Of a stretch of DNA of 64,000 bases, positions 1 to 64,000 are shown in pieces; position 1 is the stretch's first letter, and every line of letters begins with the position of its first letter. Source of the DNA: Yinghuangia seranimata. Lineage in GTDB: Bacteria > Actinomycetota > Actinomycetes > Streptomycetales > Streptomycetaceae. Under the pieces are notes generated by a model. The model ran no database searches. It was not told where the DNA came from and saw only the letters and a list, made by a program, of their open reading frames with translations. Position numbers and translations under genes: made by a program. The DNA is taken from positions 62,001 to 126,000 of the forward strand of contig NZ_JASAOI010000008.1 of assembly GCF_029953285.1 (NCBI RefSeq). The letters run 5' to 3'.

Positions 1-84
1 TGCATCCAGCCCGGCGTCGGGTGCGGACGTGGGCCAGGGGTGCGCGTTTAGGACCCCGTCAGCTGAAGTCGGGAGCCACAGGCC

Positions 85-573
85 TCAACCGGCTTCGGGG
101 GCGGGGGCTTTCGACTGCTGCCTCGCGCGCCAGCGGTCCATCATTCCCGACAGTTCCTCCTGGAGGAACTCGAAGAACTCGACGGTCTCGGCGAGGCGTT
201 CGCCCGCGGCGGTGTCGGGGCCGACGGCGGCGACGCCGGTGCGCAGGGTTTCCTCCCAGCGGACGAGCATGCGGTCGCGCGACGCGAAGGTGCGGAACCA
301 CTGGTCGCTGCGGACGCGGTAGCGCTCGCGGCGGGAACCCGGTTCGCGTTCGCGGGCGAGCATGCCGACCTGGCTGAGGTAGCGAACGGCGCCGGAGACG
401 GCGGCCGGGCTGATCTGGAGGCGGTCGGCGAGGTCGGCGGAGCCGAGGACGCCGTCGTCCGAGGCGAGGAGGGCGGCGAAGACGCGGGCGGGCATGCGGG
501 ACATGCCGGCTTCGGCGAGTTCCGCGGCGAAGCGCTCGACGAACGCCGCGACCTGGTCTTCCGGTGTCGTCAC
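85..573 (-). CDS. GbsR/MarR-family transcriptional regulator
   Basis: Predicted 162-residue winged-helix DNA-binding protein. The N-terminal half carries the GMSRMPARVFAALL helix typical of the GbsR branch of MarR regulators. A helix-turn-helix follows around residues 45-70 (ADLADRLQISPAAVS), then a charged wing with RRERYR and a helical C-terminal dimerisation region. I chose the GTG at 571-573 because GAGGAGG lies about 10 nt upstream. The gene is divergent from an ABC-2 exporter, and a 7+7 palindrome sits between them, so it probably represses the exporter and possibly itself. The inducer is unknown. The family call is solid and the target is inferred. Confidence 0.85.
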   Translation of the reverse strand: MTTPEDQVAAFVERFAAELAEAGMSRMPARVFAALLASDDGVLGSADLADRLQISPAAVSGAVRYLSQVGMLAREREPGSRRERYRVRSDQWFRTFASRDRMLVRWEETLRTGVAAVGPDTAAGERLAETVEFFEFLQEELSGMMDRWRARQQSKAPAPEAG

Positions 574-638
574 CCTGCCCTCGCCTCCTCGGATCGTGTG
601 CGTCGGCCAGCCTATCGGGGCCCTTCCCGCGTTCTTTA

Positions 639-658
639 TCTTCAGGATTTTCTGAAGA
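639..658. promoter_or_regulatory. Palindromic operator candidate (7+7, 6-nt spacer)
   Basis: Perfect inverted repeat TCTTCAG-GATTTT-CTGAAGA in the 102-nt gap between the GbsR regulator and the exporter ATPase. It overlaps the spacer and -35 region of a possible promoter for the exporter, as expected for a repressor site. Binding by the adjacent regulator is inferred. Confidence 0.5.
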
Positions 659-669
659 CAGTGTAGATT
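641..669 (+). promoter_or_regulatory. Candidate leaderless promoter of the ABC exporter
   Basis: A TAGATT -10-like hexamer at 664-669 lies 6 nt before the ATG at 676. No purine-rich ribosome site precedes that ATG, so the mRNA is probably leaderless. The region 17 bp further upstream (TTCAGG, 641-646) is a weak -35 and falls inside the palindrome. Confidence 0.35.
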
Positions 670-675
670 CGGGTC

Positions 676-1587
676 ATGACGACGGCAATCGACGCGACCG
701 GCGTTCGGAAGACCTTCGGGCGCACGGTCGCCCTCGACGGACTCGACCTGACCGTCCGCGAAGGCGAGGTGCACGGTTTCCTCGGACCCAACGGCGCCGG
801 CAAGTCCACGACCATCCGCGTGCTGCTCGGCCTCCTGCGCACGGACGGCGGTGACGTGCGCGTGCTCGGCGGGGACCCGTGGCGGGACGCCGTCGCGCTG
901 CACCGGCGCATCGCCTACGTGCCCGGCGACGTGACGCTGTGGCGCAACCTGACCGGCGGCGAGGTCATCGACCTGCTGGGCCGGCTGCGCGGCGGCCTGG
1001 ACCCCGCGCGGCGCGCCGCGTTGGTGGAGCGGTTCGAGCTCGATCCGACGAAGAAGGGCCGCGCGTACTCGAAGGGCAACCGGCAGAAAGTGGCCCTGGT
1101 CGCGGCGCTCGCCTCCGACGCCGACCTGCTGATCCTCGACGAGCCGACGTCGGGCCTCGACCCGCTGATGGAGGCGGTCTTCCGCCGCTGCGTCGCCGAG
1201 GAGCGCGACCGCGGGCGCACGGTGTTGCTGTCGAGCCACATCCTCAGCGAGGTCGAGGCGTTGTGCGACCGCGTGAGCATCATCCGCCAGGGCCGCACCG
1301 TCGAGGCCGGGACGCTGTCCGAGCTGCGCCACCTGACCCGCACCTCGGTCAGTGCCGAACTCGCAGGTCCGCCGGACGGATTGGCCCGCCTGACGGGCGT
1401 GCACGACCTGGCCGTCGACGGCAACCACGTCCGGCTGCAGGCGGACAGCGACCGCATCGGCGACGTGCTGCGCGTCCTCGTCGAGTCGGGTGTCCGCAGC
1501 CTGACCAGCAGTCCTCCGACGCTCGAGGAGCTGTTCCTGCGGCACTACCGCGACGAGGCCGACGACGAGGCGGGGGCGGCCCGTTGA
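676..1587 (+). CDS. ABC-2 exporter ATP-binding protein
   Basis: A 303-residue ABC ATPase of the drug/antibiotic exporter type. The Walker A is GPNGAGKST near residue 39. A signature-like stretch [15 protein letters not shown] takes the place of the usual LSGGQ (the middle of the motif is SKGNRQK), and the Walker [13 protein letters not shown] and the switch histidine (SSHILSE) are present. The C-terminal 80 residues form the variable tail common in this subfamily. It overlaps the permease by 4 nt (TTGA), so the two are made together. It would energise export of an unknown hydrophobic compound, under control of the divergent GbsR protein. Confidence 0.92.
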
Positions 1588-3167
1588 ACGCCTACGCCGG
1601 CACCGCCACCCTCACCCGGCTCGCGTTCCGCCGCGACCGCGTGATGATCGCCTCGTGGGTGATCGGCATCACCGCGGTGGTGCTCGGCAGCGCGAAGTCG
1701 TTCGCGAGCCTGTACGACACCCCGGCCAAGCGCGCGAGCTTGGCGCAGAGCACCAACGACAACGCGTCGCTGCGCGCGTTCTACGGCCCGGTGTTCGGCT
1801 GGGACGGCACCGGCGCGCTCACCGCCTGGCGGTTCACGGTCGTCGGGGCGGCGCTCGCGGGCCTGATGGCCGCGTTCATCGTCGTGCGGCACACCCGCGA
1901 CGACGAGGAGACCGGGCGCCACGAACTCGTCGCCGCGGGCGCGGTCGGACGGCGCGCGCCGCTCACCGCGGCGCTTCTGACCGCGTGCGGCGCCGGACTC
2001 GCGCTGGGCCTCGCGGCCGCGCTCGGGCTCGCCGCGGCCGCCCAAGACGGCGCCGGGGCCTGGGTGTTCGGCCTCGGACTGGCCGCCGGTGCGGCGGTGT
2101 TCGGCTCGGTGGCCGCGGTCACCGCGCAGGTCGTCGAGACGGGGCGCTCCGCGCGTGGGCTCGCGGGGGCGGTGCTGGGCGCCGCGTTCGTCCTGCGCGC
2201 GGCCGGGGACGCCGCGACCGACGACGCCTCGTCGCCGCTGGTGTGGGCGTCGCCGCTCGGCTGGATCGAGAACGCCCGCCCGTACGCGGGCGACCGCTGG
2301 TGGGTGCTGCTCGCGCCGCTCGGCTTCGCGGCGGTGTGCGCGGTGGTCGCGTACACGCTGGCCGCCCGTCGCGACCTCGGCGCCGGGCTCGTCGCCGGAC
2401 GCCCCGGGCCGCCCGTCGGATCGCCCGCGCTGTCGGGCCCGTTCGGACTCGCGTGGCGGCTGCACCGGGGCGCGTTGGCGGCCTGGGCGGCCGGCTTCGT
2501 GGTCGTCGGCGGCGTGTACGGGGGGCTCGCGGACAGCGTGGCCGACCTGGTGAAGGACAACCAGGCGGTGACCGACGTGATCACCCGCATGGGCGGCCAG
2601 TCGCGCATCACCGACGCGTGGCTGGCGAGCGCGGTGTCGTTCCTGGGGCTGCTCGCGGCCGTCTACGCCGTCCAGTGCGTGCTGCGGCTGCGCGGAGAGG
2701 AGACCTCCGGGCGCGCCGAACCGGTGCTGGCCGGGGCCGTGGGCCGGACCCGGTGGGCGGGCAGCCATCTGGCGTTCGCCGCACTCGGCCCGGCGGTGCT
2801 GCTGGCCGTCGGCGGCCTCGCCATCGGCCTGGCGCACGGCTCGCGTGCGCCCGAACTCGCGGGCGCCGCACTGGCCCAGCTTCCCGCGGTCTGGACGGTG
2901 GCGGCCGCCGCCGCGGCGCTGTTCGGCCTGGCCCCGCGCGCGACGGGCGCGGCGTGGGCGCTGATCGCCGTGTGTGTGGCGCTGGGAATGCTCGGCGAGG
3001 CGATCCAGCTGCCGCAGGCGGTGATGAACCTGTCGCCGTTCACGCACCTGCCCAAACTCCCGGGAGCGCCCGTGGAGTTGCTGCCGTACGCCCTGCTCAC
3101 CGCCGCGGCCGCGCTCCTGGGCGCCGCCGCCCTGACCGGCACCCGGCGGCGCGACCTGGCGGGTTGA
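1584..3167 (+). CDS. ABC-2 type exporter permease
   Basis: A 527-residue polytopic membrane protein, the expected partner of the preceding ATPase. Hydrophobic segments fall in two halves of about six each (for example [16 protein letters not shown] at the start and [13 protein letters not shown] near the end), so it is a duplicated ABC-2 permease carrying both membrane halves in one chain. The TTG start at 1584 is chosen because it overlaps the ATPase stop (TTGA) and gives a short cytoplasmic N-terminus before the first helix. The large periplasmic or cytoplasmic loops show no enzyme motif. The substrate is unknown. Confidence 0.88.
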
Positions 3168-3287
3168 AGCGGAGGCAGGGGCCACGAACTCCCGCCACCG
3201 GGCGCCTCGATCGACAACTCCGCACGCAAGTGCCGCCACACCGACCGATGCCGCGGCCCCGGCGGCGCGCCGCTGTCGGGCACGCCG

Positions 3288-3797
3288 CTAGGCCGTCGCG
3301 TCGTCGCGGAGCCGGGCACCCGGCCCGGGCACCGGGGTCGCGTCGCGGGCGGTCAGGCCCCCCAGGGCGCCGTCGCCTCGGTGGCCGGCCTCGCAGACCA
3401 GCTCGACGTGCAGGCGTGCGCCGCAGTCGCGGTGTTCGAGCGCGACGGGCGGGCCCGCCTCGTCCGGGAGGTGTTTGTCGCCCCATTCCATGAGGGCGAC
3501 CAGGGCGGGGAACAGGTCGGTCCCCCGGTCGGTGAGCCGGTACTCGAACCGCTCGCGCTTGCCCGGTTCCCGGTACGGGCGGCGGACGAGCAGACCGTGT
3601 TCGACCAGCGTCTGCAGCCGGGCGGCCAGCACGTTGCGCGCGACGCCGAGGGTGCTCTGGATGTCCTCGAACCGCCGTTGCCCGTAGAAGGCTTCGCGCA
3701 GGACGAGGAACGTCCAGCGCTCCCCCACGACGGCGAGTGTGCGCCCCACCGAGCAGTTGTCGCTCGCGTACCGGGTCCGGTCGATCGTGCCTGCCAT
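3288..3797 (-). CDS. HxlR-family transcriptional regulator
   Basis: A 169-residue winged-helix protein with the standard HxlR core: NCSVGRTLAVVGERWTFLVLRE followed by FEDIQSTLGVARNVLAARLQTLVEHGLL. The cysteine in NCSVG near residue 15 is the position that senses oxidants or electrophiles in several family members. The C-terminal extension of about 60 residues has two more cysteines (residues RDCGARLHVELVCEAGH), which could make it redox- or metal-responsive. The gene is divergent from a tautomerase-like gene, and a palindrome in the shared promoter is the likely operator. Confidence 0.9.
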   Translation of the reverse strand: MAGTIDRTRYASDNCSVGRTLAVVGERWTFLVLREAFYGQRRFEDIQSTLGVARNVLAARLQTLVEHGLLVRRPYREPGKRERFEYRLTDRGTDLFPALVALMEWGDKHLPDEAGPPVALEHRDCGARLHVELVCEAGHRGDGALGGLTARDATPVPGPGARLRDDATA

Positions 3798-3820
3798 GCG
3801 GAAACTCTAGACATGCTGGG

Positions 3821-3850
3821 TTGACGATCGCAACGCAGCCTGCCTACGCT
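3821..3850 (+). promoter_or_regulatory. Candidate promoter of the tautomerase-like gene
   Basis: TTGACG (3821-3826) and TACGCT (3845-3850) are separated by 18 bp. Initiation around 3857 would place the downstream palindrome at about +10 to +24, a good position for repression. Confidence 0.45.
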
Positions 3851-3865
3851 CCCGACGCCATCTGG

Positions 3866-3880
3866 GTTTCGTATCGAAAC
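3866..3880. promoter_or_regulatory. HxlR operator candidate
   Basis: Palindrome GTTTCG-TAT-CGAAAC between the divergent HxlR and tautomerase-like genes. The arms match perfectly over 6 bp. A half-site-like GGAAAC also lies close to the HxlR start at about 3800. Assignment to the neighbouring regulator rests on position only. Confidence 0.5.
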
Positions 3881-3907
3881 TCAGAGACACCTGACCGGGA
3901 GACCGCC

Positions 3908-4402
3908 ATGCCCATGCTCGACGTGTACATCCCCGAAGGCGCCCTGCCCGCCGACACCGAGCGCGAACTGCTCGGACGCCTCACGGACATCCTGCTCAGG
4001 GCCGAGGGCGCCGACCCCGCGAACCCGCAGGCCCGGTCCATCGCCTGGGCGTTCGTCCACCGCCCGGCCGTGTTCGTCGCCGGCGCACCCGCCGAGGAGC
4101 CGCGCTACCGCGTCGTCGCGAGCGTCCCGGAAGGGCAGCTCGACGACCGGCGCCGCGAGGCACTGGTCGCCGAGATCACCCGCGCAATCCTCGACGCCGA
4201 GAAGGGCCCCGGAGCGCACACCGCCCTCGACGCGCTGCGCGTATGGGTGTTCCCGCAGGAGGTCCCCGAGGGCCAGTGGGGCGGCGGCGGACACATCTAC
4301 CGGCTCGCCGACATCGCGGGGTTCGTCCTCGGGGACGCGGAGGCGGGCGCGCGGTACGCGGCGGGCCGGCTCGCCGGGACGGCGGCGGCCGGGCGGGCGT
4401 AA
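3908..4402 (+). CDS. Tautomerase (4-OT/MIF superfamily)-like protein
   Basis: A 164-residue protein starting Met-Pro-Met-Leu-Asp-Val-Tyr-Ile-Pro. A proline directly after the initiator methionine is the catalytic base of 4-oxalocrotonate tautomerase-type enzymes, so the ATG at 3908 (GGGAGA 6 nt upstream) is preferred over the ATG two codons later. The chain is about twice the size of a 4-OT monomer and has two beta-alpha-beta halves, as in CHMI- or MIF-like members. The conserved SIAWAFVHRPAVFVAG and RYRVVASVPEGQLDD stretches fit. It may isomerise or detoxify a reactive carbonyl compound sensed by the divergent HxlR regulator. The substrate is unknown. Confidence 0.72.
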   Translation: MPMLDVYIPEGALPADTERELLGRLTDILLRAEGADPANPQARSIAWAFVHRPAVFVAGAPAEEPRYRVVASVPEGQLDDRRREALVAEITRAILDAEKGPGAHTALDALRVWVFPQEVPEGQWGGGGHIYRLADIAGFVLGDAEAGARYAAGRLAGTAAAGRA

Positions 4403-4419
4403 GTCCCCCTCGCGGGGAC
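4403..4419 (+). terminator. Hairpin after the tautomerase-like gene
   Basis: GTCCCC-CTCGC-GGGGAC forms a perfect 6-bp stem with a 5-nt loop, starting on the base after the TAA stop. There is no U-tract, as is common in high-GC actinomycetes. Two direct copies of CGTCACGGGGAC follow (4421-4445). Confidence 0.45.
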
Positions 4420-4477
4420 GCGTCACGGGGACCCGTCACGGGGACGCGCCGCGCGGGACCCTGGGCGAACCGCCGTT

Positions 4478-5212
4478 CTAGCCCGCCGACTTCACCGTCA
4501 AGTCGCCGTTCGTCGTCGACAGTTCCAAGCGGTACTTGGCCGCCGGGTCGTTCTGGAACGCCACCTTCTGCTCGCCGTGGGAGACGTTCGCCGCGACCTG
4601 GTAGTCGGCGGGCGGCGCCGTGACCGTGAGACTGCCGTTGGTCGTACGGGCTTTGACGTTCTGCGGGGTGGCGGTCTGGATCGTCACGCCGCCGTTCGAC
4701 GACTCGGTGTCGACGGCACCGCCATTGGCGTCGAGGACGTGGACGTCGCCGTTGGACGTGCGCAGCTTCACCGGGCCCTTAGCCGTGTACACCGAGGTCT
4801 GCCCGTTGCCGGTGTGCACGTCGACCGGGCCGACGTTGGTCAGCTTGAGGTTGCCGTTGGCCTCGCTCCCCGAGACCGGGAGGCCGGCGGGCACCTTGAC
4901 GACGTAGTCGATGCCGCAGTTCTTGCCGCAGGCGGACAGCGTCAGGACGCCGTTGTCGACGGTGAACGACGCGCCGCTCGGCTTGTCGCCGTGGTAGGAG
5001 ACCTTGCGGTGCACGGAGACCACCGAGGTACCCGCCGAAGCGTCCACCTCCACATTGCCGTTCTTGTTGTCGAGGCGGATCCCGGTGATCTGCTGGGGCA
5101 GCTGGGAGTCGTCCTCGAAGGTCTTGTCGTCGTGCGTGCAGGCGGCCAGCCCGCCGACGGTGAGCGCGGCCAATGCCCCGGCCGTAAGAAGGCGCGTGTG
5201 TAGGCGTCGCAT
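4478..5212 (-). CDS. DUF4097-type beta-helix lipoprotein
   Basis: A 244-residue secreted protein. A signal peptide (MRRLHTRLLTAGALAALTV) ends in the lipobox GGLAAC, so it should be lipid-anchored outside the membrane. The mature part is a run of short repeating strands with Asn-Gly turns (DNKNGNVEVDASAGT, SNGDVHVLDANGG, TTNGSLTVTAPP, TTNGDLTVKSAG), the pattern of DUF4097/adhesin-like right-handed beta-helices. One CGKNC pair could form a disulphide. I chose the ATG at 5210-5212, which has GGGGA 6 nt upstream; another ATG two codons earlier is too close to that site. The function is unknown; cell-envelope binding or sensing is plausible. Confidence 0.75.
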   Translation of the reverse strand: MRRLHTRLLTAGALAALTVGGLAACTHDDKTFEDDSQLPQQITGIRLDNKNGNVEVDASAGTSVVSVHRKVSYHGDKPSGASFTVDNGVLTLSACGKNCGIDYVVKVPAGLPVSGSEANGNLKLTNVGPVDVHTGNGQTSVYTAKGPVKLRTSNGDVHVLDANGGAVDTESSNGGVTIQTATPQNVKARTTNGSLTVTAPPADYQVAANVSHGEQKVAFQNDPAAKYRLELSTTNGDLTVKSAG

Positions 5213-5249
5213 GAGCATTCCCCGTGTGAGCGAATCCGATCGATGTTCA

Positions 5250-5270
5250 GCTACGTCGACGTTACGTAGC
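5250..5270. promoter_or_regulatory. Inverted repeat upstream of the lipoprotein gene
   Basis: Perfect 7+7 palindrome GCTACGT-CGACGTT-ACGTAGC, 38-58 nt upstream of the DUF4097 lipoprotein start, in the usual position for a transcription-factor site. No cognate regulator is adjacent. Confidence 0.4.
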
Positions 5271-5364
5271 CGACGTTCCGCCCACGATGGGGACAACCCC
5301 CCAATGCCCGAACCGAGCCGGGCCGCCGCCGGAGCGGTCGGCCCGGCCGGTGCTCATGCGGCGA

Positions 5365-6282
5365 CTACTGTGCACCGTCCCGCAGTTCGGTCACGAGCCG
5401 GGTGGTGAGCGGTACGGCGATGCCGTGGCGCTCCGCCGCGCGCAGCAACGCCCCTCCGATGGCGTCGAGTTCCAGCGGAAGGCCGGCCTCCGCGTCGCGC
5501 AGCATGGACGACTTGCTCTCGGCCGGGAACGCGTCGTAGCGGGCCAGGATCACGTCGACCTCGGCCTGCCCGCCGCACGCCCGGCCGACCGCGACCGTCT
5601 CCGCGACGAGCGCGGTCAGTTCGTCGCGGTGCTCGGTGCGGATCCCGCCGATGGGCCGGCGGTAGCGCGTGGTGAGCAGGGCGAACGGCGCGAGGAAGGC
5701 CAACTTCCCCCACATCGCCTGCTCCTCGTCGGGCAGGACGCGGGTGGTGACGTCGGCCGCGGTCAGCAGCGCGGCGAGCCCGGCGAGCCGGTCCTCGGCT
5801 CCGGCGAGGTCGATCTCGACGAACGGGCTTCCGTGTTCGATGATTCCGGGCGCGGTCCGGGCCGATTCGACGCGGATCACCGCGGGGACGACGCGGTCCG
5901 CTCCGTACCGGGTGCGCAGGACGTCGGTGTGCTCGATGCCGTTGAGCATCGGCACGACCAGCCCTTCGGCCACAGCCTTCGGCGGGACGCGGTCGAGGGC
6001 GGAGTCGAGCGAGGTGCTCTTGACCGCCACGATGCATACGTCGACCGGCTCGCGCAGTTCCGTGTCCGCCTCGACCTGGACGGCGAAGTCGCCGAACTGC
6101 CTGCTGTGGACCTGGATTCCGTGCTCGCGCAGGGCGGCCGCGGTCACGTCGCCTGCGACACAGATGACGCGGTGCCCGGCGCGGGAGAGCAGTGCGGCGA
6201 GCAGGCCGCCCACTCCGCCGGGGCCGACGACGGCGATGGTGGACGGGGTCGGTGCGTTCTCGAGCTGACGGGGCTCGGACAT
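5365..6282 (-). CDS. Ketopantoate reductase-family protein (2-dehydropantoate 2-reductase)
   Basis: A 305-residue NADPH-dependent oxidoreductase. The N-terminal Rossmann motif is IAVVGPGGVGGLLAALL (about residues 16-32). The family lysine follows in VAVKSTSLD, then the LNGIEH loop and the second conserved lysine in WGKLAFLAPFALLTTRY at the start of the helical substrate-binding domain. It would reduce 2-dehydropantoate to pantoate for CoA synthesis, but actinomycetes usually have several paralogues and this one lies outside a pan locus, so the substrate may differ. AGAGGAA precedes the ATG at 6280-6282. The upstream MFS gene lies on the same strand about 100 nt away. Confidence 0.82.
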   Translation of the reverse strand: MSEPRQLENAPTPSTIAVVGPGGVGGLLAALLSRAGHRVICVAGDVTAAALREHGIQVHSRQFGDFAVQVEADTELREPVDVCIVAVKSTSLDSALDRVPPKAVAEGLVVPMLNGIEHTDVLRTRYGADRVVPAVIRVESARTAPGIIEHGSPFVEIDLAGAEDRLAGLAALLTAADVTTRVLPDEEQAMWGKLAFLAPFALLTTRYRRPIGGIRTEHRDELTALVAETVAVGRACGGQAEVDVILARYDAFPAESKSSMLRDAEAGLPLELDAIGGALLRAAERHGIAVPLTTRLVTELRDGAQ

Positions 6283-6330
6283 GGTGCTGTTCCTCTCGTA
6301 CGCGGTCGGCACCCGAACGGGTTGCCGCTG

Positions 6331-6357
6331 CGGCCCCGCGTGAACAGGGCGGGGCCG
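6331..6357 (-). terminator. GC-rich hairpin downstream of the MFS gene
   Basis: CGGCCCCGC and GCGGGGCCG form a perfect 9-bp stem around a 9-nt loop, about 33 nt after the MFS stop codon. No clear U-tract follows, so it could also act within a longer transcript reaching the ketopantoate reductase-family gene. Confidence 0.4.
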
Positions 6358-6389
6358 GGTCCATCTTGCCGGACCGGGCGGGTTGATGA

Positions 6390-7577
6390 TCAAGAGGGTT
6401 TCGGGCCGTCGCGCCGGTCGCGCCACGCCGGGCCGAGCGCCGCGAGCATCGCGAGGCCGGTGAGCGCGAACGCCCACGGGTAGCCCGTCCCGCCCGCGAC
6501 CCAGCCGAAGGCGAGCGCGCCCGCGCCCATGCCCGCGTCGTAGGCGAAGTTCCACAACGCGCTCACCGTGCCGAATCCGGCGGGCGGGACGCGCGAGTAC
6601 ATCAGCGCGAGGGTGGCGTTCTGCGCGATGCCGAAGCCGGCCCCGAAGACGCCGACGGCCGCGACGACCGCGACCGGGCTGCTCGTCAGCGCCATGAGCA
6701 CCGTCCCGGCCGCCGACAGCAGGAGGCCCGGGAGGACCAGCCGCGCCGAGCCGTGCCGGTCGCCGTGCCGTCCGGCGAGCCATCGGGACGCGGTGGCCGC
6801 CGCGGGCTGGACGAACAGCGCCACCGTGACCAGCCCCGTGGACGACGCCGACACGGCCAGGGGAAGGAACGTGACCACGATCCCGGCCGAGACGGCCGTG
6901 GTCGCGAACACCACCGCTGGACGCAGCAGTTCGCCGGTGCGCATGCCCTCGGCGAGGCTGACCGGCCGACCCGACGCGCGCATGCTGTCCGGCAGCCCGA
7001 AGACCGTGGGCACCGCGGCGAGCGCGGCCACCGCCCCGGCCACGAAGACCACGTCGTAGCCCACGTGCGCAGCCAGCCAGACACCCAGCGGCAGCGCGAT
7101 CAGCGACGGCACCCCGCCGACGATGCCGACGAGCGCCAGCCCTTCGCCGCGGCGTTCCGACGGGATGAGCGAGGCCGTCAGCGCGCCGCCCGCGACGACG
7201 GTGAACGCGAAGCCGAAGCCGCGCAGCAGGCACACCGCCACGATCCACGCCAGGCCGTGGGACCACGTCAGCGCGAACGCGGGCGCGCCCATGAGGCCGA
7301 GGCCGACGGCCAGGACGGCGCGGTAGCCGTAGCGGTTGACGAGCGCGGGCGTGGCGAGTTCGCCGGCGACGGTGGCCAGCATGAGCGCCCCCGTGGCGAG
7401 CCCGGCGCGCCCGCCTCCCCCGCCGCCCTCACTCGCGTAGGCGGGGACGACGGAGAGCAGGAGGTAGAAGCTGACCGACGCGCCGAACATCGAGACGAAG
7501 CGCAGCAGCAACGGCCGTGTCACCAAGGGCGGTTGCTGTTCCCGAACGACGGTTTCAGGGTCATGGGGAGGCGTCAT
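6390..7577 (-). CDS. MFS transporter
   Basis: A 395-residue permease of the major facilitator superfamily with about twelve hydrophobic segments. The cytoplasmic loop signature between helices 2 and 3 appears as NRYGYRAVLAVGLGLMG, and the mirrored loop in the second half as GRHGDRHGSARLVLPG. A Gly-rich stretch (SEGGGGGGRAG) lies in the first extracellular loop. The ATG at 7575-7577 is only 47 nt from the divergent MocR regulator, and the shared gap holds a perfect operator-like repeat. The substrate is unknown; it is probably the efflux target controlled by that regulator. Confidence 0.85.
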   Translation of the reverse strand: MTPPHDPETVVREQQPPLVTRPLLLRFVSMFGASVSFYLLLSVVPAYASEGGGGGGRAGLATGALMLATVAGELATPALVNRYGYRAVLAVGLGLMGAPAFALTWSHGLAWIVAVCLLRGFGFAFTVVAGGALTASLIPSERRGEGLALVGIVGGVPSLIALPLGVWLAAHVGYDVVFVAGAVAALAAVPTVFGLPDSMRASGRPVSLAEGMRTGELLRPAVVFATTAVSAGIVVTFLPLAVSASSTGLVTVALFVQPAAATASRWLAGRHGDRHGSARLVLPGLLLSAAGTVLMALTSSPVAVVAAVGVFGAGFGIAQNATLALMYSRVPPAGFGTVSALWNFAYDAGMGAGALAFGWVAGGTGYPWAFALTGLAMLAALGPAWRDRRDGPKPS

Positions 7578-7597
7578 GGCACGACGGTAGGCCGCCG

Positions 7598-7621
7598 ACC
7601 GGATCGCCGGTAAGATCCGGT
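7598..7621. promoter_or_regulatory. MocR operator candidate, perfect 8+8 repeat
   Basis: ACCGGATC and GATCCGGT are exact inverted repeats separated by 8 nt (GCCGGTAA), in the 47-nt gap between the divergent MFS and MocR genes. TAAGAT at 7611-7616 could serve as the -10 of a leaderless MocR transcript, so binding would shut both directions. Confidence 0.6.
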
Positions 7622-7624
7622 CAC

Positions 7625-9034
7625 ATGCCTCTGGAGTGGTCCAGTTCGCCACCCGAACTACTGCTGGCCGTGGACCGGACGAGCAGCCGTCCACTGCGCG
7701 CACAGGTCGAGCACGGCCTGCGGGACGCCATCCGCACCGGCCGCCTGCGCGTCGGCGAACGCCTGCCGTCCACCCGGGAGTTCGCCCGCGCCCTCGGCCT
7801 CTCCCGAGGGCTTGTCCAGGAGTGCTACGCACAACTGCTGGCCGAGGGCTACCTGGTGACGCGGGCGGGTTCGGCCACGCGGGTGGCGGCGGGTGCCGTC
7901 GCACAAACCGGGCCCGCGCCGTCGTCCGGTGAAACACCGCGGCTGACCGTCGACTTCCGCACGGGCGTACCCGACCTGCGTTCCTTCCCGGTCGACGACT
8001 GGCTGTGGGCCACCCGTGAGGCGGCGCGCACGCTGCCGACGGCCGCGCTCGACTACGGCGACCCGCGCGGCAGCGCGGCCCTGCGGGAGGTGCTGGCCGC
8101 GTACCTGCGCCGGGTCCGCGCCGCCGCGGCCGACCCGGAGCACATCGTCGTCTGCGGCGGCTACGCCCAGGGCCTGACGCTCGCGCTGCACGTCCTCGCG
8201 CGCGGCGGCGTCCGGACCGTCGCGTACGAGAACCCCGGTTCGCCCGTGGCCGTCGGCGAGGCGGCCGCGGCGGCGGGGCTGCGCGCCGTCCCGGTGCCGG
8301 TCGACGAACACGGCCTCGACGTGGACGCGCTGGCCGCGACCGACGCCCGCGCGGTCGTCGTCACGCCCGCGCACCAGTGGCCGACCGGCGTACTGCTCGC
8401 CCCCGAGCGCCGCCTGGCGCTGCTCGCCTGGGCGCGCGACCGCGACGCCGTCGTCATCGAGGACGACTACGACGCCGAGTTCCGCTACGACCGCGAGCCG
8501 GTCGGCGCGTTGCAGGGCCTCGCCCCGGACCTCGTCATCGCGATCGGCACGGTGAGCAAGTCCCTCGTGCCGGCGCTGCGCATCGGCTGGATGGTCTGCC
8601 CGCCGCACCTCGCCGGCCCCGTCACCGAGCACAAGCACCGCAGCGACCGCGGATCGCCGACCCTCGACCAGCACGCCCTGGCCCGGCTGATCGAGTCGGG
8701 CCGCTTCGACCGGCACCTGCGGCGCATGCGGACGACGTACGCGCTGCGCCGCACCGCGCTCCTCGACGCGCTCGCCGAACACGCCCCCGGCGTGCGGGTC
8801 ACCGGACTGGCCGCCGGCTTCCACGCCGTCGCGCACCTTCCGGAAGGCGTCGACGAACAGGCCGTCGTGGCGGCCGCGAAAGCGCGTTCGGTCGGCCTCT
8901 ACGGCATGAGCGGGCAGCACGCGTCGCACTCCGCGACGCCGCCGCGTCTCGTGCTCGGCTTCGGCAACGTAGGTGAACGCGCCATCGCCGAGGGCGTCGC
9001 CGCGGTGGGCGACCTCCTGGCCGGTCGGTCGTAG
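7625..9034 (+). CDS. MocR-family (GntR/aminotransferase) transcriptional regulator
   Basis: A 469-residue fusion. Residues about 20-85 form a GntR winged helix (LRDAIRTGRLRVGERLPSTREFARALGLSRGLVQECYAQLLAEGYL). From about residue 105 a fold-type I PLP aminotransferase-like domain follows, with the conserved VIEDDYDAEFRYDR loop and the PLP lysine in GTVSKSLVPALRIGWM. MocR proteins bind PLP or its adducts as effectors and act on divergent genes. The ATG at 7625 lies 3 nt after the palindrome. The likely target is the divergent MFS gene, perhaps plus its own promoter. Confidence 0.9.
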   Translation: MPLEWSSSPPELLLAVDRTSSRPLRAQVEHGLRDAIRTGRLRVGERLPSTREFARALGLSRGLVQECYAQLLAEGYLVTRAGSATRVAAGAVAQTGPAPSSGETPRLTVDFRTGVPDLRSFPVDDWLWATREAARTLPTAALDYGDPRGSAALREVLAAYLRRVRAAAADPEHIVVCGGYAQGLTLALHVLARGGVRTVAYENPGSPVAVGEAAAAAGLRAVPVPVDEHGLDVDALAATDARAVVVTPAHQWPTGVLLAPERRLALLAWARDRDAVVIEDDYDAEFRYDREPVGALQGLAPDLVIAIGTVSKSLVPALRIGWMVCPPHLAGPVTEHKHRSDRGSPTLDQHALARLIESGRFDRHLRRMRTTYALRRTALLDALAEHAPGVRVTGLAAGFHAVAHLPEGVDEQAVVAAAKARSVGLYGMSGQHASHSATPPRLVLGFGNVGERAIAEGVAAVGDLLAGRS

Positions 9035-9061
9035 CGTGCGGCGCGTCTGGAACGCCCCGGG

Positions 9062-9922
9062 TCAGCGGCCGTAGACCCGCACGTAGTCGACCAGCATCGT
9101 GGCCGGGAAGACCGTCGTGTCGTCCGGCGGGCCGGGCCATTCGCCGCCGACGGCGAGGTTCAGCAGGAGGAAGAACCCGTGGTCGAAGACCCAGGTCCGG
9201 CCCTCGGGCAGGGAGGCGCGGTCGAGGGCGAAGTACGGCGTGCCGTCGAGCGACCACGTGATCCTGTCAGGCGCCCACTCGACGGCGTACGTGTGGAAGG
9301 CGTCGCTCAGCGCGGCCCCGTCCGGCAGCCGGGTGCTGCCGCCCATGCCCTTGTCGCCGAAGCCGGGGGCGTGCGCCGTCCCGTACAGCGTGGCCGGGTC
9401 GCTGCCGAGGATCTCCATGACGTCGATCTCGCCGTTGGCGGGCCAGGGATGGCGCTCGATGTCCGCGCCGAGCATCCAGAACGCCGGCCAGATCCCCTGC
9501 CCTGACGGGATCCGGATGCGCGCCTCGAACCGCCCGTACTTCTGGGCGAAGCGGTCCTTGGTGTTGAGGCGCGCCGAGGTGATGTCGCAGGTGCCCTCGG
9601 GGCACGGAGCCATTCCCGGCAGGGTCTCGCGGCGCGCGGTGACGGCGAGGTGGCCGGAGCCGTCGAGCGAGGCGTTCTGGGGGCGATCGGTGTAGTACTC
9701 CCACTCGCTGTTGCCCCACGAGGGTTCGCCGCCGAGGTCGAAGCCCCACTTGCCGGGGTTCGGGCGAGTCCCGGCGGCGCCGTCGAACTCGTCGGACCAC
9801 ACCAGGCGCCAGGCGTCCGACGCCGGACGAGCCGGGTGGGAGTCGCTCCCGGACGACGAACAGCCGGTCGCGGCAGCCAACGCCAAGGCGAGCCCCAGCA
9901 CCGCCGGTCGGATCCCGCGCAC
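9062..9922 (-). CDS. GH16-family endo-beta-glucanase lipoprotein
   Basis: A 286-residue secreted glycoside hydrolase. The signal peptide ends in the lipobox ATGC (Cys21), so it is probably tethered to the cell surface. The catalytic signature is GEIDVMEILG: the first glutamate is the nucleophile and the last the acid/base of family 16. Aromatic sugar-binding stretches (GNSEWEYYTDRPQN, GIWPAFWMLG, FHTYAVEWAPDRITW, FLLLNLAVGGEWPG) match bacterial laminarinases, so beta-1,3- or beta-1,3-1,4-glucan is the probable substrate. The 3' end faces the MocR gene with only 27 nt between them. Confidence 0.9.
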   Translation of the reverse strand: MRGIRPAVLGLALALAAATGCSSSGSDSHPARPASDAWRLVWSDEFDGAAGTRPNPGKWGFDLGGEPSWGNSEWEYYTDRPQNASLDGSGHLAVTARRETLPGMAPCPEGTCDITSARLNTKDRFAQKYGRFEARIRIPSGQGIWPAFWMLGADIERHPWPANGEIDVMEILGSDPATLYGTAHAPGFGDKGMGGSTRLPDGAALSDAFHTYAVEWAPDRITWSLDGTPYFALDRASLPEGRTWVFDHGFFLLLNLAVGGEWPGPPDDTTVFPATMLVDYVRVYGR

Positions 9923-10366
9923 CGTTCGCCCCCGTCGTGTCGTACCGGGCCGGGCCCGCGTGGCCCGGCCGGTGCGCGAGGGCGGTCTCCCCCAAGATCC
10001 CGAGCGCCGCAGCAGCCTACCCGGCGCCGCGCCCGCTCGCGGACTCCTGCGTCGAGGGATCGCGCGCCAGACCTTCGCGGCGCGCCCTGTCCGAGCGCGA
10101 GCCCTCGAGGCAGGGATTTTCTAGCACAGCCGCGGACCGCCAACCGAGTGGCTGCCATGTGCCGCGAATCGCCTCCGCGCCCGCCGGGATCCGGCAACGT
10201 CCCACATTTTCAAGGGCGTTCCATGACGAGCACGATTCGGGCCGGAGGCACCCGATTACCCCAGATGGACCAACGCCCCGGCAACCGGGCCAGCCGTCAG
10301 TTTTCGGTAGCAGCGCAGCGCCCCGAGGTTGACCGGCAAGCTGAACATGACGGCTAGGGTCTCCGG
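9923..10366. other. 444-nt intergenic region, no convincing gene
   Basis: This gap separates the divergent GH16 and ankyrin genes. Reading frames across it lack a ribosome site, actinomycete codon bias and recognisable motifs. On the minus strand a TAGGCT hexamer at about 10014-10019 could be a -10 for the GH16 gene. I did not find a CebR/LacI-type 14-bp palindrome. Confidence 0.5.
10355..10360 (+). promoter_or_regulatory. -10 box of the ankyrin gene (leaderless)
   Basis: TAGGGT lies 6 nt before the ATG, and no Shine-Dalgarno sequence is present. A TTGACC at 10329-10334 is 20 bp upstream, longer than ideal. The arrangement suggests leaderless transcription. Confidence 0.4.
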
Positions 10367-11005
10367 ATGGAGAAGCTGTTCCGGGCCGTTCGACACGGTG
10401 ACATCGCCGTGGTGACGGCCTTGCTCGACAAAAACCCCGCGCTGGTCGCCGCGGTGCGCAAGCCCCCGCCGAAGAAGGACGCGGGGCAGCAGCCGCTGGG
10501 CGTCGCCCTGAAGACGGGCCGGTACGACATCGCCCGCCTGCTGCTCGACCGCGGCGCCGACGTGAACTTCATCGAGGCCCCGGAGATCAGCGGCCGCCAG
10601 CCCGTGATCAACGACGCGCTCGAGGCCGCGGTCGCGGGCGCACTGGGCAACCGCCCTGCGACCGGCGCCGAGAGCCTCGCGGTCCTGAAGCTCATGCTGG
10701 AACGCGGCGCGGACGTCAAGGCTCCGCACCCCGACACCCGGCAGCCGGTGTTGTGGTGGGCGGTCTTCCGCGTGAAGTACCGGCGGTGGGCCGAGCTGAG
10801 CGCCGACGAGGTCGCCCGGCTCACCCCGGTGTTCCAGGCCCTGTCCGACGCGGGCGCCGACGCGGACGCGACCGACGAGTGGATCTGGTTCTACGGATCG
10901 GGCGAGGTGGCCTCGCGCGAGCGGACGAGCGTACGCGCGCAACTGTCCACCGGAACCACCGAGCCGGCACGCAGCCTTCTGGCGATCCTCGACCGCATCG
11001 AGTGA
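10367..11005 (+). CDS. Ankyrin-repeat protein
   Basis: A 212-residue cytoplasmic protein with two or three ankyrin units: LFRAVRHGDIAVVTALLDKNPALV at the start, PLGVALKTGRYDIARLLLDRGADVNF in the middle and SLAVLKLMLERGADVKAP after it. The tail (about residues 130-212) is more divergent. Such repeats bind other proteins; no catalytic domain is attached. Nothing nearby identifies a partner. The C-terminal ARSLLAILDRIE helix ends just before the stop. Confidence 0.8.
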   Translation: MEKLFRAVRHGDIAVVTALLDKNPALVAAVRKPPPKKDAGQQPLGVALKTGRYDIARLLLDRGADVNFIEAPEISGRQPVINDALEAAVAGALGNRPATGAESLAVLKLMLERGADVKAPHPDTRQPVLWWAVFRVKYRRWAELSADEVARLTPVFQALSDAGADADATDEWIWFYGSGEVASRERTSVRAQLSTGTTEPARSLLAILDRIE

Positions 11006-11081
11006 GCTCCGGCTCAAACCAGCTGCGCGAACGCCGACGCGTGTCCGTCCATAAGTCTCGTACTCGGTCGTACGTGGAGGA

Positions 11082-11105
11082 GCCGGGCCTAGACCAGCGC
11101 CCGGC
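11082..11105 (+). terminator. Hairpin downstream of the ankyrin gene
   Basis: GCCGGGC and GCCCGGC form a 7-bp stem with a 10-nt loop, about 80 nt after the ankyrin stop and 57 nt before the next start. No U-tract is present. Confidence 0.3.
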
Positions 11106-11161
11106 CCAAGGCGCGGCAGTGGCGGGCGATTAGACTCCCGGCCGAACCGGAGGGGGGCGCC

Positions 11162-11734
11162 ATGTTCGTGGCGCAGTGGACGCCGCCGTCCGGCGTGGAC
11201 TCCGGCCCGGTGGAGACGGGCCCGGCGTACACGCTCTTGACGATCGGCGCGGTCGTGGCCTGCCTGGGGGCACTCCTGCTCGCGGCGAAGGAGCGCCGGG
11301 GCGGCGGGTACCTCGTCGGTCTCGGCGTGACCATGGCCGCCTTGGGCGCGCTGGTGCTGCTCCTCAGATACAACCAGGACCGGTCCGAGAAGGACGCCCT
11401 CCACAACGCCGCGGAGTCGATCGCCAGGTCCGCGGTCGAGTCCGGCCGCCACTGCGCGACCGAGCCCCCGCCGTCCCCCTTCGTGTACCCGAGCGGCCTG
11501 TTGCCGGGCGGCGAGACGAGCTTCACGCCGCCGCCCTGCAGTCTGTCGCCGCGCGGCCAGGTGACGACCTACCTGCTCACCTCGGTGGGGCGGTTCCGGG
11601 CCGTGGAGGCCGCCTCGTTCGCCACGACGGGCGGCGTCACGGTGACCGACCCCCGGAACGGCGCCCAGGTCTGCGCAACGGTTCCGGACGACCCGCAGGG
11701 CACCTGGACCGTCAGCGACGGCCCCTGCCCCTGA
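11162..11734 (+). CDS. Small membrane protein with secreted Cys-rich tail
   Basis: A 190-residue protein I do not recognise. Two hydrophobic helices (AYTLLTIGAVVACLGALLLAA and GYLVGLGVTMAALGALVLLL, about residues 22-70) flank a short basic loop. A predicted extracytoplasmic domain follows, with cysteines in GRHCATEPP, PPPCSLSP, QVCATVP and DGPCP that could form two disulphides. GGAGGGGGG immediately precedes the ATG, and a TAGACT hexamer at 11131-11136 may be the -10. No neighbour suggests a role. Confidence 0.65.
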   Translation: MFVAQWTPPSGVDSGPVETGPAYTLLTIGAVVACLGALLLAAKERRGGGYLVGLGVTMAALGALVLLLRYNQDRSEKDALHNAAESIARSAVESGRHCATEPPPSPFVYPSGLLPGGETSFTPPPCSLSPRGQVTTYLLTSVGRFRAVEAASFATTGGVTVTDPRNGAQVCATVPDDPQGTWTVSDGPCP

Positions 11735-11808
11735 GCCCGTTCGGTGTCGGCCGGGGGGTATGCGGCACCAAGGCTCCGGGGCGGGCCCGCCAGGGCCTGT
11801 CTGGTGAA

Positions 11809-11916
11809 TCACGGCTTGGACCAGAGGAAGATCGCGGCCACGTGCAGCGCAGCTTGGTATCGCGTGGCGAGCTCGTCGGTGCGCACGGCGATGCCGCGCC
11901 ACTCTCGTACAACCCT
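11809..11916 (-). pseudogene. IS5-family transposase, C-terminal remnant
   Basis: Reading leftwards, the frame ending in the TGA at 11811-11809 gives REWRGIAVRTDELATRYQAA then LHVAAIFLWSKP. This matches the conserved C-terminus of IS5-group DDE transposases (WRGIA.R.DK.A..Y.AA....... LW). Upstream of about 11916 the same frame continues as Pro/Arg-rich sequence without the DDE residues, so only the last 35 or so codons survive. No start or inverted-repeat pair is visible. It lies in a 392-nt gene-free stretch (11735-12126), and the rest of that gap holds nothing I can identify. Confidence 0.65.
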
Positions 11917-12126
11917 CCGGGGGCGGACGGCGCCCTTCGTCAGCATCCGCGAGCAACACCGTCGCGTTGCAGCGGAAGGCGCTTCCGGCTCGCAGGCGGT
12001 GGTGCACGTGTGCGGTTACATCGCGGCAAAGAGGTCGGGCCACCGGGCCACCGGTCCGAACTCGGTGGTGAGCCGTCGTCCCCGGCCGGCTCCTGCGCCG
12101 CGGCGGGCCGGGGAGGCCGGTCTGAG

Positions 12127-14328
12127 TCAGCCGACGATGTCGAAGGCGTACAAGTGGTTGTCGGAGCTGCCGATGTACACCAGCCCGCCCGCCACGACGG
12201 GATCCGAGGCGGAGTAGCCGTTTGTCGCGTACGTCCGCTTCTTGACGCCGGTGGCGGCGTCGAGCGCGTACAGATTCTTGTCGCTGCTGAAGACGTAGAC
12301 CACGCCGTCGGCGACCGCCACCGCGTTCCAGACGTACCCTTCGGAGGCGAAGGTCCACTTCTTGGTGCCCGTCGCGGCGTCGAGTGCGTACAGGTTCTTG
12401 TCCTGGCTGCCGATGTACACGACCCCGTCGACCACCACCGGGCTCGCGTTGACGTCGTCGCCGGCCGTGTAGGTCCACTTCCTGTTACCGGTGGCGGCGT
12501 CGAGGGCGTGCACGTTTTTGTCGGCGCCGCCGCCGACGTACAGCACGCCGCCCGCCAGCGCCGGGGAGGAGAAGAGCTTGGGGCCGATGGTGTACGTCCA
12601 TTTCTTGGTACCGGTGGTGGCGTCGAGGGCGTAGACGTTCCCGTCGGTGCTGGTGGTGTACACCCGGCCGTCCCGCACCAGGAGACGCGAATCGATCTCG
12701 CCGTGACCGGTGGCGGAGGTCCACTTCCTGGTGCCGGTGGCAGGGTCCAGCGCGTACACGTTTCCGGTGCGACAGGCGACGAACAGCACGCCGCCCGCCA
12801 GCGCGGGGGACGCGTCGACCTCGGCGCCCGCGGCGTGCACCCACTTCTCGGCGCCGGTGACGGCGTCGAGCGCGTAGACGTTCGCGTCGCTGCTGCCGAC
12901 GTACACGACCCCGTTCGCCACCACCGGCGACGCTCCGACCCCGAGGCCGGTGGTGTACTCCCACTTCTTGGCCCCGGTGATCGCGTCGAGCGCGTACACC
13001 TTGTGGTCGCCGCCCCCGATGTAGACCACACCGTTCACGACCGCCGGCGACGATCCGACCCTCCCATCGGTCAGATACGTCCACGGCTTCCCGGGGGCGG
13101 AACGCTGCGCCGCGGGCGAGGGTGAGTCGGCCTCGTCGCCGGGGCCGGTCGGCTGGGACGCGGCCTGATTGCCGGGCGTGGCCTGCTGGGGCTTCCGGGG
13201 GTCGTCCGGGCCGTCGGTGAGGGTGAGGGCGGCGGTGACGCCCCCTGCGGCCACGGTCGCGGCGCCCGCGACGGCAAGCCACAGGAAGCGGCGACGGGCT
13301 GGGCGCGAGGTGTCTCCACCGGCGAGGCCACCTGCGGCCGGCCCTGGGTCGGGGCCGATGGTCACCGCGGCGTCGAGCGGAACCGCGTCCGGGTCGACCA
13401 CGGGTGCGGCCACTACCGTCGTCACGGCGGGCGGAGCGGCGGGCGGCGCAGCGGGCCGAGACGGCGACGAGGCCTGAGCCGGAGACAGCGACGAAGCCGA
13501 AGACGGCGCCAGCGGCGCAAGCCCATCCACCACCGCCCGCAACCGCCGATGCACTTCCTCCGCCGGAGCAGGCCTGTCTCCCGGCTCCTTCGCGAGCAAC
13601 TCCAGCACCAGGTCGTCCAGTTCGCCGGGGATCCCGGCGCGATGCTCCCCAGGGCGCGTAGGCGCCTTCCGCAAGTGCGCGTTCATCATCGACACCGCCC
13701 CCGTGGCCTGGAACGGCACCTTCCCCGTCAGCAGCTCGTGCAGGACGCAGCCGAGCGCGTACAGGTCCGAACGCGCGTCCCCGGGCTGCTCGTCGAAGCG
13801 CTCGGGCGGCATGTAGGCCAGGGTGCCCATCACCTTGCTGGAGTGGTTGGTGGACTCCACGAACCGGGCGATCCCGAAGTCCAGGATCTTGACCTGCCCT
13901 TCGGCGGTGAGCATCAGGTTCGCCGGCTTCAGGTCCCGGTGGACGATCCCCGCGGTGTGCGCGCGCCCCAGCGCCAGCGCCGCCTGCGCGGCCCAGTCCG
14001 CGGCGGTGGCCACCGCCGGAGGGCCCTGCTCGCGGAGTACCGCGGCCAGGTCGCGGCCGTCCACGAACTCCATGACCAGGTACAGCGCGCCGTCCGCGTC
14101 GTCCTGGCCGAGGTCGTACACGGTCACCACGCCCGGGTGGTGCAGCGCCCCGGCGGTGCGCGCCTCACGGAAGAACAGGGCCGCGCCCGAGGCGTCGCCC
14201 GTCGCGTGCGGGAGGAGCTTGACCGCGACGCGCCGTTCGATCAGCCGGTCCCGGCCCTCCCACACCTCCCCCATGCCGCCTCGCCCGACGAACCGGACCA
14301 GCTCGTACCGACCGGCCAACACCCGCAC
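12127..14328 (-). CDS. Ser/Thr protein kinase with extracellular PQQ-type beta-propeller
   Basis: About 733 residues. The N-terminal kinase has the P-loop GRGGMGEVW, the invariant Lys in RRVAVKLL, the catalytic loop HRDLKPAN, DFGIAR and the MPPE substrate loop, so it should be active. A Pro/Ala-rich linker leads to one transmembrane helix (FLWLAVAGAATVAAGGVTAAL), then about 320 extracytoplasmic residues made of eight repeats ending in YALDAxTGxKKWTY, the signature of PQQ/quinoprotein-like propellers. The layout is a receptor kinase with a propeller sensor. The GTG at 14326-14328 has GGGGG 6 nt upstream; a TTG seven codons earlier (14349) is an alternative. Confidence 0.92.
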   Translation of the reverse strand: MRVLAGRYELVRFVGRGGMGEVWEGRDRLIERRVAVKLLPHATGDASGAALFFREARTAGALHHPGVVTVYDLGQDDADGALYLVMEFVDGRDLAAVLREQGPPAVATAADWAAQAALALGRAHTAGIVHRDLKPANLMLTAEGQVKILDFGIARFVESTNHSSKVMGTLAYMPPERFDEQPGDARSDLYALGCVLHELLTGKVPFQATGAVSMMNAHLRKAPTRPGEHRAGIPGELDDLVLELLAKEPGDRPAPAEEVHRRLRAVVDGLAPLAPSSASSLSPAQASSPSRPAAPPAAPPAVTTVVAAPVVDPDAVPLDAAVTIGPDPGPAAGGLAGGDTSRPARRRFLWLAVAGAATVAAGGVTAALTLTDGPDDPRKPQQATPGNQAASQPTGPGDEADSPSPAAQRSAPGKPWTYLTDGRVGSSPAVVNGVVYIGGGDHKVYALDAITGAKKWEYTTGLGVGASPVVANGVVYVGSSDANVYALDAVTGAEKWVHAAGAEVDASPALAGGVLFVACRTGNVYALDPATGTRKWTSATGHGEIDSRLLVRDGRVYTTSTDGNVYALDATTGTKKWTYTIGPKLFSSPALAGGVLYVGGGADKNVHALDAATGNRKWTYTAGDDVNASPVVVDGVVYIGSQDKNLYALDAATGTKKWTFASEGYVWNAVAVADGVVYVFSSDKNLYALDAATGVKKRTYATNGYSASDPVVAGGLVYIGSSDNHLYAFDIVG

Positions 14329-14482
14329 ACGCAACCCCCGTTCGACCAACCGGCCACGCCACGCTCCGGCCTAAACCGGAAGGCCCCGCACGGCAACGCG
14401 CCCCAGCATCGCACTCCGGCCATGCCGGCAGCCCATAAGGCCCGCCTCGCGGCCCCGGGGCGAGGAACTCCCGTAACCCGAA

Positions 14483-14523
14483 GGCCCCTTCCCACCCGGC
14501 GGGAAGCCGGGCGGGAAGGGGCC
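14483..14523 (-). terminator. Strong hairpin terminator
   Basis: An 11-bp and a 6-bp perfect helix separated by one A/C mismatch (17 pairs in all, GGCCCCTTCCC-a-CCCGGC pairing with its complement) enclose the loop GGGAA. It lies 25-65 nt after the stop of the large secreted-protein gene and should end that transcript before the kinase gene. Confidence 0.7.
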
Positions 14524-14547
14524 GAAAGGCGGCGCGTCAGGCGTGGG

Positions 14548-17085
14548 TCACACCGGGTCGGGCACCGCGAGGAGGCACAGCAGCGAGCAGGCCACCGCCG
14601 CGGAGCGTTCGCTGGTCGTCGGCGGCGTGCCGGGCGGCGAGTTCGCGGCGACGAAGCTCGCGGACGCGGTGTTCTTCAGTGGCAGCGCCAGCAGGAACGA
14701 GTTGCAGTAGATCTGTCGGCTGCTCCCGGCGGCGAGGGTGAAGGTGCCGGCGGCTTGTCGGCACGACGGTGTGGTGGCGTCGTTGACGGTGGCGGAAGCG
14801 GCGTCCACCGGGCCCGCGTTGGTGACGGTGATCCGCCAGTGCGCGGTGCCCAACAGCCCGAGCAGGCCGACGGGACTGGTCTTCGCCCATGGCCCGGGTC
14901 CGCCGGGTGCGCAGTCGTGCGGGTTGAGCGAGCCGCAGATCTCCTTGTTGACGGTGATGTCGGGCTGGCAGGCGGCCCCCGGCGCCACGGTGGTGGTGAC
15001 GGTGTTGGAGGTGAACGCGCCGGTCGGGTCGGCGCCGGTCGCGGTGTTGCTGATCGAGGTGGTCGCGCAGTCTGCGGTCACCGTGGTGCGGAAGCAGATC
15101 TGCGGCGGGTCGCCCCGGTACTCGACGACCAGCGCCGGGTGGTTGTCGCCGCCGAAGTCGCCCGCCGTGGTGAGGACGAGCTGCGCGGTGACGGTGATCG
15201 AGGGGTGGGCTGCCGGGTCGATGCCGGTCAGGTCGACCGTGCCGTCGGGGGCCAGGCCGGGGGTGGCGATCGCGGTGCCGTCCGGGCCGGTGACCATCGC
15301 CCGCGACGCGGCGAAGTCGACGTGCGTCAGGTCGAGTCCGGTCAGCCGCGCCCGGGTGTAGCCCTGGACGTTGCCGCTGCCCCCGTCGCAGTAGAAGTCG
15401 GCGGGCTTCAGCGTGACGCTCGCGCCGCTGTGCACGCACGGGCTGGCGCCGGTGGCCGGGTCGAGGGAGAACAGGTAGCCCGCGTCGCCGAGGCCGATCA
15501 GGCAGCGGGAGGTGGCGTCGTACGTGTAGCCGTAGTCGCGGGTGGCGCCGCCGTTCACGCCGGGGTGGGTGGCGGGCAGCGGGAAGCCGGCGCAGGGCGC
15601 GGCGGTCGTCCAGTCGTGGCAGATCGTGCCGCCGGCGAGGCTGCCGCCCCAGGCGGGGAAGTAGCTGCGGGTGCCGGCGGGGGTGGTGACGGTCTCCGGG
15701 CTGAACGTGAGCGTGCCGCCGGCCAGCGAGGACAGCGTCGCGGGCGCGGCGTGCGCGGAACCGTCGAGCCCGTAGCAGGTCGTCAGGACGTTGGGTCCGC
15801 CCGACGTGCTGGTGCACACGCCGTCGGCGTGCCCGGTGGTGTCGTACGAGGCGTAGGCGCCGTAGGTGTAGTAGCCGCTGTTGGGCCCGGCGTTGTGCGG
15901 GGTGGTCCAGCCCGCACAGGTGGTCGCGGTCGCGGTGTCGAAGCAGCCGAGCGCCGGCGGACCGGGCACCGTGGAGCCGCCGCCCTGCGGCGAGGAGGAC
16001 GCGAACACCTTGCCGCCGACTGTGGCCGTGCCGCCGAGGTAGAGCGCGCCGGGGTTGCCGGGCAGGTCGTGGTTGGCGGCGACGATGGGCGCGTACGGCT
16101 GGCCGGCGCACGGGGTGCGGGTGGCCAGGGCCAGGCACAGCACCTGGCCGGTGTTGGCGACGCCGTACACGTTGTCGCCGACCTGCACCAGCCCCGCCAG
16201 GTTGTTCGCACTGCTCGGGGAGCCGCCCATGGTGGCCAGCGGGACGAAGCCGCAGTTGGCGCGCGCCGCCATGTCGACGCAGCCGACGCCGACCGCGGAG
16301 GTGGTCACCGCCGGGTAGAGCAGCTGGTCGGGGTGCTGCGGGTCGAGGACGTACTGCGGGGTCAGCGGGCTGCCGATGTTGCCGGTGGCGCCGCTGCCGA
16401 GCGGGCCGGGCGCGGTGTTGAGCGGGCGCGGCCAGGGGCCGCCGGTGCACGGCTGACCGAGCGTCAGGTTGAGGCAGACGACCTGCGGGGCGTTCGTCGC
16501 GGCGTGGTGGTAGATGTTCCACGACTCGATCTCGCCGCTGGGCGTGCGGTGCAGGACGGGCGTGAACCCGTCGCCGCCGGTGGGCTGCGGTGTCGGCTTC
16601 ACCGGGCCGAGGGCCAGCGTGGCGAGCGAGGTGCCGCCGGCCAGCGCGAGCGGGTTCTCGGCGCGGACCGCCTTCGCGGCGGTCCCCGGGTCGGTGCCGG
16701 TGAACGTGCTGCCGTCGGTGGACCAGCTCGCGTTCCAGCCGGGCGGGACGCGCAGCGAACCGGGCACGTACGTCTGGGCGTTGCCCGCACCGGCCAGCTG
16801 GTCGGTGATGGCGGCCGGGGCGGGGGTGGTGCCACTGGTCGCGTTGCGGTAGCCGAGGGTCCAGTCCAGGGTGTCCCCGTGCTCGGCGGCCGCGGCCCCC
16901 GGGTGGGTGACGTTCCGGACGCTCTTGACCAGCGTGGACGGCGTTTCGGCGGCGCCGGCGGGGGCTACTGCCCCCATGCCGGTGAGCAGCAGGCCGGTGG
17001 TGATCAGCGCGGCCGTGGCGGCGCGCAGCGGGCGTATCGCGGCGGACGGTCGGGTCTGAGCGGTCAAACGCGGGCTTCTCAGCAC
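14548..17085 (-). CDS. Secreted protein with Cys-x8-Cys repeats and C-terminal DUF11-like domain
   Basis: 845 residues. A signal peptide (about residues 1-46, ending APAGAAE) directs export. Residues about 50-165 resemble a DUF11-like Ig domain (VKSVRNVTHPG...GDTLDWTLGYRN). The centre contains five repeats in which two cysteines are exactly nine positions apart (204/213, 269/278, 317/326, 381/390, 489/498), usually followed by x-G-x-x-P, like blades of a disulphide-clamped propeller. A second Ig-like region near the C-terminus (WRITVTNAGPVDAASATVND) is DUF11-like. No sortase signal or membrane anchor is visible. The GTG at 17083-17085 has GGTGGAG 5 nt upstream. It is probably a wall-associated or extracellular structural or binding protein; function unknown. 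Confidence 0.75.
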   Translation of the reverse strand: MLRSPRLTAQTRPSAAIRPLRAATAALITTGLLLTGMGAVAPAGAAETPSTLVKSVRNVTHPGAAAAEHGDTLDWTLGYRNATSGTTPAPAAITDQLAGAGNAQTYVPGSLRVPPGWNASWSTDGSTFTGTDPGTAAKAVRAENPLALAGGTSLATLALGPVKPTPQPTGGDGFTPVLHRTPSGEIESWNIYHHAATNAPQVVCLNLTLGQPCTGGPWPRPLNTAPGPLGSGATGNIGSPLTPQYVLDPQHPDQLLYPAVTTSAVGVGCVDMAARANCGFVPLATMGGSPSSANNLAGLVQVGDNVYGVANTGQVLCLALATRTPCAGQPYAPIVAANHDLPGNPGALYLGGTATVGGKVFASSSPQGGGSTVPGPPALGCFDTATATTCAGWTTPHNAGPNSGYYTYGAYASYDTTGHADGVCTSTSGGPNVLTTCYGLDGSAHAAPATLSSLAGGTLTFSPETVTTPAGTRSYFPAWGGSLAGGTICHDWTTAAPCAGFPLPATHPGVNGGATRDYGYTYDATSRCLIGLGDAGYLFSLDPATGASPCVHSGASVTLKPADFYCDGGSGNVQGYTRARLTGLDLTHVDFAASRAMVTGPDGTAIATPGLAPDGTVDLTGIDPAAHPSITVTAQLVLTTAGDFGGDNHPALVVEYRGDPPQICFRTTVTADCATTSISNTATGADPTGAFTSNTVTTTVAPGAACQPDITVNKEICGSLNPHDCAPGGPGPWAKTSPVGLLGLLGTAHWRITVTNAGPVDAASATVNDATTPSCRQAAGTFTLAAGSSRQIYCNSFLLALPLKNTASASFVAANSPPGTPPTTSERSAAVACSLLCLLAVPDPV

Positions 17086-17112
17086 AGGTTCTCCACCTCG
17101 GATCGACGATCG

Positions 17113-17127
17113 GACTGACGGTCAGTC
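17113..17127. promoter_or_regulatory. TetR-type palindrome upstream of the secreted-protein gene
   Basis: GACTGAC-g-GTCAGTC is a perfect 7+7 palindrome 28 nt upstream of the GTG start. The compact form resembles TetR-family operators, but no TetR gene lies in the window. Confidence 0.45.
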
Positions 17128-17354
17128 AGGCCGGGGCCGTCGATCAGGCTAGGGCGGCGAACAGTTGGTTACAGGCCCGTTTTTTCCTATTGCTCACATG
17201 ATGCAGCAATACGACCCGCCCCGACCGCCTACCGACCGCTCCTGACCCGCCACAGAACGACTAAACGCATCAGCGTGGACGGCTCCGGGTAGATCGACGC
17301 ACGCAGCTCGATACGCGTGGAACGCCCTGTTGGCATTCGCCCCGGCCGCTCCGC

Positions 17355-17735
17355 TCACCACGACACCGGTGCCTTCGACCAGCCTTTTGGCACCGCGGGC
17401 TCGTAGGCCGTGAGAGCTAGATGTTCGCCGTGCTGGGCCCTCAGGACGTTGACCAGGATCTCGCTGCGCTCATCGAAGCGCAGGGTGAAGACCGGGTCGA
17501 GAACCGTCAGGAGGTCGAAGACCTCGCGATGATCGTCCGGCAGGCGCTCGGGGCCGAGTGATGCGTCACAGGCCCAGTCGCCGCCGGCGACGCGGATCGC
17601 AACCTGAACGTCGAACTCGCCCAAGCATGCGGACCCGTCGGCCCACCACTCCAGCGTGGCCGGCCCCCGATAGCTGTCCATCTCCCAAGTATTGCCGTCA
17701 GCCGAGCGGCCCAGAACGGAGTTGGAACGCGGCAA
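17355..17735 (-). CDS. Hypothetical protein
   Basis: Up to 126 residues, soluble, not recognised. It is rich in acidic and aromatic residues (YRGPATLEWWADGSACLGEFDVQVAIRVAGGDWACDASLG), reads like an alpha/beta immunity-protein-sized domain, and ends KGWSKAPVSW. The start is uncertain: a TTG at 17733-17735 gives the full length, and an ATG at 17679-17681 gives 108 residues. Codon usage looks genuinely coding. It lies 33 nt downstream of the alcohol dehydrogenase on the same strand and could be the last gene of the large biosynthetic operon, but nothing links it functionally. Confidence 0.5.
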   Translation of the reverse strand: MPRSNSVLGRSADGNTWEMDSYRGPATLEWWADGSACLGEFDVQVAIRVAGGDWACDASLGPERLPDDHREVFDLLTVLDPVFTLRFDERSEILVNVLRAQHGEHLALTAYEPAVPKGWSKAPVSW

Positions 17736-17768
17736 TGGTGCTGCATACGTCGGGGCTGCTTGCGAGCG

Positions 17769-18818
17769 TCAACCGCCTGGCGTGATCACGGGTTTGAGCG
17801 CCGCCCTCGTGTCCATCGCGTGGTAGGCGGCGGGGGTCGACTCCAGGGGCATGCTGGTGTCGAAGACGGGTGAGGGGTCGAGGGTGCCGTCGAGGACGCG
17901 GGGCAGGAGCTCGTCGATGTAGCGGCGGGTCGGGGCCAGGCCTCCTCTCAGGGTGATGTTGTGCATGAACAGGGTCATCGGGTCGAGGGCTTCGGTGTTG
18001 CCGTGCGGGGCGCCGACCCAGCCGATGGTTCCGCCGGGGCGGGTGGCGCGTAGGGCGGTCTGCATGGATTCGCGGGTGCCGACGGCTTCGATGGTGGCGT
18101 GGGTGCCGTGGCCGTCGGTGAGTTCGCGGAGGGCGGTGACGGCCGCCTCGCCGCGTGGGGTGACGACGTCGGTGGCGCCGAAGGCCCGGGCGATGTCGAG
18201 GCGGGCCGGGTGGCAGCCGAGGGCGATGATCTGCTCGGCGCCGAGGAGGCGTGCGGCGAGGACGGCGCACAGGCCGACGGCGCCGTCGCCGATGACGGCG
18301 ACGGAGGTGCCGGGGTGGACGTCCGCGGACACCGCGGCGTGGTAGCCGGTGCCCATGACGTCGGAGAGGGCGAGGATCGCGTTGAGGAGACGGCCGTCCG
18401 AGGCCGCGTCCGCGGGAAGGCGGACGAGGGTGGTGTCGGCGTAGGGGACGCGGACGGCCTCGCCCTGGCCGCCGTCGGCGCCGACCGCGCCGAACAGGCC
18501 GCCGTTGACGCACGAGGTGGGCAGGCCGTCGACGCAGGGGGCGCAGCTGCCGTCGGACCAGGCGAACGGGGCGAGGACCAGGTCGCCGGGGCGCAGCGTG
18601 GTCACGTCGGGGCCGGTGTCGGTGACCGTACCGAGGAACTCGTGGCCGAGGCGTTGGCCTGGTCGGCGTTGCGAGTCGCCGCGGTAGGCCCACAGGTCGG
18701 TGCCGCAGACGCAGGAGCGGAGGACCTGGACGACGGCGTCGCCGGGTTCGGTGGGGTGGGCGTCGGGGACGTCTTCGACGCGGATGTCGTAGGGGCCGTG
18801 GATGGTGGCGGCGCGCAT
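17769..18818 (-). CDS. Zinc-dependent alcohol dehydrogenase
   Basis: A 349-residue medium-chain dehydrogenase. The catalytic zinc ligands appear in CVCGTDLW and RPGQRLGHEFLG. The structural-zinc lobe is reduced: SDGSCAPCVDGLPTSCVNG keeps three cysteines. The cofactor motif is VAVIGDGAVGLCAVLAARLLGAEQI. It starts 9 nt after the stop of the PaaZ-like gene with AAGGAC as ribosome site, so it belongs to the biosynthetic operon. It could reduce the aldehyde released by the thioester reductase to an alcohol, or act on another intermediate. That role is inferred from context only. Confidence 0.88.
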   Translation of the reverse strand: MRAATIHGPYDIRVEDVPDAHPTEPGDAVVQVLRSCVCGTDLWAYRGDSQRRPGQRLGHEFLGTVTDTGPDVTTLRPGDLVLAPFAWSDGSCAPCVDGLPTSCVNGGLFGAVGADGGQGEAVRVPYADTTLVRLPADAASDGRLLNAILALSDVMGTGYHAAVSADVHPGTSVAVIGDGAVGLCAVLAARLLGAEQIIALGCHPARLDIARAFGATDVVTPRGEAAVTALRELTDGHGTHATIEAVGTRESMQTALRATRPGGTIGWVGAPHGNTEALDPMTLFMHNITLRGGLAPTRRYIDELLPRVLDGTLDPSPVFDTSMPLESTPAAYHAMDTRAALKPVITPGG

Positions 18819-18827
18819 GTCGGGTCC

Positions 18828-20816
18828 TTAGTCGGAGGCGGGCCGGTCTGCGGTCAGGGTGGTGAGGTCGAAGCGGGCGACGGGGCGATCGCCGCGGCCC
18901 GCGACGGTGACGTGCCAGCGGACTTCGCCGCGCCCGGCGCGTGGGTGCGCGGTGATGCGCGTGGCGGTCATGGTGACGGTGAGCGGGTCGCCGGGGCGGA
19001 CCGGGGCGAGGAAGCGCAGGTTGTCGAGACCCAGGTTGGCGAGCACGGGCCCGGGTTCGGGTGGGACGAGCATGCCCGTTGCGACGGCGGCGACCAGGTG
19101 GCCGTGGGCGACGATGCCTCGGTAGAGCGGGTGGCGTGCGGCGGCGGCCTCGTCGGTGTGCAGGTAGTAGTGGTCGCCGGTGAGTTCGGCGAAAGCGGCG
19201 ATGTCCTCGCGGGTGACGGTACGGGGGCCGGCGGTGACGGTGTCGCCGAGCCGCAGGTCGCTGAGGTACAGGCTCAGCGGGTTGGTACCACGGGTGGGGT
19301 GCGGGGCGCCCGGTGTCCAACGGTCGGTGGCGGCGGTCAGGTGGGCCGGGGTGCCGCTGACGGTTGTTGCGGTGAGGCGTGTGCGGATGCGGTCCGTGGC
19401 GTCGGGTGCCGGTGGCGGTTCCGCGGGGTGTGCGGGCTCGGGGTTGAGAAGGTGCACGTGTTCGTGCGTGGGGGCCATCGCGCGTGCGAGTTCGCGGGCG
19501 TGGCCCGGGTCTTCGGTGACGATCCAGCTGCGCAGGCCGCTGCCGCCGAGGGTGAGTGCCGCGGCGATGTCGTCGGTGGTGCGGTACGGGATGAGCGTCG
19601 CGACGGGGCCGAACGCCTCGACGCGGTGCAGGTCTCGGGCGTACGGCTCGTCTGCGGCGAGCAGGACCGGAGGCATGTACGCGCCCGGCCCGAACTCATC
19701 TGCTGCGACGACTATTTCCTTGGGCGTCCCGCACATGGTGCGGGCCGACGCGCGCAGTTGGGCGAGCGCGGACAGCACGCGGCGCCGGTGTGCCGCGTCG
19801 ACGAGGGGGCCGAGGACGCCGTCCGCGTGTGCCGGGTCGCCCAGGCGCAAGGCGCGCAGGGCCTCCGAGGCCGCTTCGCCGACGGCGTCCCTCAGCGCGG
19901 CGGGCACGAAGGCTCGGCGCACGGCTCGGCGGGTCTGGCCGTTGTGGGTGGACATGCCTGCTGCCAGGCGATCCACGAACAGGCGGAACGCCGGCCCCCC
20001 GGCTGCGACGTCCGGGCCCAGGACGGCGCAGTCGAGGACGCCGGCCGCGAACTCGGCGCGCGGCGGCGCCGGCATCGAGGCCAGCCGGGTGCGGAGCCGC
20101 CGTGCCGTGGCGGCCGTGCCGGTGAAGCGGACCAGGTCGTGGGGGCCGAGGTGGTGTGTCGGATCGGTGGGGCCGGTGACGAGCTGTAGGCAGCCTGGTG
20201 GGAGGCTCGCGCATTCGCTGATCCGCCGTACGAGGTGGGCGGTCAGCTCGGCAGTGCGGCGCGACGGCCGGACGATGACCGGCATCCCGGTCAGCAGGGC
20301 GCTCGCGAAGGCGTCGAGCATCGTGGTCACCGGGTCGGCGAATCCGGTGATGTGGACGGCGATTCCGGGCGGGGCGGCGGCGAGGAGGGCCGACGGTGAC
20401 CCGCTCGCCGCGTGATGGGCCGGGTCGACGAGCAGTCGCCCGTCGTTCGTCGTCTCCCCCGCGAAGCGACGTGTGACGGAGTCGGCCTGACGGCGCATGC
20501 TGTCGATCCCGGCCCGGACGTCGCGCTCGGCGTCGGCCGGTGCGCCGCCGAGGCGGATCAGGGCGACGAACTCCGCCTGGTACGTGCCGAGATGCCGTGC
20601 CAGCAGCACGAGTGCCCGGGCGCGCCCCGCGAAGCCGAGGCCGTGCAGCGCGGGGATGCCGACCGCGCGGGCGTAGGCGACGGCCGGCGCGGTGTCGACG
20701 GGGACGGCGGTGACCCGGTATGCCTCCTCCCCGTGCACGGCGTGCCGCCGGGGTGTCCCGGCGTCCGTGGGCGTGCGCCACTCGCCGCACTGGTAGTGCG
20801 GCACGGGCCCGGTCAC
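18828..20816 (-). CDS. PaaZ-like aldehyde dehydrogenase/MaoC fusion with a degenerate ALDH domain
   Basis: 662 residues with the domain order of PaaZ: an aldehyde-dehydrogenase-fold half (about 1-500) and a MaoC (R)-hydratase domain (about 515-662). The hydratase catalytic pair is kept (Asp548 and His553 in TGDHYYLHTD), with the PaaZ-like VAHGHLVAAVATG and LGLDNLRFLAPVRPGD stretches. In the ALDH half the catalytic Cys of GQKCT is replaced by Arg (GQTRRAVRR, residue 296), and the Glu of MEADSLN is replaced by Ala (EFAAGVLDCAVLG). It should be dead as a dehydrogenase but active as a hydratase/dehydratase. The GTG start overlaps the AraC gene (GTGA). Proposed role: dehydratase of the polyketide cycle. 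Confidence 0.85.
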   Translation of the reverse strand: MTGPVPHYQCGEWRTPTDAGTPRRHAVHGEEAYRVTAVPVDTAPAVAYARAVGIPALHGLGFAGRARALVLLARHLGTYQAEFVALIRLGGAPADAERDVRAGIDSMRRQADSVTRRFAGETTNDGRLLVDPAHHAASGSPSALLAAAPPGIAVHITGFADPVTTMLDAFASALLTGMPVIVRPSRRTAELTAHLVRRISECASLPPGCLQLVTGPTDPTHHLGPHDLVRFTGTAATARRLRTRLASMPAPPRAEFAAGVLDCAVLGPDVAAGGPAFRLFVDRLAAGMSTHNGQTRRAVRRAFVPAALRDAVGEAASEALRALRLGDPAHADGVLGPLVDAAHRRRVLSALAQLRASARTMCGTPKEIVVAADEFGPGAYMPPVLLAADEPYARDLHRVEAFGPVATLIPYRTTDDIAAALTLGGSGLRSWIVTEDPGHARELARAMAPTHEHVHLLNPEPAHPAEPPPAPDATDRIRTRLTATTVSGTPAHLTAATDRWTPGAPHPTRGTNPLSLYLSDLRLGDTVTAGPRTVTREDIAAFAELTGDHYYLHTDEAAAARHPLYRGIVAHGHLVAAVATGMLVPPEPGPVLANLGLDNLRFLAPVRPGDPLTVTMTATRITAHPRAGRGEVRWHVTVAGRGDRPVARFDLTTLTADRPASD

Positions 20817-21808
20817 GGCCGGTTCCCGGCGCCCGGCGACACCAGCGCGGGCTCGGGGCGTGGGCCGTCGCCGCGGGCGTCGGGCCGGGCGGGGCCGGCC
20901 GGGGTGAGCCCGGCGAGCGCCGCGGAGCGGTAGACGGACGGTGTCACGGCGTACGCGGCCTTGAACATCCTTTGGAAATGGCTGAGGTCGCGGTAGCCGA
21001 CCTTCATACAGATGTCGGACAAGGCAAGATCCGTTTTCAGCAGAAGCGCTTGCGCGCGCTCCATGCGCAAGGCGGTGACGAAGTCGATGAACCGGCCACC
21101 GGTGTGCTTCTTGAAGGTCCGCGAGAAGTGGTATTTGCTCATCTGCGCGACGCGGGCGGCGGATTCCAGGGTCAGGTCGTTGTCGGCGAAGTTGTCGGTG
21201 ATGTACGAGACCGCGGCGGCCACCTGAAGCGCGGCGGCGCGGTCGTCGCGCTTCGACGGATGCCCGCCGGGCATCGGGGCGTCCTCGCGCAGCCGGGCGA
21301 CGAACCACAGAAGATCGTCCGCGAACGCCCGCGCGCCGTCGTGCTCCCGCCCCGGCCCGAGGCCGGACGGCGGACGCTCGTATGCCGGTACGTGCAGGGC
21401 CTTGGGGACGACCACGGCCCCCAACGCGGCCAGCACGACGCGGAGGTGGTCCACCGCGTGGGTGCTCTGCCCGACGCCGACCGACACGATGCCGACCGGT
21501 TTGCGGCGTACGGCGCCTCCCGCGAGCCGGTCCAGGGCGAGTTGGACCTCGCCTGAGGAGGAGTCGTTGCGCACGCCGGCGAGCAGGACCAGGCCGTGGG
21601 CGCGGTGTGCCCAGGTGCTCAGGGTGTCGTCGGTCGGGCTGTGGCGGCCGGGCGGCCCGACCTGGATCCAGTGGGCGGGCCGCCCGGTGGCCGTGCTGAT
21701 CGTGTCGTGCAGGGTCGGGAGCACGTGGGCGAGTCCCGGTAACCCCGCGGGCACGTCGCTGACGACGAGGATGGTGGGCGGGTTGCTTCGGGAAGGCGGC
21801 GAAGTCAT
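20813..21808 (-). CDS. AraC-family regulator with N-terminal FMN-reductase-like domain
   Basis: 331 residues. Residues about 10-155 look like an NADPH-dependent FMN reductase/flavodoxin fold: PTILVVSDVPAGLPGLAHVLPTL, then AHGLVLLAGVRNDSSSGE, then RRKPVGIVSVGVGQSTHAVDHLRVVLAALGAVVVP. Residues about 210-310 are a typical AraC double helix-turn-helix (LTLESAARVAQMSKYHFSRTFKKHTGGRFIDFV...LSDICMKVGYRDLSHFQRMFKAAYAVTPSVYR). The combination suggests redox- or flavin-sensing control. The ATG at 21806-21808 has GGAGG 7 nt upstream. It lies within the biosynthetic operon and is the probable pathway-specific regulator. Confidence 0.85.
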   Translation of the reverse strand: MTSPPSRSNPPTILVVSDVPAGLPGLAHVLPTLHDTISTATGRPAHWIQVGPPGRHSPTDDTLSTWAHRAHGLVLLAGVRNDSSSGEVQLALDRLAGGAVRRKPVGIVSVGVGQSTHAVDHLRVVLAALGAVVVPKALHVPAYERPPSGLGPGREHDGARAFADDLLWFVARLREDAPMPGGHPSKRDDRAAALQVAAAVSYITDNFADNDLTLESAARVAQMSKYHFSRTFKKHTGGRFIDFVTALRMERAQALLLKTDLALSDICMKVGYRDLSHFQRMFKAAYAVTPSVYRSAALAGLTPAGPARPDARGDGPRPEPALVSPGAGNRP

Positions 21809-21934
21809 GGGGCGACCTCCGGAATTCGAGTCGCGCCCAGCCTAGGAAGGTCGAGATGAGAATCCCGTGAGTATGAACTGTGTTAATACTGATAACGGTT
21901 GACGAATGCCGTTCCAGCGCGCCGGAGTTCGCGA

Positions 21935-23191
21935 TCATGGCCGGCTCCCCGGCGATTCCCGGTGTCCTTCCATCGTGTGGAGGGGCGGGATTTTCGAAAG
22001 CGGAAGGAAACCGGCCGCTTCGAAGTAGTCGAAGTAGACGCCGACGAGCGCGCCGTCCAGCGGCGGGCAGGCCATGCCGACGCCTTCCAGGTCCCGGACG
22101 GTGTCCCGGTCGTCGACCACCGGCGGGCGGCCGGCTCCGGTCAGCAGCGCCCGGTAGTACGGCACGAGGACGCCCGCCTTGAGCAACGCCCCGTCGTGCC
22201 CGTGCCGCGCCGCCCACAGGCGTTCGAGCCACTCGTCCGGCGGGGCGTAGGACACGGGGAAACGCTTGGCCACATGGCCGATCAGCTCGCGCAGCGGCAT
22301 GCGCGAGGGGTTGACCAGGTACCGGACGGGAGCGCGTCCGACGTGGGCTGCGCTGTCGTGTGCCGACAGCCGGACGATCGCGCGGGCGACGTGGTCGACC
22401 GGTGAGAACGACACATCGGGCCCGTCGTCGTCGGACGCCCCGACCTCGGGGGCGAGACCGAGCAGAGCGATCGCCCGAACGAAGTGCCATATGCCGTCGT
22501 CGAGTTGGCAGGCCCCGGTGATCGAGTGGCCGCTGATCCGGCCGGGGCGGTGGATCCGCACCGGCAGCCCGCGCTCGCCCGCCTGCTGGACGAGGCGTTC
22601 GGCGACCCACTTGCCGGTGACGTAGCCGGATCCGGGGCGTCCGGGCGGCGGGGGCGGCGCGGACGGGTCCGAGGGGTCGCCGGGGACGGCCGCGGTGGAG
22701 ACGAAGCTGAGCGGCTTGCGCCGGTGTTCGGAGGCCAGCCGGATGATCTCCACGGTGCCGGCCACATTGGCAGCGCGCAGCGCGGCGTACGGCGCCGCGT
22801 GGCCGACCTGGGCGCCGTTGTGCTGGACGGCGTCGATCCGTTCGGCGAGTCCCGTCCAGCGGGCGGGGGTCAGGCCTAGGCGGGGTGCCGTCAGGTCTCC
22901 GGCGACGGGCACGACGCGCTCGGCCACACGGCCGTCCCAGATCAGGTAGCGCCGCATGGTCTCGCGTAGCCGGTCGAAGGCGTGGCGGTCGCTGTCGGCG
23001 CGTATCAGGCACGACACGTCGGCGTCGGTTCGGTCGAGGAGTTCGCGGAGCAGGAACGCGCCGAGGAAGCCGGTGGCGCCGGTGAGCAGCACGTTGCGGG
23101 CCGGCCCGATGGCGGGTGCGTCGGCCGCGGCCGGGCTGATCGCGGAGTCGAGCACAGCGTCGGCCGCCGGGTCGGGTCCGGGCGCGCTCAC
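21935..23191 (-). CDS. Thioester reductase-like NAD-dependent protein
   Basis: A 418-residue extended short-chain dehydrogenase of the NAD-binding_4 (thioester reductase/SDR) group. The nucleotide motif TGATGFLG lies at residues 37-44, the catalytic Tyr/Lys in GYVTGKWVAE, and the family FSPVDHVARAIVRL region follows. Stand-alone relatives, and reductase domains of carboxylic acid reductases and NRPS/PKS lines, release an acyl-carrier-bound chain as an aldehyde. The N-terminal 30 residues are flexible. The GTG at 23191 overlaps the transacylase stop (GTGA). In this operon it is the likely chain-release enzyme; no thioesterase is present. Confidence 0.82.
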   Translation of the reverse strand: MSAPGPDPAADAVLDSAISPAAADAPAIGPARNVLLTGATGFLGAFLLRELLDRTDADVSCLIRADSDRHAFDRLRETMRRYLIWDGRVAERVVPVAGDLTAPRLGLTPARWTGLAERIDAVQHNGAQVGHAAPYAALRAANVAGTVEIIRLASEHRRKPLSFVSTAAVPGDPSDPSAPPPPPGRPGSGYVTGKWVAERLVQQAGERGLPVRIHRPGRISGHSITGACQLDDGIWHFVRAIALLGLAPEVGASDDDGPDVSFSPVDHVARAIVRLSAHDSAAHVGRAPVRYLVNPSRMPLRELIGHVAKRFPVSYAPPDEWLERLWAARHGHDGALLKAGVLVPYYRALLTGAGRPPVVDDRDTVRDLEGVGMACPPLDGALVGVYFDYFEAAGFLPLSKIPPLHTMEGHRESPGSRP

Positions 23192-24090
23192 GCCGGCCCC
23201 CGGGACACCGGCTCGGACAGCGCGCCGAGGCCGGTGAACTCCAGGTCGCGGTCCCGCCGTCCGAGCTTGAGCAGCGTGGTGCCCGGCCCGGCGTCGACGA
23301 GGCCGGGTACGCCGAGGCCGCGTACCGTCCGCACGGCTTCCTGCCAGCGCACCGGGAGCACGAGGCCGCGGGCGAGTTGTTCGCGGACCTGCCGCGGGTC
23401 GGTGTGCGGCCGGGCGTCGATCGCGGAGACGAACGGCGTGGTGCCCGGACGGAAGTCGGCGGCCTCGAGGGCGCGGCGCCAGGCCGGGACGGCGTCCATC
23501 ATGAGCGGGCTGTGGAACCCGCCGGGTATCGGCAGCACTTCGGCGCGCAGGCACTGCTCTTCCGCGGCCCGGACCGCGGCGGCCACCGCGGCGGGCGTAC
23601 CGGACAGCACGGTCTGCCGGGTGCTGTTGAGGCCCGCGACGTCGAGGACGCCGCCCTGCACCGCGAGGACGCCCCGGCGCAGCCACTCGATCTCGTCCGC
23701 CGCCGCGCCGACGACCGCGACCATGCCGCCGGGCTTGCTGCGGCTCTGCTCGCGGCACAGCCGGCCGCGTTCCACCGCGAGTGCGAAGCCGTCGCCGATG
23801 TCGAGGAACCCTGCGTACGCCGCGGCGGTCAGCTCGCCGAGGCTGTGGCCGAGCACCACCGGCGGACGACGGCCCGCTCCGAACTCCTCCTCGGCGGCGG
23901 CGATCCCGGCCGCGTACGTCGCCGGCTGGGTGACGGCGGTGTCGGCGAGGTCGAGCCCCTCGGGGTCGGCCACGCCGAAGGCGTCCAGTAACCGGGCGAC
24001 CAGCGGATGGCGTAGGTGGGCACGCAGCGCGCGGAGTACCGTGTCCGCTTTCACGCCCTGGCCGGGGAAGGCGATGCCGAAGCCGGTCAT
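23188..24090 (-). CDS. Malonyl-CoA:ACP acyltransferase
   Basis: A 300-residue stand-alone acyltransferase. The FPGQG motif is at the N-terminus, the nucleophile Ser83 lies in GHSLGE, and the active-site His in PGGFHSPLM. It would load extender units onto the operon's ACPs. The malonyl-type specificity motif GAFH is replaced here by GGFH, so methylmalonyl or unusual extender use is not excluded. The ATG overlaps the FAD oxidoreductase stop (ATGA). The presence of a dedicated MAT, rather than reliance on FabD, suggests a self-sufficient pathway. Confidence 0.88.
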   Translation of the reverse strand: MTGFGIAFPGQGVKADTVLRALRAHLRHPLVARLLDAFGVADPEGLDLADTAVTQPATYAAGIAAAEEEFGAGRRPPVVLGHSLGELTAAAYAGFLDIGDGFALAVERGRLCREQSRSKPGGMVAVVGAAADEIEWLRRGVLAVQGGVLDVAGLNSTRQTVLSGTPAAVAAAVRAAEEQCLRAEVLPIPGGFHSPLMMDAVPAWRRALEAADFRPGTTPFVSAIDARPHTDPRQVREQLARGLVLPVRWQEAVRTVRGLGVPGLVDAGPGTTLLKLGRRDRDLEFTGLGALSEPVSRGPA

Positions 24091-25301
24091 GCCGGGACCT
24101 CCTGGGACCGGATGTCGGGCACGGGGACGAGGTCGGGGCCGCTGCCCGCGGCGCGGTCGAAGAACGCCTGGACCCATGCCGGGTCGTGCACAGCTCCGGC
24201 GATGCGCGCCTCGATGCGGTCGGCGCGGAGCCGGGCCAGGGCGAGGGTGTCGGTGTAGCGGGTGGCGAGCATGCGGTCGCGGTCGGCGGTGTAGCGCTCC
24301 GACGCGGCCTCCAGGCGGGCCGGATCGCGCAGGTCGGCGCCGATTCGGGCGGCGAGATGGGCGGCCTGCTGGAACGCGGCGGTGATGCCGTCCGCCGTGA
24401 TGGAGTCCTTGTGGTGGCCCGCGTCGCCAACGAGTGCCCAGCCCGGACCCGCGGCGCGGCGGAAGAAGTTCCGCTGGGTGCCGCTGCCGTACAGGGGCCC
24501 GATGCGGGTGCCGGCGCGGGCGCGTTCGTGGAGTTCGGGCGCGGCGGCGGCGAGGCCGTCGAGGTAGGCGGCGGGAAGGACCTGCCGGACGGCTGGGTAC
24601 TCGGCCTGCGGGAAGTACACCGCGATCAGGGTGCGGCCGTCGTTGGTGGGAAGGCAGCCGACCCAGCGGCCGCGGACCGCGTAGGCCTCGAACCGCGTGA
24701 CCGGCACGCCTTCCCAGTAGCCGTAGTAGACGCACGTCAGCGGAGGGTGCTCGCGCACCGGCTCCGCCTGAACGGCGGCGGCGACAACCGAGCGCATGCC
24801 GTCCGCACCGATGACCAGGGCGGCGCGGTCGGTGCCGCCGCCGGACGCGGTGCGCCAGCGCACGCCGACGGCCCGCCCGTCCTCGACGAGCACGTCGGTG
24901 ACCCGGCAGTCGTCGCGGAACTCGACGCCGGCGTCCACGGCGGCCTCGGCGAGAAGTGCGTCGAGGAGGTACCGCCGTGGTGCGTAGGCGGCGTGGACGC
25001 CGCCCACCGGGGAGGGGGCGCCTTCGACGGTGACGCCTCCCATGCGGTGCATAGCCGTGGTGATCGGCGGGCACCCGGTCGCGGCGACGCGGTCGAGCAG
25101 GCCCCACCGGTCGAGCAGCGCGGTGCCGGGCTGGTGGATGTACAGGGTCGACAGGGTGTCGCGCGGAAACCGGGCGCGGTCCAGCATCAGGACGCGGTAG
25201 CCCGCGCGCGCCAGCAGCATCGCGGTCGGGGCGCCGCCGCAACGGGCGCCGACGACGATCGCGTCGTAGGCAGGGCCGGGCCCGGGGGGAAAGGCGGTCA
25301 C
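24087..25301 (-). CDS. FAD-dependent oxidoreductase/monooxygenase
   Basis: 404 residues of the p-hydroxybenzoate hydroxylase-like (FAD_binding_3/geranylgeranyl reductase) superfamily. The N-terminal FAD motif is a variant, VVGARCGGAPTAMLLARAG, followed by LMLDRARFPRD. The second FAD motif is ALVGDAGHHKDSITADGITAAF, and VIGADGMRS is the middle DG motif. I see no WxWxIP motif, so it is probably not a flavin halogenase. Enzymes of this group occur in aryl-polyene and flexirubin-type clusters, where they oxidise or modify the chain. It overlaps both neighbours by 4 nt. Candidate reactions are ring hydroxylation, desaturation or epoxidation. Confidence 0.82.
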   Translation of the reverse strand: MTAFPPGPGPAYDAIVVGARCGGAPTAMLLARAGYRVLMLDRARFPRDTLSTLYIHQPGTALLDRWGLLDRVAATGCPPITTAMHRMGGVTVEGAPSPVGGVHAAYAPRRYLLDALLAEAAVDAGVEFRDDCRVTDVLVEDGRAVGVRWRTASGGGTDRAALVIGADGMRSVVAAAVQAEPVREHPPLTCVYYGYWEGVPVTRFEAYAVRGRWVGCLPTNDGRTLIAVYFPQAEYPAVRQVLPAAYLDGLAAAAPELHERARAGTRIGPLYGSGTQRNFFRRAAGPGWALVGDAGHHKDSITADGITAAFQQAAHLAARIGADLRDPARLEAASERYTADRDRMLATRYTDTLALARLRADRIEARIAGAVHDPAWVQAFFDRAAGSGPDLVPVPDIRSQEVPA

Positions 25302-26044
25302 AGCACCAGTCCCCCGTCGATCCCGATGACCTGGCCGGTAATGTAGCGGGCGCGGTCAGAGACGAGGAACGCGACGAGGTCGGCGACCTCGTCCGGCGTT
25401 CCGGGGCGGCGCAGCGGGATGCGCCGGACGATGGACTCCCGTGCCGCGGGCGGCATGTCGTCGGTGACGTCGGTGGTGATCAGGCCGGGTGCGACGACGT
25501 TCGCGCGCACCCCGGACCGGGCGAGCTCGCGGGCCAGGGAGGCGGTGAAGCCGACGATGCCGGCCTTGGACGCCGCGTAGTTGCTCTGGGTCGGGCTGCC
25601 GTGCGCGGCGGCGACCGAGGACAGCGTGACGATGCTTCCGCGGCCGTGCCGCATGAGCGGGAGGGCGGCGGCGCGGCAGGCGTGGTAGGTGCCGTAGAGG
25701 TTGGTGCGGATCACGTCGTCCCATTCGGTGTCGGCCATGCGTGCCAGCGGCCGGTCGCGGACGATGCCCGCGCAGGTGACGAGCACCGACGGCGGCCCGA
25801 GTTCCTTCTCGGCGGCCGCGACGAACGCCCGCGCCTGGTCGGCGGATCCGACGTCGGCCTCGTACGCGAGCACGCTGGCGCCCGCCGCACCGGCCTCGGC
25901 CACGACCTCGTCCGCGGCGTCCTTGCGGGAGCGGTAGCAGAACGCGACGTCGAATCCGTCGGCGGCGAGCCGGGTCACGACGGCGCGGCCGATGCCGCGT
26001 GATCCCCCGGTCACGACGGCGACCGGGCGGTGGGCGCCCGTCAC
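25298..26044 (-). CDS. 3-oxoacyl-ACP reductase (FabG-type ketoreductase)
   Basis: A 248-residue classical SDR. It has the cofactor motif TGGSRGIG, the NAG variant VTCAGIV, the catalytic Ser in IVTLSSVAAAHG and the YAASK pair, ending YITGQVIGIDGGLVL as in FabG proteins. It would reduce the beta-keto group after each condensation using NADPH. It starts 2 nt after the ACP stop and overlaps the FAD enzyme start (ATGA), so it is coupled to both. Confidence 0.92.
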   Translation of the reverse strand: MTGAHRPVAVVTGGSRGIGRAVVTRLAADGFDVAFCYRSRKDAADEVVAEAGAAGASVLAYEADVGSADQARAFVAAAEKELGPPSVLVTCAGIVRDRPLARMADTEWDDVIRTNLYGTYHACRAAALPLMRHGRGSIVTLSSVAAAHGSPTQSNYAASKAGIVGFTASLARELARSGVRANVVAPGLITTDVTDDMPPAARESIVRRIPLRRPGTPDEVADLVAFLVSDRARYITGQVIGIDGGLVL

Positions 26045-26046
26045 GG

Positions 26047-26298
26047 TCAGGCCGCCCTGAGCCGGTCGGCCAGGAAGGCGTGGACGGCGTTGACCGAGGT
26101 GAGGCCGGAGAACTCGGACTCCTCCAGGCGGATGCCGTACTTCTTCTCCAGCTGCACGAGGATCTCCATCGTGGCGAGCGAGTCGACGCCTAGGTCCGCC
26201 TCGAAGTCGGCTTCGTAGCCGACGACGTCGGCCGGGAGTTCGAGCTCCTCGGCGAAGAAGTCGCGCAGTTCGTCACGGGTGGGGGTCGCGGTGCTCAT
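26047..26298 (-). CDS. Acyl carrier protein
   Basis: An 83-residue free-standing ACP. The phosphopantetheine attachment motif is DLGVDSLATMEIL, with Ser40 as the modified residue. The acidic helices before and after it (EELELPADVVGYEADFEA, KYGIRLEESEFSGLTSV) are standard. The ATG at 26296-26298 is preferred over upstream starts because the fold begins there and AGGA lies upstream. It is probably the main carrier for the two KS pairs of the operon. Confidence 0.93.
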   Translation of the reverse strand: MSTATPTRDELRDFFAEELELPADVVGYEADFEADLGVDSLATMEILVQLEKKYGIRLEESEFSGLTSVNAVHAFLADRLRAA

Positions 26299-26380
26299 GA
26301 GGGTCCTGCCTTTCGGGGTCGGTGTCGTCTGGTCGTTGGAAGCGAAGGGGCGGCCCTGGCGGTACACGGGCGCTGAACCC

Positions 26381-27364
26381 TCACGGAACGCCGGACGCGG
26401 AGGGCACCACGTCGGCCATCGCGACGTGGCCGTGCGCGGACACGGCGAGCACGACGGCGCGTTCGGGCGGCCCGGCGGCGAGCCGGCCGACCACGCGGCG
26501 CAGTGGCGCGAGGGATCCGCTGCCTGGCGGGCGGGCCACGGCGGTGATCGCGCGGTCTCCGGCGCGTGCCGTCAGCCACGCGGCGACGGCCTCGCCTGCG
26601 GGCGAGTCGTCGAGGACGGCGTCGATCCGTGCGAGCGGAGGGCCTTCGGCGGCCAGGTCCTTCCAGAGCGGGTCGAGGACGTCGGAGACCTCCGGCACAC
26701 CGGGCGCCTCGCCGACGAAGGCGCCGCGCACCGAGCAGTGGCCGTACACCAGTTCCCCCGCAGCCGGAGCACCTTCGGACACGCACACGAGCACGGCGGC
26801 GCCGACGTCGTGCGCGGCTCCGCCGCCCTGAGCCTGGGCGGGGCGGTCCTCCACAGCGCCCGCGAGCACGGCCGTGGCGCGTCCGGCGGCAAGCGCTCGC
26901 GCCGCCGTCTGCAACGCCTCCAGCCCGGCGACCGCCGGGGAGTTGGCGGCCAGGCTGAACGCCCGCAGCCCGTGCTCGGGGGCCAGGCGGCCGGCGAACA
27001 TGCTCAGCGCCATGTACGGGACGCGGGCCGGGGACAGGTCCGCCGCGCCGGTGGCGATGACGGTGTGGTCGAAGTCGTCCTGAAGCGTGGCTCCGGCGTT
27101 GTTGCCGCCGATCACGGCGGCCTTCTCCTGCGCCGGAAGGTCGGCGAACCAGGCGCCGGTGTCGGCGAGGGCGGACCGGGCCGCGGCGAGCAGGTACCGG
27201 CAGCCGGGCGGCAGTTTCCGGTAGCCGCGTCCGGGCAGCAGCACCTCTGCGTCGAACCAGTCGGGAGGCGCTTCCCCGTGGAGCTCCAGCGCGTGCTCGG
27301 GTCGCAGCGCGCCGGGGGCGGTCATACCGAGACCGACGACGCGGAGGCGGGCCGGGGCGCTCAT
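26381..27364 (-). CDS. Degenerate KS partner 1 (short CLF-like beta-ketoacyl synthase homologue)
   Basis: 327 residues with only the N-terminal thiolase half well conserved (VIGGNNAGATLQDDFDHT, PARVPYMALSMFAGRLAPEHGLRAFSL). At the active-site Cys position it has Ser (AANSPAVAGLEAL, residue 142). No HGTGT-like His or GH motif is found in the C-terminal half, which has collapsed to Ala/Gly-rich sequence. This is the profile of the short chain-length-factor-like proteins that pair with an active KS in aryl-polyene and related type II systems. The ATG overlaps the KS1 stop (ATGA), so a KS1/partner heterodimer is likely. Confidence 0.82.
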   Translation of the reverse strand: MSAPARLRVVGLGMTAPGALRPEHALELHGEAPPDWFDAEVLLPGRGYRKLPPGCRYLLAAARSALADTGAWFADLPAQEKAAVIGGNNAGATLQDDFDHTVIATGAADLSPARVPYMALSMFAGRLAPEHGLRAFSLAANSPAVAGLEALQTAARALAAGRATAVLAGAVEDRPAQAQGGGAAHDVGAAVLVCVSEGAPAAGELVYGHCSVRGAFVGEAPGVPEVSDVLDPLWKDLAAEGPPLARIDAVLDDSPAGEAVAAWLTARAGDRAITAVARPPGSGSLAPLRRVVGRLAAGPPERAVVLAVSAHGHVAMADVVPSASGVP

Positions 27365-28563
27365 GCCCGGCCTCCCGCGTAGGACAGCACGAACGAGGCG
27401 TTGATCCCGCCGGTCGCGCAGGAGTTGACGAGCACCGCAGGCCGAGTCAGCGCGAGGGGGCCGTCCTGCGGCAGCCACACGTCGCACTCGGGGTCCTGGT
27501 CGACGGGGGCGTTCGCCGGGATCCTCCCGTGGGAGGCGATGAGTGCGCCGGCCAGACACGCGAACATGCCCGCCGTGCCCGAGCCATGGCCGATCAGGGC
27601 CTTGAGCGCGAACACCGGGGGCCGGTCGGGGACGTCGGCGAACACGCGTCGCAGCGCCCGGCTTTCCACCGCGTCGTTGACCAGAGTGCCGGTCGCGTGC
27701 GGGAGGACGCACCCCACCTGATCCGGCCGCACTCCGGCGTCGGCGAGGGCGTCGCGCATGGCCCTGACCAACTGGACGCCGTCCGGTTCCGGAGCGGTCG
27801 GGTGGTGGTAGGAATCGCAGCTCCACACGGCGGCGCCGAGTTCCGCGTACGGCCAGGCACCGCGCGCGGCCGCGTGGTCGGCGGATTCCAGCACGGCGAA
27901 TGCGGCGCCGTCGGCGAACACCGTGCCGGCCCGGTCGCGGGCGAACGGCCGGCAGCGGTCCGGGTCGGTGACCCTGATCCGGTCGAAGCCGGCCATGCCG
28001 ACCCGGGTGACGCCTTCGGCGCCGCCGACCAACACCACATCGGCCTCGCCCGCGCGGATCATGTCCAAGGCCACACCGAGCGCATAGCCGCCCGCGGCAC
28101 AGGCGTTGCCAATGCCCGAGGCGCCCGCGCGCGAGCCGACCGCCTCGGCGACGACCGCGGCGGTGACCGCGAGCGGCGTCCACCGCGGGGTGCCGCCGCC
28201 CGACGCGCGCTGCTCCTCCTGAACGCTCGCGTTGCCCATCTCGACGCCCATCACCACCGGCACCCGCGCGGCTTCGCCGTCCCCGATGCCTGCGTCGGCG
28301 AGCGCCTCACGTGCGGCGGCGACCGCCATGCGCGGGGCCGGGCCGAGCGGGATCCCTGCGTGCGCCACGGGCTCGACGGGGATGGCCGAAGGGGGTGTCA
28401 GGTACATGCGCTTGGCCCGCATGTTCATGTGCGGCAGGTCGACGTCGTGGGGAGCCGCACCGCCTGCGAGGAGGCCGATCCCGTACGCGTCGACGCCTGC
28501 GCCGAGGCAGGAGACGGCCCCGAGCCCGGTCAGCACCGCGCGACGCCGGTCAGGCCGCGTCAT
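27361..28563 (-). CDS. Beta-ketoacyl-ACP synthase KS1 (active-site complete)
   Basis: 400 residues. All three catalytic positions are present: Cys155 in GNACAAGG, His289 in LPHATGT and His326 in LIGHGSGTAG (with Lys321). The body follows KAS II-type enzymes (DRCRPFARDRAGTVFADGAAFAVLE, NSCATGGINASFVLSY at the C-terminus). It would carry out decarboxylative condensation on ACP. The ATG at 28561-28563 lies inside the overlap with a small upstream ORF. It is followed by its degenerate partner through an ATGA overlap. Use of two KS enzymes suggests division of labour between priming or early and later elongation. Confidence 0.9.
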   Translation of the reverse strand: MTRPDRRRAVLTGLGAVSCLGAGVDAYGIGLLAGGAAPHDVDLPHMNMRAKRMYLTPPSAIPVEPVAHAGIPLGPAPRMAVAAAREALADAGIGDGEAARVPVVMGVEMGNASVQEEQRASGGGTPRWTPLAVTAAVVAEAVGSRAGASGIGNACAAGGYALGVALDMIRAGEADVVLVGGAEGVTRVGMAGFDRIRVTDPDRCRPFARDRAGTVFADGAAFAVLESADHAAARGAWPYAELGAAVWSCDSYHHPTAPEPDGVQLVRAMRDALADAGVRPDQVGCVLPHATGTLVNDAVESRALRRVFADVPDRPPVFALKALIGHGSGTAGMFACLAGALIASHGRIPANAPVDQDPECDVWLPQDGPLALTRPAVLVNSCATGGINASFVLSYAGGRA

Positions 28564-28566
28564 GGC
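28546..28566. repeat. 21-bp direct repeat, copy A (KS1 start)
   Basis: Identical to 28706-28726. This copy spans the KS1 start codon and the stop of the 57-residue ORF. The two copies are exactly 160 bp apart. Confidence 0.85.
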
Positions 28567-28723
28567 AATCACCTTCGAGTTCGTGGTCGTGTCCGCGGCC
28601 GCGGATGTCGGCCGGGTCGGTCTGCGGCGGCGTGGCGCAGTCGGCGTGGGGGCCGCATCGACGGGCATCGCGCTCAAGAGGCCAGGCTGGCGCCCCCACA
28701 GCACTCCGGTCAGGCCGCGTCAT
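28550..28723 (-). CDS. Small ORF (57 residues) between the partner-2 and KS1 genes
   Basis: It begins MTRPDRSAVG, the same six residues as KS1 (MTRPDR), and ends DCHDAA, like the C-terminus of the preceding gene (ERHDAA). Its ATG overlaps the upstream stop and its stop overlaps the KS1 start, because each junction is one copy of a 21-bp direct repeat. It is Arg/Asp/His-rich with three cysteines and resembles no family I know. It may be only a by-product of a 160-bp insertion or duplication that happens to preserve translational coupling, or a true small protein. Confidence 0.35.
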   Translation of the reverse strand: MTRPDRSAVGAPAWPLERDARRCGPHADCATPPQTDPADIRGRGHDHELEGDCHDAA

Positions 28724-28726
28724 GGC
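28706..28726. repeat. 21-bp direct repeat, copy B (end of KS partner 2)
   Basis: Identical to 28546-28566. It encodes the last codons and stop of KS partner 2 and the start of the 57-residue ORF. The pair brackets the only gap inside the KS block. Confidence 0.85.
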
Positions 28727-29687
28727 GTTCGTCTCCCCCACCACGCGCGTTGGCGTCGTACTCGGCTGGACGGGTGAGCAGCACGGCGGCCACTCCGCTC
28801 GGATCGCCTTCACCGTCCGGGTGTTCGCTGTCGCCCCCGGCGACCGCCAGCACCGCGTCGTGTCCCGGCCGGTCGAGCCAGGCCAGGGCGGCAGCGCATT
28901 GCAGGACACCGAGCGCGCCCGAGCAGCGGCCGAGCCGGGCCGTGAGGTCGACCGTCGCGGCCGCCTCTGCGGCGACACCCGGGCCGGCCGCGAGCCGCAG
29001 CCCGATCGGGCCGGGCCAACCGCGGGTCGCGCGGCGCACGGCCTCGGCGTGGTCGGCGGCCCTGCCGTAGGCGTGGATCTCGGCACGTGGCCGGGCGCCG
29101 CGGGCGCGCGCCCGGGCGGGGGTCTCGACGACGAGGCAGGCTGCGCCGTCCAGGTGCGTTGCGCCGCCGTGTTCGGCGTACAGCCGGGCGACCGGCGCGG
29201 TGTCCGGCTCGACGCCGACGACGACGGCGGCTTCGGCGCGGCCCGCGGCGAGCAGGGCGGTGGCCCAGAACATCGCGTCGAGGCCGCTGGTGGTTCCGCT
29301 GCACAGCGTGACGTTGGGCCCGCGCAGGCCGTGTTCGAGCGCCAGCCACCCCGCGGTGACGTTGCTGGACATGTGCGGGACGCGCATCGGGCTGAGGCCG
29401 ACGACGGTCTCCTTGCCGATGGTGTCGACGAACGCGCAGACGGTGTCGAGGTTTCCCAGGTTGCTGCTGACGATGACGGCGGTGCCCGACGCGGGCAACG
29501 CGGTGCCGTGCAGCGCACGCCGGGTGGCGCGCAGGGCGAGCCGCGACGCGCGGTCCTTGTGCCGGAGCCCCGCGCCGCCCCGCCCTGCGTCGTCCTCGGG
29601 CACGCTGCCGCTGCCCGGTTCCAACAGGTCGTGTTCGTCGGCGATGCCGGTGACGGCGATCCCGCAGCCGGTGATCAAGGCGCGCAT
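28710..29687 (-). CDS. Degenerate KS partner 2 (short CLF-like beta-ketoacyl synthase homologue)
   Basis: 325 residues, built like partner 1: a recognisable N-terminal KS half (VIVSSNLGNLDTVCAFVDTI, PMRVPHMSSNVTAGWLALEHGLRGPNVTL) and a shortened, divergent C-terminal half. The catalytic Cys position is Thr (CSGTTSGLDAM, residue 132), and neither His is present. It cannot condense by itself and is best read as a chain-length or structural partner of KS2, whose stop it overlaps (TGATG). The last codons lie in a 21-bp direct repeat shared with the KS1 start. Confidence 0.82.
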   Translation of the reverse strand: MRALITGCGIAVTGIADEHDLLEPGSGSVPEDDAGRGGAGLRHKDRASRLALRATRRALHGTALPASGTAVIVSSNLGNLDTVCAFVDTIGKETVVGLSPMRVPHMSSNVTAGWLALEHGLRGPNVTLCSGTTSGLDAMFWATALLAAGRAEAAVVVGVEPDTAPVARLYAEHGGATHLDGAACLVVETPARARARGARPRAEIHAYGRAADHAEAVRRATRGWPGPIGLRLAAGPGVAAEAAATVDLTARLGRCSGALGVLQCAAALAWLDRPGHDAVLAVAGGDSEHPDGEGDPSGVAAVLLTRPAEYDANARGGGDERHDAA

Positions 29688-30823
29688 CAGGCAGCCCTCC
29701 CGACGATGGCAACGGCGTTGATGCCGCCGAGGCCGATGGCGTTGATCTGTGCGGTGTCGACGCGTTCACGCGCCGGGACGCCGGCGACGAGGCGCAGGCC
29801 GCGCGCCTCGGGGGTCGGGTCGGTCAGTTCCGGGATCGGCGGCGACTCGCCCGTCCGCATGGCGAGGACGGCGACCATCAGGCTCATCAGGCCGGAGCCG
29901 CCGCAGGTGTGGCCGAGCCCGGACTTGACCGAGGTGACGAGCGGCCCGGGCCGCACGCCGCGGAAGACGTCGCGCAGGACGCCGGCCTCCACGGCGTCGT
30001 TGTGCCGGGTGCCGCTGCCGTGCACGACGACCAGGTCGACGTCGCGGGCGGAGATCCCGGCGCGGCGGTGGGCGTCGCGGACCGCGTCGGAGACGCCCGC
30101 GGTGTCGGGGACGGTGGCGTGCGCCGCGTCGCAGTTCGTCGCGACGGCGCGGACGCGGGCGTGCACGGGCCGGGGATGGCTGCCGGAGGCGCGCACGACG
30201 ACCGCCACGGCGCCCTCGCCCATGACCATGCCGCGCCGGTGCCGGGCGAACGGCCTTATGGCCTGCGGGGGCGGGTTCTGCACGCGGTCGAGTCCGCCGA
30301 AGGAGCTCTCGGTGATGGCGTCGGTGCCCGCGACCACGACGGTCTCGGCGAGGCCCAGCGCGATCAGGTCGGTGGCCATGGCCAGGGCGTACAGCGCGGC
30401 CGCGCAGGCGCTCGCGACGGTGTGCGTCTCGGTGGTGCCGAACGCCTCGCGCATCGCCCGGCCGAAGTGCAGGTCGGCGGGGGCGAGCGGGTGCCCGTCG
30501 CGCCACCACAGTTCGGCGGAACGGAGTTCGCGCAGCGTGGTTCCGACGATGACCGGCACATCGGGGACGTGGGCGGGCAGCCCGGCGTCCGCGAGTGCGG
30601 CCGCGACGGCGGCGCGCAGCCAGCGGGTGGCGCGCCCGGGCTCGTCCTGGCCGGGGACCGCCCGGTCGTCGATCTCGTACGCGTGCTTCACCCGGAACAG
30701 GGAGCTGTCGAAGGCGCGCAGCGGGGCGACGCCGGTGCGGCCGTCGCACAACGCGCGGTGCACGGCGGCGGGTTCGTCGCCGAGGCAGGTGACGGCGCCC
30801 ATCCCCACGATGTCCCAGCTCAT
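29687..30823 (-). CDS. Beta-ketoacyl-ACP synthase KS2 (active-site complete)
   Basis: 378 residues with a full catalytic set: Cys140 in ASACAAALYAL, His268 in VVHGSGTRHND and Lys300/His305 in SVKSGLGHTCGG. Other KAS II landmarks are RPFARHRRGMVMGEGAVAVVV and the C-terminal NAIGLGGINAVAIV. It differs clearly from KS1 in sequence, so the two are not a recent duplication. Together with partner 2 it would make a second KS/CLF-like heterodimer. The ATG overlaps the ligase stop (ATGA), so priming and first condensation enzymes are co-translated. Confidence 0.9.
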   Translation of the reverse strand: MSWDIVGMGAVTCLGDEPAAVHRALCDGRTGVAPLRAFDSSLFRVKHAYEIDDRAVPGQDEPGRATRWLRAAVAAALADAGLPAHVPDVPVIVGTTLRELRSAELWWRDGHPLAPADLHFGRAMREAFGTTETHTVASACAAALYALAMATDLIALGLAETVVVAGTDAITESSFGGLDRVQNPPPQAIRPFARHRRGMVMGEGAVAVVVRASGSHPRPVHARVRAVATNCDAAHATVPDTAGVSDAVRDAHRRAGISARDVDLVVVHGSGTRHNDAVEAGVLRDVFRGVRPGPLVTSVKSGLGHTCGGSGLMSLMVAVLAMRTGESPPIPELTDPTPEARGLRLVAGVPARERVDTAQINAIGLGGINAVAIVGRAA

Positions 30824-32301
30824 CGCTGCTCCTGCGGGACGCGCAGCCGGTAGCGGGCGAGCTTGCCGGTGGAGGTGGTCGGCAGCGCGGCGAGGATTTC
30901 GACGCGCGAAGGGCGCTTGTGCGGCGGGAGGTTCTCGCGGATCGCGCGGGCGAGGGCCCGCCGGGCCGACTCGGGCGCGACGCCGTCGGCGGGGACGGCG
31001 TGGACGACGGCCTGCTCGAGGCCGGCCTCGTCGCGGCCGCCGACGACGACCACCTCGGCGATGCCCTCGGTGGCGCGCAGCGCGGCCTCGATCTCGGCCG
31101 GGGCCACTTTGAAGCCGCCGAGGTTGAGCAGGTCGTCGGCGCGGCAGAGGTGCCGGAAGTCGCCGTCCTCGGTGCGGTAGGCGATGTCCCCGGTGTAGAC
31201 GCCGCCGTCGGCGAAGGTCCGCGCGGAGTCGTCGGGCCGGTCGATGTAGCCGAGTGCGGCGGACGCGGACCGGATGTGCAGGCGGCCGTGCGCTCCGGCG
31301 GGCAGCGGCCGCCCGTCGTCGTCCCGCACGGTCGCGGTCACCCCGGGCACGGGGTGGCCGGTGGAGTCGGGCAGCGGCGCGTGCGGTGTGGTGGCCAGCA
31401 CGATGTGGAGCACTTCCGTGGCGCCCAGCCCGTTCAGCACGGGCACGCCGAGGGCCGCCGCCGCCCGAGCGGACAGGTCGGAGGGCAGGTGCTCGCCCGC
31501 GGCGACCGCGAGCCGCAGCGACGACGGGTCGAGCACGGTGCCGCGCGCGACGGCGTCGAGCAGCGCCGCGTAGAGCCTCGGGACCGCGCACAGCACGGTC
31601 GGCCGGTGCCGGTGGACGGCGGTGATCGCCGAGTACGGGTCGACGGGGCCGGCGAGCAGCACCGACCTGGCGCCGGCGGCCAGCGGGAACAGCACCGAGT
31701 TCCCGAAGCCGTAGCCGAAGGACAGCTTGGCGGTCGACAGCACCGTGTCGTCGGGCGTCAGGGCGAGGACGCCGCCGAAACCGTCGAGGACGGCGCGCAG
31801 CCCGGCGACACCGTGCCGGACCCCGCGCGGCCGCCCGGTACTGCCGGAGGTGTACTGGACCAGCGCCTCGGAGCCGAACGGGGCGGGCGGCCCTGCGTCG
31901 GCCGCGCGGGTGGCGCCGGGTTCGCGCACGGGCAGCGGCCGCAGGGCCTCGCGCAGACCGTCCCGCCGTTCCTCGGGCAGCGGGACTTCGGCGTATTCGG
32001 CGCCGCAGTCGCGGGCGACGAAAGCGATCTCCTCGTCGGTCAGCATCGGGCTGAGGACGACCGGGACGCAGCCGTACCACCACAGGCCGAGCACGGCGAC
32101 GACGGTGTCCGCGGTGTCGTCGCCGACGACCAGCGCGCGGCAGCCGCGTCGTACTCCGGCGGCGGCGAGCGCTCCTGCGTGGTCGCGGGCCGCCTGGGTC
32201 AGTTCGGCGTAGGTCAGGGCGCGTTCGTGGTCGACGAGGGCGGTGTGGCGGCCGTGGCCGGCCGCAAGGTGGCGCAGCAGCAGGATCTCGACGGGGTTCA
32301 T
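30820..32301 (-). CDS. Aryl/acyl-CoA (or -ACP) ligase, benzoate-CoA-ligase-like
   Basis: A 493-residue adenylate-forming enzyme. The P-loop is QYTSGSTGRPRGVRHG, the A5-type motif GLGATEVLH, the A7 motif GDIAYRTEDGDFRHLCRADD and the catalytic Lys in TTSTGKLARYRL. The stretch STAKLSFGYGFGNSVLFPLAAGARSVLL is characteristic of the benzoate/4-hydroxybenzoate-CoA ligase branch, so an aromatic acid is a reasonable starter substrate. It is coupled by ATGA overlaps to the ligase-ACP protein upstream and KS2 downstream. Specificity cannot be read reliably from sequence alone. Confidence 0.87.
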   Translation of the reverse strand: MNPVEILLLRHLAAGHGRHTALVDHERALTYAELTQAARDHAGALAAAGVRRGCRALVVGDDTADTVVAVLGLWWYGCVPVVLSPMLTDEEIAFVARDCGAEYAEVPLPEERRDGLREALRPLPVREPGATRAADAGPPAPFGSEALVQYTSGSTGRPRGVRHGVAGLRAVLDGFGGVLALTPDDTVLSTAKLSFGYGFGNSVLFPLAAGARSVLLAGPVDPYSAITAVHRHRPTVLCAVPRLYAALLDAVARGTVLDPSSLRLAVAAGEHLPSDLSARAAAALGVPVLNGLGATEVLHIVLATTPHAPLPDSTGHPVPGVTATVRDDDGRPLPAGAHGRLHIRSASAALGYIDRPDDSARTFADGGVYTGDIAYRTEDGDFRHLCRADDLLNLGGFKVAPAEIEAALRATEGIAEVVVVGGRDEAGLEQAVVHAVPADGVAPESARRALARAIRENLPPHKRPSRVEILAALPTTSTGKLARYRLRVPQEQR

Positions 32302-34304
32302 CGCGCGCCGCCCTCGGGTGCGGCGGTCACCGGACCGCGGCGGGTGAGGAGGTCGAGGAGGTCGGCGAGCGAGTCGGCGCCGGCCGCCTCCTCGGCCTCG
32401 AACCGTACGTCGAAGGCGCGTTCGACGCGGGTGACGATCTCGATCTTCTGCAGCGAGTCGATCCGCAGCTCGGTGTGGAAGCCGTCCGAGAGCGCGACGG
32501 CGTCGGCCTCGAGGACGTCCTCCGCGATGCGGCTCAGGGTCTCGGCCACGTCCACCCGGGGCCGGCCGTACCCGGCGACAGCTAGCCTCTCGGCCGCGTC
32601 GGCGTGCGGTGCGGTGGCGAGATGGGCAGGCAGGTCGCGGTACTTCTCGCGGAGCCGGCGCTTGAGCACCTTGCCGGTCGCGCCGACCGGCAGGTCGTCG
32701 TCGGTGACCGCGATCTCCAGTGCCGCGAGCGGCGGTTGGCCGATCGCGGCGAGGGCGGAGTTGGCCCGGGCGAGCAGCCGGTCGGGGTGCGTCTGGGCGG
32801 CCGTGTCGCCGTCGCGCAGCCGGACCACCGCCACCGGGACGGTCGCCCCGCGGTCTCCCCCCGCCACCACCGCGCAGTCGGCGGCTTCCGGGAGCGCGAG
32901 CAGGAGCGTGTCCTCCATCAGCACGGAGTGGCCCGTCGCGCCTGCCGTGGGGATCGTGTCGACGATGCGGTCGACGTGGAAGTACTCGTTCGCCGCGTTG
33001 CGTCGGACCAGGTCGCCGGACAGGAAGTACCCCGCGAGCCGGCTGCGGTGGTAGGTGTCGTCGTCGTTCCAGTAGCCGGTGGTCACCGAGTCCCCGCGGA
33101 CGCCGAGCATGCCGACCTCGTCGGGTCCGGCGGGGGTGCCGTCCTCGCGCAGGACCGCGACCTTCATCCCGCCCACCGGCCGGCCGAGGTGGCGCGGCGC
33201 GGAGGGGGTGTCCGCGGTCGTGGTGCGGCGCAGCGCGGCCCAGCCGAGTTCGGACGAGCCGAGGATGTCGTGGAACACCGAGCCGGGCACCCGCTCGCCG
33301 TCGACGTGGCGGTGGCCGAGCCGTACCAGCCGCCGCACGTGGGCCTCGTGCGCGGAGTCCCCCACGTTCGCCCAGTCCCGTACGGAGGAAAAGGCCTCCG
33401 GATCGGCGTCGGACAAAGCGAGTTCGGCGAGGGCGTGGTTGAAGGCGAACACCGTCGTGGGCCGGTACAGGTCGGCCGCCCGCGACAGGCCGGCCGCGCT
33501 GCGGTCGGACAGCGCGACCGTCGGCAGTCCGGCCAGGAGCGCGAAGAGCGTGACGGCGATGGCCGCCCCGTGCGACAGCGGTGCCGCGCACAGCAGCAGC
33601 GAGTCGGCGGGCTCGGGCTGGGCGGCCAGCCGGAAGGCCGGCCCGGCCACGCTCTGCCGGTGCGTCCAGGTGACCAGCTTGGGGTTGCCGGTGGTGCCCG
33701 ACGAGTGGCACAGGAAGACCGGGTCGGAGTCGCCGTGCCGGTACCGGGCCCGGTCGGGCAGCACGGCGCCGCTCAGGTCGCCGGCGTCGTCCCGGGTGAA
33801 CGCCCAGCGCAGTGAGGGGAGTTCCTTCTCGCCCCCGGCGAGCCGCTGCAAGTGTGCGGCATCGGTGTAGAGGCCGATCGCGTCGGCGCGCCGCAGCAGC
33901 CCCAGCACGACATCACCGGGCAGCCGTCCGTTGACGACGACCGCGATCGCGCCGAGCTGGGCGAGCGCGGCCAGGTGCGCGTGCTCCTCGAACGAGTCCT
34001 CTATATACAGCCCTACGCGGTCGCGCGGCCGCACCCCCTGGGCCAGGTACCAGGCCGACCACGCGTCCGCGAGCGCGCACAGCGCGGCGATGCCGAACTC
34101 CGCGCGCGGCAGTCCGTCGACGCCCGGAATCGGCGGATCGGCCACGACCAGCGTGGCGTCCGGATCCCGGCTGTGCGCGAGCGCGGTCTGCCAGACGTTC
34201 CCGCCGCCGAGGCGTGGGTCCCGGGCCACGTCGACGCGCCCCGCCCGGGGCAGCAGAGTGCGCCGCGCGGACGGCACGGACAGATGAGGGGACGCGGACA
34301 GCAT
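32298..34304 (-). CDS. Adenylate-forming enzyme fused to an acyl carrier protein
   Basis: 668 residues. The N-terminal adenylation domain (about 1-560) has the P-loop LCHSSGTTGNPKLVTWTH, SSELGW at the A5 region, the FLSGDLVRRNAANEYFHVDRIVD hinge and the terminal Lys in LPVGATGKVLKRRLREK. From about residue 580 an ACP follows, with Ser617 in LRIDSLQKIEIV as the phosphopantetheine site. It would activate an acid and load it onto its own carrier. It is the first gene of the coupled biosynthetic run, 244 nt downstream of the phosphatase gene. The ATG at 34302-34304 has only a weak ribosome site. Confidence 0.87.
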   Translation of the reverse strand: MLSASPHLSVPSARRTLLPRAGRVDVARDPRLGGGNVWQTALAHSRDPDATLVVADPPIPGVDGLPRAEFGIAALCALADAWSAWYLAQGVRPRDRVGLYIEDSFEEHAHLAALAQLGAIAVVVNGRLPGDVVLGLLRRADAIGLYTDAAHLQRLAGGEKELPSLRWAFTRDDAGDLSGAVLPDRARYRHGDSDPVFLCHSSGTTGNPKLVTWTHRQSVAGPAFRLAAQPEPADSLLLCAAPLSHGAAIAVTLFALLAGLPTVALSDRSAAGLSRAADLYRPTTVFAFNHALAELALSDADPEAFSSVRDWANVGDSAHEAHVRRLVRLGHRHVDGERVPGSVFHDILGSSELGWAALRRTTTADTPSAPRHLGRPVGGMKVAVLREDGTPAGPDEVGMLGVRGDSVTTGYWNDDDTYHRSRLAGYFLSGDLVRRNAANEYFHVDRIVDTIPTAGATGHSVLMEDTLLLALPEAADCAVVAGGDRGATVPVAVVRLRDGDTAAQTHPDRLLARANSALAAIGQPPLAALEIAVTDDDLPVGATGKVLKRRLREKYRDLPAHLATAPHADAAERLAVAGYGRPRVDVAETLSRIAEDVLEADAVALSDGFHTELRIDSLQKIEIVTRVERAFDVRFEAEEAAGADSLADLLDLLTRRGPVTAAPEGGAR

Positions 34305-34548
34305 GGGACCACCGGCTCTCACGGGAGGGATCGCGCCGCAGCCACGCACCGGGTCTCCGATGCCGCGGGCGCCGCGGGAACGGATCCAGTTGACCCTCGA
34401 GTTCGCGCCCCCGACAACAGCTTGCTCACCCGACCCGGCGTGTCGAGCAACATCCGCCGTATCCCGGGCCGACCGGAAGGCCCGTCCGCGCAATCCCCGC
34501 CGCCGCAGCGCCCCTTGGTCCCCTTGCGCCGCGGCGGCGGTCGGCCGC

Positions 34549-35325
34549 TCAGTCCAGCAGCCGCGCCCGCAGCGCGCCGCGCAAGGCCTCGTCGACCCCG
34601 AGCACGTCCCGCAGATACCCGTCAACGCTGCCGTGACTGCGCCGGACGTGGTCGAGCGCCCCCGTCAGGTATTCGGCGCGCACGCCCATCACCGGCCCGA
34701 ACGCCTCGGCGATCCGGGGGTCGACCCCGACAGCCCGCTCGACCGCGCCGTTGGACAGCAGGTACTCGTCGAGGACGTCCTCCTCCGGCACCCCCAGCGC
34801 GAGCAGCACGAGCGCGACCGTCCAGCCCGTGCGGTCCTTGCCCGCCGAGCAGTGGACCAGCGCGGGCGTGCCCTGCGGCTCGGCGATCCGGGCCAGCGTG
34901 GCCGCGAAGACGCCGTCCGGGTCCGCCGTCATCTCGACGTAGAACCCGGCCATGTGCGCGGCCAGGGCCGCCTCGTGGTCGCCGACCCCGCCGAGGCTCG
35001 CCAGCAGTCCCGGGTAGTCCCCGCGGACCAGGAACTCGCGCATCTGGAGGTAGGACCGCGAGGGCGGCAGGCCGAACGCGAGGCGCTCGGCGCCTTCCGG
35101 GACGGCTATGCCCTCGTCCTGGGCCTCCAGTTCGGCGCGCAGGTCGACGACGAGGCGGACGCCCAGACGCCGCAACGCGTCCAGGTCCTCGGCGGTGGCC
35201 TTTCCCAGGTGGCCGCTGCGAAAGAGCAGTCCGTGGGCGACGGTGCGCCCGTCTTCGGTGCGGAGGCCGCCGATGTCGCGCCAGTTGGCGATACCGGACA
35301 GGGCCGGGGCGTGCGGTGTCTGCAT
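34549..35325 (-). CDS. Tyrosine protein phosphatase-like (PTP, HCxxGxxRTG)
   Basis: 258 residues of the bacterial tyrosine/lipid phosphatase group. N-terminal NWRDIGGLRTEDGRTVAHGLLFRSGHL is the family opening. The general-acid and helical lid region follows, then the P-loop ALVHCSAGKDRTGW with the nucleophilic Cys and Arg. The Lys and Asp inside the loop are seen in members acting on phosphotyrosine or phosphoinositide-like substrates. It lies 33 nt after the ABC ATPase gene and may be the last gene of the GH3/ABC operon. Its substrate is unknown. Confidence 0.86.
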   Translation of the reverse strand: MQTPHAPALSGIANWRDIGGLRTEDGRTVAHGLLFRSGHLGKATAEDLDALRRLGVRLVVDLRAELEAQDEGIAVPEGAERLAFGLPPSRSYLQMREFLVRGDYPGLLASLGGVGDHEAALAAHMAGFYVEMTADPDGVFAATLARIAEPQGTPALVHCSAGKDRTGWTVALVLLALGVPEEDVLDEYLLSNGAVERAVGVDPRIAEAFGPVMGVRAEYLTGALDHVRRSHGSVDGYLRDVLGVDEALRGALRARLLD

Positions 35326-35358
35326 GCGGTCGTGCTCCAGGTGACGTGTGTGCGGCGG

Positions 35359-36318
35359 CTACGCGCCGGTGAGCGGGTGGTGGCAGGCGACCCTGCGGTC
35401 GGGCGCGATCCGCACGGTCGCGGGTTGTTCCGCGGCGCAGCGGGCGGTCGCCAGCGGGCAACGGGTGCGGAACCCGCAGCCCGACGGCGGGGCGAGCGGC
35501 GAGGGCGGGTCGGCCGCGACCAGCCGGGTGTCCGCGGCGAGTGCACGGCCGGGTTCCGGGACGGCGGCCAGCAGCGCCGCGGTGTAGGGATGGGTGGGAG
35601 CGGCCAGCACGTCCTCGGTCGGCCCCTCCTCGCACAGCCGCCCCAGGTAGAGGACGGCGACGTCGTCGCTGACCGCGCGCACCACGCCCAGGTCGTGCGA
35701 GATGAACAGCCCGGCCAGGCCGAGCGTCTCGGTGAGCCCGCGCAGCAGGTTGAGCACGGTCGCCTGCGCGGACACGTCCAGCGCGGAGACCGCCTCGTCG
35801 GCGATGAGCACGCGCGGTTCGGCGGCCAGAGCGCGGGCGATCGCCACGCGCTGGGCCTGGCCGCCGGACAGCTGCGTGGGCCTGCGGTCGGCGAAGAGGT
35901 CGCCGGGCAGGCCGACGGCGTCGAGGAGTTCGTCCACGCGGGCGTCGCGTCCGCCCTTCGGCGGCGTGCCGGGGTGCGCGTCGAGCGGTTCGGCGACGAT
36001 GTCGCGCACGCGCCGGCGCGGGTTGAGGGAGGAAAGCGGGTCCTGGAAGACCATCTGCATGCGCGGCCGCAGCCCGCGCAACTCCCGGGCGGACAGTGCC
36101 GCCAGGTCGGTTCCGTCCAGCCGCACCGTGCCGGACGTCGGCGGCGGAAGGTGGAGGACGGCCTTGGCGATGCTGCTCTTCCCTGACCCGGACTCCCCCA
36201 CCAATGCGAGTGTCCGGCGCGCTTCCAGGCTGAGGCTCACGTCGGTGACCGCGTGGAGCGGCCCGGAACGGGTGCGGTGGACCACGGAGATGCCGGTGGC
36301 TTCGAGCACGGGGGTCAT
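35359..36318 (-). CDS. Opp/Dpp-type ABC transporter ATPase 2 (OppF/DppF-like)
   Basis: 319 residues. It has the Walker A GESGSGKSSIAK, signature LSGGQAQRVAIARAL, Walker B VLIADEAVSALDVSAQ, the switch His (ISHDLGVV) and the C-terminal oligopeptide-transporter tail with CGFRTRCPLATARC. It pairs with the upstream ATPase to power uptake through the two permeases. The ATG overlaps the previous stop (ATGA). Confidence 0.93.
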   Translation of the reverse strand: MTPVLEATGISVVHRTRSGPLHAVTDVSLSLEARRTLALVGESGSGKSSIAKAVLHLPPPTSGTVRLDGTDLAALSARELRGLRPRMQMVFQDPLSSLNPRRRVRDIVAEPLDAHPGTPPKGGRDARVDELLDAVGLPGDLFADRRPTQLSGGQAQRVAIARALAAEPRVLIADEAVSALDVSAQATVLNLLRGLTETLGLAGLFISHDLGVVRAVSDDVAVLYLGRLCEEGPTEDVLAAPTHPYTAALLAAVPEPGRALAADTRLVAADPPSPLAPPSGCGFRTRCPLATARCAAEQPATVRIAPDRRVACHHPLTGA

Positions 36319-37385
36319 GGGGCGGCCTCCTCGACCACGGTTCCGGTCGCGGCGGACGCGGGTTTCGGCACGACCACCGACGCTGTGGTCGACGTGGTCT
36401 CACGTCCGACCGGGTGGTGGCAGTGCGCGCTGTGCCCCTCCCCCACGTCCACGCGCGGCGGCGGAGCGGTCCCGCACACCGCTGAGGCGCGTTCGCAGCG
36501 CGGCGCGAAGGGACAGCCCGCGATCGGCAGCGCGAGGTCCGGCGGCGATCCGGGGATCGTGGGAAGGACGCGCCGGAGCTCCCCGGTCACCCGCGGAACG
36601 CTGCGCAGCAGCGCCACCGTGTAGGGGTGCACCGGCCGGCCGGTGACCGCCTCGGTGGGCCCGGTCTCCACGATGCGCCCGGCGTACATGACGGCGATGC
36701 GCTCGGCGCGCCCGTACAAGAGCCCGATGTCGTGCGTGATCAGCAGGGTTGCCAGCCCTCGAGCGGCGCGGTGCCGGTCCATCAGGTCGAGCACGGTGCG
36801 CTGCACGGTGACGTCCAGCGCGGTGGTCGGCTCGTCCGCGAGCAGCAGCGCGGGGTCGCCGGCGAGTGCGGCGGCGATGCCGACGCGTTGCCGTAGCCCG
36901 CCGGAGAGTTCGTGCGGGTACGCGCGGGCCCGCCGTTCGGGGTCGGGCACGTCCACGGCGGCCAGCAGCTCCGTCGCGACGCGCAGTCGTTCACGGCGTC
37001 CCATGCGGGTGCGGTTGGTGAGCGACTCGGTGACCTGGTCGACGACCCGCACCACCGGGTTGAGCGAGGTCATGGGGTCCTGATGGACCATCGTGATCCC
37101 GCCGCCCAGCCGGCGGCGCCGCTGTCGCGGATCGATGTCCAGCAGGTCGTCGCCGTGCAGCAGCACGCGTCCGGTGTTCTCCACGCGGACGGTGCGGCCG
37201 TGGACGCCGAGTACGGTGCGGGCGAGCACGGACTTGCCGGAGCCGCTCTCGCCGACGACGCCCAGGCATTCACCCGCGTCGATGGTGAGGCTGACGCCGT
37301 GCAGGACGTGCAGCGGGCCGCCGGCTGTGTGGATGTGGGTGTGCAGGGACCGTACGTCGAGGACAGGGATGTGCGGCGGCGTCAT
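36315..37385 (-). CDS. Opp/Dpp-type ABC transporter ATPase 1 (OppD/DppD-like)
   Basis: 356 residues. It has the Walker A GESGSGKSVLARTVLG, the Q-loop MVHQDPMTSLNP, signature LSGGLRQRVGIAAALAG, Walker B ALLLADEPTTALDVTVQ, the switch HDIGLL and the Cys-containing tail CPFAPRCERASAVC common to oligopeptide ATPases. The ATG overlaps the permease stop (ATGA). About 30 extra residues follow the tail (TTSTTASVVV and on). With ATPase 2 it forms the heterodimeric motor. Confidence 0.93.
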   Translation of the reverse strand: MTPPHIPVLDVRSLHTHIHTAGGPLHVLHGVSLTIDAGECLGVVGESGSGKSVLARTVLGVHGRTVRVENTGRVLLHGDDLLDIDPRQRRRRLGGGITMVHQDPMTSLNPVVRVVDQVTESLTNRTRMGRRERLRVATELLAAVDVPDPERRARAYPHELSGGLRQRVGIAAALAGDPALLLADEPTTALDVTVQRTVLDLMDRHRAARGLATLLITHDIGLLYGRAERIAVMYAGRIVETGPTEAVTGRPVHPYTVALLRSVPRVTGELRRVLPTIPGSPPDLALPIAGCPFAPRCERASAVCGTAPPPRVDVGEGHSAHCHHPVGRETTSTTASVVVPKPASAATGTVVEEAAP

Positions 37386-38305
37386 CGTGTGCTCTCCGTC
37401 CGTGCGGTCGGCGCGCCGGAACGCAGGTGTTCGCCCAGGTAGTTGAAGGCGAGGACGGTCAGGCACAGCACGGTGGCCGGGACCATCGAGATCCACGGCG
37501 CGCTGCCGAGCGTGGTGCGGCCTTCGGCGATGATGCCGCCCCAGGTCGGGGCGGGCGGGGGCAGGCTGAACCCGAGGAAGCTGAGGGCGCCTTCGGCCAC
37601 GATGGCGATCGTGGTCGCGGTGAACGCGAAGGTGACCGCCACCGGGGCCATGTGGGGGACGATCTCCCGTCGCAGGATGCGCAGCGGCGACGTTCCGATC
37701 ATGCGGGCCGCCTGGACGAACCCACGTTCGGTCAGGGAGAGCACCGAGGCGCGGGAAATCCGCATGAACGCCGGAACGGTGAACGCCCCGATCAGGCAGC
37801 CGATCAGCGGCAGCCCGGGCCCGCGGAGCGAGACCACGATCATGACGAGGATCAGGGTGGGCACGGACATCAGCAGGTCCGCCGCGAAGCCGATGACGCG
37901 GTCGGTCCAGCCGCCGAACCAGCCCGCCGCGACGCCGAGCGCGCCGCCGACGAGCAGGCCGACCGCGACAGTCAGCGCGGCGACGGCGAACGAGGCGCGG
38001 GCTCCGGCGGCGGTGCGGTAGAGCAGGTCGCGGCCGTTGGCGTCGGTGCCGAACCAGTGCCCGGGCCCGGGGGCGGCGGACGGGTGCGTGAAGTCGCCGC
38101 GCAGCGGGTCGCAGCCCGGCAGCAGCGGCAGGATCAGCGCGGTCAGCAGGACGACCAGCAGCCAGCCGGCCGCGACCAGCACCCCGACGGGCGGGCGCCG
38201 CCGGGCTCGTGCGACAGCGGGCCGGGCGGCGACCACGACGAGACCGGACGGATCCGGGACGGAAGCCGCGGAGCCGGACGGGACGGAAACGGGCGTGTCG
38301 GACAC
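37382..38305 (-). CDS. Opp/Dpp-type ABC transporter permease 2 (OppC/DppC-like)
   Basis: 307 residues with about six membrane helices, starting at VGVLVAAGWLLVVLLTALILPLL. The extracellular GTDANGRDLLYRTAAGAR and the EAA-type coupling loop QAARMIGTSPLRILRREIVPH, typical of OppC/DppC, are clear. The GTG at 38303-38305 with GGAGGA 7 nt upstream is preferred. An in-frame ATG at 38429-38431 would add 42 Pro/Ala/Ser-rich residues and overlap the upstream permease by 14 nt. Confidence 0.9.
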   Translation of the reverse strand: MSDTPVSVPSGSAASVPDPSGLVVVAARPAVARARRRPPVGVLVAAGWLLVVLLTALILPLLPGCDPLRGDFTHPSAAPGPGHWFGTDANGRDLLYRTAAGARASFAVAALTVAVGLLVGGALGVAAGWFGGWTDRVIGFAADLLMSVPTLILVMIVVSLRGPGLPLIGCLIGAFTVPAFMRISRASVLSLTERGFVQAARMIGTSPLRILRREIVPHMAPVAVTFAFTATTIAIVAEGALSFLGFSLPPPAPTWGGIIAEGRTTLGSAPWISMVPATVLCLTVLAFNYLGEHLRSGAPTARTESTR

Positions 38306-38417
38306 GATCGTTCCTCCGTCGGGCGCCGGCTCCGCGGCGGGTCGGAGGCCATCGGCGGCTCCGGGGCCGGCGACGGACCGAGAGCCAACGGCGGGTCGAG
38401 GGCCGGCGGGTCGGGAT

Positions 38418-39380
38418 TCATCGGCGTGCATCGGCGATCCGGGGGTCGAGTCGGCGGTAGAGCAGGTCGACGGCGAGCGTCGCGGCGACCACGCCGGCCG
38501 CGGACACGACGATGACGGCCCGCAGGACGGGGAAGTCGCGCCCGGCGATGGCGGTCGCGACGAGGCTGCCGATGCCGGGCACCGCGAACAGCGTCTCCAC
38601 CAGCACGGATCCGCCGAGCGAAGTACCGATGCCAAGGCCGACGAGGGTGACCAGCGGCAGCGACGAGGGCCGCAGCGCGCGGCGCGTGAGCAGTCGGCGG
38701 GTGGACATGCCGCGCCCGCGGGCGGCCGCGATGTACGGCTGGTCGAGCGTGTCCATCAGCTGCACCCGCAATGTTCGGGTGAAGACGGCCGCTTCGGTGA
38801 GCCCGAGCGTCAGCGCGGGCAGCACGAGGTGCCGCAGGTTCTCCACCGGGTCGTCGGTGAAGCGCACCCAGCCGGTCGCGGGGAGCACGCGCATCTGGAC
38901 GGCCGCGACGTAGATGAGCAGCAGTCCGAGCACGAACCCCGGTGCGGCGGTCACCACGAACGCCCCAGTGGTGGCGACGCGGTCGAAGACGCCGCCGGGC
39001 TTCCACGCGGAGCGCAGGGCGACGGGGACGGCGACCGCGAGGGCGACGATCTGCGCGGTCAGGAACAGTTCGAGGGTCACCGGGATGCGGTCGCCCAGTT
39101 CGGTGGCGACCGGGACGTCGTTGAGCAGCGAGCGTCCGAGGTCGCCGTGCACGGCGTCGGTGAGCCACTGCCACAGTGCGGCGAGGACGTTCTCGTCCAT
39201 CCCCACACGGTCGTTGTACGCGGCCACCTGTTCGGGGGTCGCGCCGGGTCCGAGTGCGGCGAGCGCCGGGGAGCCGGGCATCAGGCGGGGCAGTGCCGCC
39301 GCGCCGAGGGCGACGGTGAAAAGCACGGCGGCGGCGCGGGCGACGCGCAGCGACGCCCGCCGGAGAAGCCGCGCGCTCAC
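38418..39380 (-). CDS. Opp/Dpp-type ABC transporter permease 1 (OppB/DppB-like)
   Basis: 320 residues with an N-terminal helix, the periplasmic PGSPALAALGPGATPEQVAAYNDRVGMDENV segment and five further helices. The coupling loop is YIAAARGRGMSTRRLLTRRAL, followed by GSVLVETLFAVPGIGSLVATAIAGRDFPV, a hallmark of OppB/DppB. The GTG at 39378-39380 overlaps the binding-protein stop (GTGA) and is preferred; another GTG three codons earlier is possible. Confidence 0.9.
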   Translation of the reverse strand: MSARLLRRASLRVARAAAVLFTVALGAAALPRLMPGSPALAALGPGATPEQVAAYNDRVGMDENVLAALWQWLTDAVHGDLGRSLLNDVPVATELGDRIPVTLELFLTAQIVALAVAVPVALRSAWKPGGVFDRVATTGAFVVTAAPGFVLGLLLIYVAAVQMRVLPATGWVRFTDDPVENLRHLVLPALTLGLTEAAVFTRTLRVQLMDTLDQPYIAAARGRGMSTRRLLTRRALRPSSLPLVTLVGLGIGTSLGGSVLVETLFAVPGIGSLVATAIAGRDFPVLRAVIVVSAAGVVAATLAVDLLYRRLDPRIADARR

Positions 39381-40918
39381 GTGAGCCACAGTCCCGTCGG
39401 GGACAGGTTGAGGACCGTCGCCTTGTCGAGCGCGGGCACGCCGCCGACCTTGCCGGAGGCGATGTAGCCGACCCGGTTCTCGGTGAGGAACAGCATCGGC
39501 GCGTCCCGGACGACGGCCTTGGCCACGTCGTCGTAGGCGGTGCCGCGGGCGGCGGCGTCCAGCGCCGCGCGGCCGCGATTGAGGGCCTCCTCCACCTGAG
39601 GCGTGGTGAAGCCGGTGAAGTTGAACGGGCTGCGGGCGAGGAACAGCGACGGGAATCCGAGGTCGGTGTCGCCCAGGATGCTGGTGGTGAAGTCGAGGGC
39701 CTGGAACTGGCGTTGTCCCAGCGCGGTGGCCTGCGCGGCGGCGTCGGCGGGCTTGACGGTCATCTTGATGCCGACGTCGCCGAGCATCTGCTGGATCACG
39801 GTCGCGCGCTGCTGCGAGGCAGGGGTGCTGGGCACCAGGTAGTCGAACGAGACCTGCTTGCCGGATTCGGCGAGGAGCGCCTTCGCCTTGGCCGGGTCGA
39901 ACCCGGGATACGAGGGGTTCTTGCGGTACGGCGACGTGGACAGCAGGGGCCCGTCGGCCACGCCGCCCTGTCCGAGGTTGACGACCTTGAGCAGCGCCTC
40001 ACGGTCGATCGCGTACTGCATGGCCTGCCGTACGCGCGCGTCGTCGAACGGCGCCGTCGTGGTGTTGAGCAGGGCCACCGACACCGCGGCCGGCGCGGTC
40101 GCGCTGCGCAGCCCGTCGGCGGCGGCCTGCTTGTGCTGGGACGGCGTCTCCGTCCAGATGAGGTCGGTGTCGCCGGAGCGGAGGCTCTGATACCGGCTGT
40201 CGGTGTCCGGGAGCACCTTGTACTCGACGCGGTCGACGTGCGGCTTGGTGCCCCAGTAGTTCGCGTTCTTGGTGACGGTGACCGACACGCCGGTCTGGCT
40301 GCTCGCGACGGTGAACGGGCCGGAGCCCACCACGGCGTCGGGGCTCGTGCCGGGCGCGGCGATGTACCCGAGGGCGCGGGTGAACAGGTTCGGGAACGTG
40401 GCGTTGGGCGCCTTGAGGTCGAACCTGACGGTGGTGGGCCCCGCGGCGGCCATGCCAGCGATGGTGGCCGCGTCCACGATGCACGAGCACTTGGTCTCGG
40501 GCTTGGTGAGCCGGGTGACGTGGGCGACGACCGCTTGGGCGTCCAGCGGGGCGCCGTTGCTGAAGGTCACGCCCGGGGTGAGCTCGAGCGTCCAGCGGGT
40601 GGCGTCCGCGTTCGGGGTGAAGGACTTGGCGAGGTAGGGGTGCACGCCGCCCGCGGCGTCGTTGACCATCAGCGGGTCGAACAGGGCGTTGGCCAGAAGG
40701 AACATCGGTTGACTGGTCAACGTCGCGTCGGCGGGGTCCAGCTTCCCGAACGGCCGGTCGAGGCCGACCTTGAGGGTGCCGCCCTCCTTGGCCGTTCCGC
40801 CGTTGGACGCGGGCGGTTTGCCGGCGACCGCGTCGTCGGAGGTCGTGCAGGCGCTCGCGCCCGCGAGCACGCCGGCCAGTGCGGCCGTCGCGGCGAGCAG
40901 CCGGGTCGTGCGGGTCAT
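39377..40918 (-). CDS. Opp/Dpp-type solute-binding lipoprotein
   Basis: 513 residues of the SBP_bac_5 family. The signal peptide MTRTTRLLAATAALAGVLA ends in the lipobox GASAC (Cys24). The mature protein has the family landmarks GGTLKVGLDRPFGKLDPA, YLAKSFTPNADATRWTLELTPGVTFSNGAPLDAQAVV, VVGSGPFTV and DARVRQAMQYAIDREALLKVV. It captures the substrate outside the membrane and delivers it to the permeases. The ATG overlaps the GH3 stop (ATGA), so enzyme and transporter are co-translated; members of this family bind oligosaccharides as well as peptides. Confidence 0.92.
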   Translation of the reverse strand: MTRTTRLLAATAALAGVLAGASACTTSDDAVAGKPPASNGGTAKEGGTLKVGLDRPFGKLDPADATLTSQPMFLLANALFDPLMVNDAAGGVHPYLAKSFTPNADATRWTLELTPGVTFSNGAPLDAQAVVAHVTRLTKPETKCSCIVDAATIAGMAAAGPTTVRFDLKAPNATFPNLFTRALGYIAAPGTSPDAVVGSGPFTVASSQTGVSVTVTKNANYWGTKPHVDRVEYKVLPDTDSRYQSLRSGDTDLIWTETPSQHKQAAADGLRSATAPAAVSVALLNTTTAPFDDARVRQAMQYAIDREALLKVVNLGQGGVADGPLLSTSPYRKNPSYPGFDPAKAKALLAESGKQVSFDYLVPSTPASQQRATVIQQMLGDVGIKMTVKPADAAAQATALGQRQFQALDFTTSILGDTDLGFPSLFLARSPFNFTGFTTPQVEEALNRGRAALDAAARGTAYDDVAKAVVRDAPMLFLTENRVGYIASGKVGGVPALDKATVLNLSPTGLWLT

Positions 40919-42723
40919 GATCCCTCTCCTTCAGGTCCCTCAGAGATGTGGGGGTTCGCGGGGTGGCCGAAGCGGAACAGCGGGTCCGCGGTGTCGAACG
41001 GCACGTCTTCGCGCGACTCCTCGACGGCGCGCATGGACGAGGGCAGGTCGAACGGCAGGCGTCCCTCGGCTTCGGCGCGTCCGAACACGGCGTCCAGGAC
41101 CAGGTCGTCCTCGGCGCCGAAGTCGGCCAGCAGCAGGAGCGCGGTGTCTGCGACGCCGGTGAGTACGGCGGGCCGGTCGAGGTGGACGCACAGGGCGAGC
41201 GGCACGGTCGCGCCGAGCCGGTTCAGGCGGGCGGTCTCGCCGGGCGGAAACTCCAGCGACCCGGCGCGGAAGGCGGCTTCGAGCAGCCCTTCGCGGTGCT
41301 CGTACGGCGCGTCGACGCGGACGACGGCCAGGTCGGCGTCCTCGGGCCGGTCCACGACCTTGCCGTAGCGGGATGCCACCTGCGGGTCGATGTTCTCGAC
41401 GTACAGCGCGCAGTCCGCTTCGTAGCCGAGCGGTGTGCCGGACAGGCGGACGAGGGAGCGGCGCTGGACGGTGCGGCCCAGCGCGCGCGTCGCGGCGTCG
41501 CCGACGAGTTCGGCGGCGGCGTCCGGGTCCACATAGGGGTCGTCGAACAGCCCGAGCAGGAACTTGTCACGCAGGATGCGGCGTACCGAGGCGTCGATGC
41601 GGGACTCGGTGACGGCGCCGGACCGCACGGCGTCGACGATCAGCTCGGGGCGGGTCTCGCCGCCGAACTGGTCGACGTCGGCGTCCAGCAGCATGCGCAC
41701 CTGCTCCTCCAGCGGCAGGTGCTCGACGCCCCAGTTGCGGGCGGGCAGCGCGCCCCGGCCGGGGATGGCCATCCCGGCCAGGAGGTTGAAGTCGGTGCAG
41801 ACCACGCCGTCGAAGCGGTAGCGCCCGCGCAGCAGGCCGGCGACCACGTCGCGGTTGAAGCACGCGCCGACCTCGGCCATGCCGGTGCCGACGGGGATCC
41901 CGTAGCCCGGCATGACCTGTGCGCAGCCGGCTTCCAGGGCGGCCTCGAAGGGGCGGAGGTGGTACTCCAGGTTGCCGCCGGGGTAGGCGGCGAAGCGGCC
42001 GTACGAGAAGTGCGGGTCCTCGCCGGCCGCGGTCGCGCCGCCGCCGGGGAAGTGCTTGACCATGCAGGCCACACTGTCCGGCCCCAGCCGGTCGCCCTGG
42101 AACCCGCCGATGTAGGCGGCGAGCATGCGCGACGCGAGTCCGGCGTCCTCGCCGAAGGTTCCGTGGATCCGGGCCCACCGGGGCTCGGTGGCGAGGTCGG
42201 CCATGGGGTGCACCGCGACCCGGATACCGACGGCGCGCAGCTCGCGGGCCGCGGCCGCGGCGAACTCGGCGACCAGCCCGGGGTCGTCGGTCGCGGCCAG
42301 GCCGATCGGCTCGGGGCCGCGGCTGAACCCGCCGGACAGGTGGGCGACCGCCGCGTTGGCGGCGAAGCCGTGCCGCGGGTCCGAGGACAGCGTGACCGGG
42401 ATGCCGAGCCGCGTGGCGGCCGCCTGGTCCTGGAGGTGGTTGTTCCAGCGCGCCATCACGGCGGGCTCGGGCATCGTCATGAGCAGGAAGTGGCTGACCC
42501 CGGCGTCGGCCGGCGCCGCACATTCCTCTGGGAACGTGTCGTGCCGCGCGGTAAAAAGGCGCCCGTGGCACATCAGCGCGGCCTTCTCGGCCAGAGTCAT
42601 CCGCGGGAGCAGGTCGGCGACCCGCTCGTCGGCCGGCAGCCGCGGGTCCTCGTACGGCTCCATCGTGCCGTTGTGGTTCAGATCGCGGAACGCCGTCCCG
42701 TCGTGATGGCGCAGCAGTTTCAC
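40915..42723 (-). CDS. GH3-family beta-glycosidase
   Basis: 602 residues. The N-terminal TIM barrel has the substrate-binding KH pair (Lys223-His224, MVKHFPGGG) and the nucleophile Asp311 (VCTDFNLL). It opens with DLNHNGTMEPYEDPRLPADERVADLLPRMTLAEKAALM, common to bacterial beta-glucosidases. The C-terminal alpha/beta sandwich is shortened and ends with EGRLPFDLPSSM. No signal peptide is seen, so it acts in the cytoplasm on imported sugars or glycosides. The GTG at 42721-42723 has AAGGACG upstream. It is the first gene of the ABC transporter operon. Glucoside versus xyloside or N-acetylglucosaminide specificity is open. Confidence 0.9.
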   Translation of the reverse strand: MKLLRHHDGTAFRDLNHNGTMEPYEDPRLPADERVADLLPRMTLAEKAALMCHGRLFTARHDTFPEECAAPADAGVSHFLLMTMPEPAVMARWNNHLQDQAAATRLGIPVTLSSDPRHGFAANAAVAHLSGGFSRGPEPIGLAATDDPGLVAEFAAAAARELRAVGIRVAVHPMADLATEPRWARIHGTFGEDAGLASRMLAAYIGGFQGDRLGPDSVACMVKHFPGGGATAAGEDPHFSYGRFAAYPGGNLEYHLRPFEAALEAGCAQVMPGYGIPVGTGMAEVGACFNRDVVAGLLRGRYRFDGVVCTDFNLLAGMAIPGRGALPARNWGVEHLPLEEQVRMLLDADVDQFGGETRPELIVDAVRSGAVTESRIDASVRRILRDKFLLGLFDDPYVDPDAAAELVGDAATRALGRTVQRRSLVRLSGTPLGYEADCALYVENIDPQVASRYGKVVDRPEDADLAVVRVDAPYEHREGLLEAAFRAGSLEFPPGETARLNRLGATVPLALCVHLDRPAVLTGVADTALLLLADFGAEDDLVLDAVFGRAEAEGRLPFDLPSSMRAVEESREDVPFDTADPLFRFGHPANPHISEGPEGEGS

Positions 42724-42842
42724 CGTTCGTCCTTGCGAGTGTCGTCGGCCGTCCACAGGGCTGCCATGGACCCCCGCCAGGGTTGCGGTTCCACGCCCGA
42801 CGTCACCGCGGATGGCGGAAGCCGTCCTGGGAGGCCCGACTG

Positions 42843-43907
42843 ATGCTCGAAACCAACGCCGTGCCCGGTCCCGACGCACTGGACGAACTCGACCTGGCGC
42901 TGGTCCACGCCCTGCAACTGGTCCCGCGCGCCTCCTGGTCCGACCTCGCGCCGGTGCTCGGCGCGGCGCCCGCGACCCTCGCGCGGCGGTGGCGCCGCCT
43001 GCAGGCGTCCGGCGCCGCGTGGATGACCTGCCACCCGGGTCTCGCGCACGGCACGGAGGCGCCGGTCAACAGCGTCGCGATGGCCGAGCTGACGGTCGCC
43101 CCGGGGCGGATCCCGGCGGTGTTCGCCGAGCTCGCCCACCACCGGCCGGTGATCAACATCGAGCACGTCACCGGCGCCCGCGACCTGCTCATCTGCGCGG
43201 CGGCGAGCAATGCGGGCGAGCTCGCGGACTACCTCCAGACCCGGCTGCCGTCCGTCCCCGGCATCACCAGCATCCGCGTCCAGATGCCGCGCCGCCTCTA
43301 CAAGGACACCGGCGCCTGGCGGCTGCGCGCCCTCGACCGCGACCAGCGCCGCCGGCTGGCCGAACTCGCACCCGCCGCCTCGGGCGCGGCGTACCCGCTG
43401 GACGCGTACGACCGCGCGCTCCTCGCCCATCTCGGCCCCGACGGGCGGCTCAGCACCACCGAGCTCGCCCGTCGGCTGAACATCAGCGCGGTGACCGCGG
43501 CCCGCAGGCTGTCCCGGCTGATCTCGTCCGGCTACGCCCGGTTCCGCTGCGAACTCGCCCGCCCGCTCGCCGGCTGGCCGGTCACGGCGACGTGGTGGCT
43601 GCGCGTCCCTCCGGCCGACCTGGACGCGACCGCCGCCGAGCTGAGCGCGCTCGGCGACGTCCGCCTGTGCGTCTCGCTGACCGGAGCGGCGAACCTCGTG
43701 GTGGTCATGTGGCTGCGTCAGTCCCGCGACGCCCCCGCGATCGAGGCGGACTGGGCGCGCCGATTCCCCCGCATCGAGCTCGTCGACTCGGCGGTCACCC
43801 TCCAGGTGGTCAAGTGCATGGGACGCCTGGTCGGCACGGACGGCCTCAGCACGGGGTTCGTCCCGCTCGGCCTGTTCGAGCCCGAGTTGGTGGACGTCGC
43901 GTCGTAG
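42843..43907 (+). CDS. Lrp/AsnC-family regulator with two tandem HTH-RAM units
   Basis: 354 residues, twice the normal Lrp length. The first half has an Lrp helix-turn-helix (ELDLALVHALQLVPRASWSDLAPVLGAAPATLARRWRRL) and a ligand-binding RAM domain. The second repeats this (YDRALLAHLGPDGRLSTTELARRLNISAVTAARRLSRLISSGY, then the C-terminal RAM). Double-unit Lrp proteins are common in actinomycetes. The ATG at 42843 has GGGAGG 8 nt upstream. It is divergent from the GH3 operon (119-nt gap) and convergent with an efflux pump. Which of these it controls is unclear. Confidence 0.86.
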   Translation: MLETNAVPGPDALDELDLALVHALQLVPRASWSDLAPVLGAAPATLARRWRRLQASGAAWMTCHPGLAHGTEAPVNSVAMAELTVAPGRIPAVFAELAHHRPVINIEHVTGARDLLICAAASNAGELADYLQTRLPSVPGITSIRVQMPRRLYKDTGAWRLRALDRDQRRRLAELAPAASGAAYPLDAYDRALLAHLGPDGRLSTTELARRLNISAVTAARRLSRLISSGYARFRCELARPLAGWPVTATWWLRVPPADLDATAAELSALGDVRLCVSLTGAANLVVVMWLRQSRDAPAIEADWARRFPRIELVDSAVTLQVVKCMGRLVGTDGLSTGFVPLGLFEPELVDVAS

Positions 43908-43916
43908 CCGCGCTCG

Positions 43917-45395
43917 TCACGCGCCGGCCTCTTCCTCCCCCGCCGCGTGCCGTTCGTGCACGATGTCGGCGGCCGCTACGGCGAGTGCGACGGCGACGAA
44001 TCCGATCGAGACCCCGAGCCCCGTGCGCAGCGGCCCGGCCCAGTCGCGACCGCCGTTCGCCGCGAGCCGGGAGAAGAACGTCGAGCCGACCGCCGCGATG
44101 CCGAACGCCGAGCCGATGCGCTGCCCGGTCTGGAGGACGCCGCCCGCGCTGCCGCCGCGCGCCGGTGGGACGCTCGCCAGCGTGAGCGCCTGGTTGGGCG
44201 CGATCACCAGCCCGCTCCCCAGCCCCGCGACGGCCAGCGGCGCGACCAGCGCCCACGCGGTGGCGTCGCCTTCGACGTGGCCGACGACGGCCACGGTGAC
44301 CGCCAATCCGACGATCACCGCGATCAGCCCGGCGGCGACCAGGCGCCGCCCCCAGCGCGCGACGAGATGCCCGCCGACGGCGGCCGCGACCGCCGAGCCG
44401 AGCGCGAACGGGGTCACGGTCAGGCCCGCCTTCAGCGCCGTGAAGCCGAGCCCCGACTGCAGGTACAGGGTGAGGACGAAGAAGATCGACGTGAAGCCCG
44501 CGAAGTAGAACAGCATCACCAGCGAGCCGTAGGTGTACGACGCCTCCCGGAACAACCCGAGTTCCACGAGCGGTTCGTAGCGCCGCCGGTACCGGGCCTC
44601 CCACCAGACGAACGCCGCCAGCAGCAGCGCCGCCGCTGGGATCAGCAGCCACTTCTCGTTGCCCTGCCACTCGCGTTCCTCCACGAGCGGGAGCAGCAGC
44701 AGGACGACCGCCGTGCCGAGCAGGATCACGCCGACCGGGTCGAGCTGGCGCAGGCACGGCCGGTGCTCGTGCTCCGGCGGCGGCAGCACCCGCCTGGCCA
44801 GGACGAACGCCGCGACACCGATGGGGAGGTTGACGAAGAAGATCCACCGCCAGCCGCGTTCGACGCCGAACACCTCGATGATCAGGCCGCCCAAAACCGG
44901 CCCGACCGCGGTCGAGATCCCGACGACGGACCCGAACAGGCCGAACGCCCGCGCCCGTTCGGCGCCGCGGAACATCTGCTGGATGAGCGCCGACACCTGC
45001 GGGGTGAGCAGTCCGCCCGCGACGCCCTGCAACAGCCGTGCGAGGACGAGCCAGAGAGGCGTCTGGGCGGCGCCGCACAGCGCGCTGGAGGCGGTGAACA
45101 GTCCGACGCCGAGCATGAACATCATGCGGCGGCCGCGCGCGTCGCCGATCCGCCCGGCCGGGACCAGGGCGAGGCCGAAGGTGAGCGCGTATCCCGACAG
45201 CACCCACTGGATGTCGCCCACGCTCGCGCCGAGGGCCTCGCGGATGGACGGCAGCGCGACGTTCACGATCGACACGTCGAGCAGCGTGATGAACCCGGCG
45301 AGCAGGCACACCGCGAGCGCCTGCCATCGGCGCGGGTCGGGTGTGTAGCCGTCGTCGCCGCCGAGTCGCGCCGCCGTGGCCTCCCGTCCGCTCAT
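43917..45395 (-). CDS. DHA2-family (14-helix) MFS drug efflux protein
   Basis: 492 residues with about fourteen hydrophobic segments. DHA2 landmarks include LLDVSIVNVALPSIREALGASVGDIQWVLSGYALTFGLALVPAGRIGDARGRR (helices 1-2 and motif A) and GLFGSVVGISTAVGPVLGGLIIE (motif C, antiporter signature). It probably exports a drug-like compound with proton motive force. The ATG at 45393-45395 is chosen, but no good ribosome site is visible. A TTG 17 codons upstream is possible. It is convergent with the Lrp gene only 9 nt away. Confidence 0.87.
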   Translation of the reverse strand: MSGREATAARLGGDDGYTPDPRRWQALAVCLLAGFITLLDVSIVNVALPSIREALGASVGDIQWVLSGYALTFGLALVPAGRIGDARGRRMMFMLGVGLFTASSALCGAAQTPLWLVLARLLQGVAGGLLTPQVSALIQQMFRGAERARAFGLFGSVVGISTAVGPVLGGLIIEVFGVERGWRWIFFVNLPIGVAAFVLARRVLPPPEHEHRPCLRQLDPVGVILLGTAVVLLLLPLVEEREWQGNEKWLLIPAAALLLAAFVWWEARYRRRYEPLVELGLFREASYTYGSLVMLFYFAGFTSIFFVLTLYLQSGLGFTALKAGLTVTPFALGSAVAAAVGGHLVARWGRRLVAAGLIAVIVGLAVTVAVVGHVEGDATAWALVAPLAVAGLGSGLVIAPNQALTLASVPPARGGSAGGVLQTGQRIGSAFGIAAVGSTFFSRLAANGGRDWAGPLRTGLGVSIGFVAVALAVAAADIVHERHAAGEEEAGA

Positions 45396-45446
45396 GGGCG
45401 CCGTGACCGCGTGACCGAGCCGAACATACCGGCATTTCAACCACAA

Positions 45447-45456
45447 ATAGCGCTAT
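45447..45456. promoter_or_regulatory. Palindrome upstream of the DHA2 gene
   Basis: The 10-bp perfect palindrome ATAGCGCTAT lies about 52 nt upstream of the chosen DHA2 start, in a locally AT-rich patch. It could be an operator; no regulator is assigned. Confidence 0.3.
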
Positions 45457-45515
45457 CGGATCGCGAGGACGCGGCGGGGGCGGCGCGAATCCACCCCGGT
45501 GGAGTACCGGTGGGG

Positions 45516-47144
45516 CTACGCGAACGGGTGCGGCAGCACGAGCTCGGTGTTGCGGTCTCCGGGCTCCCCCGGCCAGGCGCGGTCGGCGTGGATGTCGTTG
45601 TACGCCAGCTCGCGGTACAGCGCGGCGAGCCCGCGCGGCGTCCAGTCGTCGTGCTCGGCCGCGTACGGCGAGTCCGCCTCGACCAGCGTGGTGAACAGCG
45701 AGACGGTGCCGTCGGCGTTGTCGGCGACCTCGACGACGCGCGCGTGCTGCGGGAAGTCGACGTGGGAGGCGGTGTTGACCTCCCAGAAGCCCTGCGCGGG
45801 GGTCGGGCCGGGGTGCGGGGTGACGCGGTTGTAGTGGGTGTGGCCGTTGACCCAGGCGAGGACGTTCGGGAAGCGGTGCAGCAGGGCGACGAGCGCGTCC
45901 CCGAGCAGCCGCGGGTCGTCGGGGCGGCGCAGGTCGGGCAGCGTGTTGCTCATGGTCTCGCTGCTGTGGTGGCTGAAGACGATGACGAGTTCGTCGTCGC
46001 CGGGGTGCGTGCGGCGCCGGCCGTCGGTGCCGTACGAGGCGGAGCTGTGCCGGGTCAGGACGTCCTCGAGCCAGGTCAGCTGCCGCTGCCCGATCGAGCC
46101 GTGGCCGAAGCCGCCGGTGCAGGTGGTGTCGAGGCTGACGCCGAGCACACCGGGCGCGACGCGGAACGTGTAGTAGGCGTCGCGGCCGTCGGCGTTGGCC
46201 TCGGTGAAGCCGTGGCCGACGGGGCCCGGACCGGTGTTGGCGGGGTCGAGGTGGGCCTGGACGTACTCGGCGGGCGTGAACGGGCTGCGCCGCTCGTCCG
46301 CGGTGACCTCCGCCAGCGTGGCGTCGGGGCCGAAGATCTCCTCCATCGGGACGCCGGCACCGGACGCGATGGCGCGCAGGACCCGCCGGGTGCCGCGCTC
46401 GTCCCGCGCGACCGCCTTGCGCGTGCCGGTGTACCAGTCGGCCATGCTGTCGCCGCCGGCGATGATGCCGCCGAGCACGCTGTCGTCGTGGTTGCCGAAC
46501 GCGGAGTACCAGGGCAGGCGCAGGCCGGGCGAGGCGAACTCCCGTGTGACGGCGTGGTCCAGGAGGCCGGGCAGGTACGGGAAGCCCGCTTCGGCGTAGC
46601 GGTCGCCCTTGAGACGGTCTCCTGGATGCCAGTAGAGGGGCTCGCCGGAAGCCTGGACGCCTTCGTACCGGGCACGGTCACCCGACCTCGGGTCGATCCG
46701 GCCGCCGTTGAACAGGCACATAAGCCAGTCGAGTTCGAGGTGCTCGTGGTTGTCGGTGTTGTCGCCGGTGCTGATGGCGAAGTCCAACGGCCGCCCGGTG
46801 AAAGGGGCGTGGGTGAGCGCGTTGACCCGCTCGATCAGCGCGACGGTCGACACGAGGCCGAGTGCCTCCTGAGGGCGGAACATCGGATGCACCAACGGGT
46901 GCAGGAACTCGACGCGGGCGGGGCTCTCGACGTCGGTGACGTGGACGTCGGTCACCTGGACGAACGCGGCCATCGGACGCCGTCGTTCGGCGCGGCCGGG
47001 CTTGGCCTCGGCGAGATCCTGGCGCAACACCGGGAGCCAGGCGGGGCCTTGGAGCAGACGGCTGTACGAGGCGCCCGGCCGGGCGGGTGCGGCGGCGTGC
47101 GCCAGGGTGGTTCCTTCGACGTACCGTGCCCGTGGCTCGTCCAC
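45516..47144 (-). CDS. Metallophosphoesterase (TIGR03767-like)
   Basis: 542 residues of the calcineurin-like phosphoesterase superfamily, of the long actinobacterial type. The metal-binding motifs are in order: QVTDVHVTD, STGDNTDN, SAFGNHDDSV, VFSHHSSETM and WVNGHTHYN, forming the two-metal site. I chose the GTG at 47142-47144, which has GGAGGGGGAG just upstream; a longer form starting at an ATG at 47174 adds ten residues. No signal peptide is clear. The substrate is unknown. It is divergent from an SDR gene with a 179-nt gap. Confidence 0.82.
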   Translation of the reverse strand: MDEPRARYVEGTTLAHAAAPARPGASYSRLLQGPAWLPVLRQDLAEAKPGRAERRRPMAAFVQVTDVHVTDVESPARVEFLHPLVHPMFRPQEALGLVSTVALIERVNALTHAPFTGRPLDFAISTGDNTDNHEHLELDWLMCLFNGGRIDPRSGDRARYEGVQASGEPLYWHPGDRLKGDRYAEAGFPYLPGLLDHAVTREFASPGLRLPWYSAFGNHDDSVLGGIIAGGDSMADWYTGTRKAVARDERGTRRVLRAIASGAGVPMEEIFGPDATLAEVTADERRSPFTPAEYVQAHLDPANTGPGPVGHGFTEANADGRDAYYTFRVAPGVLGVSLDTTCTGGFGHGSIGQRQLTWLEDVLTRHSSASYGTDGRRRTHPGDDELVIVFSHHSSETMSNTLPDLRRPDDPRLLGDALVALLHRFPNVLAWVNGHTHYNRVTPHPGPTPAQGFWEVNTASHVDFPQHARVVEVADNADGTVSLFTTLVEADSPYAAEHDDWTPRGLAALYRELAYNDIHADRAWPGEPGDRNTELVLPHPFA

Positions 47145-47323
47145 GACCGCTCCCCCTCCGACGCGTCGGTACATGATCCGGGCATCGGGCCGACGGCGAC
47201 AGGGGCACGCAGCCTCGGGACCGGGATCCTAGGACGAAAGGTCCCATCCTGCCCCGTCCCGCACCGACTTAGGCTCGCCGCGCAGTCCGCAAGACGCACG
47301 ACCGACCGCGCTGGGAGCCAACG

Positions 47324-48055
47324 ATGCCGGACCAGAACATCACCGTCGTGACCGGGGGAAGCCGCGGCATCGGCGCGGCCGTCTGCCGACGCCTGGCCAC
47401 CGACGGCCACCACGTCGTGGTCGGCTACCACGCGGACGCCCTGGCCGCCGAGGAGGTCGCGGCCGACGTCACATGGGTCGGCGGAAACGCCCTCGCGGTC
47501 GCCGTCGACACCGCCGACGAGGCCTCGGTCGAGGCCCTCTTCGACACCGCCGCCCAGCTCGGGCCCGTCACCGGGCTGGTCAACAACGCCGGCATCAGCG
47601 GCCCCGTCGGCCCGCTCGCCGGCGCCTCGGCCGACGGCATGCGCCGCGCGCTCGAGGTCAACGTGCTCGGCTACCTCCTCTGCGCCCGGCGAGCCGTCCG
47701 CGAGATGTCCGCGACCGGCGGCGGCGCGATCGTCAACATCTCCTCCGCCGCGGCCACCCTCGGCAGCCCCGGCCAGTACGTCCACTACGCCGCCGGCAAA
47801 GCCGCGGTCGACGCCATGACCGTCGGCCTCGCCAAGGAGGTCGGACCCCGCGGCATCCGCGTCAACGCCGTCGCCCCCGGCAGCGTCTGGACCGACTTCC
47901 ACGCCGACCCCCAACGCCCCGCCGAGCTCGCCCCCACCGTCCCCCTCCGCCGCGCCGGTCAGCCCGAGGAGATCGCCGCAGCCGTCGCCTGGCTGCTCTC
48001 CCCCGACGCGGCCTACACAACCGGCGCGATCCTCCGTGTCGCAGGGGGCCTGTAG
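47324..48055 (+). CDS. Short-chain dehydrogenase/reductase
   Basis: A 243-residue classical SDR. The cofactor motif is TGGSRGIGAAV, then LVNNAGISGP, the catalytic Ser in IVNISSAAATLG and the YAAGK pair. The basic residue pattern after beta-2 (VVGYHADAL) does not settle NADH or NADPH use. GGGAG lies 8 nt before the ATG. It has no coupled partner. FabG-like oxidoreduction of an unknown alcohol or ketone is the most that can be said. Confidence 0.88.
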   Translation: MPDQNITVVTGGSRGIGAAVCRRLATDGHHVVVGYHADALAAEEVAADVTWVGGNALAVAVDTADEASVEALFDTAAQLGPVTGLVNNAGISGPVGPLAGASADGMRRALEVNVLGYLLCARRAVREMSATGGGAIVNISSAAATLGSPGQYVHYAAGKAAVDAMTVGLAKEVGPRGIRVNAVAPGSVWTDFHADPQRPAELAPTVPLRRAGQPEEIAAAVAWLLSPDAAYTTGAILRVAGGL

Positions 48056-48077
48056 CTTGACGCCGATGGAGGCATCG

Positions 48078-49196
48078 GTGAGGAACCCTGACCTGTCCCA
48101 CAGCGCCCGGCTGTCCGCCCACCGGGCCGTTGCCGCGTCCCTGGCACGCCGCACCGACCGCCACCTACGCGAACTCGTGGACTCCGCTACCCCGATCGGC
48201 TCCGGCATCGGCGGGAAAACCCTGCTGCTGGAGGTCGACGGAACCGCGGTCTTCGTCAAGCAGATACGCCTGACCGACCTGGAGCGGCGGCCGGAGAACG
48301 CCCACTCCACGGCCAACCTGTTCGGGCTGCCGACCTTCTGCCACTACGGCGTCGGCAGCATCGGAAGCCCGTCGTTCGGCGCCTGGCGCGAGCTGGCCGT
48401 GCACGCCATGACGACGGCCTGGGTGATCGATGGCGACTACGAGGGCTTCCCCTTGATGCACCACTGGCGCGTGCTCCCGGACGCCGGCCAGCCCCTCCCC
48501 GACGAACTGGCCGACGTGGAACGAGCCGTCGCCTACTGGGGAGGCGGCTCCGCGGTGCGCAGCCGGATCGAAGACCTCCGCGAGGCCTCGGCCGGCCTCC
48601 TGCTGTTCCTCGAGTACATCCCGCAGAACCTGCACGACTGGCTGGGCGTCCAGATCAAGGCCGGCGACGAGGCGGCCGAGCGGGCCTGCGCCATGGTGGA
48701 GAGCGAGCTGAAGGCGGGAGTGGCGTTCATGAACGCCCGCGGGCTGCTGCACTTCGACGCCCACTTCGAGAACATCCTCACCGACGGCCGACGGCTCTTC
48801 TTCGCCGACTACGGCCTCGCGATCTCCTCCGACTTCGAGCTCGCACAGGACGAGGCCGACTTCTACGAGCTGCACCGCACCTACGACGAGCGCTACAGCG
48901 CCACGCACCTGGTGAACTGGCTGGCGTTCGCTTTGAACGGGTACACGCCGGACGAACGCCAGGCATTCGTGCACAGCTGCGCCCAGGGGACGCGCCCCGA
49001 AGGAATCCCGGCTGCAGTCGCGGACGTGCTCCTCCGGCACGCACCTGTCGCGGCAGTAATGGGCGACTTCTATCGCCGCTTCGAGCACGAGAGCCGGGCG
49101 GCCCCGTACCCGTCGGAGGCGATCACCGGCGAGCCTGCCCAGTGCCGCGGGACCGGCGGCCATACCGTCGAACCAACCACCGAGGAGGACTTCTGA
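48078..49196 (+). CDS. Kinase-fold phosphotransferase
   Basis: 372 residues with an eukaryotic-like kinase/aminoglycoside phosphotransferase fold. GKTLLLEVDGTAVFVKQIRLTD gives the lysine strand, LLHFDAHFENIL is the catalytic loop (HxDxxxxN), and FADYGLA replaces DFG with DYG. The small-molecule or protein target is unknown. I prefer the GTG at 48078-48080, with GGAGG 5 nt upstream; an ATG at 48066 would add four residues. It overlaps the next gene (TGATG), so the two are co-translated. The tail (GHTVEPTTEEDF) is unstructured. Confidence 0.7.
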   Translation: MRNPDLSHSARLSAHRAVAASLARRTDRHLRELVDSATPIGSGIGGKTLLLEVDGTAVFVKQIRLTDLERRPENAHSTANLFGLPTFCHYGVGSIGSPSFGAWRELAVHAMTTAWVIDGDYEGFPLMHHWRVLPDAGQPLPDELADVERAVAYWGGGSAVRSRIEDLREASAGLLLFLEYIPQNLHDWLGVQIKAGDEAAERACAMVESELKAGVAFMNARGLLHFDAHFENILTDGRRLFFADYGLAISSDFELAQDEADFYELHRTYDERYSATHLVNWLAFALNGYTPDERQAFVHSCAQGTRPEGIPAAVADVLLRHAPVAAVMGDFYRRFEHESRAAPYPSEAITGEPAQCRGTGGHTVEPTTEEDF

Positions 49197-49759
49197 TGCG
49201 CAGCGTGACCTACTCCATGGGCATGTCCCTTGACGGCTACATCGTCGGGCCGGACGGCGGCTTCGACTGGACGGGGCCCGACGCGGAGGTCTTCCGCTGG
49301 TGGATCGACGAGATCAAGGGGGTCGGCACCCACCTGATGGGGCGACGCCTGTACGAGACGATGCTGTACTGGGAGACCGCCGACCAGGATCCATCGCTGG
49401 GCGACGCCGAGCGCGAGTGGACCGCGCTCTGGAAGCCGCTCCCCAAGGTCGTGTTCTCCACCACGCTGACAGCGGTGCAGGGCAATGCCCGCCTGGCCTC
49501 TGGCGACCTGGCGGAGGAGATCGAGCGGTTGCGGGCCGAGCCGGGGGAAAGCGAGATCGCGATCGGCGGCGCCACCCTCGCCGCCCAAGCCGCCGAACTG
49601 GGGCTGATCGACGAGTACCGCGCCATGGTCCACCCGGTCCTGGTCGGCGGCGGCATTCCGTTCTTCCCGCAGCACGAACGCCGCGTGAATCTCGACCTCG
49701 TCGAGACGCGCACCTTCACGTCGAAGGTCGTGTACCTCCACTACCGCGTGGTGCGCTAG
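49196..49759 (+). CDS. Dihydrofolate reductase-like (RibD C-terminal) protein
   Basis: 187 residues of the DHFR/RibD reductase family that is common in actinomycetes. SMGMSLDGYIVGPDGGFDW opens the fold, HLMGRRLYETM is the nucleotide-binding segment, KVVFSTTL and IAIGGATLAAQAAELGLIDEYRAMVHPVLVGGGIPFF complete it. It probably reduces an unknown pterin- or flavin-like substrate with NADPH. GAGGAGG lies 8 nt before the ATG, which overlaps the kinase-fold gene stop. Confidence 0.88.
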   Translation: MRSVTYSMGMSLDGYIVGPDGGFDWTGPDAEVFRWWIDEIKGVGTHLMGRRLYETMLYWETADQDPSLGDAEREWTALWKPLPKVVFSTTLTAVQGNARLASGDLAEEIERLRAEPGESEIAIGGATLAAQAAELGLIDEYRAMVHPVLVGGGIPFFPQHERRVNLDLVETRTFTSKVVYLHYRVVR

Positions 49760-49964
49760 CCCGACGACTCGGCGCCCGTGCCGTCTCAGCCCTGAAGCCA
49801 GATCCGCAGAGGACCGATCGGCTCGAAGCCGTGGGGGCGCGCCGCCGCCTCGACCAGAAACCGCTCCGTTGTCGTCACGAGTGCGGATCATCGCCTGTCC
49901 GGGCCGCCACCGTCGAACGGTTTCCCGGGGGCGGCACGCCGAGGTCCGGCACGGCCGGGTTCGG

Positions 49965-50513
49965 CTACCAGCCGAGTTCGCCCGGCCCGAGGATTTGCAG
50001 ACCCGCCTGCTCCGCCAACCACTCAGCACGCCGGTCGCCTTCGAAGGTGGTCCACTTCACGTGGAGGTACACCCGGTGCCCTTCGGCGGGCTCATCCCGG
50101 TAAAGGCCCGCGCAGTTCATCATCAACTGCAGCTCGGAGTACTCCGACCGGCTGGGCAGGGCGAGTTCGGGAACCTCCGGCCACACGAGATCCCACCACC
50201 CGACGGACGCGATCATGTGCCCGGCCGCATTGAGTATCGGGCGCTCGACGTCCGGCCTGGCTCGGTACGACGCTTCGAGGGTCCACCACCCCGGGCGATA
50301 CGAACGCTCACTCTCCTGCGCGATTGTCGCCGGGTGATCGGGTTCCGGCACGGCGTCCAGCAGCCCCTCGATCGCCGACTTCTCCGGCGCGTCCGCCCAC
50401 AGCATGGTGTTCATGCGGCCGGTATCCGCCAGCGCCAGCAGCCGCTGGGCGGCGGCGTAGGTCGCGTCCAGGTCGTCGGACTCGAACACCGGAAAGTACA
50501 GCGTCTGTCCCAT
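49965..50513 (-). CDS. Hypothetical protein
   Basis: 182 residues, cytoplasmic, not recognised. It has a two-part layout: an alpha/beta start (MGQTLYFPVFESDDLDATYAAAQRLLALADTG) and a Trp/Tyr-rich end (YRPGWWTLEASYRARPDVERPILN, VGWWDLVWPEVPELALPSRSEYSELQLMMNCAGLY). The pattern is like stand-alone hypothetical proteins of the SUKH/immunity size range, but no motif confirms this. GAGGA lies about 11 nt before the ATG. The 205 nt between this gene and the DHFR-like gene contain nothing I can identify. Confidence 0.6.
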   Translation of the reverse strand: MGQTLYFPVFESDDLDATYAAAQRLLALADTGRMNTMLWADAPEKSAIEGLLDAVPEPDHPATIAQESERSYRPGWWTLEASYRARPDVERPILNAAGHMIASVGWWDLVWPEVPELALPSRSEYSELQLMMNCAGLYRDEPAEGHRVYLHVKWTTFEGDRRAEWLAEQAGLQILGPGELGW

Positions 50514-50592
50514 GGTCGGAGATCCTCGCACGCCATGACGGGAGCCCGTCGTCTGACCGAGGCCTGTGGGCGGGTGCTCGGGGCGTAAGGCG

Positions 50593-51153
50593 TTACGGGG
50601 TCGGGAGCGGCGGTGCCCACGGCTCCGGGGGGAGGCGGAGGGCGTTGGCTACGTAGCTGATGGTTCGGTACCAGCCGATCAGGACCAGGAGTTCCAGCAG
50701 TTCGCTGTCGTCGTAATGCGGGCGCAGGGCGTCCCAGGCGGGGTCGGATAGCTGGGCGGTGTCGTGGAGTTCGTCGACGGCCTGGATGAGTGCTGCGTGG
50801 CGGGGTGGCCAGGCGATGTCGGCTGTACGGGTGGGGTGGGCCAGGGCTGCGGCGGCGGACGGGGTCAGTCCGGAGGCCGGGGCCAGGGTGGCCGCGTGGA
50901 CGCCCCATTCGTAGGTGCAGCCTGCTCGGGCGGTGGTGCGGGCGATGACGATTTCGCGGTCGAGGGCGGGTAGTCGGCCGTGTCCGAGCAGTCCGGCGCC
51001 GAGGGCGAACATCCTCGAGGCCAGTTCCGGGTTGCGGTGGAGGACGCGGAACAGGACCAGTGGTTCGTACGGCACCCCGGGCGGCATCCACCGGCGCAGG
51101 GCGCGGTCGATGTCGTCGGGGTACGGAGGTTCGAGCGGTTCGATGCGCGGCAT
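50593..51153 (-). CDS. Carboxymuconolactone decarboxylase/AhpD-family protein
   Basis: 186 residues. The core reads DREIVIARTTARAGCTYEWGVHAATL. AhpD enzymes have CxxC followed by His; here the second Cys is Glu (CTYE), so the thiol peroxidase activity of AhpD is unlikely. It is closer to the CMD-like group with YEWxxH. The C-terminal ELLVLIGWYRTISYVANAL helix is typical of the family. It may act on a ring lactone or sense an electrophile. It is divergent from an HxlR regulator with two palindromes between them. GAGGGGAC precedes the ATG at 51151-51153. Confidence 0.85.
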   Translation of the reverse strand: MPRIEPLEPPYPDDIDRALRRWMPPGVPYEPLVLFRVLHRNPELASRMFALGAGLLGHGRLPALDREIVIARTTARAGCTYEWGVHAATLAPASGLTPSAAAALAHPTRTADIAWPPRHAALIQAVDELHDTAQLSDPAWDALRPHYDDSELLELLVLIGWYRTISYVANALRLPPEPWAPPLPTP

Positions 51154-51170
51154 GACGTCCCCTCGTGCTT

Positions 51171-51208
51171 CGAATTTCGCACCACTATGATGCTTCGGAA
51201 ATCGAAGC
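51171..51208. promoter_or_regulatory. Tandem operator candidates between the CMD and HxlR genes
   Basis: Two related palindromes: CGAA-T-TTCG at 51171-51179 and GCTTCG-GAAAT-CGAAGC at 51192-51208. Both carry a TTCG/CGAA core and lie in the 73-nt divergent promoter region. They are probably sites for the HxlR protein. Confidence 0.5.
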
Positions 51209-51226
51209 GCAAGGAGGGAGCAGGCT

Positions 51227-51571
51227 TTGGATGATGGCAACCTGCGAGCAGGCCGACCCGTGCGCGGGTCCGACAGCGGGCGGCCGATCATGGTCGCGCT
51301 CGACCTGCTCGGGCGCCGTTGGGCGCTCCGGATCCTCTGGGAGCTGCACCAAGCACCCGCAGGCTTCCGTGAGTTGCAGCGCCGCTGCGAGCGCATGTCC
51401 GCGAGCGTGCTGACCACTCGATTGGAGGAGTTGCAGGCGAGTCGGCTGGTCGCCCAGGAGGACGGCGGCTATCACCTCACCGAGCTGGGCGCAGAACTCG
51501 TTGCGGTGCTTTTGCCGTTGAACGCCTGGAGTAAGCGGTGGGCAGAGGCGGACATCAGCACGGCCAAATAG
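51227..51571 (+). CDS. HxlR-family transcriptional regulator
   Basis: 114 residues with a full HxlR winged helix: GRPIMVALDLLGRRWALRILWELH, then GFRELQRRCERMSASVLTTRLEELQASRLV and the wing DGGYHLTELG. The N-terminal Cys typical of HxlR sensors is replaced (SDSGRPIM), so redox sensing by that residue is not expected. The TTG at 51227-51229 is chosen because GGAGGGAG lies 7 nt upstream; no in-frame ATG fits. It probably controls the divergent CMD-family gene and itself. Confidence 0.87.
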   Translation: MDDGNLRAGRPVRGSDSGRPIMVALDLLGRRWALRILWELHQAPAGFRELQRRCERMSASVLTTRLEELQASRLVAQEDGGYHLTELGAELVAVLLPLNAWSKRWAEADISTAK

Positions 51572-51582
51572 ATGTCGAAACA

Positions 51583-51610
51583 TTGACGATGGTCATTCTG
51601 ACGGCATAAT
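51583..51610 (+). promoter_or_regulatory. Candidate promoter of the carboxylesterase gene
   Basis: TTGACG (51583-51588) and CATAAT (51605-51610) are 16 bp apart, in the AT-richest part of the 144-nt gap before the esterase gene. TGAC-GATG-GTCA within it is a short inverted repeat that could bind a regulator. Confidence 0.5.
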
Positions 51611-51715
51611 TTCCTTGGGGGTGGGGAGGCCCGGCGCGAGCAAAGGGCGCCTCACCCGTGCTGTTCCGCGCGCCGCAGAGGCGCACGGTGGGGAGAACCC
51701 GGGGGGAGTCGCAAC

Positions 51716-53239
51716 ATGCCCGAAGAGTCTGCGGGGTTGGTGGTCGCCACGACCGGCGGCCGGGTCGAGGGGGTCCGGGAGGGCGGGCTGGCGGTGTTCC
51801 GGGGCATCCCGTTCGCCGCGCCGCCCGAGGGGCCGTTGCGGTTCCAGGCGCCGGCACCGGCCGAGCGTTGGGACGGCGTGCGGCCCGCGCACGCGTTCGG
51901 CACACCGCCGCCGCAGCTGCCGTTCTTCCCCGAGAACCCCGTGGTGTGGCAGCCCTCCGACGGCATGGACTGCCTGAGCGTCAACGTCTGGACGCCAGGC
52001 GGCAAAGGCGACCGGCTGCCCGTCATGGTCTGGATCTACGGCGGCGGCTGGAAGACCGGCCATTCGTCGAGCGAAACGTACGACGGACGGGTGCTCGCCC
52101 GCGACGGCGTCGTGTACGTGTCGTTCAACTACCGCGTCGGCTTCGAGGGCTTCGGGTACGTGCCCGGCGCGCCCGCGAACCGCGGCTTCCTCGACCAGGC
52201 CGCGGCGCTCGCGTGGATCCGGGAGAACATCGCAGGCTTCGGCGGCGACCCCGACAACGTCACGATCTTCGGCGAGTCGGGCGGCGGCGCGTCTGTCGCG
52301 GCGCTCATGACGGCGCCGCACGCCAAGGGCCTGTTCCGCCGGGCCATCGTGCAGAGCATGGCCGGGCGCTATCTGCCCGAGGAGGAGTCGCGCCGGATCT
52401 CCGCGCTGATCTGCGAGGCGGCCGGCGTCAGGGCCGACGAGCTGGCGTCGGTACCCGTCGAGCGCCTGCTCGCCGTCCAGGACGCTCCGCTCGCGTCGAT
52501 GCTGGCGGACCCCACGGCGTGGTCGACACCGGAGGCCATCACCGCGTTCTCCCCCACCGTCGACGGCACGACCGTGGTCGACCTGCCGTGGCGCGCCGTC
52601 CGTTCGGGGGCCGCCTCCGACATCGACCTGATCTGCGGTTACACCCGCGACGAGTTCACGCTGTGGTCGTTGCAGCACGGCGCGCTCGGACCGGTCGCGG
52701 TCCCCGCGCCGGGCCAGTCGCCGCCGCGCTCGATCGCGCTCGAGGACACCGCACGCGCCCTGGGCCTCGATCCGTCCGCGCCCGCGGCCTACCGCGCCGG
52801 CTACCCGGGCGAGTCCGAGGGCGCCCTGTACACCGCGATGTACTCCGACGCCCTGTTCCGCGTCCCCGCCATCTGGCTGGCCGAGGCCCACACGGCGGCC
52901 GGCGGACGCGCGTTCCTGTACGAGTTCTTCTGGGGCAGCCCGGCCCTCGGCGGCGTCTTCGGTGCGGCCCACGCGATCGACATCGCGGCCACGTTCGGCC
53001 ACGCCGAGGGCGACATCGGCCAGTTGTTCTTCGAAGGCGGTTCGCTGCCCGAGGAGTTCGTCCGGATCTCAGGCGACCTGCGTTCCGCGTGGACCGCGTT
53101 CGCCGCCCACGGGGACCCCGGCTGGCCGCGGTTCACCGCCGACGAGGCGCCGACCCGGATCTGGGACGTCGAACCCGGCATGGCCGCCGACCCCATCGCC
53201 CCGTCCCGCCGCATCTGGCGCGCGCACCGCAACGCGTAA
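51716..53239 (+). CDS. Type B carboxylesterase
   Basis: 507 residues of the alpha/beta-hydrolase type B esterase family. The nucleophile elbow is FGESGGGASV, the oxyanion loop YGGGWKTG, and the N-terminal FRGIPFAAPPEGPLRFQAP and GMDCLSVNVWTP stretches are family signatures. The catalytic acid is probably Glu or Asp in CGYTRDEF, and the His lies in AAHAIDIAATFGH. It has no signal peptide, so it is cytoplasmic, and it probably hydrolyses aryl or alkyl esters. GGGGGGAG lies about 6-13 nt before the ATG. Confidence 0.9.
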   Translation: MPEESAGLVVATTGGRVEGVREGGLAVFRGIPFAAPPEGPLRFQAPAPAERWDGVRPAHAFGTPPPQLPFFPENPVVWQPSDGMDCLSVNVWTPGGKGDRLPVMVWIYGGGWKTGHSSSETYDGRVLARDGVVYVSFNYRVGFEGFGYVPGAPANRGFLDQAAALAWIRENIAGFGGDPDNVTIFGESGGGASVAALMTAPHAKGLFRRAIVQSMAGRYLPEEESRRISALICEAAGVRADELASVPVERLLAVQDAPLASMLADPTAWSTPEAITAFSPTVDGTTVVDLPWRAVRSGAASDIDLICGYTRDEFTLWSLQHGALGPVAVPAPGQSPPRSIALEDTARALGLDPSAPAAYRAGYPGESEGALYTAMYSDALFRVPAIWLAEAHTAAGGRAFLYEFFWGSPALGGVFGAAHAIDIAATFGHAEGDIGQLFFEGGSLPEEFVRISGDLRSAWTAFAAHGDPGWPRFTADEAPTRIWDVEPGMAADPIAPSRRIWRAHRNA

Positions 53240-53243
53240 GGCC

Positions 53244-53894
53244 TCAGGCGGGCCGCACCGCGACGCCCAGCATGTGGCTCGACGCCGGTGTCGGCACCTT
53301 GGACTCCGGGAACATGAACCGGTCGAGCTCGGTGATCTCGAACCCGGCCCGCCTGATCGCCCACTCCGTGTCGCGGCCTGTGTGGCAGCCGCCGCACAGG
53401 AGCGGCCAGATCGTCGCGTCGACCGCGCGCTGGGCGCGGCGCATCCCCGGTGTGTCGGCCCGCACGTGCTCGAAGAACCGCAGCTCGCCGCCGGGGCGCA
53501 GGACGCGGTAGATCTCGGCCAGGGCGGCGTGCGGGTCGCGGACCGAGCAGAGCGTCAAGGTGGCGACAGCCGCGTCGAACTCACCTTCTCCGAAAGGCAG
53601 TTCACTCGCCACCGCGTCGAGAACGTCCACCGGCACCGGCGCGGACTCGGCCACCCTGGCCGCCGCCGCCCGCAGCCCCGGCTCCGGTTCGATCGCGACG
53701 ACCCGGGTCACCTCCGCCGGGTAGTAGCGGAAGTTCGGCCCGTGCCCCGCGCCGATCTCCACCACGGTGCCGGCCAGTCCGGCGAGCGTGCGGCTGCGGT
53801 GCGCGCCCACTCCCGCCTTGGCCAGCCCCGGCCCGAAGACCTTCGCGTACATGCGTGAGAACACCGGTCTGCGGGCCGCTTCCGCTTTCGCCAT
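53244..53894 (-). CDS. Class I SAM-dependent methyltransferase
   Basis: 216 residues. Motif I is VVEIGAGHGPNFRYYP, followed by VVAIEPEPGL, then DAVASELPFGEGEFDAAVATLTLCSVRDP and VLRPGGELRFFEHVRAD, as in Methyltransf_11 proteins close to the phospholipid or UbiE-type branch. The FFEHVR and IWPLLCGGCHTGRDTEWAI stretches are typical of the small actinobacterial group. The ATG at 53892-53894 is preferred over an upstream in-frame start. The target is unknown. Confidence 0.87.
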   Translation of the reverse strand: MAKAEAARRPVFSRMYAKVFGPGLAKAGVGAHRSRTLAGLAGTVVEIGAGHGPNFRYYPAEVTRVVAIEPEPGLRAAAARVAESAPVPVDVLDAVASELPFGEGEFDAAVATLTLCSVRDPHAALAEIYRVLRPGGELRFFEHVRADTPGMRRAQRAVDATIWPLLCGGCHTGRDTEWAIRRAGFEITELDRFMFPESKVPTPASSHMLGVAVRPA

Positions 53895-53976
53895 GTCCGT
53901 CTCCGTCCCCTCGGCTCCACGGACACCTTGCAGGCTTCGCGCTCCCACGACAACGGCAACACGACGACAAGGGGTC

Positions 53977-54011
53977 GCGTGCCGGCCGGCCTCCCCTGCC
54001 GGCCGGCACGC
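53977..54011 (-). terminator. Perfect 14-bp hairpin terminator
   Basis: GCGTGCCGGCCGGC and its exact complement enclose the 7-nt loop CTCCCCT, about 50 nt after the SnoaL-like stop on the minus strand. The stem is followed by GACCCCTTGTCGTCG, which contains only short T runs. It should separate this gene from the methyltransferase transcript. Confidence 0.65.
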
Positions 54012-54059
54012 TGGTGCGGTGGTTCCGGTCCCCCCCTGACCACCGCGGGCTCGAAAGGC

Positions 54060-54527
54060 TCAGCCGATGATGCCGAGCTGCTGCAGATGCGCCACGTCGT
54101 CGCGGACGCCCCAGTGCTCGACGACCTTGCCGTCGGCGTCGAAGCGCATCCAGTGGATCTGCCGGAACCGGAACTCACGCCCGGTCGGCTCGTGGCCGAG
54201 GAACGGCCCGAGGTGGGTGCCGGCGTACCAGTTCCGCATCACCACGACGTCGCCGACCGCGGCCATGTCCTCGATCTCGGTGCGCCCGTCCGGGAACGCG
54301 GTGCGCAGCATCGCCACGAGCCCGTGCAGCGGCGCGACGCCGGTGCGGTGCTCGGGCGGCGCGGTGTGGTTGACGATGCCCGGGTCGAAGGCCTCGTCGA
54401 GGACGGCGGTCTCGCCCCGGTCGAACGCCTCCTCGTAGATCCGGCGCATCGTGGCCTTGTTCCGCTCGGTGGCGTCCGTCGCCGTGGGCTTCGCCGTGTC
54501 CGCCGTTGTGTCGCTCGCTGTGTTCAT
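54060..54527 (-). CDS. SnoaL-like polyketide cyclase/NTF2-fold protein
   Basis: 155 residues of the SnoaL-like ester cyclase family. It has the family core NKATMRRIYEEAFDRGETAVLDEAFDPGIVNHTAPPEHRTG, then LRTAFPDGRTEIEDMAAVGDVVVMRNWYAGTHLGPFLG and EHWGVRDDVAHLQQLGII. Most relatives outside polyketide clusters have unknown hydrolase or binding roles. It is divergent from a LuxR regulator (88-nt gap), which may control it. Confidence 0.86.
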   Translation of the reverse strand: MNTASDTTADTAKPTATDATERNKATMRRIYEEAFDRGETAVLDEAFDPGIVNHTAPPEHRTGVAPLHGLVAMLRTAFPDGRTEIEDMAAVGDVVVMRNWYAGTHLGPFLGHEPTGREFRFRQIHWMRFDADGKVVEHWGVRDDVAHLQQLGIIG

Positions 54528-54615
54528 GCCGAGAAACCTACGAACGGCCGCCGGGAGCGCCCATCCCAGAAACCGGGGATCTTGCTCCGGCCCGACGGGT
54601 CCTATCCTGCGGGGT

Positions 54616-55767
54616 ATGTCCGAGTCCTCCATAGAGCGCGCCCGGCGCGCGATCCTGCGGGCGTCGCACCGCGCGACCGGTCTCGCGGAGTTCCGCGCGG
54701 CCGTCGACGCCGTGCTGCGCCCCGCCGTCGGGTGGGACGTCGCGGCCTGGTCGACCACCGACCCCGCGACGCTGCTGTTCACCAGTTGCGTTCTGATCGG
54801 CATGCCGGAGGACCACGCGCTCGAACAGCAGCTGTTCGACCTGGAGTTCCGCACCGACGACGTCAACCACATGCGCGACCTCGCCCGCGCCCGCACACCC
54901 GCCGCGTCGCTGCACGCCGCGACCGGCGGCGACCTCGCGGCGTCGGCCCGCTGGCGGGAGCTGCTGTCCGGCCTCGGCGTCACCGACGAGCTGCGCGCCG
55001 CGTTCCGCGACCGCGAGGACTGCTGGGGCACCGTGGTCGCCTACCGCTTCGGCGGAGCGCCGTTCACCCCGTCCGACGTGGAGCTGCTGGCCGCGCTCGC
55101 GCCGACGATCGCGGACGGGCTGCGCCGCTGCATGCTCCGGGACGCGGTGGCCGCGCCGCCGCCCGCGGTGCCCGCCTCCGAGGCCCCGGGCGTGCTGATC
55201 GCCGACGCGCAGGGGGCCGTGGTCGAGACGACCGCGCAGGCGGCGTACTGGCTGGCCCAGATCACCGACCCCGGCACCGTCCCGTCGAGCGTCCGCTCCG
55301 TCGCCGCAGCTGCACGCGCGGCGGCGGCCGGCCACGGGGACCTCCCAGCGCAGGCCCGGCTCCCGCGCCGCGACGGCGGCTGGCTGCTCCTGCACGGCTC
55401 GACCACCACCCCGCTGACCGGCGACGCCGCGCCCGACCGCGTCGCGATCGTGGTCGAGCCCGCCCGTCAGGCGCACCTCGCCGACGTGATGGTCCGCGCG
55501 TACGCCCTGACCCCGCGCGAGCGCGAGATCACCGGTCTGGTCCTGCGCGGCCTGTCGACGGCGCAGATCGCCGAGCTGCTGCACATCACGCCGTACACCG
55601 TGCAGGACCACCTCAAGTCGATCCTGGCCAAGGCCGACGTCTCCAGCCGCCGCGACCTGGTGGCCGAGCTCTTCGGACGGCACTACGCGCCGGAGACCAG
55701 GGCCGGGGCGCTGCCGAGCCCGTACGGCTGGTACGCCCCCGGCACCGGAACGCCGCAGCCCCGGTGA
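54616..55767 (+). CDS. LuxR-family transcriptional regulator
   Basis: 383 residues. The C-terminal LuxR helix-turn-helix is YALTPREREITGLVLRGLSTAQIAELLHITPYTVQDHLKSILAKADVSSRRDLVAELF (about residues 300-356). The N-terminal two thirds are a GAF/PAS-like sensing region (residues about 20-175 and 195-280), with no response-regulator receiver. ATG at 54616 is preferred over a far-upstream GTG; TATCCT at 54602-54607 may be a -10, giving a very short leader. It probably regulates the divergent SnoaL-like gene. Confidence 0.88.
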   Translation: MSESSIERARRAILRASHRATGLAEFRAAVDAVLRPAVGWDVAAWSTTDPATLLFTSCVLIGMPEDHALEQQLFDLEFRTDDVNHMRDLARARTPAASLHAATGGDLAASARWRELLSGLGVTDELRAAFRDREDCWGTVVAYRFGGAPFTPSDVELLAALAPTIADGLRRCMLRDAVAAPPPAVPASEAPGVLIADAQGAVVETTAQAAYWLAQITDPGTVPSSVRSVAAAARAAAAGHGDLPAQARLPRRDGGWLLLHGSTTTPLTGDAAPDRVAIVVEPARQAHLADVMVRAYALTPREREITGLVLRGLSTAQIAELLHITPYTVQDHLKSILAKADVSSRRDLVAELFGRHYAPETRAGALPSPYGWYAPGTGTPQPR

Positions 55768-55815
55768 GCGCGGCCAGGATGTGCGCGGGCTTGCCCTGAG
55801 GGTCAGGATGGACCT

Positions 55816-56577
55816 ATGCGCACACTCGGCATCGACTTGGCTGCCGAGCCCGCCAAGACCGGGGTCTGCCAGATCACCTGGGGGCCTGGTCTCGCCCGCG
55901 TCCAGCTGGAACGCGGCGCGGACGACGACCGGGTCCGCACGTGGTTGCTGACACCCGGGATCGACAAGGCAGGCATCGACTGTCCCTTCGGCTGGCCGCA
56001 GGCGTTCACCGCCGCGGTCACCGCCCACCAGCGGCACGCCGCGTGGCCCGGACGCGACGCGGAGGACCAGCAGGCGTACCGGCGCTCGCTCAGCTACCGC
56101 ATGACCGACCAGATGCTCAAGGACGAGGGCCACCGGCCGCTCAGCGTGTCCACCGACCGCATCGGCGTGACCGCGATGCGTTGCGCGCTGCTGCTCGACG
56201 AGGTCGGGCAGGCGCTGGGACGAAGCGTCGACCGGGCGGGCGCGGGCCTCGCGGCGGAGGTCTACCCCGCGGCGGCGCTGCGGGCCTGGGAGCTGCTGCC
56301 CCCGACCGGCTACAAACAGTCCGAGCACGGCCGCAACGCCCGGGAGCAGATCCTGGGCGAGATCGGCGAGGCCGTCGGCCTGGAGCTGGACGACGAGACG
56401 ACGAAGCTGTGCACCGACTCCGACGACGCCTTGGACGCGCTCGTGGCCGCACTCGTCGCACGCGCGGTCGCGCTGGGCCGGACGACGCGCCCGCTGTCCC
56501 CCGAGGCGGTCGCCAGCGCGGCCGTCGAGGGCTGGATCCACGTCCCCACGTGCGAGCTGGGTGAACTCGCGGGCTGA
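55816..56577 (+). CDS. DUF429 (RNase H-fold) protein
   Basis: 253 residues. The N-terminal acidic strand RTLGIDLAAEP, the second motif GIDKAGIDCPFGWPQAF, and the late acidic motif DSDDALDALVAALVARAVALG define DUF429, a predicted nuclease of the RNase H-like fold. YRMTDQMLKDEG and AEVYPAAALRAWELLPPTGYK are also family features. It has no partner in the same direction and faces a long operon tail to tail across a 153-nt inverted-repeat region. Activity is not demonstrated for most members. Confidence 0.85.
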   Translation: MRTLGIDLAAEPAKTGVCQITWGPGLARVQLERGADDDRVRTWLLTPGIDKAGIDCPFGWPQAFTAAVTAHQRHAAWPGRDAEDQQAYRRSLSYRMTDQMLKDEGHRPLSVSTDRIGVTAMRCALLLDEVGQALGRSVDRAGAGLAAEVYPAAALRAWELLPPTGYKQSEHGRNAREQILGEIGEAVGLELDDETTKLCTDSDDALDALVAALVARAVALGRTTRPLSPEAVASAAVEGWIHVPTCELGELAG

Positions 56578-56590
56578 TCCACGCACGACA

Positions 56591-56718
56591 CGCACGAGGG
56601 CGGGGCGGCCGCCCCTGGGGGCGGCCCCCCCCCGGGGGCCCACCCCCACGGGCCGGGCCCCCGCCCCACCGGCACGCGGGGGGGCGGCCCGCCCGGCCGC
56701 CCGCCCCGCCCTCGTGCG
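56591..56718. terminator. 128-nt giant inverted repeat between convergent genes
   Basis: The outer arms 56591-56608 and 56701-56718 are perfect 18-bp complements (CGCACGAGGGCGGGGCGG). The 92-nt interior is almost pure G/C with further self-complementary runs such as GGGGGCGGCCCCCCCC. It occupies almost the entire gap between the DUF429 and DUF5682 genes and probably terminates transcription from both sides. Confidence 0.65.
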
Positions 56719-56730
56719 CAAACGACCAGG

Positions 56731-59601
56731 TCAGCGGCCCAGCAGCGCCGCCACCGCCTGTGCGGTCGCCGGGTGCCGTCCCACCAGGGCCAGCCCGTCG
56801 GCGCTTGCCGCGCCAGGATCGGCCCACGTGCCCTCGCAGCCGAGCAGGTCCGCGACCGCGTCGCAGGTCGCCGGGTGGGCGGCCAGCAGGGCGAGGCCGA
56901 CACCGCCCGCCTTGCCGCGCCGCGCAGCCGCGGGGACCTGCGCGGGCTCCCCCGCGCGCCACGGCGCGATCCACGCGTCGAGGTCCGCGAGCCGGCCCGG
57001 GAAGACCCGGCCCGCCTCGCGCACCAGCAGCGGCGCCAGTTCGGCGCCGTCCGCGCGCAGCGTCGTGATCAGCGTCGGGAGCCACGGAAGCAGCACGCGG
57101 TCCGGCAGCCGCCCGAACGCGTTCGACACCGCCTCGACGACGAAGTCGGACAGCCCCGGCACCGGTTCGAGGGCCTGCACGAAGCCGCTGAGATAGCGCG
57201 GGTACGCGGGCAGTACCAGCGGGTTCCCCAGCAGTTCGTCGCAGCGGGCCCGCAGCGCCGCGCGGGTCAGGCGCCCGAGGTGGAGCTGGGCGGCCCACAG
57301 CAGCGCGAGCTTGGACGGGTCCTCGGGGTGCGACTGCGCGACCGCGAGCTCGAGTTGCGTCCGGTCGCAGCCGAGCGACAGGGCGAGGCTCTCCATGCTG
57401 AACAGGAAGCCCAGCATGGCCGCGACCTGGCGGACCGTCGCGTCGTCGTCGGTGAACGCCGTCGGCAGCAGCGTGCAGTAGTGCGCGTACGCGGTTTTGA
57501 CGAACGACTCGATCCAGCCCGGCAGTGTCGGCTCGCTGGTCCGGTAGTAGGCCAGCAGCCGCCGGACGCGGCGCAGCACCTCGGGGGCGCCGTCCACGGT
57601 GCGTTCGGCGGCCAGGAGTTCGAGGGCCCGCAGGCCGAGTTCGTCGGCGAGGCGGCGGCTGCCGAGGTACAGCGTCGCGTCCTCGACGCCCTCGAGGACG
57701 CTCGCCGCGGTGGCCTTGGGCCCGTACGCCGCGCGCCGCAGCCGCTGTTCGAGGACCTGCTCGACGCTGACGCCCTCGTAGCCGAGCTCGATGAGGGCGC
57801 GCTGGTGGGTGCCGAGCGCCAGGTCCCACGACTCCTGGATGGACCGTTCGCCGAGCCGCCGCTCCCCCATGATCGGCCGGGCGGCGCCGTGCGGCATCAG
57901 GTAGCGCAGCATCCACAGGACGTCGGAGCAGGCGGCCAGTTCGGGCCGACCGGCGATGTCCATCAACGCCCTTTGCACACCGCGCTGTTCGAGCTTGAGC
58001 CCGAGCGGAGCGAGCCGGTCGTGCACGTTGCGCGCCAGCGGCGGCAGCGCGTCGTAGCCGACCTTGCCGACGCGGTCGCCGCCCATCATGATCTCGACGA
58101 GGCGGCGTACGTCGCGCCGGCCCGGCACCGCGTCCTTCTCGATGCACGTGACGGCGGCGTCCTGGAAGTCGTACGGCGTGGGCCTGGCGCGGTCGCGCAT
58201 GCCGGCCAGCAGGATCGACGTCTCGAACACCGCGATGGCGTCGGCGGTGGACGCCAGGTAGCCGTTGCGGCGGGCGGCGCGCACGATGTCGACGGACCAG
58301 CCCAGCAGTTCGGCCTCGTCGAGGCGGTCGATGACGGGCGGGCGCTGGAGGAAGCCCGTCAGCTTGTCCGCCGCGTCGTCCGGAGCCGGGGCCGGAGCTT
58401 GGGCCGGGATCTGCGCGGTCTTCTTCGCGACGGCCTTCTTCGCCGCGGCGGCCGTCTTCTTGGCCGCGCCCTGGCCGACCAGCCGGTACGGCGCGACCCC
58501 GTTGCGCTTCAGGTTCTTCTGCCACACGGTCGCCGCGATCGACACCGACCCCGCGGCCAGCCCGAACTGGGCCTCTATCGCGGCGTGGCTGGACGGGATC
58601 AGCCCGTACTGCCACTTCGTCCCGCCGGGCGGGCTGATGGCGAAGCCGTCCGTTCCGTCGACGCCGAACTCGTCGACGCGGCTCGCCGCGTGGAAGGCAC
58701 CGCACACGTACAGGCAGTCGGCCGGGTCGGTCCCGGTGGCGGCCAGGTGTTCGCGCATGCGCGTCCACATGTAGCGCTCGCGGTCCTCGTCGACCTGGAC
58801 GCGGCGGGCGTCGCCGGGGGCGAGGCGCCGGAACAGGCTGCCGATGAGCAGCATGACCTGCCGGTAGGTGGCGTAGTCGCTGTCCTTGTCGCCGAGCGGG
58901 AGTTCGACGTACTGGTGCCACCACTCGGACCAGTGCCGGACCCGGCCGTGGCGCAGCAGGTGCTCCTCCAGCTGGGCGAAGCGGGGCCGCAGGTCGCCGA
59001 TCTCGACGCCGACGGCGTCGCCGTGCAGGGCGGCCTCCTCCTCGACGGGCGGTGCGTCGGGGTCAGCGGGCGCCTCGGGGGCCGCGGTGTCGCGCGGCTC
59101 CCACTGGAAGACGTGGTCGGACGAGCGGTCGACGAGGACGAGTTCGACGCCGGGGGTCTCCAGCGCGTACGCGATCGCCTGGTACTCGGCGGACGCCTCG
59201 GTGATCGGCGCGACCACCGACAGCGGCGCCCACTCGGCCGGGAACCCCTCGATCTCGGCGGCGAACGCCTGGACCGCCACCGGGAGCGTGCAGTTGCGCA
59301 GCTCGGTGAGCAACGGCGCCATGTCCTCGCACAGTTCGAGGTAGACGACCTTGGGCTGCTTCTCCCGCAGCCGCCGCGCCATGGCGAGCGCGGACGCCGG
59401 CGAGTGGTGGCAGACCGGGAAGATCTCGAGCGGTTCGCGGACGGCGCGGTCGACGTCGTCGACGATGCCGAGCAGGATCTCACCGAGCGCGTCAGGACCC
59501 TCGGCGAACGTCGCGGCGGCGTCCTGGAGTTGGGTGCGCAGCGCGGTGAACGACCCCTCGACGGAAGGCCCCGCGGCGGACCGGGTGACGACGCCGCTCA
59601 T
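56731..59601 (-). CDS. DUF5682-family protein (TraB/ChaN-like hydrolase-type motifs)
   Basis: 956 residues, last gene of the MoxR/VWA operon. The N-terminal third has IFPVCHHSPASALAMARRL (residues 60-78), VVYLELCEDM (85-94) and LYVCGAFHAASRVD (297-310). Together these resemble the paired His motifs of TraB/ChaN/erythromycin-esterase-like proteins, which would make a metal-dependent hydrolase possible. A Lys/Ala-rich linker near residue 390 (AKKTAAAAKKAVAKK) leads to a long helical, repeat-like C-terminal region. The ATG overlaps the MoxR stop (ATGA). Output or effector role is inferred from position only. Confidence 0.78.
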   Translation of the reverse strand: MSGVVTRSAAGPSVEGSFTALRTQLQDAAATFAEGPDALGEILLGIVDDVDRAVREPLEIFPVCHHSPASALAMARRLREKQPKVVYLELCEDMAPLLTELRNCTLPVAVQAFAAEIEGFPAEWAPLSVVAPITEASAEYQAIAYALETPGVELVLVDRSSDHVFQWEPRDTAAPEAPADPDAPPVEEEAALHGDAVGVEIGDLRPRFAQLEEHLLRHGRVRHWSEWWHQYVELPLGDKDSDYATYRQVMLLIGSLFRRLAPGDARRVQVDEDRERYMWTRMREHLAATGTDPADCLYVCGAFHAASRVDEFGVDGTDGFAISPPGGTKWQYGLIPSSHAAIEAQFGLAAGSVSIAATVWQKNLKRNGVAPYRLVGQGAAKKTAAAAKKAVAKKTAQIPAQAPAPAPDDAADKLTGFLQRPPVIDRLDEAELLGWSVDIVRAARRNGYLASTADAIAVFETSILLAGMRDRARPTPYDFQDAAVTCIEKDAVPGRRDVRRLVEIMMGGDRVGKVGYDALPPLARNVHDRLAPLGLKLEQRGVQRALMDIAGRPELAACSDVLWMLRYLMPHGAARPIMGERRLGERSIQESWDLALGTHQRALIELGYEGVSVEQVLEQRLRRAAYGPKATAASVLEGVEDATLYLGSRRLADELGLRALELLAAERTVDGAPEVLRRVRRLLAYYRTSEPTLPGWIESFVKTAYAHYCTLLPTAFTDDDATVRQVAAMLGFLFSMESLALSLGCDRTQLELAVAQSHPEDPSKLALLWAAQLHLGRLTRAALRARCDELLGNPLVLPAYPRYLSGFVQALEPVPGLSDFVVEAVSNAFGRLPDRVLLPWLPTLITTLRADGAELAPLLVREAGRVFPGRLADLDAWIAPWRAGEPAQVPAAARRGKAGGVGLALLAAHPATCDAVADLLGCEGTWADPGAASADGLALVGRHPATAQAVAALLGR

Positions 59602-60710
59602 GACATGCTCGCGATCGCGTTGCGGCCGCCCTCCAGGAACTCCGGCCAGGCACCGCCCTCGTCCTTGCTGCGCGGCTCGACGACGCCGTGCAGGTACTTG
59701 TTGATGATGGCCAGGTCCTCAGGCTCGCGGCGGGTGAGCGATCCGACGAGCGAGGCCGCGAGCGTGCCCGCGGTCAGGGCGCGGTCGCCGAAGAAGTTGC
59801 TGTGCAGGATGGCGTCTTCGAGCACGCCGATCTGCTCGGCGGTGGACAGCGCCGACTCCAGCTTCTCGTCGTCGCTGCCCGCCGAGGCGGCGGCCGCGCG
59901 CAGGTCGGCGAAGCTCTGCAGCAGCACGTCGAGCAGCGTCGGCGGGACGTCCAGCTCGATCTGGTGGCGGCGCAGCAGTTCCTCGGTGCGGAAGCGGACG
60001 ATCTCCGACTCGCTCTTCCTGTTCGTCACCACGGGGATGCGCACGAAGTTGAACCGGCGCTTGAGCGCGGAGGACAGGTCGTTGACGCCCCGGTCGCGGC
60101 TGTTCGCGGTGGCGATGATCGAGAAGCCCGGCTTGGCGAAGACGATGTTGTCGCTGTCCAGTTCGGGCACCGAGATGTACTTCTCGGACAGGATGGAGAT
60201 GAGCGCGTCCTGGACGTCGCTGGTGGAGCGGGTCAGCTCCTCGAAGCGGCCGATGGCGCCGCCCTCCATCGCGGTCATGATCGGCGAGGGGATCATCGAC
60301 TCGCGGGACTGGCCCTTGGCGATGACCATCGACACGTTCCACGAGTACTTGATGTGGTCCTCGGTGGTGCCGGCGGTGCCCTGCACGACGAGCGTCGAGT
60401 TGCGGCTGATCGCGGCGGCGAGGAGCTCGGCGAGCCAGCTCTTGCCGGTGCCGGGGTCGCCGATGAGCAGCAGGCCGCGGTCGGACGCGAGGGTGACGAC
60501 GGCGCGTTCGACGATGCTGCGGTCGCCGAACCACTTCTGCGGGATCTCGCGGTCGAGGCCGTCGGACGGCTCGGAGCCGAGCACGAACAGCCGGATCATC
60601 TTCGGGGACAGCCGCCACGCGAAGGGCTTGGGCGCGTCGTCGACGGACTCGAGCCAGTCGAGCTCCTCGGCGTACTTGATCTCGGCGGGGGCGCGCAGCA
60701 GGTCGGACAT
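59598..60710 (-). CDS. MoxR-type AAA+ ATPase
   Basis: 370 residues. The Walker A is GDPGTGKSW (84-92), sensor 1 is IIATANSRDRGV, and the arginine-finger region is LSSALKRRFNFVRIP. The Walker B position reads GRFEELTR instead of the usual FDE, so Asp is replaced by Glu; this may slow hydrolysis. MoxR ATPases work with VWA proteins to remodel or activate targets. The next gene upstream, about 58 nt away, encodes the VWA partner, and the DUF5682 gene overlaps this stop. Confidence 0.88.
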   Translation of the reverse strand: MSDLLRAPAEIKYAEELDWLESVDDAPKPFAWRLSPKMIRLFVLGSEPSDGLDREIPQKWFGDRSIVERAVVTLASDRGLLLIGDPGTGKSWLAELLAAAISRNSTLVVQGTAGTTEDHIKYSWNVSMVIAKGQSRESMIPSPIMTAMEGGAIGRFEELTRSTSDVQDALISILSEKYISVPELDSDNIVFAKPGFSIIATANSRDRGVNDLSSALKRRFNFVRIPVVTNRKSESEIVRFRTEELLRRHQIELDVPPTLLDVLLQSFADLRAAAASAGSDDEKLESALSTAEQIGVLEDAILHSNFFGDRALTAGTLAASLVGSLTRREPEDLAIINKYLHGVVEPRSKDEGGAWPEFLEGGRNAIASMS

Positions 60711-60768
60711 GGTGGCAGGGCCTTTCCGGGCGGGGTGTCGGGGAGGAAGAAAAGGGAAGGCGGCCGGA

Positions 60769-62238
60769 CTAGGCCAGGAACGCCTTGAGTTCGCGGACGA
60801 GCTTGGAGATGTGGCCGGAGATCACCGGCGTGCCGAGGTCCTTGAAGCGTTCGCGGAACCACGGGTTGACGCTGGCGCGGCCGCCGCTGGTCACGGACCC
60901 GACGGGGATGAACTTCGCGCCCGAGCGGTGGATGTTCGCCATGCTCTCGAACAGCTGCTCGTTGTGCCATTCGTAGAAGTCGGAGATCCACACCACGACG
61001 GTGTTGCGCGGTTCGGCGATCTTCGGCTGGGCGAGCGTCATCGCCACGGTGCCGTCCGTGCCGCCGCCGAGATTGGTGCGCAGCAGCGTCTCGAACGGGT
61101 CGTGCACCCACGGGGTGAGGTCGACGGCGCGCGTGTCGTACGCGATGAGGTGCACGTCGACCTTGGGCAGGCCGGCGAAGATCGAGGCGAGGATGGTGCA
61201 GTTGACCATCGAGTCGACCATCGAGCCGGACTGGTCGACGACGACGATCAGCCGCTGCGGCGTGGTCTTGCGGGAGGTGTGCCGGTAGTAGAGGCGGTCG
61301 ACGTACAGCCGCTCCTCCTCCGGGCTCCAGTTGGTGAGGTTCTTCCAGATCGTGCGGTCGAGGTCGAGGTTGCGGAACACCCGCTTGGGCGGCACCGAGC
61401 GGTCGAGGGTGCCGACGGTGGCCTTCTCGACCTGGGTGCGCAGGACCTCGCCGACCTCGTCGACGAAGCGGCGGATGAGGGCCTTGGCGTTGGCGAGCGC
61501 GACGCCCGACAGGTTGTCCTTGTCGAGCAGCAGCTGCTCGATCAGCGACATGCTCGGCGTGAGCTGCGCGGCCAACCGCGGGTCGGCGAGCACCTCGCGC
61601 AGGCGCATGCGCTTGACGAGGTCGCCTTCGATGGCGCCGAGTTCGGGGCCGATGGGCGGGATGAGGTTGCCCAGGTCCGGAGTGCGGCGGCCGCGCCCTG
61701 TGCCGGTCGGGGACACGCCTTGGCCGCCGCTCGCGCCCCCGCCGCCACGTCCGCCGCGCAGGTCACCGGGCTTGCAGCCGAACGCGCGTTCCAGCCAGCC
61801 CGCGTCGGCCTGCCACTGGGCGAGCTGTCCGGCGCTGACGGTGCCGGAGCCGGTGGCGAAGACGTTCAGCAGCACCTTGGAGACGAGGGCGGCGCTGCGG
61901 ACCTCGGCGGCGCGGTCGCGTGCGGCGTCGTCGGACGGCTCCTCCTGAGGGAGCATCAGGCCCTGGATCTCGTCGGCCAGTTCCGGGTGCCGCTGCACGA
62001 CGGCGTCGATGGACGCCTGCGGGTCGAGCAGCGCGGGCGGCAGGCCTATGTCCTCGAGGACGGCCACGCTCGCGGACTCCAGCGACGCCTGCTCCTCCGG
62101 GTCGAACATCCGGGCGAGGAGGCGCCAGTACAGCACCTGGCGGCGGTTCTCGTCGGCGTCGGCGACCTGCGTCGCGTCCGTCGTCGTGTCCGTCGTCGCG
62201 TCCGTCGTCGTGTCCGTCGCGGTGGTCTCGTCGGTCAT
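60769..62238 (-). CDS. VWA-domain protein (MoxR partner)
   Basis: 489 residues. An N-terminal Thr/Asp repeat tail is followed by a helical region (about 30-155), a Gly-rich linker (LRGGRGGGGASGGQG, 160-174), a second helical region (about 190-300) and a C-terminal von Willebrand A domain. The MIDAS is complete: Asp335-x-Ser-x-Ser (DQSGSM), Thr in GGGTDGT and Asp in ISDFYEW. Mg-dependent protein binding is expected. The ATG at 62236-62238 overlaps the stop of the 462-residue gene (ATGA). Confidence 0.88.
   Translation of the reverse strand: MTDETTATDTTTDATTDTTTDATQVADADENRRQVLYWRLLARMFDPEEQASLESASVAVLEDIGLPPALLDPQASIDAVVQRHPELADEIQGLMLPQEEPSDDAARDRAAEVRSAALVSKVLLNVFATGSGTVSAGQLAQWQADAGWLERAFGCKPGDLRGGRGGGGASGGQGVSPTGTGRGRRTPDLGNLIPPIGPELGAIEGDLVKRMRLREVLADPRLAAQLTPSMSLIEQLLLDKDNLSGVALANAKALIRRFVDEVGEVLRTQVEKATVGTLDRSVPPKRVFRNLDLDRTIWKNLTNWSPEEERLYVDRLYYRHTSRKTTPQRLIVVVDQSGSMVDSMVNCTILASIFAGLPKVDVHLIAYDTRAVDLTPWVHDPFETLLRTNLGGGTDGTVAMTLAQPKIAEPRNTVVVWISDFYEWHNEQLFESMANIHRSGAKFIPVGSVTSGGRASVNPWFRERFKDLGTPVISGHISKLVRELKAFLA
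62176..62222. repeat. 12-bp tandem repeat in the VWA gene
   Basis: GTCCGTCGTCG plus T or C recurs almost four times at 12-bp intervals and encodes the Thr-Asp-Ala/Thr-Thr tail at the VWA protein N-terminus. It is a likely site of length variation. Confidence 0.75.
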
Positions 62239-63623
62239 CGGCGCAGCAGCTTTCCCGCTCGTTCCCGCAGGACGGCGACGGCGTCGGTGGCGGCCTTTTC
62301 GGCCTTGACGCCCGCCGTGTCCGCGGTGCCGCCGGCCCAGGCGCCCGCGTGCAGCACGAGGGCCTTCTTCTTGACCGTCGCCTCGACGGCCAGCGGCTGG
62401 ACGGCGAACCGCCCGGCGTCCCAGCGCAGCAGGCCGATGCAGGCCGTGGACGCCGCGACGGCCTCGGGGGTGAGCGGCCCCGCGGTGGGGATCCGGTCGA
62501 TGTCGACGGGGAGGTTGTGCCCCGGGAGGGCGAACACGGTGGCGGCGTCGTCCCGTTGGACGCCGTATCCGTCGAGGAACACCGGGACGGCGATGCGCGC
62601 CGGGTGCCGGTCCAGCGGCGCGGCCGTGGAGGCGGCCGCCTTGGGGAGCGCGACGCGAGCGGTGGCGAACGGGTCGGCGGGGTCGCCCTGGCGGGCCTGC
62701 GCGTCGTCCCAGAGCAGGTCGCCCTCGGCGGTCAGCGGCATGCCGTCCAGGTCCATCGACCGGCCTTCGCTGACGGCGGCGAGCAACGCCATGTGCGGGC
62801 GCAGCAGTTGCCACACGCCCATGCCGACGACCGTGTCGGGCTTGGGCGCCGAGACGCTCGCGCGCACCAGGCGCGGCGTGCTGCCGTCGGCGGGCTCGAA
62901 CACCGCGTGCACCTGGGCCTGGACGGCGGTGGCGTGCTCGTGGAGGTCGACGCCGAGCGGCAGCAGCCGGCCGGAGACCGGTTCGGCCGGTGCGGCGGTC
63001 AGCGCGCCGGGCCGGGTCAGGAGCATGGCGCGCGACCACAGGTCGGCCCAGCGGCGTACCGGCACCCGTTCGAGGGCGGCGCCGGGGCACGACGCGGCGA
63101 GTTCGGCGGCGAACCCGTCCAGCAGTACGGCGAGTCGGCGCAGCGCGGGCTCGGGGAGCATGGCCGAGACGACCTGGGCGGCGCCCGCGACGACGTCGTG
63201 GTCGAGGCCCTGCCACCCGGCACGGGCCAGGTCGGCGAGCCAGGACCGGGCGGCGGCGAGCAGGTTCGGCGAGGCGGATTCGCTTGCGGGAAAAGGCTGT
63301 TCGTCGGGTCGCACGCGTCCGGTGGCCTCGTCCGCGCGGGCGGTGAGCGCGTCGTGCACGGCGCCGAACACGGCGGTGCGGGCTGCGGCGAGCGCGACGA
63401 GGTCGTCCTCGCTCGCGGCACCGGCGGCGGCCTTGTCGGCGGCTTCGGCGACGCGCTCGGCCAGCGGGGTGCCGGCGACGGCGTCGGCCAGGCCGGTCAG
63501 TGCCGCGGCCTGGGCGGGCTGGGGGCGCAGCAGGCCGGCGACGAGCGTGCGGTCGAAGGCGTCCACGGCGGCGAGCGCCTCGTCGAGGCCGGCGACGGGT
63601 TCGGTGAGCAGGTCGACGCGCAT
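62235..63623 (-). CDS. Unknown protein in the MoxR/VWA operon
   Basis: 462 residues, no family recognised. The first 200 residues are helical and Ala/Leu-rich (LDEALAAVDAFDRTLVAGLLRPQPAQAA and so on). The second half has mixed strands (RLLPLGVDLHEHATAVQAQVHAVFEPADGSTPRLVRASVSAPKPDTVVGMGVWQLLRPH) and ends in a Lys-rich strand-helix segment (QPLAVEATVKKKALVLHAGAW). No catalytic motif or membrane helix is visible. The ATG at 63621-63623 overlaps the preceding stop (TGATG), so it is co-translated with the SWIM protein and the VWA protein. It may be a target or scaffold of the ATPase. Confidence 0.7.
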   Translation of the reverse strand: MRVDLLTEPVAGLDEALAAVDAFDRTLVAGLLRPQPAQAAALTGLADAVAGTPLAERVAEAADKAAAGAASEDDLVALAAARTAVFGAVHDALTARADEATGRVRPDEQPFPASESASPNLLAAARSWLADLARAGWQGLDHDVVAGAAQVVSAMLPEPALRRLAVLLDGFAAELAASCPGAALERVPVRRWADLWSRAMLLTRPGALTAAPAEPVSGRLLPLGVDLHEHATAVQAQVHAVFEPADGSTPRLVRASVSAPKPDTVVGMGVWQLLRPHMALLAAVSEGRSMDLDGMPLTAEGDLLWDDAQARQGDPADPFATARVALPKAAASTAAPLDRHPARIAVPVFLDGYGVQRDDAATVFALPGHNLPVDIDRIPTAGPLTPEAVAASTACIGLLRWDAGRFAVQPLAVEATVKKKALVLHAGAWAGGTADTAGVKAEKAATDAVAVLRERAGKLLRR

Positions 63624-64000
63624 CAGGCCACCGCCGTCCGGGTCGGCGGGAACCACTGCATCTCGGGCAACGGCGCGGTGGTCGCGGCCAGTTCGAGGTA
63701 GGCCAGGTGCCGCAGGAAGCGGCTGAACACCGGCGCGGCGGCCGAAGTGTCGCCCTGCGCCGGGCGGGTGGCGCGCATGGTCGAGCTGATGCTGCCGGCG
63801 GTCGGCGCCGCGTCGGCGAGGTCGACGCGCAGGTAGCGGCCGACGCGGTCCCCGCCGTACTGCAGCACCGCTTCGGCGATCAGCGCCTCGATGTGCTTGC
63901 AGAACGAGCCGCGGGCGCCGCCGCACGGGCGGTTGTTGTTGGTGCTGCACGCGAACGCGAAGGTGCGGACGGCCACCGACGAGACGTACACGCGGCTGAT
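63623..64000 (-). CDS. SWIM-type zinc-finger protein (C-terminal part, cut by window)
   Basis: The frame is open to the window edge; 125 codons are visible. VRTFAFACSTNNNRPCGGARGSFCKHIEALIAEAVL has the Cys/Cys-x-His pattern of SWIM zinc fingers (C...C...CxH), which bind DNA or proteins. The rest (YGGDRVGRYLRVDLADAA, PVFSRFLRHLAYLELAA) is a helical tail. It is the first visible gene of the MoxR/VWA operon, with the true start beyond position 64000. The family call rests on one motif. Confidence 0.55.
   Translation of the reverse strand: MSRVYVSSVAVRTFAFACSTNNNRPCGGARGSFCKHIEALIAEAVLQYGGDRVGRYLRVDLADAAPTAGSISSTMRATRPAQGDTSAAAPVFSRFLRHLAYLELAATTAPLPEMQWFPPTRTAVA

Follow-up and report, generated by a model that had tools for sequence, protein, structure and literature searches.

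A 14-gene cluster of Yinghuangia seranimata consistent with an aryl-primed reducing type II polyketide synthase and reductive release

A run of 14 minus-strand genes in Yinghuangia seranimata is best read as an aryl-primed reducing type II polyketide synthase (PKS) with reductive release, a reading that we consider probable for the proposed pathway as a whole. The genes lie in a window of 64,000 nucleotides (contig NZ_JASAOI010000008.1, positions 62,001 to 126,000). The gene set, its conservation as a unit, the catalytic motifs, the lost cysteines and the family memberships are directly established. Judged from its sequence, the cluster appears equipped to extend an aminobenzoate-type starter to a small aryl polyene, which would be freed as an aldehyde or alcohol, not as an acid.

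A 14-gene set kept together in three genera

The cluster was defined by gene calling and by Pfam and NCBIfam scans. All 14 genes of the first-pass annotation were recovered where it had placed them, and gene calling gave 17769 and 34304 as the exact outer limits (Table 1). With starts taken from translations, neighbouring genes overlap by 1 or 4 bases at seven of the 13 junctions; the largest gaps are those between PA2 and KS1 (146 bases), TR and AraC (126 bases) and PA1 and ACP (82 bases).

Table 1. Genes of the cluster in order of transcription, with the basis of each assignment
Gene	Position	Strand	Assignment	Basis
LigACP	32298..34304	-	ANL adenylating domain, AvaA6/CmaA6 diazotase group, with C-terminal carrier protein	NF058622, PP-binding, PDB matches, tree
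Lig2	30820..32301	-	Benzoate/anthranilate-CoA-ligase-like adenylating enzyme, proposed starter ligase	TIGR02262, PDB matches
KS2	29687..30823	-	Ketosynthase, Cys-His-Lys-His intact	Profile scan, alignment
PA2	28710..29687	-	Degenerate KS partner, chain-length-factor-like	Alignment, structure model
KS1	27361..28563	-	Ketosynthase, Cys-His-Lys-His intact	Start 28563 inferred from translation
PA1	26381..27364	-	Degenerate KS partner, chain-length-factor-like	Start 27364 inferred; structure model
ACP	26047..26298	-	Discrete ACP, proposed malonyl carrier	Pfam/NCBIfam
KR	25298..26044	-	FabG-type ketoreductase	Pfam/NCBIfam
FAD enzyme	24087..25301	-	FAD_binding_3 flavoenzyme	Pfam/NCBIfam, PDB matches
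Malonyl transferase-like	23188..24090	-	Malonyl-CoA:ACP transferase-like protein	MdcH/FabD scores, GHSLGE motif
TR	21935..23155	-	Thioester reductase, proposed release enzyme	TIGR01746, motifs, PDB match
AraC	20813..21808	-	AraC regulator with FMN_red (flavodoxin-like) N-terminal domain	Pfam
PaaZ-like	18828..20816	-	ALDH-MaoC fusion, proposed dehydratase	Pfam/NCBIfam, alignment
ADH	17769..18818	-	Zinc ADH, proposed aldehyde reductase	Pfam/NCBIfam

Embleya hyalina carries the same 14 genes together and in the same order, with 54–77% protein identity. They are also together in Nonomuraea jabiensis (73–92% identity), where the AraC/ALDH-MaoC/ADH block lies upstream of the PKS genes, whereas it is downstream in the window; the FMN_red domain of the AraC protein is kept there too. 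Because the same set sits together in both organisms, we regard the 14 genes as one cluster, and the earlier description of it as self-contained holds across three actinomycete genera. When 101 proteins called across the E. hyalina and N. jabiensis regions were compared with the 55 called window genes, similarity beyond the 14 was weak and generic, being confined to SDR proteins in N. jabiensis (31–37%) and three oligopeptide-transporter proteins in Embleya (24–34%). Chance adjacency of several unrelated operons could account for the gap between TR and AraC and for the opposite position of the AraC block in N. jabiensis, but that block remains joined to the PKS genes in all three genera while the flanks have so little in common, and we find this explanation hardly credible.

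Ketosynthase pairs and reductive enzymes

Cys155, His289 and His326, together with Lys321, were invariant in all ten aligned ketosynthases, and KS1 matched the ishigamide ketosynthase 6kxd_A with 187 bits. In the alignments PA2 has Thr132 at the position of the catalytic Cys, and PA1 has the Cys-less sequence NSPAVAG. Foldseek searches matched the structure model of PA2 to ketosynthase folds and that of PA1 to AntDE:AntF and ishigamide KS/CLF entries. KR scored 253.5 bits against NF009466 (cut-off 222) and 276.7 bits against TIGR01830 (cut-off 297.75). The malonyl transferase-like protein contains GHSLGE and scored below the cut-off with both MdcH (149.8 bits) and FabD (138.9 bits). The attributes of a highly reducing type II PKS are thus present, namely ketosynthases with a catalytic Cys-His-His, ketosynthase-like partners without the catalytic Cys, and discrete ACP, KR and dehydratase, the candidate for the last being a MaoC domain; the first-pass assignment to reducing type II PKSs is upheld. 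Its two pairs of ketosynthase and degenerate partner are likewise present, but they are not a new trait, since more than one such pair per polyene cluster has already been reported.

Two other family assignments were rejected. Membership of the flexirubin group failed on the FlxB-type KR model (202 bits, cut-off 340). AmcF-AmcG is described as the cyclizing ketosynthase pair of cispentacin (PMC10698177), and AmcF was the best NCBIfam match of KS2 (182.7 bits), which would make KS2/PA2 a similar pair forming a small carbocycle instead of a polyene. We consider this very improbable: the AmcF score lies below the cut-off of 325, PA2 reached 29.9 bits against AmcG (cut-off 80), and the AmcG model covers 157 positions whereas PA2 has 325 amino acids. 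With both equivalog scores under their cut-offs, KS2/PA2 was not classed as a cispentacin-type KS-CYF.

A Cys and a Glu are taken here to be the catalytic residues of the PaaZ ALDH domain. Both are lost from the PaaZ-like protein, which therefore does not qualify as a bifunctional PaaZ; the ALDH motif GQKCT is aligned with GQTRR in the window and GQTRA in Embleya. The protein has the ALDH-MaoC architecture of E. coli PaaZ (PDB 6jql) and retains the MaoC Asp and His (GDHYYLH aligned with GDHFYAH), but differs from it in the missing ALDH residues. Because the ALDH Cys is lost, the protein annotated earlier as a PaaZ-like hydratase probably has hydratase activity alone, carried on an inactive ALDH scaffold.

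No thioesterase, aromatase or cyclase family scored above cut-off in the 14 proteins (Pfam E ≤ 0.01; best 25 NCBIfam matches listed), in agreement with the first reading. The absence of an enoyl reductase, also claimed there, depends on the role of the FAD enzyme, whose best NCBIfam match is a geranylgeranyl-reductase subfamily (79.4 bits, cut-off 158.8). Its nearest solved relatives are halogenase-family flavoproteins (67 bits); it may act as an enoyl reductase.

Adenylating enzymes and the starter unit

Lig2 scored 314.9 bits against TIGR02262 (cut-off 375.25), and its PDB matches were benzoate-CoA ligase (231 bits) and anthranilate-CoA ligase (4wv3, 212 bits). These relatives agree with the aryl-type starter ligase proposed earlier; of the aryl or acyl priming suggested with it, the aryl part stands and acyl priming becomes less likely. 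Next to the Embleya cluster, in divergent orientation to LigACP, lies an anthranilate synthase gene whose product scored 887.8 bits against NF010081 (cut-off 645); it suggests an aminobenzoate starter. The synthase has only partial matches of 39–42% in three congeners, and a protein 50% identical to it, with the same domains, is present in sister cluster L150. In the stretches examined, aminobenzoate genes accompany five of the 17 clusters that have LigACP, Lig2 and KS2; the other 12, including those of the window and N. jabiensis, have none, and for these anthranilate would come from primary metabolism.

A starter other than anthranilate, whether an amino-free aromatic acid (benzoate, 3- or 4-hydroxybenzoate) or 3-hydroxyanthranilate, is possible, though we give it less than an even chance. 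The top Lig2 scores are to benzoate-CoA ligases, and three sister clusters (L035, L040 and L110) have the gene set expected for 3-hydroxyanthranilate, but the synthase beside the Embleya cluster and its counterpart in L150 point to anthranilate. DHQS (PF01959) was matched in two of six genomes searched, the window genome and Embleya having no match, so that 3,4-AHBA was rejected as starter of the 14-gene cluster.

The best NCBIfam model of LigACP is the AvaA6 diazotase (NF058622), but because it scored 368.9 bits against an equivalog cut-off of 975 the protein was not filed as AvaA6. In the PDB it matched 9xb8 (487 bits), 8ztz (313 bits) and 9bq0/8tf7 (270 bits); Tri17 is among the four best solved relatives. 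In a tree whose landmark rows are 3,4-AHBA-linked homologues rather than published proteins, LigACP groups with AvaA6/CmaA6-type diazotases, and its neighbours are encoded beside PhzE-type, PapAB-type and 3,4-AHBA genes. Glu352 and Lys545 (ANL) are invariant in 11 of 11 rows. The first-pass annotation had described the first gene as a ligase-ACP fusion; the fusion is there, with a C-terminal PP-binding domain (29.3 bits), but its ANL domain groups with diazotases, and the second gene, Lig2, is more likely to be the starter ligase. Since Lig2 itself bears an N-terminally fused ACP in the sister clusters L024 and L036, the carrier domain of LigACP is probably the starter ACP. By its sequence relationships, the ANL domain probably acts on an aryl amine in a nitrite-dependent manner, like AvaA6/CmaA6.

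Nitrous-acid genes were absent from the clusters of the window, Embleya and N. jabiensis, which, like the low AvaA6 score, speaks against the diazotase step. A nitrous-acid gene pair lies elsewhere in the window genome (contig C36) and in Embleya (contig C24). We did not retain the Embleya C24 run, which also includes aminobenzoate genes, as a trans-acting partner, since its genes (DAHP synthase, isochorismatase, anthranilate-synthase type, FAD protein and lyase) are those listed for the nybomycin cluster (PMC6265801), E. hyalina is described as producing nybomycin (PMC13152386), and congener G004 has a 95% identical copy of the C24 synthase yet no PA2 or LigACP match. Nitrosuccinate lyase was found in seven of eight named genomes; the exception, N. 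jabiensis, had none at E ≤ 1e-180. Genomes with the LigACP group had the lyase over its curated cut-off in 11 of 15 cases against 83 of 282 (Fisher p ~8e-4, relatedness uncorrected), and those with the closer LigACP group in 7 of 10 against 87 of 287 (p ~0.013, relatedness uncorrected). In the window's subtype two of three genomes have it, neither gene being near the cluster. Because Embleya's nybomycin-type gene is counted and relatedness is uncorrected, the association says little for this subtype.

Fusions of ANL and ACP domains usually load their own carrier. The ANL domain of LigACP might likewise activate an acid and load its fused carrier, giving the cluster two acid-loading ligases and no diazotase. 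The lack of nitrous-acid genes in the three clusters and of the lyase in N. jabiensis would agree with this, as would the name fatty-acid-CoA ligase given by its depositors to 9xb8, the nearest solved relative. The AvaA6 model, Tri17, the tree placement and the equivalence of the fused ACP to that on Lig2 in sister clusters argue against it, and we hold it to be a serious alternative but the less probable one.

Release, proposed pathway and known systems

The MxaA reductase domain frees a chain from its carrier by thioester reduction. It is the nearest solved relative of TR (PDB 4u7w, 264 bits), but is part of a large synthase whereas TR is a free protein. TR scored 303.6 bits against TIGR01746 (cut-off 213.35), which identifies it as a thioester reductase, and contains GATGFLG and YVTGK (YxxxK). 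Matches to TR, ALDH-MaoC and ADH together were found in one of 40 related loci, that of Embleya, and six small proteins picked from sister loci L022, L023, L024, L106, L149 and L152 belong to the thioesterase superfamily (hotdog) above the Pfam cut-off. The reductive end noted earlier thus occupies the place of a thioesterase in the sisters scanned. With thioesterases at their ends, the related type II lines examined would give acids. We propose TR as the release enzyme acting on an ACP-bound product and the zinc ADH as an aldehyde reductase.

We infer the starter, the order of steps, the chain length, the release product and the diazotization as follows. Lig2 would adenylate an aromatic acid and load it onto the carrier domain of LigACP, anthranilate or another aminobenzoate being the most likely substrate, while the malonyl transferase-like protein would put malonate on the discrete ACP. 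KS2/PA2, with KS1/PA1 acting after it or assisting it, would extend the aryl thioester; reduction by KR and dehydration by the MaoC domain of the PaaZ-like protein would lead to an aryl (poly)enoyl-ACP. TR, not a thioesterase, would release the chain as an aldehyde for conversion to the alcohol by the zinc ADH. The ANL domain of LigACP would act on the aryl amine with nitrite, as AvaA6 and CmaA6 do, and the AraC protein would be the regulator. A more specific version, which we think improbable, has the carrier-fused diazotase working on a carrier-bound amine in an anthranilate-primed line. The aryl enal set free by reductive release would then bear an ortho-amino (or diazonium) group and cyclize to an N-heterocycle such as quinoline or cinnoline.

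As the first reading had stated for named actinomycete clusters, no named cluster with this gene set was found in the open-access papers searched. Its comparison with aryl polyenes and flexirubins gives way to the actinomycete clusters for avenalumic acid (ava) and p-coumaric acid (cma), which are nearer than the flexirubins or the aryl polyenes of Gram-negative bacteria. As described, these share an aryl-ACP ligase, one ACP for the starter and another for malonyl, KS-CLF, a reductase, an ANL diazotase and an aryl amine starter, but differ in having 3,4-AHBA starter genes in the cluster, nitrous-acid genes in about half of the relatives and one KS-CLF pair, and their published gene table has no TR, ADH or PaaZ-like protein (PMC10777205). 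The 3,4-AHBA-linked loci examined have 27–33% identity to Lig2 and 36–38% to LigACP. Spinamycin (spi), compared by description, is an aryl polyene with an amino aryl starter and a diazotase whose aniline substrate bears no hydroxyl group, but is a hydrazide and has the fused nitrous-acid enzyme SpiED (PMC11705231). Polyene type II PKSs of the ishigamide/skyllamycin/kitacinnamycin type share the KS/CLF fold (PDB 6kxd–6kxf), KR and sometimes more than one KS pair, but their description mentions neither an aryl starter ligase nor release by a TR (PMC6510318). Streptomyces clusters L149–L156 have a LigACP homologue, Lig2, KS2 and KR, with PA2 and ACP called in most. They differ in carrying the ACP on Lig2 (in those examined) rather than on LigACP, in a thioesterase-superfamily protein (L149 and L152), and in lacking, over the stretches examined, any close match to KS1/PA1, TR or the PaaZ-like protein; L155 and L156 have only a generic 32% ADH match.

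With a dedicated reductase at its end, a reducing type II line encoded by a compact set of 14 genes would yield aldehydes and alcohols, and closure to an N-heterocycle, if true, would be a new enzymatic route to quinoline or cinnoline rings. The dead ALDH-MaoC protein allows the recruitment of a pseudoenzyme scaffold for dehydration in a PKS to be put to the test, and the LigACP fusion makes testable the question whether diazotases work on carrier-bound aryl amines. Conservation in three genera makes other strains usable for expression.

Gene content and conservation of the cluster

GC-frame gene calling and Pfam/NCBIfam scans recovered, on the minus strand, every gene that the first-pass annotation had listed. 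Open frames were present in all 14 genes (starts read from translations), and overlaps of 1 or 4 bases occur at 7 of the 13 junctions. The domain detected at the N-terminus of the AraC-type regulator was also found in its Nonomuraea jabiensis orthologue, and flavin or redox sensing by this regulator is possible.

PA2, one of the two degenerate, chain-length-factor-like partners, had matches at E ≤ 1e-10 in 78 of 297 Streptomycetaceae genomes. Forty loci around the better matches were mapped with the 14 window proteins; some genomes were represented twice, and one locus covered only 9 kb. One of the 40, from Embleya hyalina NBRC 13850, contained all 14 genes in the same order at 54–77% identity. 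A pattern scan in which each species was represented by a single genome, and which retrieves close relatives only, yielded 12 loci (one an unrelated 28% match), among them N. jabiensis DSM 45507, a member of another family with 14 of 14 genes at 73–92%. In N. jabiensis the block encoding the AraC regulator, the PaaZ-like protein (ALDH-MaoC) and the zinc alcohol dehydrogenase (ADH) lies ahead of the first gene, not after the thioester reductase (TR), and this placement shows that the block is part of the gene set. The block is probably its own transcription unit. The 101 proteins called from the Embleya and N. jabiensis regions, with about 16–20 kb of flank, were compared with the 55 called window genes. 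Beyond the cluster genes, the sole similarity was to SDR proteins (31–37%) in N. jabiensis and to three oligopeptide-transporter proteins (24–34%) in Embleya. The 14 genes are thus one cluster.

Coordinates of the cluster and of other features observed
Feature	Sequence	Positions	Remarks
Type II PKS cluster	window	17769-34304 (-)	14 genes
ALDH domain lacking its nucleophile	window	18828-20816	full length in window and Embleya; MaoC dyad in fusion
AraC-type regulator	window	20813-21808	N-terminal FMN_red (flavodoxin-like) domain above Pfam cut-off
Oligopeptide-type ABC transporter operon	window	35359-40918	not kept beside cluster
Glycosidase-like gene	window	40915-42723	follows transporter operon; not kept beside cluster
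Nitrosuccinate lyase and FAD partner (L131)	contig C36, window genome	9557-16957	beside large transporter-like gene and ANL ligase (26% to LigACP)
Gene run (L132)	Embleya hyalina	1582-12065	matches published nybomycin gene set
ThyX-type thymidylate synthase gene (L149)	sister PKS cluster	3187-3984	Thy1, 141 bits

Ketosynthase pairs, reduction and release

Two ketosynthases with two dead partners had been proposed, and the alignments agree. All 10 rows of the alignment of KS1, KS2 and relatives, three of them incomplete at the N-terminus, share the Cys, the two His and the Lys. PA2 carries the motif C-x-G-x-T-S-G, with Thr, Ala or Pro, and never Val or Gly, at the position of the catalytic Cys (13 rows). 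As an invariant Cys lies three residues ahead of that position, PA2 is degenerate by motif and not by total lack of Cys. PA1 likewise has no Cys at the catalytic position (five rows, one incomplete). AlphaFold models of PA2 and PA1 (mean pLDDT 76.0 and 73.8, pTM 0.82 each) both matched ketosynthases, PA2 only middlingly (TM about 0.66, rmsd about 8); the best matches of PA1 were chains of the AntDE:AntF complex, and ishigamide CLF chains ranked 13, 18 and 23. More than one KS pair per cluster is already on record (PMC6510318).

Motifs of the ketoreductase, TR and ADH appeared retained by eye. The alignment of the PaaZ-like protein with PaaZ of E. coli runs the length of the protein. Where PaaZ has the ALDH motif GQKCT, the window protein reads GQTRR and the Embleya protein GQTRA, and the upstream Glu is replaced by Ala or Thr; the MaoC Asp and His are retained in both. 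Judged by sequence, the PaaZ-like protein is apparently a hydratase/dehydratase built on a dead ALDH scaffold. TR is closest to the MxaA reductase domain. TR, ALDH-MaoC and ADH were matched in one of the 40 related loci, that of Embleya, on stretches of up to 20 kb from which distant copies would escape. Six selected small proteins, one from each of six sister loci, all belonged to the thioesterase superfamily (above Pfam cut-off), which suggests that the release enzyme is swapped between TR and thioesterase. A protein similar to the ThyX-type enzyme of L149 is present in sister locus L150; one reading of the L149 gene is a spare target enzyme for self-protection.

The ligases and the starter unit

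The ANL domain of LigACP, the ligase-ACP fusion encoded by the first gene, scored 369 bits on the model for the diazotase AvaA6 (cut-off 975), 270 bits on PDB 9bq0/8tf7, identified as Tri17 in PMC11705231, and 487 bits on 9xb8, named a fatty-acid-CoA ligase by its depositors. The ANL Glu and Lys are retained in 11 of 11 rows of the homologue alignment. A phylogeny of 29 homologues, with good support for 20 of its 26 inner branches, joined the proteins of N. jabiensis, Embleya and the window at 100/100 support within an aryl-PKS-linked group; a PapAB-linked group is adjacent, and the enzymes linked to 3,4-AHBA fall outside. The distribution of nitrous-acid genes and of the lyase is a weakness of the diazotase interpretation. 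No nitrous-acid genes were found in the window, Embleya or N. jabiensis clusters, and no nitrosuccinate lyase in N. jabiensis at E ≤ 1e-180; that of Embleya sits in the nybomycin-like run, and that of the window genome (754 bits, on C36) has a transporter and a separate, distant ANL gene as neighbours and probably belongs to a further cluster of nitrogen-nitrogen type. The missing genes are not decisive, since PMC10777205 reports them absent from 72 of 134 ava-related clusters too. Five LigACP homologues (L112-L116; 42–46%) adjoin PapAB-type genes, and the L114 stretch also contains a CreE-like gene and a nitrosuccinate lyase. In sister clusters L024 and L036 it is Lig2, the second ligase, that carries an ACP at its front end; we therefore take the ACP of LigACP to be the one that holds the starter.

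The closest solved structures to Lig2 are benzoate- and anthranilate-CoA ligases. Among 17 clusters with LigACP, Lig2 and KS2 (stretches of unequal length; L151 and L152 near duplicates), an aminobenzoate-forming set lay within the stretch examined in five and was not found there in 12, including the window and N. jabiensis. The set is of anthranilate-synthase type in Embleya and L150; the Embleya gene transcribed divergently from LigACP encodes an anthranilate synthase that exceeds the two curated cut-offs, with only partial matches (39–42%) in three congeners. The other three of the five, L035, L040 and L110, are reducing PKS clusters in which a LigACP homologue occurs together with PhzE/isochorismatase/DhbA-type genes, the set that a 3-hydroxyanthranilate starter would call for. 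In L036 a tyrosine-ammonia-lyase-like gene stands in place of the set. At loci with a LigACP homologue and no close LigACP, Lig2 and KS2 core, aminobenzoate-type genes were present in 12 of 13 (one PhzE-type, five PapAB-type, six GriI/GriH-type), or 11 of 12 once L124, a GriI/GriH-type locus chosen for its GriH match, is dropped. An aminobenzoate is most likely the starter of the window cluster, which is best read as an aryl-primed reducing type II PKS with predicted reductive release.
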